A stretch of 64,000 nt of DNA from Terebella lapidaria. Taxonomy: Eukaryota > Annelida > Polychaeta > Terebellida > Terebellidae. The notes below the pieces were generated by a model that was not told the DNA's origin, did no database searches, and saw only the letters and a program-made list of their open reading frames with translations. The stretch's first letter is position 1; every line of letters starts with the position of its first letter. A program made the translations under genes and the position numbers. Below are positions 1-64,000 of the stretch, piece after piece. The stretch covers positions 25,269,001-25,333,000 of the forward strand of contig OX424563.1 of NCBI GenBank assembly GCA_949152475.1, in the 5' to 3' direction.

Positions 1-2632
1 GTCCACGCAATGCAAAGTACGATGGACGATGAATATTACATGCTGGTTCACGCTGTAAAATTTCTATAAAAGTTAGCTGCCAAACTATTGAAGTTAGTGG
101 CTATCGTTGAGATACAAAATATCGTATAATTTAGAACCATCCTACTGTCTGTTCATTTCCCAACCTATATCATGTATAAATTCTTACGGTATATATATTT
201 TTTCAATTTCATGAAAACACACTAGTTGTTTTAAGATTTATGCACATCAGGGAAGAACCAAAACATGCAATTATTTTGGCATTTTAACCAGACCATGCCA
301 ACGTGCGCCATATTGCGCGTGAAATCGTGACAGGTTGATTGGTTCATACACATATGAAGATGTTCACCTGGGGGTGTCGCAGTTAATGTTTGCGGGATGA
401 TATTAACCCCGCTATTATCTTGGCAGTAACAGCGAGGGGCCAAGCCAACAGGTAGTAACTTAGGGGTATCATTCACTGAGGGGGACCCCCTTGCATGTGG
501 TTTTCTTGGGTGTCTTCCGTGACATGACAGCGTGTGTTCCTTACGTAACTGAAATTTAGCTAGTGCCAGAACAGACGGCGAATAATTAATATCCAATCTA
601 TCTTGGTAATACTAAATTAGAATTAACTGCAAAATAGGACAATTAATGGGTTGAACATAGGCGAACTAAATTTCGCAATCCCATTGATGTTGCGGGGAAA
701 ATCAGAAAATGAAAGCGTTTACTTGGGACGGAATTCATTTGGATTCATTTGAATTTATGGATTCCAGATCTCAAGCGGAATTGAACTATAGAGGAAACAC
801 GTAAAATAAACTACGACTGGGCCTTCCTGTCTCCGCACTTGTGCCGACTGGTGTCGGACGGGCAACAGGAGTCATCCATTTCACTCTGCTTTATTCCCTA
901 CCCCTACACAAGGCACCCCAATCTCCCTCCACCCCCTCGCATATACACACAACTATAGGCCCATGCAGGCCCCCTCGTTAACAGCACGGAGTCACGGGAT
1001 CAGCGTATTTCAAAGCCATTGCTATTTCTCTTTCGATTACTCGACTTACTCAATATCAATTACCAGACGCAATAGTCGCGAGAGGTCAAGATCTTGGGAC
1101 GTATTGTGTCTATCTCCGAGTTGAATGTGTCTAAGAAGACTACACTTTGCCCTGTCTCGGCCGTCGACGCATTTACAAGACGAATACGCCTTGAATTTCC
1201 CGATGTTCTGGCGTTGCATTGCGTTGGTAGAATGAGTGCCCCAACCCCCTCCCCTTCCAAGCCCTTCGCCCCTATCAGAACGAAACCAAGATGCAATTTA
1301 GCAGGAAGGTACCCGCGAAAAGTGGATTCTCACAAGTCACACTCGAGGAGGGAGCTTATCTATTCTTATTTCGTTGCCGACTGGAAATGGAGAAACTCAC
1401 GAGGAATTTAACAGAAGCAGTCAGTGCTCGCCATGCACTTGCGACAACAACTCAATCGCAACGCTGTATTTCACTTTGAATTCACTGCACCGAATGACAA
1501 TCGTAGAAAACTGTTTTTCCCTCCCATCCCCGCGAAATAACCCGGCCGTTATCGGTAATTTAACTGTCAGAGCCTGCAGGGTTCGTCCCTGCCTTTGTCA
1601 GGAGGCCACGAGGAGATCCGAGTATGTGTGCCTTCGCTACTTCATTTATCATTCATCTTGGGGGTCTTGTGAACACGGCAAAGACCGTCGGAACAAGAGT
1701 CAAAAGTCCCTGGGTTCCTATCGCGCTATTTTTCGCGTTATCGCGACTGCGACGCTCGGTTATTGGCGAGATGTTCATCAGCAAATTAAAATTCCCATCA
1801 AACGGTCAACATTGCGCGGCGATCGGACCCGAGTGCGTCCGACTTGACCCGAAGTGAGGAGACGTTATACGATCGTAGGCATTCGATAACAAGATGAGCG
1901 TAGGAAAACGAAAGTCAGTTCCGGTTGGACAAGTAATGAATATTTCAGACACAAATGCACTCCGATGGCTATCTCGAGGATAAGCTGTCAATAATATCCA
2001 GTTTTTTAATATTGATAAAACTCGCGATGAAATTGGATTCTTCTGGAGAGAAATTGGAAAACACTGCATAAAAGAAACCCTAGTGTTCTTGGCCATTTCT
2101 CAACTTTGAACGGACAATCACTATGTTGAGCAACGTCTATCGAATTTGTTCGCAGTTTGAAGCAAAAGGATTTTTGTTTCATATTAAAATGTCATACCTG
2201 TTGTTTTATTATCTTTTCATATCTGCAAGGGTCCCTTGACACATGAAAGTTGTGCATGTTTAAAACTGTATTTTTCTTTATCTATATGGAACATTTTCAC
2301 GCTCTGCTGGAAACAACTAACTTTGATGGCCACCCACTGGCTTCCTTTCTCCCCCGGGGCATATTTTCGTAAACCTCAACCCGCAATTACCAATGACCCT
2401 GATCCGGAGATACTTATACAACACAAACTGTCGATTTCTGCTATCTCCATCTCCTTTCGACACGCGTTGCTTGGGCACCAAAACTGACATGTATGTGTGA
2501 AATTTCAATTAAAAAAGCAAATATCTAATGAAAATACATCCTTCCCTGTAAATTACTAAAACGTGCGGGGACGGTTGAAATCTCCAAATAGGTATCAGCA
2601 TGTTTTGAATTTGACCGACAGCCAAGACTTTT

Positions 2633-2850
2633 GTTTACATCGCCATTATTTACGAATAACACACCAGTGCACAAGATGAGCTTCACAATCGGTGAAATGC
2701 TCGAAGCTATAAAGCAAGATTTGAAAAATTTCCGAGAATGACACGAATCTTGTTAGTGGCAGCCATGACATCTCACTATAGGTCTACTCTGATTGGTCGC
2801 TAGGTAAGTGTAAACAAATCACACAAGTGTGGATTTGTTTGTAAACAAGT
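2633..2850. promoter_or_regulatory. Cluster of forkhead-type motifs in COE intron 6
   Basis: Three matches to the forkhead core RTAAACA (or its complement) fall within 220 bp: GTTTACA at 2633-2639, TGTAAACAAA at 2809-2818 and TGTAAACA at 2840-2847. The last two lie in an imperfect inverted repeat, so they face each other across about 20 bp. Clustering is seen directly; enhancer function is a guess, because AT-rich introns make such motifs common by chance. Confidence 0.25.
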
Positions 2851-5800
2851 GTTACTGCCAGCGCTACTGTAGCAATGACACCTGACATTTCTCTCATTTT
2901 GTTTTGTCTTTTTTTACATCTGCAAGTTTAATTAAAGTGTGTCACTACCAGTCATACTGCACCCCCTAGTGATAAATTCCAATTGCATATCAAGGAAATA
3001 ATTATGGCGGATCTTAACTTCCAACCAAATCCTGAAACTTTTATTCTTGGAACTATGCGCCGCACATGTACAATACTCCTCACGTTACAGACCCGTTCCA
3101 TAGTAAATTTCTCGTGTAAACTACGATTATTTTTCCAGGAAACAAACAATTTTGCACATGAGGTGCAAAATCAACACGGAGGGTTTGTATTTGCACGGAT
3201 ACTTTGGGCTTCATTACTTGGAACACGTGTGCGTGCAACTAGCGGACATTGATATACCTGAGCAGCTAGGTGCTTGGAAGCATGTAGTTAGGCGGGGGAT
3301 GAAGCGCTCCTTGCGTAACTATTGTTGTTTCACGCGCGGCAGTTTGCAGTGTAATATGCCGTCATATAGGAAGAAATTGTAGATATTCCAAGTTGGATTT
3401 GCTGTTGTGGATGTTATAGTGTGAATTCTTGTCTTCAGTTGTATTGACACCAACAGCAATGGCCGAATTTCATATCTGATAGAAGTTAATCGTGGCGTAT
3501 AAACGTTTTGTTTGGATTCAATAATTGACTTTCGATGAACCGTTCCCAAGTATTCGAGCCCGTGACAGCTGTATCGTTTGATGTGAGTCCCACCAAAGAA
3601 CTGGCCAAACTTCGGACAAGTTCAGAAGCAAATCGCAACACATGACCGTAAAAATTAGCCTGTTCCTGTCGTTAACTTATCTTGACAAAAACAAAACAAG
3701 CGGTGTTTACTTTCGCGGTGTTTTTACGTTTGCTCTCCCTTGCGCCAGCAATGAAGACTTTTCACCGCGGCATGAATATGATATTACTACGCGTGCGAAA
3801 GGTGGAATATTTTTGGCGCCAATTGGCGTGCCGAATTTCAGAGCCATTCCAGGGCGTGGGGTGAACTCTTTGGATCCGGATTTCACCTCCGAGTTGTGAC
3901 ATGTTTCAAAGACCGCTAGTACCAAACGAACGAGTGCCCTTTGAAGACATATCAACAGCGCAAGTGTAAACCAAAAGTTTGTAGTTGGCCGATAGGACAT
4001 GAAAACAGAACCGCCGGTTGGTCGACTCGATTACGCCGCACCAGGTGGTTATTGTTATGCCCGTACACAACTCCAGACGCCGAGATGTTTGTTTTGCAAG
4101 ATTTTCGGGGCAATCACACCCGCTACTTTTGCCAAGTCTTTGTTGCAAAGTTAAAGTGTGGATTTCGCTTGGAAGGCGTTATAACATAGCGATAGTTTCG
4201 GATCGGTGGGCGACGAAAGAAGTGGGCGATAATCAAGGGGAGAGGCGGGTCAGAGATCGGGTAACTTACGAAATACACACACGGGTATGAAGCGGCGTGA
4301 ATGAATTCAACGGAATTCCAAGCACGAAATTATAACATATTTTTGAAAGCAACGTTCTGGGAATGTACTTGCAAGTTATAAAAAACCTCAAATACACCCA
4401 TATGTAAATCAAAAATGGATGAGCAGCCTATATCATTATGCCGAGCAACATATGCGAGTACAATTCCTCAACAATGCCTGAGTGACTCTTGATTGGCAAC
4501 ATACCCAGTGAAATTACGTCAGACATCTGTCACTGGCCACTTATGTCACCAAAACATTTCCATACAACAAAGAAATCACGGTGGTCAGTTTTCACGTGCG
4601 ATTTCACTCTGACGTAACGATTTCCAAATCGTGCACCGCCGAAAATTAAACGAAGGTGATAATATTCCGAAAATGGGCGTATCAAATTCCAACGCTGGAA
4701 ACTTACTCTATCGCTTCTCTATCACACTAGATTTAACCCATTTTGGTGTCCGTTTAACTGATATGTCTGGAGTATGCGAGTGTTAGGTAATGGGCATTCA
4801 AGCGCATTGTGAGCAAAAACTGCAATTGTATATATTTCCATAATGAGATATTGCATAACATAAAGGCACAAACTTGTTGCATTGGGTATCAAGTTGCCTT
4901 GGAAACAACGCCCACACCGAGCAACCAATTACTGTATGATAACACACGGAATAACTAAAACATATCACGTTCGTTCTTCATACAATCCAGTATGCGAACT
5001 TATAACAGGTTCGGCTAACTTTTTAAATACTACAATTACTCCTGCATAATTCCAGTAACAAGCGGACTTATTAGCCCATTCTAAACAAAAACAAGAAAAC
5101 AAATAACGTGAATCTGAAGTAATGCTATTAAAGGCGTCACAATATATACAAAAGCACGGGCGTGTAACAATTCCAGACACATTCCTTGCCTGTCCGAGTC
5201 ATCCATACAGCCAGGATGCATATTTGGCGTGGATTTGGTCCCAGAGACAATGCGACTTGATCAATTCCACGTCTAAGAACAAGGGTCGGGGAAAGACTGT
5301 TAAAAAGACTTCGGGAACGTGGAGGCCATATTAACGAGGTCCGTGCAACGCGAAGCGACGGATTTGATGAGTCGATCTTTCATCGGGGTAGGGGAGGGGG
5401 TCGCGGCGCCCTCATCCGTGGGATGGGGTGGATGCACAGGGTAAGAGAGGCTCCATGGAAACGCCCCGCTAGCTTATCGATCTCCCAAGCTACCCTCATA
5501 AGAATACATGGCGGTGACGGCGAGCGCACTGGCGCGAGACGCTGGCCGCCGCCGTCCGGAGTCCTCAAGTCGTCCACGCGGGCGATAGCCGCCCTCTAAA
5601 CAGGCACGTGCCCCCGCGGGGAACATAACAGGGCCAGAGCATTCATCACGTTGTATCCGAGCGCTTGCGAATTTATAGGACGCATATTTTCCTCGCGTCG
5701 TTTCTTTGGCGGCCCGTCTTTCTTGTCCACGGCGAACTTTTACGCCGGGTATTAAACTGGTTTTACAGGTTGCCTCTTTTCACGTTGGAATAACAACGGT

Positions 5801-6194
5801 CTGTGATCATCGATCTGGGCCGTTTTCTCCGACGGAAAAAAATAACAAAATGAAATATTTTCGCTCGTAAATCTGCGTAGAGGGTAGTTTGGCTCGCAAT
5901 TTTCGGTTATCTGCCTGTTACGGTCATCATGCCAGGTCGGTGTCTTGCATGAGTAGCCTAGGTTTTCACCCTTTAGGATCCAGTCGACGAAGTGGCGACT
6001 TTTCCTTGGGTTTCGCTGGGAATTGCATGACAAATGGGACCTCAGTACCCGCCGTCGTGCACGTGAATTGAAGCATCGAAGCGCGAAGCGAGCCCTGGCG
6101 CAACGACGGACGAGATTGAGTCCCCACCCGTCCTGTCTCTGATAGAGTAATAGCTACGCCTAGCATGGGGTCGGAAGGTGTCGCCGACCGAGGT

Positions 6195-6204
6195 CCCCGC
6201 GGGA
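6195..6204. promoter_or_regulatory. COE/EBF-type motif in COE intron 6
   Basis: CCCCGCGGGA matches the EBF consensus at nine of ten positions. It is embedded in a strongly GC-rich island (about 6.15-6.40 kb), where such a match is less surprising than in AT-rich DNA. Confidence 0.25.
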
Positions 6205-9200
6205 GTCCCGAGCTACGGCCCGGACGTGATGAGCTGAGGGACCCACGGGCAGCGACCCGGGGCACCCGACAGCCTCGACCCCGGGCGAAAGGCGACTTAT
6301 TTATCCCCCGTGCTGAAATGTCAGGCCTTATCCCGACAGGGCAGGCCCCCGTGTTTGACAGACCTCGACTTACGGGGATCCCTCGCGAGCCCGAACCGAC
6401 TGTCAAAATGAGACGGGCGCTTTCAATGTAACCTCAAAGAAAGGTCAGTCGCCGAGCTTTGCTCCCCCGGCTTCAACTTTTATCCCCTCGGCAATAAAAG
6501 TTGATCGCTTAATAAGACCATGAGGAATATATGGGGAACCTAACTTCCTATGGTACCATCCATAAGCCATACATGACATTGTGACTGCGACACATGAACA
6601 AAACTTGGGAGCTCTCAGTGGATAGACACGTGCTATGTCTAGGAGTCTAACATGACAAACCTATGACCTTTTCCCCTAACCTTGGGGCGCACACCTCTCT
6701 CGGAGGTCTCTGGCCGAGACCACTGGCGGGTCCCTTAATGCCCATTCCCTGCACCGCACTCTCCTCCTCATACCCGCCGGTCCACTGTGGACTAAGCCTA
6801 GTGCCCGACATGCCATGACACCAACTCGTCCATGTATCTGGCCCTACAGTTGCAATATGACTTGACTTTAAGAGTCCGAAGTCCTTGTGTCCCTGACGAC
6901 GGCGTCCGAAAACATCGCATGGCAGTGTGACCCTCACACAGAGACACAATACCCGCCCCGGCCTTGTGCCGTCTACGCCGAGAGTCACCCATCGAGTGTA
7001 CTATACTTCACTGGAATTAGATCAAGGGTGTCTTTATTTGCCGGTCCCAGGCCTCCACTTAAGAGCGGCTCCCGTACACACATTCCGCGGGCCCCCTGAT
7101 GGAATTACAAAGGGATTTTTGCGGCCGATGATCAGTGTCGCCCATGTAGAGCCCTGGTGGGATCGGTCCCGCGTGACCGTTTGTCGGGACAGCGATCGTC
7201 CTAACACCTCCAGAAGCGTCCTGTCACGCTCAGGTTTAGGTATAACTAAAAAAAAGACAGCGGCTTGACAAGGGAACGTGTGCTGAATGTATTTTGTATT
7301 GGTAAACCTTGTGTTTGTCAGGGGTTCGGATTAAATGCTGTAGAAAGCAATGAATTATCAGGGCTAATTGTCTTATTGTTATGACCATTGTCGTCAATTG
7401 CACGCCTCAAGATGCCATATAGATGCTAACCTGATCAGTATGCAAAGCCACAAACAAAATGCTGTCAATAACGCCATTCCTAGCCTTTCTTGAGCTTTTG
7501 TTGTGCTCTGTTTCTCTTTTGACGAGGCTTTCATCGCGTCTGGGTCGGGCGAGAAATTCTTACTTTGATCACATCCGCGGCTGCAGACAACCGAAGAACG
7601 ACCGACCCCTGAAAGCAATGTTATCAGTGTCGTGGTTCTACTTGCTTCTCGGGACATCGTTTCTGATGAATAACGACAAGTCGAAGACGCCAAAACCGCC
7701 GACGTGTCTATTTTCGCAAAGAGTGCCGCACTCAGCGTCAGAGTGAAGAGCGATGGATGCAGCTTTTTCTTACGCGACACCGCACAGAGGCAAGGTGTCG
7801 CGTTGTCAGGTCACAAGCATTGCAGGACTGGTCCTCAGAAGGCACGTCGCCCGCAAACGCCCATACGACGTGGAACACATGCATGCATGGTCCATCCGTG
7901 AGCATATAATCGCCGTCGTCTGATAAATTATTTAAGGGGATTCCCCCTTCTGCAGGAACGTGGATGAAATAGCGACGTATATGGAGTGAATGGAAGAGTG
8001 CAAGCTCCGTGTGCAGAACCGTTTTGTTCTAATTCACTTTGACAGCGACGCGATCGTAACCGCGAAAACTGGCTACGAATGCGTATCATATGCTGACAAT
8101 CAGCAAAAAGTAGCAATAGCTCATATCCGGGAGCTGTAACACCACAAAATATCGATATATATTGTGCCAAGAACAGGGTGCAGGCTTATTGTCAGTTGAG
8201 CCACGGGTGTCGAACGCATGCTCCGATTTCGACCGTCGGAGCTATAGAAAAAAAACCCCGAACACTTTACCAGTTGCGACATTGGATCGCGTCCCGTACA
8301 CATTTAACACAGGAACACTTCACCAAATCCAATTTAAGCTTCATTCCATCGGCGACTTGGCATTGCAGAGCACTGCTGGCCTTCTTATTTACAGCCTCCG
8401 ATTCTAATTGAATGGCACTGGGCCGGGAGAGAGAGAGAGCGAGCGAGTGAGTGAGGAGCGATAACAAACTGTAGTTTTAGACTGGAGAAAGCAGAGGTTA
8501 AAAAATAACAGTCGGCATTACCGATATAGCGCACGGGTGACGGGGAATTAGCAGAGAGAACTCAACGGGAACATTGGAAGTACATTTTCGTTGGACAGTC
8601 GGGGCAAAAAACCGGGGCGGAAAACCTCACATGGGGTGACGATGGCCCACCGTGACATTGTGACGAATTCTTGTCGGAACTTGACGGAAACTTCCTCCCG
8701 AAATGCAATTTTCAACCAGAAGACACGTATTGTTTCAGTCAACCTCCGCCTTTACATAGCCTGCCAATGTGCTGCTATTGGCTATACGCTCAGAAACCCT
8801 TTCGAGACCAGTCGTTAAATTGAATCTGGAGTATATAGGGGTCTAGACTATATATAGGGTGTTTTGTTATGCATTAGACAATTAGGGATTTCACCTGCCA
8901 CCACGCCATGAGACTATAGTCTATTTCTACAACTAGAAACATACGTGTAGGTCTACGTATATTCCCATAATGTGAAGAAACAGGGAAGATTTCAAAAAAA
9001 GGGTAAAATTTCACGAGCATCTGTCCAATTGAGTCGTGAATGCTCGCCAGGCCCGCAGGATTTCAAAGATGCAGACTAGGAAGGCCGGATCCACGCGACT
9101 TTTTCGCTTTGTCCCGGTCATATTTGCGGACGGAGGGACGGCTGGACGCGTTGTCGTTTCCGGCCTTTATTGTGTCAATGGTCAATCAGCGCACTTGTCC

Positions 9201-12200
9201 GTATGATGAGAGAGCCCGGCTATTCACCAGTATAACCCCCTTCATCAGGCTCTAGTGTCCTCGACATCGTTACGAGTCAAACGTATTAACGGCGCGGACG
9301 CATCCGCATAGACGCAAGTCGCGGTAGGCTTTCCATAATCGCCGAGCGAACGCATAAAATCGTAATTTCGTCAACGGTGGAAGTGGGAGTTTTCCGCTAT
9401 CGAACGCGGTGCCAAGTGCTTCGTTACAATAACGTTTTGGTGGGAGACTATTTCGCGTGGCGGATGTATTAATTCAGCGCAATTTCCTGCGCGTGTCCAG
9501 TTGTGTCCATCCGCCGAGTAAGCAGTTGCGCGGCGACTTTTAGCACCTTTAATAATTTCGTAGTTAACAAAGCTTTCTCAGATTCTAATCCCGGGGATTT
9601 TACACGGACTGGAAATGTTTCATGTGTCCGAAATAAGGTGTTTTGTGTCACATTATGGATGTATTATCTTTTTGTACCCATCTTTATTCAGAACATAACA
9701 CGTAGAAAAGTTTACGCCAGCCAGCCATGTACAGATGGATTTGTCCAACATCCAACTTCTTTGTTTGCATAAACTCGCTACGTTTGACATCTTCCTATAT
9801 CGCGACACTCGACAACCCTAGGTGAAACCCCCCTAAAGCTACAACGCTATAACCAAGAGAAAACTAATTTACTGTAATAATTCGCCTGTCTCCAAGTCCG
9901 ACTCTCAAGGGGTGCGACTCTGGAAATTAGCTGGTCGACTTTCCATGGGTTTTACAATCAAACTCCTTTCTCCCAAAAGAGCGGCGCCTTAATGACACTG
10001 GATAGAGGTATTAATAAGCATTATCCCGCGGTGTCGATGAGCTATAGGGGTGGGAGATACCAGAGGGAGTTGGGATCAGATCCCAGAACGTCTGGGGTTA
10101 TTACCAGCCGGGCACGGGCAAGTGTTCGATGGACGGGTGTTTGGAGGGTGGCCACTGCATGGGCAGGCGGGAGGTCTGACAGGGCTCTTGCGAGGGAACG
10201 AGAGTCCATCCAGCTAAAGGTCTCTCTCACTCTCTCCGTAAGCAGAGGCAAAATTTGGTGCGGAATCCAGAGCGAAGGTAAAAAGTCGCATGGGCCCCTT
10301 GGGCGTGGCTGTGAGGTCGACCACCAGCGCACTGGGGTTAATAAAATGTAAACCCCCGAAGACGGACTCTCTTTTAGGGAATATAACTAGCCCAATAACA
10401 GCAATAGCGTGTCTCGGTCCCCACGGGCTGATATTGCCAGCTAGGAGGAGAAATAACGGGGCGAAAAGAAAGGCACCCGCTACATTGGGCATCATACCTC
10501 TGTCAAATTGTACGGAAAATACGATTATCGCCCACTGAAGGGCCCGCCACACTGGAAAAGCCCCCCGAGGGTGCAGGGCCACACTGAGTCAATCTGCTCA
10601 CACGGAGGTTGATTAACTTTTCAGCTGTAAGGGTCCATAAGCGGGATAAGTCGAAGAGTGTTGTTTCGCTTATCGCGACAGTGGCCATGCATGGGAGACA
10701 TCTCCCCCAGATTATCGCGCGGATACACTCGGGAAGCGCTTAGGGCAACAGGTGATTGGGTCAAGTCATTGGTAGCTTTTTTTTATTTTCAACAAGCGCA
10801 GCCACGAAATAAAATGATATTTCCGGCTTCAATTATTGACCTGCACTTGCCGCACGAATTGCAGTGCTGCACCCTGGGAGGAAATACTATTCAGGGCCGG
10901 AAATATTCACAAAAAGGGAGAAAACAAGGAACGTAAATGGCAAATTAGGGAAACGACTCCATTACAAGCAGAATAAATTTTCATATCGTCCCTCGACGGA
11001 TGTTTCTCACTGCGCACAAGCACCTCATAACAAGCGAACGAGTGCGGGGCCCCAAAGGTGGCCAAAATTAGCGCTATATATCCAGCGGATTATCATCGGT
11101 TTCTGTGTAATTTGGGCCCGTATTGTCTCGAAGAAATCGCCTCATTAGCAGGCGGTATTACATCCCAAGAGGGGGATACCATGTCTCAAAGACGGGACTG
11201 TTACTGACCGCACGTCCGGGTCTGTTCCCTGCGTCTCCGACTTTTATAACGTTTCTACTTCTTGTACCGACACAAACGTATCGGATTTTACTTGATAAAA
11301 CATCGAGCTCTATACATTATATCAAATTACCCCGTTACATTAAATTTATCCTAGGATTTATATCACTTCCTCAACTGTAATCTTGTAAAGAAATTAATAA
11401 AAGAGAGGCCTACATAGTACATACGTTAGTTATTAGTTATGTCTAATATATATAAATGTGCGTAGAGTTGCTATGAATCTGTTTTAGTTTTTGTTTTCAC
11501 TCGGATATATTACCCCCGCAAAGTGCAAAATCTACGGGGACAGAACTCACTTGCCGCGCCAGGATTCCCAAGAGGACGTAGTAGAAAGTCTGGGGGAAAA
11601 CAGTGTCTCAACAGCCTGCTATTCCCAGCATACGCCCCCCTCCCCCATGTACCCCCAACTCCACACTCACACACACACTCTCTCTCTGGAAACCGTGACT
11701 CCTCGCCTAACTAATCTTGGCAGAGAACGATGAATAATACATTATAATTCCCACTCTTCCCGGGTCATTTTCTCCCCCATCCCTAGAGTCTGGCGTTGCA
11801 TTCCCTTCCCAGTGGATACCAGCATGTCTCGACTTCTTCTTAGGCGCTCCCGGTGGACACAACACGCAGAAAACTCGCCCAAGGGCTGGCTTCAAGGGGG
11901 GGGGGGGGGTGGGGGGGCTCGTCCATGCCCTCCGTGACTCCGGACGTCAACGAGGGAACGAGCGAATCCCAAGAGGCAGTCGACGGCAAACCCCAAAAAT
12001 TGAAATGTGCACTTTCTCTCCCTACTCCTGTTCTTCCCGCCTGTCTCTGCATTGGTAAGATTGTTTTCGTTGCTTTGACCTTGGTTGCTATATCAGACTA
12101 GGGAGACATTTGCTCCGCAATAACTTTGAAACACTAGAAAACAACATGACTTAATTAATTATGGCCAAGGACACGTGAACATATTTCGGGAGATTCTATA

Positions 12201-12920
12201 CTCTGCTCTTGATTCACCAAAATCTAGAGCACACTAATGGCACAATGCTACGCTATAGATGTTGTTATCGTCATTTGTTTATATCCAAGTAGCATTAATA
12301 TCACACACACATTAGAAGTATGGATATACGGCCAAGTACCCCGCAATACATTAAATGTCTCGTATACGTGGATACCTAGAAGCTGTACAAGTAATTCCTT
12401 GTTTTCCCCTCAGGGGTCACTCTTTAAGACACAATTGTTTGTTCCTGGGCGGAGGAGGATGGGGGAGGCATCTAGGCAATGCCATCTCCTTTAAGTGATA
12501 CATAGCACTGAGTTGCCGTGTCTTGACAACTGTCACACGAACGGTCAGCACCTTTCCGACAGAAAAACCAAGCACTAGAGAAGACAACAACCAACCCCAA
12601 GTCGCGTGTACGCTGCCGGGGAAAAGCGTTAATTCACACTACTTTCGGGTCCCCTTGTCCTTTTTTTATTGATGCCCCTATCTACCCCCCCCCCCCCCCT
12701 TCTGTTTATGTGACGCTGACCTCCACAAATGTCCACTGTACGGTCAAGACCTGGGCAATCTTTGCAGGCCGCGAGGGTTAATGGCTAGACATTTCTCACC
12801 GAGTTAAGCGTGAACAGAGTCAGCGAGAAGAGTGACCGTTGCAAAGGGATGGAATTGATCTTTCTATTGTTCAGTTTGTTTGCTTTTCACCAAAAACAAT
12901 ATCCATGCATGTTATCATTT

Positions 12921-12938
12921 TGTTTACATTTGTTTACA
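12921..12938. promoter_or_regulatory. Paired TGTTTACA sites one helical turn apart
   Basis: TGTTTACA occurs at 12921-12928 and again at 12931-12938, exactly 10 bp apart, inside COE intron 6. This fits two forkhead sites on the same face of the helix. Only the sequence pattern supports it. Confidence 0.25.
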
Positions 12939-14140
12939 ACGAATTAAGTCCACTAGGGAGACATATAAACATATTTGTTTGATATCTGTTCACAAAATGG
13001 TTTCCATCAACTTTATGAGAAGAAAGGCTGCAAGTCATGCGAAACCCAATACTTTATCTACTTTCCTGTCTATTTGTGCTCTCTGAGAGCAAAGTTACCG
13101 ACGGTGACACTCAATACGACAGGGTCCTGTTCTATCATGTGCCATTGAAGTCTTGATGCCTAAGCCTGACCAATACGGGGCTAATCTTCTTACACGACCA
13201 GGCCAGGCCCGGATGAAGTTACAGATTTTACCGGGTAAGCCCTCAAACATCTAGCAACTTGGTGGCTGAACGGTTCTTACGGAACTAATGTTCTTATGAA
13301 CTAATTTCCATATCGCCAAAACTATTACAGGTTCCGTTCCAAGGAGAATGAAGGAAACGCTCCATGTCGGAAATTTTTCACTGTGTCTGCCACAAGTCCA
13401 TCTACAGTAGGGGACCACCACCCCACCCCACGTGTTCCGTTGTCATGGCAAAGCAAGTAACCCGAGCTTCCCAATTTTCTGCAAACTCAAGTGCCAATTA
13501 TCGTCTGCCAAATGTCACTCTTCCGTTTCGTTGTTTCGCGGAGTCGGATTCGTATTTTAGTTCTAGCTGTGGCCGCGGGTTCCACAGTACGAATTGTGGA
13601 CGTCGGAGTGAAGATAAAACGGAACATGGGCGGGGTGAGTGGACATCCCTGTCCCAGACAAGATGGAAGGGAAATAGCCCGGGACTAGCTCGAATACACT
13701 GACAGTGCGGGGCCAAGAGGGTTAATCACGCAACTGTGAGCAAGAGCGAAAGAGACAGCTCGGCGACTGATGCGCTGCTGTCAAAAATTACATTACGTCA
13801 TGATTTGCACATAATTCATCATCGGCCGTTTGCTGGACGCAATTTTTCCAACAGGTCTCTCTTGTCGCCTTGTAATTTGATGTTATACTCCTAGACTGTT
13901 TTGCTCGGTACATTTCTCGTTTTTTCTCTCAAAGTGAACACAACAAAATGTGTTGTCATGTTAAATAATGCATCTGCCATATGCCCACCGAAATGTCGCC
14001 TCGTTTCACATTGGCATGTATTGGCTGTTTTGCCAAGGCGGTACGTATATTTTGACTCAGTATAAAGTGAACACTGTGCTTTGGTGTATGGGTTGTTTGA
14101 GATATGTAAACATTTGTGAATAAAAAAAACATAAACAGAC

Positions 14141-21841
<7,701 letters not shown>

Positions 21842-24800
21842 TTTCAGGCTTAGCCAACCACCCTAAGGGGTTTCCAACAGTGGCAAAGTCCGGTAAAATT
21901 GTAGTCCGCGTTTAGAAAATATAGCGCTGTACTTTGGCAGAAGCGACAATTGAATGGTTCCTTGGAGGAACGTCGTAAGCTCGATGGGAGCTTAAAATCC
22001 ACTTAAGGAAATTTTCTCTCTTCCGCAAAAATATAGTAGAGGTGTATATTTATGGTATATGACTAGATCCCAATGCGGTGGCCTATCTGTTTCAAGCGGT
22101 CGCCGGTTTATAGGGACGTCCGGAGAGTTAGGGGCTCGTCAATCGCGGCCGAAGTTGCAGGCTCCAGGGAGGTTACCCAGGGACATAAGGGTGACAAAAA
22201 CCCCGGGTATGAAAACTCCAGTGCGGCTGTCAATGGTCGCTGTGGCTGTGTGGAGACCTGGTTATGTCCGGGCAAAGCTCCGTCGACTTCTGGGAGTGAG
22301 GGACGATCGCCCAGCCGTCTTAATGGTATTATCTGCCCTAATGATATTTGAGACTTACTTCAGGGTTGTTCAGGGGGCCACAACCTTCGCGGCCGATCAT
22401 TGGCTCCCGATTGAAGAGCGGTTTTTTATGTTGAATAGGTGCGAGAAAACAAAACCGCCTGTGTCGGTGGTGCCTTGCTTGGGATGACGTTGATATATTT
22501 TGTTATTTTATTTTCCCAAGTTCCACGGAGGGTTATCCGAAGTTTTCGACATACAATCAATGTATGTGGTCCAGAGTCTTTCGTTTTGCAGAATACGCCT
22601 GAGACTATGTAGAAATCCGGTAAATATCTGTTGTCATAATTCCTAATACAGTGCGTGAGTAAAGTCCAGAGATTCTGACGTCCACGTGCAACGGTTTCTG
22701 TTCATTTTGTCCTCAACATTCAAAACAGAAACTTGTTCATTCCGACACTCCAGATAAAGATGCTATGAAGTGTTTCTCCTTCAATAAATTCTTCTTCATC
22801 CAAAACTCGTGTGTGTGTGTGGTCAAAGAGATCAGGTTTGGATCTGCTGTCCAACTCTCCTGAGTGCAAGGCTTTTGTTGTGCGCTGGGAGCGCCTTTCT
22901 CCCTCTGGGACAAGAGCCCAGCCGCAAAGGGGCGTGGCTTAGGCTGGGCCGGTGCCCGCCGCTCGACCAATCAGCGCGCGCCACTGGCTCATGCATATTA
23001 ATCGCGAATCCCCTGTGACCAGTCCCCTTGTCACTCTTGTAAAACGTCGCGAGAAAGTGATTTGTAATTCGTCCGCCAGTCGACTCACCTCCTTAATGTT
23101 ATTATCATCTTATTTCTCTGAGGTTGTCTCTCCCGTGCTGCACTGCCACCGTCCAGACGAGCAATAGTTTCATCGCTGAATGAGGAAAATACCATGTTGG
23201 CAGTTTACAAGTGGACCCTGAGTCATTCAGCCTATCATGTCCATATTGCAAACGCGGCCTTGTAGGCCAACCACTAAAATTAGAAAAAAAGCTTTCCTAA
23301 CGTTCCCTTTATGAGAAGAAGCACGTTATCAGAATGTTTTGTTTATTATTAATAACACCAAGTATGCCTGCCCAATAGTTTATGAAAAAAACATGACAAT
23401 TAATGAAGGTTTGTTTTCTATCAAACTAATTACATTGAATTTATAGGTTGGTAACGTTATATAGTATGTTCCTTTGCTTTGGAAGGGAAAACTGTTTCGC
23501 ATATAATATATTAAATGACCAATTGTTTGTGGGTGAACTATTACACTTAATAACAAACCAGATATAAGTAACAAAATAATCATGCTGAGGAAGGTGATAA
23601 TGAAAAAGTTCACGCTTATTCCATGAATATTACATCCAAACTCGCAAATAACAGGCATGTGACGATTTTTTTGCCAAGGTCATTCGATCAGCCCGGGGAC
23701 GTGGTTTTGACTTTCTTAGGGGACTTTTCGATCTCTCCCCTCTCTCTCTGAAGAGGAGACATCCACGGGGAATTCTCCAACAAGAAAAGACAGTCGGTAA
23801 TGACGGTTTCTTTGTTGTCCATATGTTGTCATTAATATACAATTACGTCCCTGTGTTCAATACGGCATCGTAAGGGGAGTTGGGAATGTTTTGGACCGCC
23901 GAGATTTGTGCTTTTTCTGCACATATACACGGTATTATGGTAATTATTTCCGTCGCGATGTTTTGTTCAGGAAATGATTTCCCTTTGATACCACTGCGGT
24001 AATCACAGTGATCATATATTGTCTGTAATGTCTGAATGTGCGAATCTTTGATTCTACACCCGACCACCGTAGCCTTTACGACACAGACGCAAGCGTGCGC
24101 TTACGCCCAACTTTCTTGTTATATGCCATTATGTGATGTAAATAGCATGATTATATGGCACAACAGATTATGAAACTTAACCTTTCAGCCAATTATATAT
24201 TGTATTATGTTTGTCTTTGCTCTCTCATATTTTTGGGTGATTTCGGTTAAATATATATATTTATTGTATTTATAGTTTCTTCCGCATATCTGTATATTTA
24301 AAGTACTGTTCAAAACCTAATGCGAAAATATTTCATCAATTTTCATACCGATATTCCAGATAGATTTTTCGAATACAACTGGACCAATCAAGCGAAACAA
24401 AATAAGCCAATTTCCCAATCACGGTTTTACTTTTTGATGCGATAGTTTTGTTTATATAACTGATGAGTATAGATATACCGTAATGTTAACGAATTAGCGC
24501 CGATCGTTAAGTAAACCAAAGATCAATCACCGAAAACAGATCGATAATTGATCGCTCGATCGAATTTGGATGTCATGGGAATGCCTCAAGTCTGGTCATT
24601 TGATTGGATATGATTTTTTTTTGTGAAATAAATTATTCGCAAGCGAAGAGGATGGATTAAAAATGTGGTTGGAGCTTTCCATACAGTGCTGAAGTAAACT
24701 TATCATGATAACATGAACAGATAAGGTGTTTTCAACTTGCAGACATAATCAAAAGGCAAATTTTCGACCTGGTCGTCTTTGGTCAGAATTCAAATGGAAA

Positions 24801-27800
24801 CCGAATTCCCAACGGATCGCAGCCAACGTAATGGTTTGACCTGAAAGTTATAATGTGCTACTTATATTACCAAACAGATTCCAAATTGGGTGGACCTTTA
24901 GACAAGTCATGACATCTTCCAGAACCCTTCCAAAACTTTCCACTACAGTGAGCGTGAAGGAATCATACGTAATAAATACTGAAATCGCTACACCCCCTCG
25001 TGGAGAATTTGAAAAACCAGAGATGAGCCCCTTCGAACAGGTACCAAGTTTGATGTTTTGACATCCTCTCAATTTCACTTTGTATTTTGACACTTATAAT
25101 ATCATAGCCCCCTCGGGACAAAGCCCCTTTGCTCGTGGGTGAAAACCACCCCGTGGAGTGATTCTCTGGGACCGGATCACGCACTGCGGGGTTTATCCTT
25201 GCGCCACGAGATATAATCCCGCGCCCTGGCGCCTTCGCCAGTCGCCAAAATGACTTTTTAATACGGCTCAGCAAACTGGCAGATCGACCTGCATGGTGGG
25301 ACGTTGGTCGCGCTGCTGGCGAGGCATGGGCTAAAGGTTAATGATGTGACAAAACGACGGCTTATTTACGGTAAATCTGTTGTCAGAAAAAATGACAACA
25401 TCACGGCGAGCTGCTTTAAAAATGATAACTTATTGATCAGGGTGGGGGCAACGGCAACGAATATTTGTTAATTTTGTGAATTCGTGAATAGAATATATAC
25501 ATATATCAGTAAACAAACCGGCCTATGTTCGTGAAACATACATTATTTGTTACATATTTCAAATGTCATGTTATCCCCGACAAGTATACAGATATTTCTC
25601 ATTATCTTTCTCTGAAAGAATCTAACGATGCTCCTCTCTCTCGCTATTGTGAGAAGTCCATGTGCTCGGATGAACCAGCGAGCTGTGAAATTAGAAATAT
25701 CGTGGCATCTTTCAAATACTGCCAATGTCGCTACGTTATGTAACGCGGCATAGTTCTCATATGGAAATCTGAAATGTGATCGGATCTTTTCTTCAAGATG
25801 GCAGCGAAATGTCGATGCGGGGATATCATATAATGACATAGGGGATATTACTCAATGTTAATGATACTTGTTCAGATTAAACAGATCGAGGAAACTGTCA
25901 GTTAACATTTTCAAAACCATTTTATAAGGTTTTAACCGGTTATTACAGTTAGTTGTGATTGATAAATGACATTTTGTTCTATTCGATAGGTGATGTCCTC
26001 ATTCAACACGCGGAATGTGATTTTTTTTTAATAACGAGAAACGATATACACAATCGTCATAACTTTTGGATACCTGTCACAATACAGCCATGTATACAGA
26101 AAAAGATTTTTGTCTGGATTTCATGGAAAATTAAACTTCTTTGTAAAAATTGACTTCAAAACGTAGCTCCATTGTTTCACATGCGACATATATATTACAT
26201 GTAATAACTTTACATTTTGATAAACACAAGATATAACCAGTAATTTACCATGAGTGTCGAGTACCCGCTGTGAACATGTCCCTTGATGTTAGCAATCTCA
26301 AGATAACTACGCATTCATACAATGATTGTCTATAGATTGACCACCTACGATCATAACTCAATCACCGCTTGGGGAACGAGATATGCTATCTTACAAACAT
26401 CGTCATTACATTGTTCAACTATCGCCTGGCATTTTTTTCATTGACTGAAATTGACTCTATAGACGAGTCAACAAGCCTTGAGCACCCCCCCCCCCCCTCC
26501 TACAGCCCAAGCGCCTAGGGGGTACCCAGCGGTTTGTCGCATACCCGTGGATGAAATTGACACCCCAGCTTTGAAACTTAAATACTCACTTGCTAGAAGA
26601 AAAGATAATTGTTTTAATTGCCCGTGTGGACTCGGAAAACTTGTCAAACATCAAATACTTGTATAATCTCTTTGAATTTGAACACCGCGTGATTTTTATA
26701 CTTAAATTAGTATGGTTAAATCTACAGCAATTTAAAATCCTTTCAGGGATTCTGTTTAGCCCGGTGTATTGAAGTTATAGCTTTTTTCTTTCACTGATTG
26801 ACCATATTACAACATGCGTGTATAGCCTAATGCGTCTGTTTGTTTCCAATTTTCATCCATAATTTAGAGATACAGGTAGACTTGAAAGAAAATAACACAT
26901 GTATACATACATTGCTAATTTTGATAGATGTATCAAGCAGAAATTTCAGGTAAAAACATTAACAAATATTAACCTGCCCTCACTTTAGCAAATTATAATC
27001 TACATCGCATGCCCTTTAAAGTTTTTAATCTGTTGTTATTACATATTCACTGAGTATGCTGTGATTGGTTGTTTATGTAAGCAATTTACTTCCGTGTTGT
27101 AATTATTACAAACATGTAGGCCCTACCGCCTAACAGAAGATTATTTGCTTTCTTAAATAAACTATTTATTTTTTGTCTATAGCTACTGATTTTGTTTAGA
27201 CAAACGAAGCTCAATTTCCGTCAAGACCACTTTGAACTAAAACAGAGTATTTGAGAGAATGCTGTTTGTATGTTTGTTACGCTATGTCTGAGGTAATTCT
27301 TTATTGTTTCCATGTTCTGTTTTGTTTATTATAATTTTGTTTTGAATTATGGGTCGATCGGTTGCAAGTATATATATATTGAAAATGCATATAATGTATG
27401 ATATGCTCTAATATACATAATAATACAACATTTAAAGATAACTTATTAATCCCGAAATGTAATGCTCTCGTGTCGAATGCAACGAGCAAAACAAAGCAAA
27501 GACGACCCGATGGAAAAATCATTATCTCCAAATTGCCTTCAATTTGTTTTCATACAACGTAACAAACAGGTACCTTGAAAAGAAAACGGCGGGTGGGCGA
27601 TTTGTGTTCACACTTCGCAGTATATATCATGCAACCCAGCCGCCACACGACGCCACTATATATGTATTCTTGACGGGGTACAAGATCAAAGCATTGGCTC
27701 TAACAAAGGCCAAGAAAAATCAAGCCATTGTTTCAGCGCGTGGCCTGATTGGCGCAATGTTTAAACTAGCTAAGTAATCATAATAATGATTAGTCCCCCA

Positions 27801-30489
27801 CTGTGCTTGAATCTGGTCAACGTGTGAAAAGAAATACCTGGTCTAGTGCAGTGATTTTGTCGAATTCTAAAGCATACACGTTTCTGAATGCAATAGATCT
27901 AGAGGAAAAGAAATTCGTGCACACATTTGGTGTCAAGGGAGGGACGCCTTGTTTTGAAGTTGTTTTCTCTCTTTTACAAGCGGCGATTATATATAACGAG
28001 CATTGAAACTGATATATATGTAGTTTGTTGTTAGTGTTTATGTGTAATCGTTTGAAGTTTATAAGACAATGAGTCAAGCGATATTGTGAACAGGTATTCG
28101 AGATAAACGACATATTAGCGTGGGCAATATTCTGAGACATAACGTTGGATTTTTCATGTATTTCGTGTCTGGTCATTCCCAAGGAACGTTGTTCTAAAGG
28201 AGACCAACTAAATATGATTTCACAGGATTTGACCGAACCGTGGTCAACAAAGGTTCAATAAACACAAACCGCTCTGTATACAGAATATATTTTTGTTGCT
28301 CGTATTTTTTCACCATTTGAATTCTGGTGATCAGTTCTAACGTTTCCGAAAAGGTAATCCATTTAGGTATAAGCAGTTCAACAGGTGTCAGTTTCTAAGA
28401 CATACCTCTTTTTCGGACATCAGAAAATGTAACACAATTCTGAATTACATTCAGTGACATTAACTTCCTGTAGAATATCTGGATTTTTCGTCGATGGAAA
28501 TCGAAAGTTGCAACATTAATAACCATTAACAACGAACAAAAGCCGGACATTAATCTACTTCAGAAGATGAAGCCATCAATTAGCTCAATGCTCGGGTATT
28601 GGGACTTGTTTCTAGCGTTAAAGTTGACGTGTCCTCGCAGTTACAAATAGAGATAAAGTGGGTTATCGCGACTCGCCTATTACCCTACTAACTCAATAAT
28701 GAAAAGAGAGGGGAAAAATAGATAGAAATGTGGAATTACCCTTGATTCAGTTCTACAAAAGGGGGTGAAATACGGCGCGTCGTAAATTCACTGTCAGACC
28801 AGTAAATTTTCCGTTTCTTCACCACAAATACTCTCGGCCCTGACACTGTGAGACGAGATGAGATATTTTTCATGATTTCGTCTCGTGTCTACGCTTGATC
28901 AAGCCTCGGGTATCAGGCGATATTTGTCTTCATCTGGACCCTCTCAATGATATCAAGCACCATTGCCTCGAACTTTACCCCGACCAGAAGAAAAAAAACG
29001 CCCCTCCCGCGCAGTACACCCGCCGCAAAACGTCACCAACGTCCTTACGCTTCGACGCCGCCGCAGCGCAACGCGTGGATTACATTTTCGCCCATATTTT
29101 ACGCACCATTACGTTGCAAGTCAACGATCTCTATTCGCCGCATCTGGTGTCCAATTTTTGCCCCAGCTCGCGTAGCTAGAGAGGGGAGAAAATACGGACC
29201 TCCAAGACAAAAGGTCATGGGGGTTATGATTAACAACGATATTATACTCTTCACTTTGGCGGGTGACTAAATGGAATGGATAAAACGAAGGGGGCGTGCG
29301 ATACTCTGCATGGACCAACGTGTCGGGTTGGGGAAGGGGGCAATTCTATGGCTCGATTGCTTTGACTTGTGAACCTGTCTCGTTGAATGGTGGATCTCAC
29401 CGAGGGGGTGCGCCAGAGATAATGACATTGGAGTGCCCTTGAAGAAGCAGTCTTGATCCATTGAGGTTCATATTCGCAAATATCACCAAACGGAGTTCAA
29501 GACGGAAATATCACAACCTATTGTTGATCTTATGTAAGTTTTGGAACCTATGATTGTGGCGACGAAATTTGAATCGGAGAAAAAATATATAGAATCCATC
29601 ACTAAAATGGAATAGTACTTGCGTCACAGTTAAATGGCGAAAAAATGTCAAAATGCTTGTGTAACGTCATCGGTTAATTTGTCTTACCAAGTGGGGGAAA
29701 TTGCTAGATGTAGTTTGTATTCGTTATTCAAGATACCCAATTTTATTGCACAATTCACTCGAACAGTTTACAAGTTGAATATTTTGAGCAACAGAATGCT
29801 TCTGCGTGTACTTGAACTGCAGTCCATGATCGAGTTGTGGTTTCCTGTCTTCTGTTGCATAATTCCATCCGAATTACCGACCATTTACCATATATGTCAT
29901 ATTTCACCTTGTTGAAATGATAAAACGATAAGACCTATCGTACTTACAAATGAGATAAATGATCTCAACAGCACAACGAAGCATGGTTTGATAGAACCTC
30001 AAAATGCGTTGTAGCAAAATGTTTTTTTTTTCCTCCACATATGAAACTATATTGGCGCTCAGTGCACAATCAGTGGGATATCTCATTGTTCTCGACACTG
30101 GCGCATAAGAAATATTCAGGTAACATAACCTGGCGCTCTAGGGAAAGTAAAAGTTGCGTCGTTTATAGAAAAATCTCACACCAGTGAAACTCAATAAAAT
30201 TACTCCTAGGAAATAACAAAATTATATTACTAATTTAACTTTTCACCAAAATGTATAAGAAAGCTCGAATTTCAGGTCAAGCTAGAGGTCACCAAAATAT
30301 GCACCATTTGTTCATTATACAAAACTAAAATATGCCCGTATTTGGTGTCCAAAGACGATGAATGACTCAAAGACATAACATTATCTTCGTGTGGTCATGA
30401 AATCGAGTGTGAGCCCTGAAAGTGATCTCATGTGAAGTTCAAGATCAGCAAATGATGCACCATATTCGACTTTCTATGCACTGATATTT
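21842..30489. other. COE-SMYD5 divergent spacer, no gene recognised
   Basis: This is the upstream region of COE. It is mainly AT-rich, with GC-rich islands at about 22.06-22.49, 22.85-23.05, 25.12-25.45 and 28.9-29.4 kb. I see no splice-linked coding signal on either strand. Reading frames of 60-140 codons are present but have no domain, no conserved partner exon and no consistent codon use. A poly-C run lies at about 26.48 kb. The islands next to a developmental regulator could be cis-regulatory. Confidence 0.45.
22925..23000. promoter_or_regulatory. Promoter-like GC/CCAAT/octamer block upstream of COE
   Basis: About 1.1 kb upstream of the COE start codon a GC-rich patch stands out from AT-rich spacer. 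It holds a GC/KLF-type box (GGGGCGTGGC at 22929-22938), a CCAAT box (22967-22971) followed directly by CAGCGCGCGCC, and an octamer-like ATGCATAT (22991-22998) running into TTAAT. This looks like a proximal promoter or enhancer core. Which strand it serves, and whether COE has an upstream non-coding exon, cannot be told. Confidence 0.35.
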
Positions 30490-30504
30490 CTTACTTTTTT
30501 ATAC

Positions 30505-31000
30505 CAGCTTTTTCGCTGATAGTTTCACAATGCTGAATGGTATCGTATTATAACTTGGAACATTTCACATGGGAGTCAAACGGCAAATTTCAGACATCTA
30601 TCGCAAAACTGGATAACAAGTTGGCAATCTACTCCAATGTTAAATTTCAGTCCAAGAAGGGGTCCCGAAAATCTGAGCATAGTCGGGGATTTGGGTGGTG
30701 TTTACATCCATTATAATTAGAAGTGTTGTTGCAATTTTGGACCAGAAGACACATTGGAGTGTATTCTACACAAACATGTTGATTTCGATAATTGCACCGC
30801 TACAAAAGCGGACCAATGCACAAAATCGTGACTCAGAAAATCAATAATGAGCCTAAATTTGATTTAACATTGGAGTAGATTGGTTTTTTTTTTTGCAATT
30901 TTAGCGATAGAAGTCTAAAATTCGATGGAAAAATGAAATTTGACTCCTGGGTGAAGTATAACAAAATATAATACGATATCATTTAGAATTAATACCAAAA
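30505..31000. repeat. Fold-back repeat, copy 1
   Basis: The segment around 30520-30645 reappears in inverted form at about 30850-30990. Shared words on opposite strands include ATCGTATTATA, GAGTCAAA, CTTCTATCGC-type sequence and CTCCAATGTTAAAT. The result is a long imperfect hairpin of about 130-bp arms around a 200-bp centre. No coding capacity is seen. It looks like an old fold-back or MITE-type element. Ends and target duplication are not clear because of divergence. Confidence 0.55.
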
Positions 31001-31609
31001 TATCAACAACTAACATGGTGTAAGCGAGTTAGAAGCAGAGTATATCTTGAACTATGTCTCAAAATATTGTTTTGTGTCCAAAATCTAATTACATGTACTG
31101 CATTACGGAATTTTAGGGCATTTCGGGTCCACAATTCGGATTTTTCTATCGATTCGATCCAAACCATCTTCATACGTAAAGTAAATAATATAATATGGAA
31201 ATATACCATGCCCTTAAATGAATAGATAAAAAAAAGTTACATTCGAGAAACGTAAGAAAATGTGCCAAATTTGCCATTTTTCGCCGAATTTATGGTCTCG
31301 AATCGGATTGACGAAAATGTCTCAATCAAACATGCCGAAAACTTTTTTGCCTGAAACCTCGTGATCTCATTTGGGGGTTCAATTTTAACATAGGTATGGT
31401 GCAAAATTTGCTGAAAAATATGGTTTTATGCCAAATAGAAACGTGCACGTATAGATTATCTAGTTTTTCTTCTTCTAAAAATTGAAATCGTTCATAATTC
31501 ATCATCATGGCGTATGCATACTATAGTGATACAAAAACTGATCAATGTTTTTCATGTTTCATCAATTAGGTCAAGTGTGCGTTTATCTATACTCTGATTT
31601 TTCTAACTC

Positions 31610-32045
31610 GTTTACACCGTTTATTGCTGATACTTTCGCGATGCCAAACGTTATCGTATTATAACTTGGTATACTTCATCTGGGTGTCAAACGGCAATTT
31701 TATACCAGATTTCAGTGAAAAAGTTGACAATCTACCCCAATGTTAAATTCCAGCCCAAAACGAGATCTCGAGAATCTGAGCATATGCGGAGATTTGGTCC
31801 TGTTTACATCCATTAGGATTTGAAGTATTGTTATAATTATGGACCAAAACACAAATTGGATTGTATTCTGCAGAAAAATATTGATTTGGAAAGATTGCTC
31901 CGTTACAAAAGCGACAAAAAAAAGTTGAATGATTTGGCTATATTCAATATTGCATTAGATTGCCAACTTTTTCAATTTTCGTGATAGAAGTCTGAAATTC
32001 GGTAGAAAATTGCCGTTGACTCCCTGGTGGAGTTCGCCAAGTCAT
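31610..32045. repeat. Fold-back repeat, copy 2
   Basis: A diverged direct copy of the 30.5-31.0 kb repeat about 1.1 kb away. It shares phrases such as TATCGTATTATAACTTGG, GTGTCAAACGGCAA and TTTACATCCATTA in the same order, and again ends with an inverted arm (CGTGATAGAAGTCTGAAATTC). Just beyond, a short direct repeat (CGATCTTTCGGAAAA) occurs at about 32076 and 32138. The 1.1-kb spacing suggests either tandem duplication of a larger unit or two nearby insertions. Confidence 0.5.
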
Positions 32046-32443
32046 ACCGGGGTTTTCCGTAATATGGCCCTGGACGATCTTTCGGAAAATAGCATCTCAC
32101 CTGATAAAAATCGAATCCGAATTATGGCCCATGGGCGATCTTTCGGAAAAAGGCTTTTTCACCAATACATCGCCAAAATACTGAATAGATGACGGATATA
32201 TGTTTAGTTTTGAAATGCATGCATATACAGGAGATACATCGGGCAGCAGAAAAAGGAAAATCACACCGACAATACAGCAAATTCTTCGCGTCAGCGTGGT
32301 CCGATAAAATTGCTGAGCTGATAACTGCAAGATGACATTATGATAAGTTTGGACGGTCTACATCGATCATAATGCACCACACTTGCAAACTATGACACAA
32401 CGCGCGACCTCTAGCGAAAGAACCGAAGCCAACAGACAACAAC

Positions 32444-35400
32444 ATGGAAAGCTCATGTGGTGTTGAAATACGTGAAAATCTGCCGAATAAAGTAAGATAA
32501 TTGCACATTATTATGTCAGTTTACTCATCATTACACCGACAGTAAATAATTTAAATAAATAGGGTCAATGTCAAAGGGTATAATAATTCAACAATGGTAG
32601 GAGCGTGCTTTGTGAGCGATAATACAAGATTTTAGATGTCCGTCAAGGCATCATCAGTTCACAGTTGCGCAATCTCGTATTCTTGGATGAACCATTCTAG
32701 ATTTAACAAAAATGAAAACTGAGCAGTTGCCTTTCCATAAACAACATGTTATATTTGCAATAAACCTATCCCCAATTGCGACAGGGCAGAGGATTGTTCG
32801 CCACGAAGGACTTCAAAGAAGGCGATGTTCTTTTCGAAGAGCGTCCGCTGGTTTGCGCCCAGTTTCTCTGGAATGCCTCCTACAAGTATGTCGCGTGTGA
32901 CCACTGCCTGCGCAGTCTTGAGACGGCTCAGGAATCCAGCCGTCGACTTACTAACAACCCAACCCTTGAGCTGCCTGAACCTGACTGTTGCGAGACGAGA
33001 AAAGACGAGCACGTCTCGTGTCCAGAGTGTCAGGTTGGTGAATCGAAAGTGTCCGTTTCGAATGTACATTGTATGCCGAAAGAATTTACTTGCTGCATGT
33101 AATAAGGTTATACAGACGGTGATATGAGAATGAGGCACAAAATTCACAATGATTCAAGTCAATTACTGAAGACCCATTTGAAGAAAACGCTAAACTTAAT
33201 GGATGCTAAGATTTCGGTGCTCACAGTAGTAGATATCAGCTTAACAACATCAAAGTTCTATCATCCATACCATACGGTTCATACCTTCACTTCTTACCAG
33301 GTGACATACTGCAGCCTTGCATGTCGGGATGCAGCAAATCACCAATACCACCGCGTCTTGTGTATGGGCAGCTCCGTGTCTGATCAGAGTCACCCACTGC
33401 ACCGCCTAGCTGACGCTTGGAAGTAAGTCCCGCACAGGATGTGAACTCATTCGTTTGTCGTCACGAGCTTCGTTTTAGCAGTGTCATTGAGTAGAATTCA
33501 ATATAATTCGAAGGGAATTTAGGAGTGAAAATTGACAACTGAAACCCTTGTATTTTTTTGTTAACCAATTCTTTTGTCTGACTTGGAACTAGGATATCTT
33601 CCGCAGTGTATGGGCATAAATATTCTTGATTAAATGCATGTCGAATGTCCAATCTTGTTGTATCGGTATTTGTTGTTAAGACAGATTCACTACCCTCCAG
33701 AGACTTGCAGCATCATGCTTCTCGCACGGATGGTCGCCACAGTTAAACAGGTACTTGTGTCACTTTCCTCAGCCACGAAAAGGAATTTTCGTATCTTATG
33801 CTATCATGTAGCATTCCCGTTTTAATATAAATGGTAGCTGAGTATTTTCCTTGCAACTACTAGCATTTGTGTAATATACAAAGCAGTTTATGAATGATCA
33901 TAAATGAAGAGTTCATAGATATTTTTCCACTCATTTATTCGCGTTGGTCAAATTGTTAGGTTACCGGACCTTTGGTCCGATAACCTATTGCCGTGGCGTT
34001 GCGTCCGTCGTCGTCGTCCGGCGTCCGGCGTCCGTCAACATTCATATCTTTAAAGCTTACGATCGAATCTTCTTGAAATTTTGCACAAAAATGCTTAAAA
34101 ATATTTCGAGAGGGAGGTATTTTTTAGTTTTTTAAATTTTCGAATTATTTTCAAAATGGCGGCCATTTTTGACGAAAAACAGTTAATTTTGGACTTTGAC
34201 GGTCGTTTTCTCAAAAACTGTCTGATCAGATTTGAGATTTTTGCTTCAAAAGATTCTCCTTATGTACCTCTGTGATGTGTATAAGTTTAGTTGCCCTTGA
34301 ATCGCCGGTCTGCGTATGGCGGCCATTTTGAATTTTCGACGGGTCGGCGAAAAAAAAAAATTTCGGCCCAAATCGCATTACTATCCATTTTGGGCCATTT
34401 CTAGGCAAAAAAAATTTTTTCACCCTTTGAAAAAAATTTTGGACTTAGAAAATTTTCGGCACTTTTTTCCTTCATAATGGGAGCTGCCAGGACTGTACTC
34501 CTAGAACGCCTGAAGATAGAGCTTAGAAATTGGCACTTTCAAATGGAAAGTCATATGTGGCAACTTGTGTGGTGACCTTGAATTTGACCTTGGAAGACCT
34601 TGAAAGCTCAAAACAGCCATTTTTGTGTCGAAAAATGCCCAAATTTGCACCTTGTCTGTCTTATCTCGAAAACTGTCAGATCAGTTTTGAGATTTTTGTT
34701 TCAAAAGATTCCCCTTATGTACCTTTATGATGTGTATAAGTTTTGTTGCCCTTGAATCGCCGATCTCCGTGTGGCGGCCATTTTGAATTTTTGACGAGTC
34801 GGCGAAAAAAAATTTTTTTCGCCCCAAATCGCATTACTATCCCCTTTGAAAAAAATTTTTGGCACTTTTTTCCATCATAATGGGAGCTGTCAGAACTGTT
34901 CTCATAGAACACTTGAAGATACAGCTTAGAAATTGGTACTTTCAAATGGGAAGACATATATGGCGATTTGTGTGGTGATCTTGAATTTGACCTTCGATGA
35001 CCTTGAAAGGTCGGAACAGCCATTTTTGGGTCAAAAAATGCCCAGATTTGCCTCTATAGATGAAATGCTTGCAGATAGAACTCATGTTTGCATTATGAAC
35101 ATATAGCAAGACATATATGGCACAACTAATGATGACCTTGATCTTGACGTCAGATGACCTTGAGTGCCAAATGTCTGACTCGTAATGTGTAAATTGACCT
35201 GAGCGGCCTAAACGATTCCACCCAGATATATCTTTGTATTATGAACATATAGACATGATAGAATATCAAATGCCGCACACATACATGTAATGGTGACATC
35301 GAAGTTAACACGGATGACCTTGATTGGTAAATCTCAAGGTCATTTGTTCACACTGCGAATTTTGATTGGTAAATCTCAAGGTCTGTTACCTGCCAATGCT

Positions 35401-37625
35401 GCCATGGCCAAACCAAAATTGTCCGGTAACCTGTCTTAGCCTTTGGGCTAATTGTATTTCAGGCTGCAGACAAGGATGGTGCAGTTCACGCATTCAGCAG
35501 GTTTTGTAACATGGCAGTAAACGACGAGGAAGCGATATCTCACAAACTTCTGGGCGACAAATTCCAGGTACATAACAGACATAACATTTTCCCTGGTCAA
35601 ATTTTTGTTAAAGTTTAGTCACTGATACATATTGGTGAACCTAAAGCATCGAAATTGTCAGTTTGACAACATTGAACTTTTCGAATAATTTGTGGGGAGA
35701 GTTTGTGGGTATATATTTGGGTTGAAATTCTAGACAAATTCTGCGGAAATGTGATGTAGTATGCCTCACTGCATGTTTCATTCTTATTACGCAGGATCAA
35801 CTGGAGCTTTTCCGGTCAATGTTCGCCGAATATCTTTTTGACGAACATTTACAGCATGTAAGTTCTAACCAGGGTGAAGGTTCACACTAACGTCACAAAG
35901 ACCTGAAGACAGGGCTACAAAAAGTTTCACTGAAAACTTGGATATTTTACCTAGGGTAGCGTCCATTGGTTTGAGCATTTTGACCATTTTGGTCGCTTTT
36001 CATTTACCTTAACGGGTAGATGACAGAAACAGAAAAGCAACCAAAAACAATTTAGTAATGAGATGTTTTAGTTAAGAAGAAGCCCGACTGTAGATCCTTT
36101 TCAATCTTCTTTCGACAGTGGTTCACTCCAGAAGGTTTTCGTTCACTTTTTGCTCTCATTGGACGAAATGGACAAGGAATTGCATCCAGGTTAGTTTTGG
36201 AAAAGTAGAATTTAATATATTTTACTATGATTAATGCATGCCAAAAAGAACATTTGTGTTACCTATCAAAGTGGGATGTCAAAATATGATAAAATTGAGT
36301 AAATATTACTGTTGTGTCTTTCAGCTCAATATCACGATGGGTTCATAACACAGAAAAATTGGGTGAAAGTGATCGAAAAAAGCAACTGGATAGTTTCATA
36401 GAACAATTGTATGAGGATTTGGATAGAGGTGTGTGACTTGTATAAATTCTGAGAGTGAATAACTAATTTAAATTAATCGTTGCAATTCTATTCAGGTATT
36501 TGAACCGACAGTTGAATAAAATTATCATTGAGAATTCTGAGATAGATGAAAACTGATATGACATTAATTTTACGACATACACATTTTTTTGTGGTTAAGT
36601 ATCTGGACCTTTCTTGGATTGTGAAGGATCCGGGCTATACACATTACAGAGCATGAGTAAGCATGTTTGTGTTCGTGTCATATTATTCTATATAAATATA
36701 TCCAGTATGAATAAATACCAAACAAATAAAAAAAATGCAAAAATTGAAATGACAAATATGGGATGCATGTATTCCTGCTAAATAAAAATTTATTTTCAAA
36801 AGATCATCTGATTAGTGACCAACTGTGTTTTGTTGTGGTACTTGTATAAATATTATGTTTGCTAGGCAACCACAGCTGTACTCCGAATGCTGAAGTAACT
36901 TTTCCTCACAACAACTCGACTCTCGTCATGAAAGCCCTCCAAGACATTAGCGCGGGGCAGGTGGGTGGAGAGAAATTCTCAGTAATTCTTGAAGTAAGAA
37001 GTAATTTTCCAGGTTTGATGAACTCGATAGGAAAAAGAATCAGCTTTATGATTGAGTTCTGCCTCACAGACAACTAAAAAAAAAAGAAAAAGTGAATTAC
37101 AAACAAAAAAAATATTGTTTTGGTGAGAAAAAATAGTTATCATTCTTTGACATACCAGTTGTTTAGTTACTTGGAACCAGATTCGTGACCAGAACTGATT
37201 TTCTGTTACTTTTCGTTGCAGGAGATATTCATCAGTTACTTGGATGACTGCAGTCTTTCTCGGAGTCGCCATTCTCGACAAAAAGAACTCAGGTATTGTA
37301 CCAAAAAACATCGGGTCGGATCTGAAGTGGGAATATCTATTCTTAGTTTTGAAGTATTTGTGATTAATTCGAAAAACATTTATACATGTGATATTGTATG
37401 CAGTTTGAGTCCAGTTTGTTATTCACCAATATGAATTCTAAATTGTGATTGAAATAAAAAACATAGTATATTTTCGAATCATCACGATTTTATGCGTTTT
37501 ATTCTCACAGAGAAAACTACCTGTTCAACTGCTCCTGTTCAAAGTGTTTATCCCAGGCAGAGGATCCTGACGTTACCTCCGAGGAGGAAGAGTCCATGGA
37601 TGAAGAGGACATTTCAGAGGACTAG
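32444..37625 (+). CDS. SMYD5: SMYD5 SET/MYND lysine methyltransferase, 12 exons
   Basis: Complete gene for a 389-aa SET- and MYND-domain protein. Vertebrate SMYD5 is a protein lysine methyltransferase, with histone H3/H4 and ribosomal protein substrates reported. Exons: 32444-32491, 32785-33033, 33301-33422, 33681-33750, 35463-35567, 35795-35857, 36119-36189, 36325-36428, 36600-36656, 36866-36960, 37222-37292, 37511-37625. All borders are AG/GT and the phases sum to 1,170 nt with one terminal stop. The N-SET part reads GRGLFAT then [17 protein letters not shown] zinc ligands are C54, C57, C95, C98, C103, C107, H116 and C120. The SET signature NHSCTPN is at 298-304, the catalytic-site SYLDDC follows at 333-338, and the CSCSKC post-SET cysteines are 359, 361 and 364. 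An acidic tail ends the protein, as in human SMYD5 but shorter (human about 418 aa). Intron 4 carries a Helentron-like insertion. Start chosen by alignment to the family N-terminus. Confidence 0.97.
33957..35451 (+). mobile_element. Helentron-like non-autonomous element, copy i, in SMYD5 intron 4
   Basis: This 1.5-kb element begins AGGTTACCGGAC, part of a 5' hairpin that reads to TCCGATAACCT. It ends with the inverted 12-mer GTCCGGTAACCT followed by a terminal hairpin (TTAGCC-TTTG-GGCTAA, 35436-35451) and T-rich flank. Subterminal inverted repeats plus a 3' hairpin without obvious target duplication are the marks of Helentron/HINE rolling-circle elements. The interior has CGTCCGTCGTCCGG-type sequence near the 5' end and two diverged core units of about 460 bp rich in AAATGGCGGCCATTTT and AAGGTCA-type words. 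It encodes nothing. The 3' hairpin ends 11 bp before SMYD5 exon 5. Confidence 0.7.
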
Positions 37626-39734
37626 TCCATTCTGTAGATTTTATCAGGGGTGTGCTGGCTTTGGTGTATGCAAGTCATTTTAATGTACCCGTAATAGAAG
37701 ATTGAATTATCAAATGTTTCGTACAGTTATCAGCGAATGTTTATCTTTGCTGCATGGAAAACTGATACAGTGTTCTATATTCTTCACAATTTAGGGAGAA
37801 TTATTTTATGCCCGGAGGTTTAGCGGTAACTATGAATTTACAATCATACCTTTGGTCTGAAATTTCTTTGCTAATGCCCAACATCTTCCAATTGTAATTC
37901 ATTAAATTGGTATCATCAAAATGACTGTAACAGGCTTGTCTGTAACAAAATATATTTTAGCTTTTCTGTACATGCAAGTACAGATAAAGTTTGTTGTCGA
38001 TCTTGTTCACTTTTTGTTTGGGGTATAACATTGGTGTTGTGCATATTGTGACTGATTTGTGGTAGTAAAATTACCACAAAACCATCTAGTTGTCGTTCTT
38101 ATTATTATTATTATTATCTGCTGACAAATTTTGAAACTTTCTTGAATTATTTCATATATCTGATTTCTAACAACACTGATGATATTAATGCGGTCTTCAG
38201 CATATTTTGGGCATCATGATCGCATTATTTTGGCGATCATGAACGACTGTCAAATTTCTCTCAAGTACAACTTTTTTAGAAGTACAACTTTTTTAGAAAT
38301 AAAATTCATCAATTTGGCCTTAGAGAGCCAGCCTCTAGACAAAAACTTGCTTGTAATTCGTCACTGATTATGCATACATAATGGTGCTCCATAAACTTGA
38401 TTTAATATGACCATTGTGACAAATGAGTTGAAATAATATCACTTTGGAAGGTCGAACTCATCAAGTGTCTTCGATTTCAACAATAGTTTCAATTGAACCC
38501 TAACATGGTTCAAATGATATTATAGGGTAAGAATTCGCTCTTAAAGTTTACCAGAGAAATGTACATTGTCAGGGCAAAAAATCCCAGAGATGTACTAGTA
38601 TGCTTTCAGTCGAATTGGTCGTTTTGATCTTTCAAGGTCATAAACGGTTGAGGTCTAGGTCAAATTCAAGAGCAACATTGAAATCACCATGGAAGCGACA
38701 ATACGAAAGCTCTATTTTGAAGCATGTTATGAGAACCAATACAGAATAACTACAAGTCACAATGAAAAAAAAATTGACTGTAATTTCCAAAAAAAAAACC
38801 AACAATGAAATAAATGTGAATTTGTTTCTGCTCAGAAAGCATATTAGCTTGATTTCGGATCATATATTGGTCGTTTCTCGACAAAAGGGCCAGTTTGATC
38901 TTTGAAGATCATTTCTGTCCAATCCAAGGTCACCATTGAAATAGTCCTGCATAACTTCTCATTTTCATGCACCAATGTCCATGTTTTCGAGCAAGACTTC
39001 ACGCCATACAGCACCTATTATATCCTATGCTATTACTAAGAAAACGTGGTTTAAAAAGATTTTGTCCAAAATCGGTCGATTTGCTGGGCGTCGCTCAAAA
39101 TACACGTTAACTCGACCCAAAATAATGCGCCATGGGCAGACCGGCGATTCAACGAAACTTGAATGCACTTCATAGGCTACATATGATAATGTGAAATCCA
39201 AAGCATAACATTAATTTGCCTGAACATAGGCCTATTTGAGAAAACGACCGTCAGTGTTCAAAATAAAAGAAAACAGAAATAAGAAGTGAACACTTTAATT
39301 GTAACCTCAAAAGGTGTTGAATTATTGCTAGGTATTTTCTGTCAACATTTCAGAAAGATTGAAACGACGGATGCAGTGCCAGAAGACCAATTAGATGACC
39401 ATTGTCCGGTCATCTCAAATATACCTGATTGAAGATGAACAGGAGAGGGGAATCATCTTTGGGGTATTTCCATCAGCCCGAGCGTGTCCTACCGTGGCGT
39501 TTTAATTACGTAAAATTATACGTCATTACATTAATTAGTCATAAGCCATATCTAATAATGGGATATTTATTGGTAGTCCATATATCGTTTTGAGGCACAT
39601 AATAATTATATAGAGCTCCATAAATTTCTGAAACCAAAGCACATAAAGTGAATTCAGTAGCTACTGTGGTTGTATAGTCTTATTACGGTGTAGAAATTTT
39701 ACTTTTCTTTTTGTGTTTGATCTTTGAATAAATT
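37626..39734. other. SMYD5 3' region and repeat-like spacer
   Basis: The first 0.7 kb is probably SMYD5 3' UTR, with an ATT microsatellite at about 38099-38117. From about 38.43 to 39.18 kb the sequence uses words also found in the Helentron-like elements (TTTCAAGGTCAT, AGGTCAAATTCAAG, GACCGGCGATTCAACGAAACTT). This suggests a decayed relative, but no clear ends are visible. No coding exon is seen. Confidence 0.4.
38298..38303 (+). terminator. Candidate SMYD5 polyadenylation signal
   Basis: AATAAA lies 673 bp after the SMYD5 stop codon, directly after a short tandem repeat of AGTACAACTTTTTTAGA. It is the first canonical signal I noticed downstream of the stop; transcript evidence would be needed to fix the end. 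Confidence 0.35.
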
Positions 39735-40268
39735 ATGCTAATATGGAAATGCTACAAGCACGTGCTCCGACGGTATCCTTTATTGGCGCAAGCGACCAAC
39801 ACGTCCCTCCTATTCGGCACGAGTGACGTCATTGTCCAAACCTGCATCGAGCGCCGCCTAGCCAATGACAGCTATGACCCCTGGCGAACGGTGCGTTATT
39901 TCGGCGTAGGATTCGTTATTTTCGGGCCAAAAATGCACTTTTGGTACGGTGCGCTTGACCGAGCCATTCGCGGACGTCGTCTGCCTTCGGTTCTGAAGAA
40001 AGTGGCTCTGGACCAGGGGCTATTTCTGCCCATATACCTCGCGTCTTTCCTCGGTGTAATGTCTGTTCTGAGACGGGAATCAGCCCACGAATTGAAAGAG
40101 AAGCTGGTCCGGGACTTCCCCAGCCTTCTACTAACCAGTTATAAGATTTGGCCGGCCGTACAAGTGGTCAACTTTACATTTGTGCCTTTGCGACATCGTA
40201 TATTGTTGATGAATTGTGTGTCTCTAGTCTGGAACTGTTACCTAGGCTGGAGTGCTGAAAACTCGTAG
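39735..40268 (+). CDS. Mpv17/PMP22-family membrane protein, intronless
   Basis: A single uninterrupted frame of 177 codons, the same length as typical Mpv17 proteins (about 176 aa). Family landmarks occur in order: WKCYKHVLRRYPLLAQ at the N-terminus, GPKMHFWYGALDR after the second membrane segment, LDQGLFLPIYL, and the C-terminal signature YKIWPAVQVVNFTFVPLRHR followed by WNCYLGW. Four hydrophobic segments are predicted by eye. The family sits in the inner mitochondrial membrane or in peroxisomes; Mpv17 is needed for mitochondrial DNA upkeep, probably as a channel. The VPL and WN-YL residues are closest to Mpv17 itself, while HFWY resembles MPV17L2, so the subfamily is left open. There is no intron although vertebrate relatives are multi-exon, which suggests a retrocopy or intron loss. 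The intact frame argues against a pseudogene. Confidence 0.9.
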   Translation: MLIWKCYKHVLRRYPLLAQATNTSLLFGTSDVIVQTCIERRLANDSYDPWRTVRYFGVGFVIFGPKMHFWYGALDRAIRGRRLPSVLKKVALDQGLFLPIYLASFLGVMSVLRRESAHELKEKLVRDFPSLLLTSYKIWPAVQVVNFTFVPLRHRILLMNCVSLVWNCYLGWSAENS

Positions 40269-42762
40269 AACCATCAAACACATTTGAACATACATCTAAC
40301 ATTTATAATGAAGTATATATATAAATATATATAAACACCCTGTGTTGTTTTTTGTGAGTACATTGGAAGTCTCGTCCGAATGTCATTGCATGCACCTCAC
40401 TGTTCCTCAAATAACCTACATGTGTTATTTCTTTTCAAATTCATATAATAGTCTGTTCTGCTCTGTAAAGGCGCATACTGATGGTTATAAATCATCCAAC
40501 TGCTATTACGTAGATGTAGGGTATCATGTGGGTTTTTCATAAGTGACCTTGAATTCATACTTGCGAGGAACTTGAGTGGTTTACATCAAGATCACATCGC
40601 CTAAAGGAGACAAATTGCCCCAGAGACGACAGAGGTCTGGTATTATGAGCATAGTTAAGCCTATATGTACATGTATATGTGGTCATATATGACGCATCTT
40701 TTGGAGAATTTGAACGTACCCCCAAAATGACGCAATATTGCTCAGATTATTGATTTTTTAAGGAGTCTAAGGGGTAACACCCACTGACCGCACATAACAT
40801 ACGGGGCTGCGTTGAGCTGTGTGGCCCCGATAGCAATAAACTTTTCGGATTTGGTAACCACTGCGTCCCTATTAAAGGACTGACGGATCTGCCTATTATC
40901 CTTAGGAACAAAATGTATATGACAGAGGCGATCATGACTGATATCGGCGCAGTGGGGATTACAGGAATGAACTTCTGCACCCAAAAGGTGAGCTTCATAG
41001 GGGCGAGGTTCATTTCCTCTTCTGGTTGGGTCCTACCCGTTCTTTCCAAGTTCGAGTGACGCATGCTACCATCGTGCAGGATGGACCCACTCTGCATGCA
41101 CATGCCTCTTGATGGTCGAGCTTGTATAGTGCAACCTGTAAGCCGTTTCGCCAGGGATACAAATGCTACAGTTGTACTGCAATACGGGCTAGATGCTGCA
41201 ACAACTAGATGTTACGTTGTCATACATGGTCTCCCTGACGATCCGATGTGTGGCACTACTTGCGCCCACGTGGCCGCTGGGGACGACCCTCTGTCTTTGC
41301 TAGAACATTTGGAATCTCGCATTCCAACTACGGGAAGCTCAAAGATGTAACGCGGAAAGACTCAGTATTCCCTTGCGCACATCAATGACTCATTTGATGC
41401 CCTCGATCTTAGCCATTTTGTGCACTCGATCTAACCTAAGGTATTGGCTAGTCCAAATGAAGGAGCGTGATTAGGGAAATAGCCTTAGTCACCAACAACA
41501 GACTTGACCACTTCAAAGTAATGCTAATCGGGCTCTGCAACACACCTGCGGCATTCCAATGCCTGATTGAAATGGTGTCAAGAGGGTATCTTTGGAAGTG
41601 ACACTTGGTGTTCATCGACGATGTTGTCGTGCATGGCCACTCTTTCGAAGAGACTCTGACCAATTTCCAGATGGTGCTTCACCACATCCAGGAAGCAGGG
41701 CTCAACTGAAGCCGAAGATTTTGTACTTGGGCTTCATTGTGACCGAAACAGACATTCGTTCGCCCCCCGTGAAACTGGATAGCATGCAGAAGTAGCCTCA
41801 GCCATGTAACATAGGCGGCTTGAGGTCCTTCTTGGGCTTCGAGATTTATCAACGCCATTTCATTCAAGGTTTTTGCAGAGATTGCGAGTCCATTAACCAT
41901 CCTCATGAGCCCATTTCTTCTGGGACACTCTGCAGAAGGTAATTTTACAGACGTCTGTATGGCATTGACACTGGCTCCCATGCTCCGTCACCCCCTCCCC
42001 AACTGTGAGTTCTTCTTGGAAACTGACGCGAGTAATTTTGCTCTCGGCGGTGTCCTCATACAGATCGTGGACGGCAAAGAATGTGTGATAGCCTATGCGA
42101 GAGTTGCTCTGAGTCGTTCGCAAATGAATTATTGCACTACCCATTGTGAGTATCTCACAGTTGTGACTATGATCAATCGGTTCCAGCATAACTTGCCAGG
42201 ATGGCACTTCCGGTCTGCAGGATGCGCAGACTGAGGAACAATCCTACTTGGGTGGCTACACTGACACGCAGCTGGCTGCGAAGCAATGGGCAGACGCTGC
42301 CCTGGCGCCGGTCATCGAAGCTCTTGAGGCTGAGGAAAAGCCAGAGAAAGCAATCTCTAGTCTGCAGGTTTGAGCCGGTCTCTGTGCGATAGTTTTTTGT
42401 ATCGGCGTTATGAGCACGCACACCCTAAACCTGTGGTACTGTGGACAGAAGTGCTGCACCAGCTCCACGACTTTCAGTGACGGGTCATCTGGGTATCCAG
42501 AAAACCATCTCCCGGTTGCAAAAATGCTTTTATTGGCCGGATTGCAACTTGGATGTGGTGCATGGTCAGACTTGTAAGAGTTCTGGCTCCGGGCCGCCAC
42601 CCCTTAACCATAGTTAAGGTGCGCACAATATTTGACTGAATGACCTGGGACATACTGAATACCCACTGGGTTTCATGCAGTGTACTTCACCAAGTACACA
42701 GACGCCTTTCTGCTCGGCACCAAACTGCCGACGAGGTGGCCAGTTTCTTGGTGTGTAGGTAG

Positions 42763-43597
42763 TAAGGCTCTGCGCGGGGCGGGTTTGCCCGCGCGGGCCG
42801 CGGGTCCCGCAGCTCGCGGTGCGGTTAGGCCTGGATACCTCCTGGCTCGCGGTAGGCCTGGATACCTCCTGATGAGTAATATTGCCATACCCATGGCTTT
42901 CATTGTGATCTGTTCTTATTGAAACAATGCAACTGATCATTGTAGGTTTACTGCTGTCCCACCATAACTACTGCCCACCTCCATCCCTAAGGCCTTCCTC
43001 TCTCTGGAGTTTGGACTGGGCTCCTCTCAATTAACCCTCTGAACTCGAAACAGGGAGTCAACACAGTACAGGACTCTAGAATGTTGCTGATATTCTATTC
43101 ATTGATCAGATTATTGTCTCATGGTTTGTATACAAATCATTACGAATGATATAGACTTACGATACCACAAATCTGATATCATTTCCATTGAGAGGCGAAA
43201 TATATTCACTGGGTATTATCAATTTCCAGCGTGCACTCCGAACAAACTTAAGACAAAAAAATTCCCACCAGCGCTCTTTTTACACTGAGTAAATACCAAT
43301 GGACATTTGTGTTTGTTTGTTATTTTGTTCAGATAGTACTTGATAATATACATGTATGCATACTTGATTCATACACATGCTTCATGCTTATATACATGTA
43401 TGTACTTATACTGCGGTGCGGTGCGGGTGCGGGCCTTGGTGTGTGCAGTGCGGTGCGGGTGCGGGCCTCAATAAGTTCTGTGCGGTGCGGTGCGGGGGCC
43501 CGCATTGGCTCCTACTGCGGTGCGGTGCGGGTGTGGATAAAGACCTTGCGGTGCAGTGCGGATGCGGGGGCACATATCGGGCCCGCGCAGAGCCTTA
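42763..43597. mobile_element. hAT-like MITE inserted in the Ty3 fossil
   Basis: An 835-bp segment is bounded by perfect 16-bp terminal inverted repeats: TAAGGCTCTGCGCGGG at 42763-42778 and its complement at 43582-43597. The flanking octamers are GTAGGTAG and GTAAGTAG, an 8-bp target duplication with one difference, which fits the hAT superfamily. The ends are very GC-rich (GCGGTGCGG words); the centre is AT-rich and non-coding. It splits the integrase part of the older retroelement, so it is younger than that element. Confidence 0.65.
43410..43570 (+). repeat. GCGGTGCGG minisatellite within the hAT-like MITE
   Basis: Degenerate repeats of GCGGTGCGGTGCGGGTGCGGGCC recur about four times with 30-45 bp spacing near the right end of the MITE. 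A related GC-rich block lies at the left end (42.77-42.86 kb), where GGTAGGCCTGGATACCTCCTG-like sequence also occurs twice. Subterminal repeats of this kind are common in non-autonomous hAT elements and may be old transposase-binding arrays. Confidence 0.5.
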
Positions 43598-44487
43598 GTA
43601 AGTAGGTGGTATGCCATGGTGTACTCAAGCAGCCAAGCAGGTTCACTTGGATCAGGGCACTCATTACAAGTGCTCTGTTCCAGGGCCTAGCAGAAATGCT
43701 GGTCAGTACCAAGGTACATATACGTCCAGGTCTAACGAACAGGTTGAACGCTTTAACTGATCTGTCATTAATATGCTGGCAGCCTTCAGAAACGATTGTG
43801 CGAATACTTGGGATGACCACCTCTCATATACGTCTTGATGGCGTACTGGTCGTTGGTCCATGCTTCCACTCAGATGACATCACACATGATGCTGTATGGT
43901 AAGGAGCCTGATTTACCTGTGGAGCTAGTGCAGTAACTGCGATTGCACAACATTCAACGATTTGGCTCCCCTGAATGCACACCATGCTAAGGTCAATTGC
44001 GGGGCAATGATACCGATGGGTCAGGTACGAGATTTGACCCTATTCAACTGTGGGTGCATTCCACCTTGGATATCTTCTCGATACGTTTCCTATTGTGGGC
44101 TTCCCATTGGGTGGCGCATCCCTCAGCGCCTCTTGAATGACTGCTGGTCAGTGCTGGATGGAGCCTGGTACCGTGATGATTGGAGGTTCAAGGTTCGAGC
44201 TTATTTATTGGCAACCATGGACCGAACGCCACAGGAATACGCCTCAAAGGCTGACGCCATCAGGAACTTTGTGCTGCTGTAGCAGGTAGAGTGGTTTGGC
44301 TCAAGACCACCACAAGCGCGACCACAGTCGCGAATATGAAGCTTGGATTGCTACTCCCTCGACAAGTGGATCTTTGGTCAGGTCCTCCGCCTTGACAAAC
44401 ACTGTGACGATCCTCTCGACAGAACTGTGTACAGACTTCGTCGAGTGGCAAGGCATCGCTGCTCTGCAGATTCAGACACAGGACACT

Positions 44488-44799
44488 GTGGAGATTTCCA
44501 CTCTGCATAGCTCTGCCACTGCCTGTGTCTACGTGACTCTCCGCAAGTCTGTGCGTCAGGTGGTGGGGCCATTGGTTAGATGGTCTGGAGCCCGTTCTGA
44601 ATGATGCTGCGTTTTTCAACTTACTGGTACCACGAACCCTAACGTGGAGATTTCCGCTCTGCATGGCTCTGCCACTAACCAGGTCTACGTGACTTTCCGC
44701 GAGTCTGTGGGTCAGGTGGTGGGCCATTGATTAGATGGTCTGGAGCCCTTCTGAATGATGCGGCGTTTTTCAAATACTGGTACCACTAGCCCTAATGGG
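44488..44799 (+). repeat. 156-bp tandem duplication
   Basis: The segment beginning GTGGAGATTTCC at 44488 is repeated at 44644, an offset of 156 bp. Shared words include CTCTGCATAGCTCTGCCACT-like sequence, GTCAGGTGGTGGG, TTAGATGGTCTGGAGCCC and CTGAATGATGC. The two units differ by perhaps 10 percent, so the duplication is moderately old. It lies just downstream of the Ty3 fossil and encodes nothing recognisable. Confidence 0.75.
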
Positions 44800-46405
44800 A
44801 ATCCGGGCGAGCCGAATTTGGGTCATTCCCGCATGAGAAATGAAATTGTCCCTGGGTCACCCTCAGCATGGGCAATTCACCCGTGCTGCACTGTGTCTCG
44901 TGGCAGAGATGGACTGCTCTCTGCAGTGGCTGAGTTGAGCCTGCGGTGAGACATCTAGGGTGGCATGCGAACTTGCATATCACCAGGGGCTGATGGAGGG
45001 TACTCAGCGCAGCCTAGAGGGCCACCTTACTCTCGCCACCGAATGCAAGCATGATCAGGTGGAGCAGAATGATAATGGCCCCTACAGGCGTTGGGCTACC
45101 CTCGTGGGTCCGGCACTTGGGTGAGGAGGGAGAATCCAGTCCATCTTCCACGGATTTATCTGCAGACACAATTTAGCTCTCGTCAGAGAGTGTCGTTTTA
45201 CAAAAATTTTCAATTTAAAGGTAATTGGTTTCCAAACATTCAACATATTGTCCATTCCAGCAGGTGACCTCCCCATGTCATCAGCCTTACCGGAACAAAG
45301 TTTAGCTTGTTTACTAGGATTCATTCGAAACTCCAGAGCAAACAGTCTAGCCTGTTAAGTCTGAGGGTATATCCCCATTCTTCCGAAACATATCCTTTTG
45401 GTCTGACCTTTTGCGTTCTAATTTTGGGTGCCGCTCACCTTTATTCCTTCTGGTCCACAATGCGATACTTTTGTCGTGTTTGACAGTTTAGGGCCAATTT
45501 GTTGGGAGGTTGGGAACCAATATTGTAAGGTGGGGGTAATGTCGCGAATTTGCTGCCAGCAGCTTGGTTTTGGGGGAGATTTATCTTTTAGGGGGAGATT
45601 TATCGAGCAGTGAATGCCACGGTGAGCACAATGACATGCGTTCCTGTCCCACTCCTGAGTAGGTGAGCCCATGGCTCACGGGGAACTTTCTCAATAAGGG
45701 GACTCAGAGGAGGCTGTGTGTTGGCACGATGCTTGCAATGGTGCCCACATTCTTCCCTGTAAAGCTATGACCATCAATCAATTTATCTGGGTATAAATCC
45801 CTTGGCGGTTCATCAACGAGGCCGACCAGCAACACGCCCACGTGCTCGGGTACTGGAAGTCCCTTATACGGCATTCGGTTCCGGGTGCTCCGGGCCAACA
45901 ATAACCATGTATGATTCTGCTCATTCGATGGACTAACTTCTGTGTCAGGCGCTGGTGATGACCGTGCCACACCAGAGGGTGTACGACTGTATGTGCCATG
46001 GAAAGCCGGCGCAAAAGGTTACATTTTCATGTATTTATCCAGAGCGGAGGTTTTTTAACTGCAGGATGTTCAGTATTTGCTGCTTTTTATGGTCTTTTCT
46101 GATGAAATGCGTGGATTTGGATTCATTTCTCTATTTTTGAGTTGCACTTAAATTACATATTTTACGTTTTTGTTCAGCCATCAAAACATATTCGTTTAAT
46201 CGTCATCGGGACAACAGCTGCTTCAGGAACATCATGAATGGATTCAGCGTGTGCAGAAACCCTTTAGACCACCCCCGACAGAAAAGGGCCTCAAGAAGAA
46301 GCCTCGGGAGTCAGACAATTTGGCCCCAAATATTTTTCAATAATCTGACCTTCAGCAAAAAAAAGAAGAAAAAGTCAGCACAAAAATCACACGGGAGTTG
46401 TTTTT
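44800..46405. other. Unassigned repeat-like DNA next to the Ty3 fossil
   Basis: GC content is higher than the surrounding spacer and short frames on both strands are interrupted, as expected for decayed retroelement sequence. I could not assign any domain with confidence. A short direct repeat, GGGGGAGATTTATC, occurs at about 45573 and 45591. It may be the remainder of the same retroelement or a second one. Confidence 0.35.
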
Positions 46406-46722
46406 AGGTTACTGTACCTATGGTCCGTCCTTCGGCGTCGTCGTCCGTCCACATTTTTATCTTTAAATAAAGTTTACGGGTGAATCTTTCTGAAATCTTG
46501 CACAAAAATGCCTGAAAATATTTTGAAAAGAGGGTATTTTTTTTTCGCATTTTTTCAAGGTGGCAGCCATTTTCGACGATAAACGGCCAATTTCTGAGTG
46601 GCGGCCATTTTCTCAAAAACTGTTCAGACAGTTTTGAGACTTTTATTTCAAAAGATTGACCTTATTTTCAAGGCCACGGGACAATATATTTGTCCGGTAA
46701 CCTATCCTAACTCTTGGGCTAA
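46406..46722 (+). mobile_element. Helentron-like element, copy ii (short)
   Basis: A 317-bp version of the family. It starts AGGTTACTGTACC, continues into CGTCGTCCGTCC and the AAATTTTGCACAAAAATGC-type segment shared with the other copies, and ends TTGTCCGGTAACC, then CCTAACTCTTGGGCTAA and a run of T. Most of the core is missing, so it is an internally deleted relative. Both ends match copy i in the same orientation, which helps fix the family boundaries. Confidence 0.65.
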
Positions 46723-47250
46723 TTTTTTTTTGACATGTCATACCACACTATCAAGGCGTAGACATTTTCACCAGATAGTATCACTCCAAATATCAAAATG
46801 TCTACATAACATTCTATAATATTAGGCATGCCAGTATAAGTAGGCCCACAATTTGACCAAAATGTCAATTACGTCTCGCTGAAAGATACCCCCTGAAAGA
46901 CACGATATCATGCAGAAATCCATAACATGGGTCCTTTTTGGGATTTCTAATGATACCGATGGAATAATCGTGACCACGTAGGCCCCTAGATTCCGAAATT
47001 TGAAGAAAATTAATAAATAATATAGAAACATACAGAGTGTTAGGAAAAGGTATAAAATTTGTGACGACTATTCTATCATATAAAGCCATTTTAAATATTG
47101 AATGTCTTCATAATATTAAAATTCGGCATCACGGTACTGGCTGATAATATTTTTCTTTCTATCGGAGAACAGATCAAACACAGGTAGTAACTCTGAAAAC
47201 TTCGGAGAAGGAAGCGAGGAAATCTCCTTACGGCCAGACTGGTTATCTAA
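46723..47250. other. AT-rich spacer
   Basis: No coding or repeat feature is recognised. The segment is AT-rich and its frames are short. Confidence 0.3.
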
Positions 47251-47463
47251 TTAAAGTACTGGCAGACCCATTGCCCCCGCTGTGTTGATGAGCAGCAGGT
47301 CGGGGCGGCTTCAGTGGTGAAATATTCGGTGAAACCACTGCGTTGTTGCAACATCCAGCGCCGATTTGGCGAACTGAACGATACCTTGTATCTTTTGTAT
47401 GTGGAGAACTTTCATCAGCATGTGCAGCATTCGGGAGTTCAAGTGTTTACGGAAGATAGCTGA
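47251..47463 (+). other. Coding-like frame of 70 codons without start codon
   Basis: A stop-free frame from 47251 to the stop at 47461-47463 encodes a Cys/His-bearing peptide (HCPRCVDEQQ near its start, then PLRCCNIQRRFGELNDTLYLLY and ENFHQHVQHSG). It stands out because GC content and codon use are higher and more regular than in the AT-rich flanks. It has no ATG at its start; an AG at about 47265 could act as a splice acceptor. It may be a last exon of an unrecognised gene or a transposon-derived remnant. I do not recognise the family. Confidence 0.3.
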
Positions 47464-48674
47464 GCGTGTGCAGATGGAAATCAATAGTAGGCCCTTGTAT
47501 GTGGATATATTATAAACATTTCGTTTGAGTGGCGATTCGTGAAGGTTGGTCTCAATTTTTTAATTCGTTGAAATTTACCAAGCAATTAATAAGTCCAAAA
47601 CATGTGGCGCAGACAGGGCGTTTTGCACAGAATATTTAATCCACATGAATATTTAAAAAAACATAATTCTCAGGACCGAAATTGTATTTAAATACAAATA
47701 TTTTTTCCATGGTACCGCATTGATTACTAGTATGCATCTAACTGGCTGACTTAGAAAACTGATTTAGAGTGATAAACATGAGTAGCACAATTACAGTACT
47801 AGAATTGAATAATGTTTCGGTATACATCATAGCAATTATCATAGTATAAGAGATAAAACTGTTCAATAAAGTTGACGATATACTATAGAACAGTTTTCTG
47901 TGGACTGTGGATATGATATGTATGTAATCAATAAATCCTGGGGGGGGGGGGGGGGGAGGGGGGCTAGATATATATTTTGACATCTGGATTAATATGCCCA
48001 ATGGATTCTGGGAAAGAAATTTCCGATGTGATGAGGCAAAAAAGCTAGTTGACCGGATTTTCCATACCACACACAAGACGGTTGAATGTTTGTTGATTAT
48101 TTTGACTGATGTTGTCCTCAGAGGAAATTATTTAGATGAATATATGTTTTATACATGCATTAATTCAAATTAAATATAGAAAAAAAACATGCAAAAGCAT
48201 TCAAATCGAATTCAATATGTCACGGAAACGCGGAAAGATTCAGCATATACTTTGGGGCTACATGTTCGTATTCTTGGTGTCAGGCTCATGTAATTGTGTA
48301 CATTAAGTTATCGTCAGACCACCAAATATTATTTTTCCAAACATTTCAAAGGATTTTGAAAATATAATAGCATTTCAAACAATAAAAGTGTATAGTAGAG
48401 ACCCGGGAATATTTTAGTCATTTTTAATGCATTTTTTGGCACCATCATTTATTCAGAATACAACATGACCATAGAGCTACAAGGTGAAAAAAGGTTAAAC
48501 AGTATACAACACCAAGGTATGAATATCAATGCAATATTCATTAATTTTTCATGAATCAAACAGTTGCGATTCTAAGCAGAGTACACCATTAGCAGCATTA
48601 GCAGAGTACACCATAGCAGAGTACACGGTAAACTATGGATGAAATGTACAGTACATTCATAATTTATTGAAAAA
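47464..48674. other. AT-rich spacer with poly-G run
   Basis: Non-coding AT-rich DNA. It includes a poly-G run at 47940-47963 broken by one A, and a small tandem array of TTAGCAGAGTACACC-like words at about 48577-48627. No exon is recognised. Confidence 0.4.
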
Positions 48675-49785
48675 TTAGTCTAAGGGCTTAAATAGGTCAT
48701 CGGACATTAAGCATTGCAGGTGACATATGACCTTCAGATTTACCACCCAAGGTCATCTTTGTGAATTTCAATGTCACCATTAGGTGTGCAGCATATGATT
48801 TTATATATGTTCATAATACAAACATATATATTAACAAGTACTGTATTTTGTCTGTAGAGGTCAATTTATGCATTTCAGGTCGGGCGAGATTTGTCTAAGG
48901 TCAAGATCGTCTAAGGTCAAGTTGAAGGCCACCAAAAGATGTGCATATGATTTTTTTATAATACAATCCTAAACTCTAGGTGCAAGCGTTTAAAAGGCTC
49001 AGTAGCCAATTTACACATTCTACGTTATTCGTGGTCAAGCTCAAGGTCATCATTACTTTTCCCTTATACGACTTCCTATATGTCCATAATGCAAACATAA
49101 ACTCTATTTATAAGCATTTTGCCTGTAGAACCAAATTTGGGTATTTTTTGTCCCAGAAATGGCTGTTTTAACCTTTCAGGGTCAAATTCAAGGTCACCAC
49201 ACAAATCGACATATATGACTTCCTATTTGAAAGTGCCAATATCTAAGCTCTATCTTCAGGTGTTCGATGAGTACAGTGGTTGCAGCTCCCATAATGAAGG
49301 GAAAAAAGTACCGAAACATTTTTACAAACGATGAAAAAAATTGTTTTGCCTAGAAATGGCCCAAAATGGATAGTAATGCGATTTGGGGCGAATAAATGTG
49401 TTTTCGCCGACCCATCAAAAATTCAAAATTGCCGCCACGCGGAGACCGGAGATTCAAGGGCAACAAAACTTTTACACATCCCTAAGGTACATAAGAGGAA
49501 TCGTTTAAAACAAAGATGTCAAAACTGATCAGATAGTTTTTAAGAAAATGGCCGCCAAAGTTCAAAATGGAGCGTTTTTCGACGAAAACGGCCGCCATTT
49601 TGAGTAAAATTAAAAAATCCAAAAACTAAATAATATCTCCTTCTTGAAATATTTCAAGGTATCTTTTCCCAAACTTTCAGAAAGAATTGACCTACACTTT
49701 AAAATAAAAATGTGGACGGACGGCTAGACGGACGACGGACGAAACGCGGCAGCAGTAGGTTATCGGACCATAGGTGTGGTAACCT
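48675..49785 (-). mobile_element. Helentron-like element, copy iii
   Basis: A 1.1-kb diverged copy in reverse orientation. The decayed 3' hairpin is at 48675-48691 (TTAGTCTAAGGGCTTAA), followed by AGGTCATCGGACA. The 5' end is at 49785 (GGTTATCGGACCATAGGTGTGGTAACCT), preceded by a short GACGGACG stretch. The interior matches copies i and iv: AAGGTCACCACACAAATCG, GGCCCAAAATGGATAGTAATG and GCCGCCA words in one core unit. It is more diverged than copy iv, so it is older. Confidence 0.65.
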
Positions 49786-50279
49786 AGAAACTGAACTCAT
49801 GTAAAAGTCACACTACAGGAGGCCTACTGTAAATACTAGATGTTCGCGTTCCACATTGTGTTCACAATAACTACCAGTATTATATTTTTCATAGGTTCGA
49901 CCACAACTCTCTTTATTAGAATGTGAACGAGATAGGCCTAGGGTAGATAAATAGAATTCACCCGATCTTCACTTCGCGCTACGGAATGATCGATGTGTTG
50001 GTTGTTGGTCATTCGCCAGGTGGCGGTACCGCGTTGCGTCAAAATATTTGTTTTTGTCAAATTTTGCATGAAGTTTTGACATATTTCACAAATTCGCCAA
50101 CATGGATGTTCCTGTTTGAATAGGCAGTGAAAGATTCGCATCGGCAAGATAGCTACGATTCATGTAGATGGTGCCTAGCATTGATTTCGTTTCATTTCCT
50201 TGCGCGTGATCGTTGATGTCAGGTTGATGTTAGATCTAGCCGGCCCTACGTCTACGACGTCCCCGCCCCGGGCCTAGCC
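49786..50279. other. Short spacer, nothing recognised
   Basis: Mixed-composition DNA between two Helentron-like copies. No frame with a known motif is visible. GC rises to the right, leading into the inverted repeat at 50280. Confidence 0.35.
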
Positions 50280-50380
50280 CTGAATACAAGGCACAACGAT
50301 CGGTCCCCCCCCCCCCCTCCTCCAACAAGGACGGTCGAGGGGGGGGGGACCCCGGACCGATCGTTGTGCCTTGTATTCAG
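50280..50380. repeat. Perfect 27-bp inverted repeat with poly-C/poly-G loop
   Basis: Arms at 50280-50306 and 50354-50380 are exact reverse complements over 27 bp, starting CTGAATACAAGGC. The loop contains a run of about 14 C and a run of about 10 G that could pair further, leaving only about 20 unpaired bases. Partial complementarity (GGGCCTAGC / CTACCCCGGGCCC) extends outside the arms. It ends 25 bp before the 3' end of Helentron-like copy iv. Perfect arms imply recent formation or a very young fold-back element. Confidence 0.8.
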
Positions 50381-50714
50381 AGCTACCCCGGGCCCAGCAA
50401 AAAAATTAGCCCAAAGGCTAAGATAGGTTACCGGACAATTTTGGTTTGGCCATGGCAGCATTGGCAGGTAACAGACCTTGAGATTTACCAATCAAGGTTC
50501 GCAGTGTAAACATATGACCTTGGGATTTACCAATCAAGGTCATCCGTATGAACTTCGATGTAACCATTACATGTATGTGTGCGGCATTTGATATTCTATA
50601 TGTTGGGTGGAATCGTTTAGGCCGCTCAGGTCAATTTACACATTCCAAGTCAGACATTTGGCACTCAAGGTCATCTGACGTCAAGTTCAAGGTCATCATT
50701 AGTTGTGCCATATA

Positions 50715-51598
50715 CAGGGAATAATTTGTTCGGTATCGCATCGCAATTTGCGATGCAATTTCGACGGATTGCGATACAATCTTGTTTTTCTGTCGCAACG
50801 AAGGCGATGCAAAACTGGGTCCCGATCTTTTCTGTGATTTGTCATGTGCACGGGCTGCTAGCCTGCTACATGCTAATACAAGCGAGAGGGGTGGTGATAT
50901 TGAGCAATTGCCTCTAGAGGGGTATAGCTTAATAGCAATTGTGTCCTAGAGGGGTCTCCCAATTGAACAATCATGCCCTAGAGGGGGGTATCATTGCACT
51001 CAGTCATGCTGCACGTGACAGTTTTATCATTCATCAGCGGTCTGTTTATTCTATCGCGTGCGGTCTCCTTGGTAACGATGGAAATGCTTGTGAACTGGGC
51101 TTCGAAAACGTCATGTTTGGTTTGGAATCAGAGATCCATTACCAGATTAGACATATCACCGATCTCAGGCCTATGGTATTATGCTATCTATGGTTTTTAT
51201 ACCAGTTGGAATAACTTTTTCTATATCTACGTTCATTGTTCACCAGGCATCATGACTGTTGCTGTCCGCACGATAGAAAGGTGGACACATGAATTGGATC
51301 CCGATCGTCACCCTAATGTTCAATGTAATTTTGCATGTAATGTAATTTTGCATACAAGCTGCAAAAGACTTAACTAAATGATTATAATGTTCTCATGTTA
51401 CTAGGCTGAGTATTGATCGATGTTTGTCAAATTGGTGTTTGTCAAATCCATGTAATAAATGCTTTCGTCAAATTGTCTGATCTGGTGTCGGTTTTCTGTT
51501 GTTTCTAACTGCTATTCAATTTTGACCAACTGCTATTCAAATACGAAATTGTGTAGCAGTTCGTGCTATTCACTTTTCCAAAAACAAATTATTCCCTG
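50715..51598. mobile_element. Non-autonomous hAT element inside Helentron-like copy iv
   Basis: 884 bp with perfect 16-bp terminal inverted repeats (CAGGGAATAATTTGTT and its complement) and a perfect 8-bp target duplication, GCCATATA, at 50707-50714 and 51599-51606. CAGGG termini and 8-bp duplications define the hAT superfamily. The empty site is preserved in Helentron-like copy i, where the same element sequence runs through GCCATATATG without interruption. No transposase motifs are seen; the longest frame (about 50994-51377) is unrecognised. Confidence 0.9.
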
Positions 51599-54066
51599 GC
51601 CATATATGTCTTCCTATATGTTCATAATGCAAACAGGAGCACTATCTGCAAGCATTTCATCTACAAAGGCAAATCTGGGCATTTTTTGACCCCAAAATGG
51701 CTGTTTTGACCTTTCAAGGTCATCCAAGGTCAAATTCAAGGTCACCACACAAGTCGCCATATATGACTTCCGATTTGAAAGTGCCAATTTCTAAGCTCTA
51801 TCTTCAAGCGTTCTATGAGTACAGTCCTGACAGCTCCCATTATGAAGGAAAAAAGTGCCGAAAATTTTCTAAGTCCAAAATTTTTTTCAAAGGGTGAAAA
51901 AATTTTTTTGCCTAGAAATGGCCCAAAATGGATAGTAATGTTATTTGGGGCGAAAAACTTTTTTTTCGCCGACTCGTCAAAAATTCAAAATGGCCGCCAC
52001 ACTGAGATCGGCGATTCAAGGGCAACAAAACTTATACACGTCGCAGAGGTATATAAGAGGAATCTTTTTAAGCAAAAATCTCAAAACTGATCAGACAGTT
52101 TTTGAGAAAATACAGACCAGGTGCAAATTTGAGCGTTTTTCGACCCAAAAATGGCTGTTTTGACCTTTCAAGGTCATCCAAGGTCAAATTCAAGGTCACC
52201 ACACAAGTCGCCATATATGACTTCCCATTTGAAAGTGCCAATTTCTAAGCTCTATCTTCAAGCGTTCTATGAGTACAGTCCGGACAGCTCCCATTATGAA
52301 GGGAAAAAGTGCCGAAAATTTTCTAAGTCCAAAATTTTTTTCAAAGGGAGAAAATTTTTTTTTGCTCTAGAAATGGCCCAAAATGGATAGTAATGCGATC
52401 TGGGGCGAAAAAAATTTTTTTCGCCGACCCGCCAAAAATTCAAAATGGCCGCCACATGAAAACCGGCAGATTTAGGGCAGCCAAACTTATACATATCACA
52501 GAGGTATATGAGGGGAATCTTTTGAAACCAAAAACTCAAAACTGATCAGACAGTTTTTGAGAAAATGGCCGTCAAAGTCCAAAATTGAGCGTTTTTCGAC
52601 AAAAACGGCCGCCATTTTGAAAAAAATGCGAAAATCAAAAAACAAAAAAATACCTCCTTCTCAAAATATTTTTAGGCATTTTTGTGCAAAATTTCAGAAA
52701 GATTCGATCGTTAACTTTAAAGATAAAAATATTAACGCCGGACGGACGGACGTTTGTCAAATCCATGTAATAAATGCTTTCGTCAAATTGTCTGATCTGG
52801 TGTCGGTTTTCTGTTGTTTCTAACTGCTATTCAATTTTGACCAACTGCTATTCAAATACGAAATTGTGTAGCAGTTCGTGCTATTCACTTTTCCAAAAAC
52901 AAATTATTCCCTGGCCATATATGTCTTCCTATATGTTCATAATGCAAACAGGAGCACTATCTGCAAGCATTTCATCTACAAAGGCAAATCTGGGCATTTT
53001 TTGACCCCAAAATGGCTGTTTTGACCTTTCAAGGTCATCCAAGGTCAAATTCAAGGTCACCACACAAGTCGCCATATATGACTTCCGATTTGAAAGTGCC
53101 AATTTCTAAGCTCTATCTTCAAGCGTTCTATGAGTACAGTCCTGACAGCTCCCATTATGAAGGAAAAAAGTGCCGAAAATTTTCTAAGTCCAAAATTTTT
53201 TTCAAAGGGTGAAAAAATTTTTTTGCCTAGAAATGGCCCAAAATGGATAGTAATGTTATTTGGGGCGAAAAACTTTTTTTTCGCCGACTCGTCAAAAATT
53301 CAAAATGGCCGCCACACTGAGATCGGCGATTCAAGGGCAACAAAACTTATACACGTCGCAGAGGTATATAAGAGGAATCTTTTTAAGCAAAAATCTCAAA
53401 ACTGATCAGACAGTTTTTGAGAAAATACAGACCAGGTGCAAATTTGAGCGTTTTTCGACCCAAAAATGGCTGTTTTGACCTTTCAAGGTCATCCAAGGTC
53501 AAATTCAAGGTCACCACACAAGTCGCCATATATGACTTCCCATTTGAAAGTGCCAATTTCTAAGCTCTATCTTCAAGCGTTCTATGAGTACAGTCCGGAC
53601 AGCTCCCATTATGAAGGGAAAAAGTGCCGAAAATTTTCTAAGTCCAAAATTTTTTTCAAAGGGAGAAAATTTTTTTTTGCTCTAGAAATGGCCCAAAATG
53701 GATAGTAATGCGATCTGGGGCGAAAAAAATTTTTTTCGCCGACCCGCCAAAAATTCAAAATGGCCGCCACATGAAAACCGGCAGATTTAGGGCAGCCAAA
53801 CTTATACATATCACAGAGGTATATGAGGGGAATCTTTTGAAACCAAAAACTCAAAACTGATCAGACAGTTTTTGAGAAAATGGCCGTCAAAGTCCAAAAT
53901 TGAGCGTTTTTCGACAAAAACGGCCGCCATTTTGAAAAAAATGCGAAAATCAAAAAACAAAAAAATACCTCCTTCTCAAAATATTTTTAGGCATTTTTGT
54001 GCAAAATTTCAGAAAGATTCGATCGTTAACTTTAAAGATAAAAATGTTAACGCCGGACGGACGGAC
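51437..54066. repeat. Near-identical 1,315-bp tandem duplication
   Basis: Unit 1 is 51437-52751 and unit 2 is 52752-54066, both starting GTTTGTCAAATCCATG. All segments I compared are the same at an offset of 1,315 bp. I noticed only one substitution, near the end (AATATTAAC versus AATGTTAAC). The unit spans the right end of the hAT element, two core repeats and the start of the GGAC tract, so it arose after both insertions. It could be a very young duplication or an assembly error at a repeat. Confidence 0.92.
52752..52913. mobile_element. Truncated hAT right end carried in duplication unit 2
   Basis: The first 162 bp of duplication unit 2 repeat the last 162 bp of the hAT element, including the terminal inverted repeat and the following GCCATATA. 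It has no left end of its own. This is a by-product of the tandem duplication and not a second insertion. Confidence 0.88.
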
Positions 54067-54116
54067 GGACGGACGGACGGACGGCTAGACGGACGGACGG
54101 ACGGACGACGGACGCA
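54054..54116 (+). repeat. (GGAC)n microsatellite
   Basis: About fifteen GGAC units, interrupted by CTAGAC and CGAC variants, close to the 5' end of Helentron-like copy iv. Shorter versions sit at the same relative place in copies i, ii and iii, so the tract belongs to the element. An ACGG-type tetranucleotide tract is also typical of some marine-invertebrate Helitron-like families. Confidence 0.85.
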
Positions 54117-54168
54117 ACGCCATGCCAATAGGTTATCGGACCAAAGGTCCGGTAACCTAAAATGAGTT

Positions 54169-54194
54169 CACTGGCTCAGTTGACTGAGTCAGTG
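54169..54194. promoter_or_regulatory. Palindrome with AP-1 site upstream of the transporter
   Basis: CACTGGCTCAGT-TG-ACTGAGTCAGTG forms a 12-bp inverted repeat with one mismatch and holds TGAGTCA, the AP-1/bZIP core. It lies just outside Helentron-like copy iv and 226 bp before the SLC17-like start codon. Promoter role is inferred from position only. Confidence 0.35.
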
Positions 54195-54419
54195 ACCCTT
54201 CATTCCTGTGTCCCGTCTATTCCGCCTCTCATCATTATCTGGGCTGTGAATAGTAACCAGAGTATAACAGAATCCCTGTCATGTGTCCGTTTATGAACCA
54301 GATATTGCCTCAAGTTTCGCTAGATCTGTTCCTGATTTATGAATTTGTGTATTCGATCATTTTCAGTGGACGTTTCTGAGTCTCGGCTAGGCCTACTGCT
54401 TGACAACAACAAATCCTAG

Positions 54420-57400
54420 ATGGCTATGGCATTTCCCTATCACGTCGTCTTCATGATCATGCTTGCTCTGCTGATCATGGAGGCGGAGCGGTCAGCCCTG
54501 CAGGCCACACGTCAGTGTAGGTCAAGCTTTGTCGCTCGGGTCGGTCCGAGACTGGTGTCGCCGTCGGAGCTGCCCATGAAACCGGACAAGGACGAGAAGG
54601 TTCCTCCTGAGGAAGAGCAAGATGAGGGGGAAGGAATTAATGCTACCGTGTGCTTCGACATTGGCAACATCAACTTGAATGCTGTAAATAGAAAGACGAT
54701 TGTGAATTGCTACAAGATTGTATCACATGTGCACAAACATTTGCTATTAAATTTTGTACAAAGATTTATTGGTACAAAAGAAAATAAATAAATGCTAATG
54801 TATACTGTGATCATCATGAGGAATGCTGAATATTGCTAATGTTGCCAATTGTAATGATATTAGTATTTGTTGATCAGTTTATACATTCATTTAGTTTACA
54901 CTTGTGTATTGTCACCCATATCATATTTCACTGTATTGATGTCTCACCTCTCTGAACTTCACATTAACTGTTCATTTACTTTTGATTTTCACCAGGTCAA
55001 CTCAACCGGCGACCTAGAGTTCAACTTGCTGATATCGTCGGTGCAGTGGGGGGTGTTCCTGGGTGCCATCCCGGGGGGTTGGGCCTCCGTATGCTGTACG
55101 AGCCAGAACGTGTTGCTAGGGGGTCAGCTGCTGATGGCTATAGCGACGATCATTGTGCCCCTCGTGGCAGCCGTTCACTGGATCCCAGTCGTCATCACCG
55201 AGTGCCTCGTAGGCGGAGGAATGGTACAAAATCAACTTTTCTACTTCAAAATAAATTTTTGGGGGGCCATTCATCGGTAGAAATTATTTCATTGTCTTGG
55301 TTTCTGTTTCAATTTGTGGTACATGTCTTGGTTGCTGTTTCAACAAAAATGATGCATTGTTGATTCTGTTGAGCTAATCTCAAATTTCAAAATGGATTAG
55401 GCCAATTGTATGTGCCAAAAGTGGGTATTGAATATACATATATACCGTTACACTTGTTTTTCACCAAGGCGTTGATGATACCATCCATTTACAACATTAT
55501 GTCAGACTGGGAGAGTGACTATTGGAGAACTACTGTTGTATGCCTCTGCCTGGCAGGTACGTCAAAATATTTTAGAGAAATACTCAGCTACTCCATCTGT
55601 ACATTGACATTTCTTCACTGGTAATGGGCGATGTGATCTTGGATACTCTAATGGGCTCGGTACATCTTCCTACTTTGAAGGCATTTTGTAAGAGTATTCA
55701 GGGACTTATTGAAAACACTGTGTTGCCTTTTCAAGCAAAAAGTACTTCTGTATATTATTGCCATTTGTAAATACTTACTACGGTACTTGATAGCAATATA
55801 TGTGTGTGCCTATCGTAAATTGCTCCACCATTATGTGTTTAAAATAATTCTCTAACAAACGACCTAGAGGCCCTTATTGAATTTGATGTGTACTAATATC
55901 TGACGCAGTGACCATTCCAACAAGAATTTCTGGTTCAAAATTTGACTGGAGAATATTTCGTAAGGAAACATTTCTTCAAGATAATTATACTGGATGCATT
56001 CATTCTCCTATCTTAAGCGAATCATGATGTCTTTTACATATATTACTCATGGTTTCGGTGAGATATATATGTAAAACCTTACATTCTTAGCGGAAAATTC
56101 TATTGGCAGTAGAATTATCTGTTGGGATGGTGACTGCGAAGTTTTGTTTGTCTTAATATTTGACCCCTTTTGCTTGACATAAAATTATCCACGTATTCTG
56201 AATGTGCCAAGTTTTCAGTGTTATTAACATTTCCAACATCTACAGAAAGGTACTCAATCCAAAATGAAAGCCCGAAAGTGTCGTGAAAAAAAAAAAGCTA
56301 TGGACGTTTATATCTTTTTATACATAATGGTGTGCTACATTTTTGTCTGTAGATATTAAAAAGGAGCTTTGGTTGAAGGGAAATCAATTGGCTACTTGGT
56401 GATGGTAAGTAGTGATAAGTAGTGATAGTTCGAGACGGTATCAATACAGTTAATTTCAAACTAAATATTCATTTTTTTGGGTCACATCTTTTTTTCTTCC
56501 ATGCACAAGTTTTTGGAGGTTTGGCTGTTTTGAATATTTTTCACTGAATTTGAGAATTAAGTCCATCTGTTCTCACAGGTATAATGCAGAATGTCCTTTG
56601 TACACTCTTATGATGCAGACCATCACTATTACATGTTCTGTTTGAACACTGTTATCCATACACAAATCTGATTTCGGCGACATTTTCTCAAACATTTTCA
56701 CCTGTTTCATGCTGTGTATACTATTGACCACATAACTGTGCATTTTACCGTATTTCACCATTCCCTTTGTACACATGGATGTATGTTACCTCTTAACTGT
56801 TTAACAACGAATGATTCAACATTTACCAATTGACCTAAAAATTGGATTTCTGCCTGAAATTAACCATTTACACAACTCAAATTTGAACCTGTTGAGTGGC
56901 TAGATGTGTCTATGGTTACCCATGGTTACAGGTCGACCTCTGGGACAGCTGGCGTCATTTACGCTAATGTCACTGACCTGCGAATGGACGTTCTTCCCCG
57001 GTTGGATCTTCATGCACTTTGTCATTGGTCAGTTTACTTATACTCTTGGGAAAGCACAATCATATACATGTATGTCTAACTCAGTGCTTGGTAAGTTCAG
57101 GCGAAAAAATGTGAAAGAAAATGCGGCGAAAATAAATTTGTTTCATCGTCATTAAGCTGTATGATTATTAGGAAAAAATAAAGTGATCTAAATTTGACTT
57201 GTGACTTTGAAAATAAAACTACATGCAAAACTGTAAAGATTATTGTAGTGACATGTACTAAACTATTGTTGTTCCAAACATTCATGGGGCAGGATTCATG
57301 GGGCTGGTATGGTGCGCGCTCTGGCTGTGGTTTGGTCACCGCAAGGCTCCGTGTGGGGGATGTCTCACTGTCTGCTGTCCTTGTTGTCGCCTCAAGACGA

Positions 57401-59802
57401 TGTCTGAGCCAAGCTGTCCCCAGGTAGGCAGTAGAGGTGATGTCCAGGAGATCATGTGGGTGCATGTTAATTGTGAAATGTTGGGAAAATGTTAGATTTT
57501 ATTATTTTCTTCAACTGATTCAATGTATATTGAAAATACCCCTTCCTTGTATATCATAAATTACATGTATATTCAAGCTCTGCTGATCGCCTAATTCAAA
57601 TTCCAAGAAAATTTCAAGTCATTGAACAGAAATCCATCAAATTTTGAAGGAAATACTAGTATCACCTTTCGATAAATGTTTGCCCTCACCACAGCGAATG
57701 ATGATGCTGAAAGTGTGGAGCGCAGTCATCAAGCAGAACACGGTGTGGGGAATCATCTTCGCCTGGTGCTGTGCGGAACTCATGTGGATGTTGCTTGAGA
57801 TGTACAGTGCTGTGCTTAACAGCATTGACTATGTGGTTAGTGCTGCTATGAAATGTCTTCGTATGTCAGCAATCAGCATATGTGTGTATAGGTTTTCAAA
57901 GTAGGCTGTTAGATAGATATGGATAGATAGATTAGACACGGTACTTTGTGGTGTGTTTCCAAAATCACATTTTCATTCCATTTAACCGAAATTAATTGCA
58001 TAAAAGTAAGTGAGTAATGATTTACAGTATAATTTACAGTAAGTGTGTGAACCATAGACATGATCGTATAAAACTGATGACTTTTAAAAACATTTCTCCA
58101 TTTTCCTTGAAAAGAACGAGATCTGGAACTCCGGCACTCTGCTGGCTACAGCCCTGACTACGCTTATAGTGGGCGTCATCGCTGACAAAGTGGTGGATTG
58201 CAGTCCCGAGAGCTACCGCTACGTCAGAAAAATTTGTGATTCACTTGGTATGTAACATACGGCAGCGGATCTGTTTACTTGCTAGGGTTCGCGATACTGA
58301 CTCACTAAACCTAAAAATATTCATCAAGATTTGTTGTGTTCCACTCGGCATACTAACAACAACTCCAGCAAAGCACAACAAACATGCTTACCAATATGCT
58401 CAGAACTATTCACAATGATTGGCATTACCACACTATAATGCCTTCGATCCCTTGGCTAATAATAACATGTTTGTCACTATGGTTACAGGCAAGGTGCTAG
58501 TCATCATTCTATCAATCGTGTTGATTCGGCTGCGCTATGCCTGTGACAAGTGGACGTTGGTGATGGTCGTCGTGGGGATCGTAACGGCCGTCCACAGTTT
58601 GCAGTTTGCCGGCTCCTATATGAACACAGTCGACATCGGCGATCCTTGTGCAGGAGTAACTGCGTCCACAGCTACTCTCGTATCAGCTGCAGCAAAGCTC
58701 GCTCTCTGGAACGGCCTCTACTACCGGATACCGTTCAATGTGGTAAGTGGATACTTGGCATTTGGTTCCCTATAAATTTTACATTCACTTCACATTGAAT
58801 CCTCATATTTGGCCAGAAGTTTTAATTCTTGATCTACTTAGTCTTAGTGTGTTTTGTACATTCCCATACTGAGTTTCAGAATACATCTTTAGCTTTTCAA
58901 ATGCACTAGTAGACTTAACAATGACTCAGTTAAATTTTCTAGAGAGACATTCAATCTAAACACATGAAATATCAAGACATGAAGGTTCCTGTTGTATTTT
59001 ATGACAGGCACTGCTAGGATTCGAGCCACCGCTGTACGCCATTGCTGCTCTCCTAGCCTTTGGAATTGTGATCTATGCCCTGTGGGGTGCCCCTGAGGTC
59101 AAACTCTACCTTCCGCCTGGCTGGGATAACGTGGCGCAGAAGTCCGGAAAGGACGCCACTTGCTGTATTTGCTGCCCACAGAAGGAGCCTCACCAGCACA
59201 TAATGCAGATCATGGACCAAGCCTGTCGACACTCGGGCTCCCATGCTTCCTTTCAGTCCACGCCTGGCGCCAAATCCAAGGACTTTGACTTCCCGAGACG
59301 AGCCAGGTACGACTCTGAGACATCATACACGAGTGTGGAAGGTGATGGACCTCTATCTGAGTCTCCAAGACGTCATGACCCTTTCAGCATGTACAGCAGT
59401 GCACGACCAGAGCCGCCACTTACCCCGACTCGGGTCCGCTACGCAGAGAATTCCCCGTATGGTAAAACCACGATCGCGTCTGATGGCTCCCTCATGGTAC
59501 AAGATGCAGGCGCTGTCACCCCCAGGACGTCCCCTGGATCCACCCGATCTCGTCGGCCAGGAGCCTTAGAGGAAATCCACGAGACGGACTATTACCTTGG
59601 GCGCGAGGACACACAGTTCCTCCCAATTAGAGAGGACCTGTCACCCGTTGGTCAGTCCTCCCCACTTTCTCGTGAGCGGCGAGCGCAGAGACTGTCCCGT
59701 GGTCAGGCCGTGGGGGCTGACGACGCTGACGGATCAGCGGGGGTCGGGGTGCACTCCCCCCGTGGGCAGGGCAACTGGACAGGAGCAGAGAGTCGAATGT
59801 AG
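54420..59802 (+). CDS. Divergent SLC17-like major facilitator transporter, 9 exons
   Basis: A 709-aa membrane protein from exons 54420-54683, 54996-55223, 55469-55556, 56932-57027, 57293-57423, 57695-57835, 58115-58247, 58489-58742 and 59008-59802. All borders are AG/GT with matching phases. An in-frame TAG directly precedes the ATG, and an AG at 54364-54365 may start a 5' UTR exon. By eye there are 12 membrane segments: TM1 in exon 1, then an acidic luminal-type loop with NAT and NST glycosylation sequons. The TM2 region reads SSVQWGVFLGAIPGGW, like the FFWGY-QIPGG block of SLC17 anion transporters, and PSIYNIMSDW and GWIFMHFVIGG follow in SLC17 order. The Arg usual in the SLC17 TM4 motif R-LEG-GEG is absent (TECLVGGGM). 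The central loop is Cys-rich (CGGCLTVCCPCC). A second Cys cluster (CCICC) starts a Ser/Pro/Arg-rich cytoplasmic tail of about 225 residues. SLC17 members move organic anions; the substrate here is unknown. Confidence 0.88.
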
Positions 59803-61904
59803 AACTTTGGGCTCGGTCCCTACAGCTTCCAGAACAAAAACCTTATCATTTCAGACCTGAATCTTGCTCGTCTGTCACATGTACATGTTTCTGTTGGTCG
59901 TTTTATATGTGTTTTGCCATGGTGCCTTAGTGAAATATATTGTGAGGAGAACATTTTGATATGTATGATGTATGATAAAGTAATGTGCCCATGCCCAACA
60001 TCACTTTTGTTTTACGAATTTCGATATACATGTATTTATCTTCAATATTAAGGTTTACATCGTACTGTCACAAACACAGTAAACATCTCAATTTATCATT
60101 TGCTTGTTGCGTTACATTATTGTGCTAAAGAATAGCATGACTTTATTTATTGTTACCTACTAGTAGGAGTATCACCTAGCATTGTTACATTTCATTTATC
60201 AATCTCAAATCATTTTAACATATCAATTGGAAGTATGCGATTGTTATACAATGCATGTGTTTGTCACGAAGCGCATGCTAAATTTTTGTTGCTACACTAA
60301 CAACTTCGTGTATGTACAACTTGTCTGGGTAACTCTATGTTCCAAGAAAAAGAGAGTCACAAAATTCGCACAATTAATTGTGTTTTCGGTACGTAATAAC
60401 TCCGTTATGTGTAACCATAATAACAGCACTGCTGTGATACTGGACTACAGTTCAACTCTCGTCTATTTATTGACTATTTCCCGACTATTTATTGATGTTT
60501 GTGTATGTATTGTGTATATAATATAGATTAGTACTTATTGGCGTTCGTTGTGGGTAGGTAGTACATGTATTGTGTTGATCTCGCAATGCAAAACAAGAGG
60601 TAATATTAATGATATTTTGTACTTCTGTTTAGGTAGGTTAGAATTTTGTTTCATTAGCTTGACAATATAGCAATTAGTCAATCTATCAGTATTTCTCATG
60701 ATCTTTGAATATATATCGCAGTCTGGACATTGAAGTTTATCCTATTGCTGGAGAATATACATCGTCTCCCCGGTTACATTTTGTGAAAAGATGCTTTGCA
60801 TTCTCGGGAATGTTTATCTCCAGGATTCAAATTCAATTCACTCGATGTTTTTTTTTTCATTGGAAATTCCCTTCTGGGAGCATCATGTATATTTACATTG
60901 CCAAGTCGAATTGTGCCAAGGAGCTTAATGCATATAACGTTAATGAGTGGATTTGTGTTTTGTGCCTTCATCATTTGTTTCCAAGTATATACACAATATT
61001 ACGCAACTTGATACAAACATATGCAGTGTATGTTTAATAGAAATTCTGTGTATTGTGTATTACTGTAAAGTACTAGTCTATTTTGTTTGTCAAGGTGAGT
61101 TGTTTTGTTTATTGAGGGGCATATTTGTAGCATATTAGGTATTACTGTGTATTATGTATTTCTCTTAATAGCGCTATTTGTTGTGCCTAAGCTCTGTATT
61201 GCAAAGCCAATGCAGAGCCTCATCTGTAATTTCCGTACAGTAAAACCTGTGTGTAATGACCACTTGTTCAATAAAACCAACATCATCGATGGAGGACACC
61301 TAAAAATGTCCAAAAAGTAATTTAAGATGTGTAATAAGGTGTGAGATCTGAGAAAAGACCACCTGTGATTTAAAGCCACATCTGTTGTCAATATTGGTGG
61401 TCATAAAATGCAGGTTTTGCTGTATCATTCACTCATTTCACTTTGTCCACTTGTCAAATAGCCAGCAATAAATGATGGAATTCCACTTTAGTTTGTGTAG
61501 AAATATGAAATGTGCAAGGATGTTGCAGCACTTGAATATATTTTCAACATTCATGTACAATATGAAATTGTGAATATGCCTCCATATATTTACATTTTGT
61601 TATAAACGAGTAATTTAAGTATTGCCAAGTAGTTAGGAATGTGTAGGCTACAGTACTTATAAATGTAGATGCAATGTACTGTGAATTTATATTTACTCAG
61701 TGCGAAGGTCAAACAAGCTTACATGTATATATATACTTGTAACATATTTTATTTATTGACAATTGTCAACCTTCTGTCATCAATATATTTCGGATAGTGG
61801 AAATATCAGATGTTGTAGTGTCTTTATAATTTTAATTCATGTGCATAATATTATCAGCCATTATCATGATGAAAAGTTGTTGTTTTCTAAACAACGATGG
61901 CTTT

Positions 61905-61934
61905 AACTGTGTCTGTTTTGAAACAGACACAGTT
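61905..61934 (+). repeat. Perfect 14-bp palindrome in the 3' UTR
   Basis: AACTGTGTCTGTTT is followed, after only TG, by its exact complement AAACAGACACAGTT. In RNA it would form a stem with a tight loop once the central pairs open. It could be an RNA element or the relic of a small fold-back insertion. Confidence 0.7.
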
Positions 61935-62224
61935 GAAATGTATTTATTGTGTAAATTGTAATTTAAACAGTTTTCTGTGGCTCTGTAGTTACTTGGAGTA
62001 GTTGGTTGTAAACTGTTGTTTGTTTTACATTTAATGTAGAAGAAGATGCATCAAATAAATAGCTTCATAACATTGAAATATGACTCGAGTTTCTGTGTCC
62101 CGCCATGATGAAAACAGATGCATTATATTAGTCATGCATTGCAAAAAGATATGAAGAACATACATGTCTTTGATTTGTGAAGTGAATATGTAACTGACTT
62201 CAGCAGGCATATTTTGATAAATTC

Positions 62225-62230
62225 AATAAA
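62225..62230 (+). terminator. Candidate distal polyadenylation signal
   Basis: AATAAA followed within about 25-40 bp by T/GT-rich sequence (GAGTTTTTTGTAG). It is the most distal good signal before composition changes, so it is taken as the likely end of the SLC17-like transcript. Confidence 0.4.
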
Positions 62231-63304
62231 AATGTAACGAAAAATAGTGCCGAGTTTTTTGTAGATTAATATGCAAACCTTTTAGACTATGTTTCTTCAT
62301 ATTACTTTTTAAATGTCTATAATATACACCCAGGCTTTTTGTTCCCCAAGGATATTATCATGGTTATACACATAATTCAAGGTGTATAATGTAGGCTAAC
62401 CTTGAGAGAGAAAACTCAAGATTGTTTAACAACAATTTAAAATTTGTGCTTGAATACAAACTTATTTAGATCTATACAGACTCACAGAGCTAAGTGACAA
62501 TGAAGACTACTTTATTACTGTGCCAAACGGACAACTTCGCAGGCAACACATGATAACAGAAATACATTGGTCTTATGTATTTCTGATGATAACCGGTGCA
62601 ATTTTTACCCCTGGAAGATGTAGCTATGCTCACCTTTCATCCGAAGCCGCCGCTTTTCTGTCGAGATTGACAATGACATCAGAAATCGATTCACTGCTTC
62701 GTGCGCCACCTTGCGAATGAAAGAAGAATGAGAAATTGTGCAAAGAAGTTTTTCGACGAAGAAATGTGAAATAAACTGACCGAAACAATATTTTCTGCAG
62801 CTAAAGTAAATGAAGCAATGTTCTGAATGTATTTATTGCCATACCACTACCTCTATAATAAACTCTTTGGGTAATCTTACCTTGGCATTCAAAGAAGAGG
62901 AGAGAGAAATGAATGTCACAAGAATTTTCTCAAAATTCCTGACATCCATCTCGAACTCGAAATTGAAGGAAATTACTCTCACACATCTCAGATTCCCCGC
63001 GGTGTAGATGTGACGTCACACCGGTCATATGATTGACCTTAACCGCCATTAATTTGCTCCTCCATTGTTGGATGTGCAGCAAGTCTTGCTTTCGGCATTC
63101 AAAGTCGAATTTCTTCACGTCTACGATCGTCTTTAGGCTGTTCTTTGCACAGCTTTTTCTTCAGTAGATCGTTCTTTCGTTGTTAGACTAGCTTAGAGTT
63201 AGTGATTTGCGATTTTTTTGGGAGGAAATGGTAAAGCCTCCCCAGGCCCCTTTCCTTCCCCCATTATCGCCCGTTTGTACTTCGATGTTTGATATGTTTC
63301 AGAT
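62231..63304. other. Spacer leading into a retroelement
   Basis: No recognised gene. A GC-richer patch at 62.6-62.72 kb contains a minus-strand frame ending in a good donor-like AAAG|GTGAGC, but no start or partner exon was found. From about 63.12 kb the sequence may be the terminal region of the retroelement whose gag-like frame begins at 63305. Confidence 0.35.
63009..63020. promoter_or_regulatory. Full CRE palindrome
   Basis: TGTGACGTCACA is a perfect 12-bp palindrome containing TGACGTCA, the full CREB/ATF site, about 290 bp upstream of the gag-like frame. It could serve a host promoter or the retroelement's own promoter. Confidence 0.4.
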
Positions 63305-64000
63305 ATGAAGTGCATCGTTTGCAAACACTACCTTCCTAAGTGGGAGGCTCATAACGCCTGCTGGCAGTGTAGGGACACTGTTTATTGCCGTCCTTCAGCC
63401 ACCTGTGAGTTATGCGCGGATTGGTCCATCGACGAGTGGAAACTCTGTCTTCAAGGCTTACGGGAGATTCAGGCCCGCAGGTTTGCTGGTTGCCCTACTC
63501 CCCCTTCCCCGTCAGATTCTGATAGCGCCAGGCCGCGTCCCAAGGCGTCTGAGGAACGCAAGCGGCGTTTAGATTTGCAGTTAACCAATGCTGTTTGTGC
63601 TGTAAGTTTTGATTTATCATTGTCATTTTCTTTCAGCCAGGTACGGGTCCCGGGAGCCGCGCGTTCGGCTCTCGGCACCCTAACTTCCCCACAACCTACG
63701 GGTTTGTGTGGCTCACTTTTGGCTCCCTCTCTACTGGCCCCTCGTTCTCATGCTTCTCTGGCTGAACGACCTGGGTTTCAGTGTCCGAGTGTGGTTTCGG
63801 GGTCTGCCGGTTCCGTCGGGCTCACGACGGTTCCCTGCGCCCGGGATCCCTCTGGACAGAGAGTGTTGTTTCCCCCTCCGGGTCGGGCACCTGCCCCCGG
63901 AGCTGGGTTTCAACCCCATAGCCAGGGCGGATTTCGGTCCGGGCCCGTGTCGCCAGTGATACGGCCGCCGGCACCCGATTTCCCGTCGGTTACTGGACCC
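63305..64000 (+). mobile_element. Gag-like ORF of a DIRS-type retrotransposon, open at window edge
   Basis: An open frame of 232 codons starts at 63305 and runs off the right edge. Its first 45 residues carry a Cys/His array (CIVCKHYLPKW, then H-x3-C-x2-C, C-x5-C, C-x2-C and W), followed by a basic stretch and a Pro/Ser/Gly-rich region. This matches the gag-like first ORF of DIRS-type tyrosine-recombinase retrotransposons in marine animals. The visible part looks whole, so the element may be young. Reverse transcriptase and recombinase would lie to the right. The family call rests on the Cys array alone. Confidence 0.5.

What the first reader, a model, noticed from the sequence alone, without database searches (positions are those of the whole stretch)
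33957..54158. A Helentron-like family with double-hairpin ends, four copies in 20 kb
Copies at 33957-35451, 46406-46722, 48675-49785 and 50406-54158 share AGGTTACCGGAC subterminal inverted repeats, a 5' palindrome (GGTTACCGGACC-TTT-GGTCCGATAACC), a 3' TTAGCC/GGCTAA hairpin, a GGAC tract and about 454-bp core repeats. A strong hairpin at the 5' end as well as the 3' end is not standard for Helitrons. The family may be an undescribed variant, with unit number changing between copies (0 to 4).
Basis: partly seen in the sequence, partly recalled or inferred. Interest (0 to 1): 0.75.

Follow-up and report, generated by a model that had tools for sequence, protein, structure and literature searches.

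The report
Abundant DINE-1-like non-autonomous Helentron family
Four copies of a very common non-coding jumping element sit in this stretch of a genome, and its hairpins at both ends, which looked unusual, are the standard layout of a known kind of rolling-circle element first described in fruit flies.

Summary
Four copies (33958-35451 +, 46406-46722 +, 48675-49785 -, 50406-54158 -) share a 5' imperfect palindrome, 12-bp subterminal inverted repeats, a CGTC/CGGA microsatellite, tandem core repeats and a 3' hairpin. In the window's own genome (762 Mb) the 5' palindrome pattern has 11,208 exact sites and the 3' end pattern 11,470; reversed-pattern controls gave 0. Seven usable empty sites show insertion into T-runs with a net gain of 4 or 5 T and no other duplication. 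The 5' palindrome was not found beside the Rep-helicase genes sampled.

The claim that a 5' hairpin is non-standard fails. DINE-1 and oyster Cg_HINE, which are non-autonomous Helentrons (HINEs), have the same layout: 5' subTIR plus adjacent complementary repeat, GTCY microsatellite, central tandem repeats, 3' subTIR and stem-loop. Unit number is 1 or 2 in 44 of 46 copies counted; the '4' in copy 4 comes from a hAT-like insertion and a 1315-bp tandem duplication. Verdict: a new, very abundant member of a known kind; low interest.

The parts
33958..35451 (+). HINE copy 1 (1494 bp, two core units), from AGG to CTAA; TT on each side
33958..33986 (+). 5' palindrome of copy 1: subTIR arm (13 nt), TTT loop, complementary IR arm with one C.A mismatch
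35421..35432 (+). 3' subTIR of copy 1 (GTCCGGTAACCT)
35436..35451 (+). 3' hairpin of copy 1 (TTAGCC TTTG GGCTAA), ends at the 3' boundary
46406..46722 (+). HINE copy 2, short decayed copy (317 bp) without a complete core unit
48675..49785 (-). HINE copy 3 (1111 bp, about one core unit), diverged
49757..49785 (-). 5' palindrome of copy 3, two substitutions in the subTIR arm
50406..54158 (-). HINE copy 4 (3753 bp): a two-unit copy enlarged by an insertion and a tandem duplication
54130..54158 (-). 5' palindrome of copy 4 (exact)
54054..54114 (-). 4-bp microsatellite (CGGA/CGTC) after the 5' end of copy 4
50425..50436 (-). 3' subTIR of copy 4
50406..50421 (-). 3' hairpin of copy 4
50715..51598 (.). 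hAT-like insertion in copy 4: 14-bp TIRs CAGGGAATAATTTG, 8-bp duplication GCCATATA at 50707-50714 and 51599-51606
   Evidence: read directly; the superfamily name is recalled from TIR and TSD only, not tested
51437..54067 (.). 1315-bp tandem duplication (51437-52751 and 52752 to about 54067) inside copy 4, taking in the right end of the hAT-like insert
   Evidence: 99.9% over 1316 bp

Best explanation
This is a non-autonomous Helentron (HINE, DINE-1-like) family. The element carries no protein. A Rep-helicase(-endonuclease) supplied in trans recognises the subterminal repeats, peels off and copies one strand, stops at the 3' hairpin and joins the strand into a T-run elsewhere, without excision. 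The 5' palindrome is the 5' subTIR plus its neighbouring complementary repeat, the standard 5' module of this class, presumably a recognition or initiation structure. Core tandem repeats are satellite-like cargo that varies between copies. Shown here: anatomy, copy number, T-run insertion with no non-T duplication, the same ends with different cores, many long-ORF Rep-helicase genes in the same genome. Inferred: mobilisation in trans, the roles of the two hairpins, rolling-circle transfer.
For: 12-bp subTIRs, adjacent complementary arm, CGTC/CGGA microsatellite, tandem core, 3' subTIR and hairpin. 11,208 exact 5' palindromes and 11,470 3' ends genome-wide, reversed controls 0. 10,024 5' ends are preceded by TTT, at least 89% of 11,208. 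In 45 distinct full copies the 5' flank has at least two T in 42 of 45 and the 3' flank in 45 of 45. Empty sites: net +4 T at L006, L008, L017, L044 and net +5 T at L009, L010, L055, no other duplication. No ORF of 120 aa or more lies in the four copies except one inside the hAT-like insert. Two core types (about 454 bp and 134 bp) lie behind the same ends. 150 scored Helitron_like_N matches, all over the cut-off; 17 of the first 20 rows have open frames of 2000 codons or more. One of these genes read in full matches Helitron_like_N, PIF1, OTU and Exo_endo_phos, the Helentron set.
Against: No autonomous element with these ends was found. The 5' palindrome was absent from ten stretches upstream of Rep-helicase genes, six further upstream, twenty downstream and the further flanks. 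One intact 3' end of the family lay upstream of one gene, with 134-bp-type HINE repeats before it, and decayed 3' ends lay inside one Helentron type. These windows cover about 20 of 150 listed genes and for the type followed furthest the termini were not reached, so absence is not shown. Whether the trans-acting protein is of the endonuclease type or not (Helitron2) is therefore untested. At pure T-run sites a TTTT duplication cannot be told from element-borne T. Of 20 copies that gave any empty-site match, 13 were not used: six whose flank is another end of the family (L005, L013, L022, L024, L027, L030) and seven unclear (L003, L016, L039, L048, L049, L053, L054).
Confidence: 0.9

Rival explanations
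1. Non-autonomous Helitron2-type element: palindromes at both ends and asymmetric terminal repeats, moved by a Rep-helicase without the endonuclease.
For: [quoted passage not shown]
Against: The one Rep-helicase read in full has a C-terminal endonuclease match, and 16 of 20 downstream windows, several of them close relatives of one another, carry an SDHD-type motif just before the stop (meaning of the motif recalled). The GTCY microsatellite and central repeats match DINE-1/HINE. None of this ties a given protein to these ends.
Confidence: 0.07
2. MITE of a cut-and-paste superfamily that duplicates a short T-run.
For: Inverted repeats, high copy number, no coding; a TTTT duplication would mimic the net +4 T seen at four empty sites.
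Against: The gain is +5 at three other sites (L009, L010, L055). Copy 1 has only TT on each side. 10 of 45 copies have fewer than four T on the 5' side. The ends are asymmetric: the 3' inverted repeat lies internal to a hairpin that ends the element.
Confidence: 0.03
3. Canonical Helitron (5' TC, 3' CTRR, A-T insertion; criteria as given in PMC4067079).
For: The 3' end reads CTAA followed by T.
Against: No 5' TC; CTAA is the 3' arm of the hairpin itself, not about 11 bp beyond it; insertion is in T-runs, not between A and T.
Confidence: 0.01

Closest known systems
DINE-1 / INE-1 of Drosophila (PMC2374699, passages read)
   Different: Different letters from the D. melanogaster, D. simulans and D. 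sechellia subTIRs shown in the passage; here the 5' arms match at 12 of 13 positions; the number found here is above the 355-502 listed for those three species
Cg_HINE elements of Pacific oyster (PMC7492417, passages and section 7 read)
   Same: 11-12 bp subTIR with a 7-12 bp complementary repeat 1-12 bp away, GTCY/GTCC microsatellite, satellite-like array, 3' subTIR plus palindrome, related flanks with different arrays
Helentrons and HINEs of mite, Culex and Drosophila (PMC4067079; abstract, section 3 and parts 1-2 of 3 of section 4 read)
   Same: Palindromic or IR-paired subTIRs, 3' palindrome, T-rich target, strings of 2-5 T at the borders that belong to the element, no duplication at empty sites
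   Different: There autonomous partners with the same ends were found; here not

Membership tests
HINE (non-autonomous Helentron) | subTIRs of 11-15 bp near both ends | tested here: met
   AGGTTACCGGAC / GTCCGGTAACCT in copies 1 and 4; in the loci exact in 62 of 69 5' ends and 66 of 67 3' ends matched with few errors allowed
HINE (non-autonomous Helentron) | 5' inverted repeat or palindrome at the 5' subTIR | tested here: met
   11,208 exact sites genome-wide, control 0
HINE (non-autonomous Helentron) | palindrome at the 3' end after the 3' subTIR | tested here: met
   11,470 exact sites, control 0
HINE (non-autonomous Helentron) | insertion in T-T / T-rich sites without target duplication | tested here: met
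   T-run sites alone cannot separate element-borne T from a T duplication
HINE (non-autonomous Helentron) | microsatellite plus central tandem repeats, no coding | tested here: met
HINE (non-autonomous Helentron) | autonomous Helentron partner with the same ends | tested here: inconclusive
   Helentron-type genes exist; 5' palindrome not found in the sampled flanks
Canonical Helitron | 5' TC, 3' CTRR about 11 bp after a hairpin, A-T insertion | tested here: not met
Cut-and-paste MITE | terminal inverted repeats and fixed-length target duplication | tested here: not met
   3' inverted repeat is internal; T gain 4 at four sites and 5 at three
Helitron2 (non-autonomous) | Rep-helicase without endonuclease in an element with the same ends | tested here: inconclusive
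   no element with the same ends and a gene was found

The most novel reading that the evidence does not exclude
The 5' hairpin pairs unequally on the two strands: its one mismatch is C.A on the element's top strand and a pairable G.T on the bottom strand. It is kept in 67 of 69 5' ends in the loci, and at least 10,024 of 11,208 sites genome-wide have that form. If this is selected and not just inherited, the bottom-strand hairpin is the working form at the 5' end, which would point to a step of the Helentron cycle on the complementary strand (for example cleavage or a second-strand event) that I do not know from current models.
Probability: 0.06. Interest if true: 0.5.

Novelty: new member of a known kind. 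Interest (0 to 1): 0.2.

Why it matters
It shows that the supposed oddity is the standard architecture of non-autonomous Helentrons. It adds a very abundant family (11,208 exact 5' palindromes in 762 Mb, about one per 68 kb) with nested copies that supply ready-made empty sites. The family is a good dataset for defining Helentron target choice and border T handling, but it changes no concept.

Tried and rejected
Autonomous partner: I fetched flanks of Rep-helicase genes and looked for the family's ends. The 5' palindrome was not among them. The family's 3' ends seen there were one intact 3' end upstream of a gene (L094) and decayed ones inside one Helentron type; I read them as HINEs inserted near or in Helentrons. 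A match of L070 to HINE loci fell outside the HINE copies in those loci, and L070 and L071 gave no match to the window copies. The reading of unit number as a natural range of 0 to 4 was rejected. A search of papers for the subTIR letters listed three papers on unrelated subjects (listing only). Searches were seen as listings only, apart from the three papers named.

The 5' stem shows no useful covariation because it hardly varies. The loci were chosen by similarity to the ends, so conservation of the ends in them is biased upwards.
Full report
What was checked. Read on the element's strand, a copy begins T-AGGTTACCGGACC-TTT-GGTCCGATAACCT-ATTG, runs through a CGTC-type microsatellite and one or two core units of about 454 bp, and ends GTCCGGTAACCT-nnnT-TAGCC-TTTG-GGCTAA followed by T. 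The left arm of the 5' palindrome is the subterminal inverted repeat; the right arm is an additional complementary repeat. Copies 1 and 4 have intact ends, copy 3 is diverged, copy 2 is a 317-bp remnant.

Genome-wide family. The pattern AGGTTAYCGGACCWWWGGTCCGRTAACCT, which is its own reverse complement, has 11,208 exact sites, and the reversed control has 0. The 3' end pattern has 5834 + 5636 exact sites, control 0. The two patterns differ in degeneracy, so the similar numbers only show that there is no large excess of one end. 10,024 (5111 + 4913) 5' ends are preceded by TTT, at least 89% of 11,208. The density is about one per 68 kb, so the window, with two sites that fit the pattern exactly, is a mild cluster.

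Full copies. From the 60 loci and the window I extracted 45 distinct full copies (after dropping repeated flanks, stretches with another 5' end between the two ends, and copies at a locus end). The loci were the best-scoring matches, so they lean towards young copies. Lengths are 1026-1603 bp plus window copy 4 (3753 bp). In one search, which kept one more copy (46), the first unit anchor occurs once in 11 of 11 copies of 1026-1268 bp, twice in 33 of 34 copies of 1444-1603 bp, four times in copy 4. A second anchor agrees except in L011 (two) and L058 (one). The odd one, L056 (1501 bp), has neither anchor and carries a 134-bp repeat array. L020 and L048 also hold 134-bp arrays next to ends of the family. 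The same ends thus carry different satellite-like cores, as reported for oyster HINEs.

Target sites. In the 45 copies the T-run on the 5' side is at least 2 in 42 of 45, and on the 3' side in 45 of 45. Insertions into relatives of the same family or into other repeats give empty sites. L006: 4 + 5 T filled, 5 T empty (38 of 38 relatives). L017: 5 + 4 against 5 (38 of 38). L008: 5 + 6 against a run of 7 (58 of 62, some with one other letter in the run). L044: 5 + 5 against 6, with a neighbouring G differing. L009: 5 + 5 against 5 (few, imperfect relatives); L010: 4 + 6 against 5 (one relative, in the same locus); L055: 2 + 7 against 4 (11 of 14). 20 of the 45 copies gave some match; 13 were not used. 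Six of these have another end of the family as flank, which makes the match trivial (L005, L013, L022, L024, L027, L030). Seven are unclear because the relatives match poorly or differ in the run (L003, L016, L039, L048, L049, L053, L054). In the seven used there is no duplication of any non-T base. The simplest reading is that the element brings 4 to 5 T of its own, as stated for Culex Helentrons (strings of 2 to 5 T at the borders that are part of the element and vary in number; PMC4067079). A TTTT duplication is not excluded at the pure T-run sites.

Copy 4. It contains an 884-bp insertion with 14-bp terminal repeats CAGGGAATAATTTG and an 8-bp duplication GCCATATA (read; hAT-like by recalled criteria), and a 1315-bp tandem duplication, 99.9% identical over 1316 bp, that includes the right end of that insertion, so the duplication came later. 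Without both the copy would be 1546 bp with two units.

Is the 5' hairpin new? No. PMC2374699 (2008; [quoted passage not shown] PMC4067079 describes palindromic subTIRs or an IR at the 5' subTIR in mite, mosquito and fly Helentrons and HINEs. PMC7492417 describes the same in oyster. The element here shows each of these features, so it is a family of a known kind; whether it already has a name was not settled.

Partner. Helitron_like_N matches number 150, the scored part of 234 candidates, all over the cut-off; 17 of the first 20 rows have open frames of 2000 codons or more. One gene read in full (L061, 2355 aa) matches Helitron_like_N, PIF1, OTU and Exo_endo_phos. Of 20 downstream windows, some of them close relatives, 16 show an SDHD-type motif in the last residues before the stop. 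Looking for this family's ends near sampled genes I did not find the 5' palindrome; one intact 3' end lay upstream of a gene (L094), preceded by 134-bp-type repeats. For the L061 type, 11 other copies are 95-98% alike over the 3 kb upstream stretch L092, from its base 1 or 20 to its end. The stretches compared between the C8 and C14 copies are 95-98% alike from about 33,499,618 to about 33,516,490 on C8 (the coding part was not compared base by base), and C8 and C6 copies are 98.9% alike back to about 33,496,937. No terminus was reached. Inside lie decayed HINE 3' ends at the same place, one in three copies, another in two, so these units carry old HINEs. The partner question stays open.

Hairpin pairing. 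The 5' palindrome has one nearly constant mismatch: 67 of 69 5' ends in the loci keep C on the left and A on the right. With DNA energies the bottom strand folds fully (-11.0 kcal/mol, one G.T pair), the top strand with one open mismatch (-9.6). This may simply be inherited. The 3' stem occurs as AGCC/GGGC and, less often, as GGCC/GGCC: 3 of 67 3' ends in the loci are of the second kind. The pattern allowed mixed forms; among the first places listed I saw one (C1:3144156-3144186). That is in line with maintained pairing, but two inherited subfamilies would look the same, and the GGCC form with a T at the third base folds with only four pairs.

Mechanism. The most likely working is rolling-circle, copy-and-paste mobilisation by a Helentron protein acting on the subTIR modules, with the 3' hairpin as stop signal and T-runs as targets. 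The anatomy, the numbers and the empty sites are shown; the enzyme, the strand and the roles of the hairpins are inferred from the named papers and general knowledge of Helitrons.

Noticed in passing
window 50715-51598: hAT-like non-autonomous insertion with 14-bp TIRs and 8-bp duplication inside HINE copy 4; its right end is duplicated with the 1315-bp tandem duplication.
   Followed up: partly
window 50274-50386: Fold-back repeat of about 113 bp with long G/C-rich arms close to the 3' end of copy 4; relatives elsewhere (106 first-look candidates, 40 scored) match over most of its length on both strands at 73-86%, so a dispersed fold-back family.
   Followed up: partly
L056:2103-3180, L020:171-1055, L048:1-818: 134-bp tandem repeat arrays next to or between the same HINE ends: a second core type in the same family.
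   Followed up: partly
L098, L099, L100, L103, L104 (upstream of Helentron genes on C8, C14, C6): Helentron-type units, compared stretches 95-99% alike over about 17 kb or more, carry decayed HINE 3' ends at fixed positions; termini not reached, so very large Helentrons or duplicated blocks.
   Followed up: partly
L005, L012, L024, L027, L030, L056, L058: Copies abut head to tail with only a T-run between them (3' end, T-run, next 5' end), from nested or repeated insertion into border T-runs or from tandem copying.
   Followed up: no
window 39235-39267: 33-bp stretch 88% like copy 1, possibly an old relic.
   Followed up: no
window 39735-40268: 177-aa ORF that looks like an Mpv17/PXMP2-family protein (recalled, not tested).
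   Followed up: no
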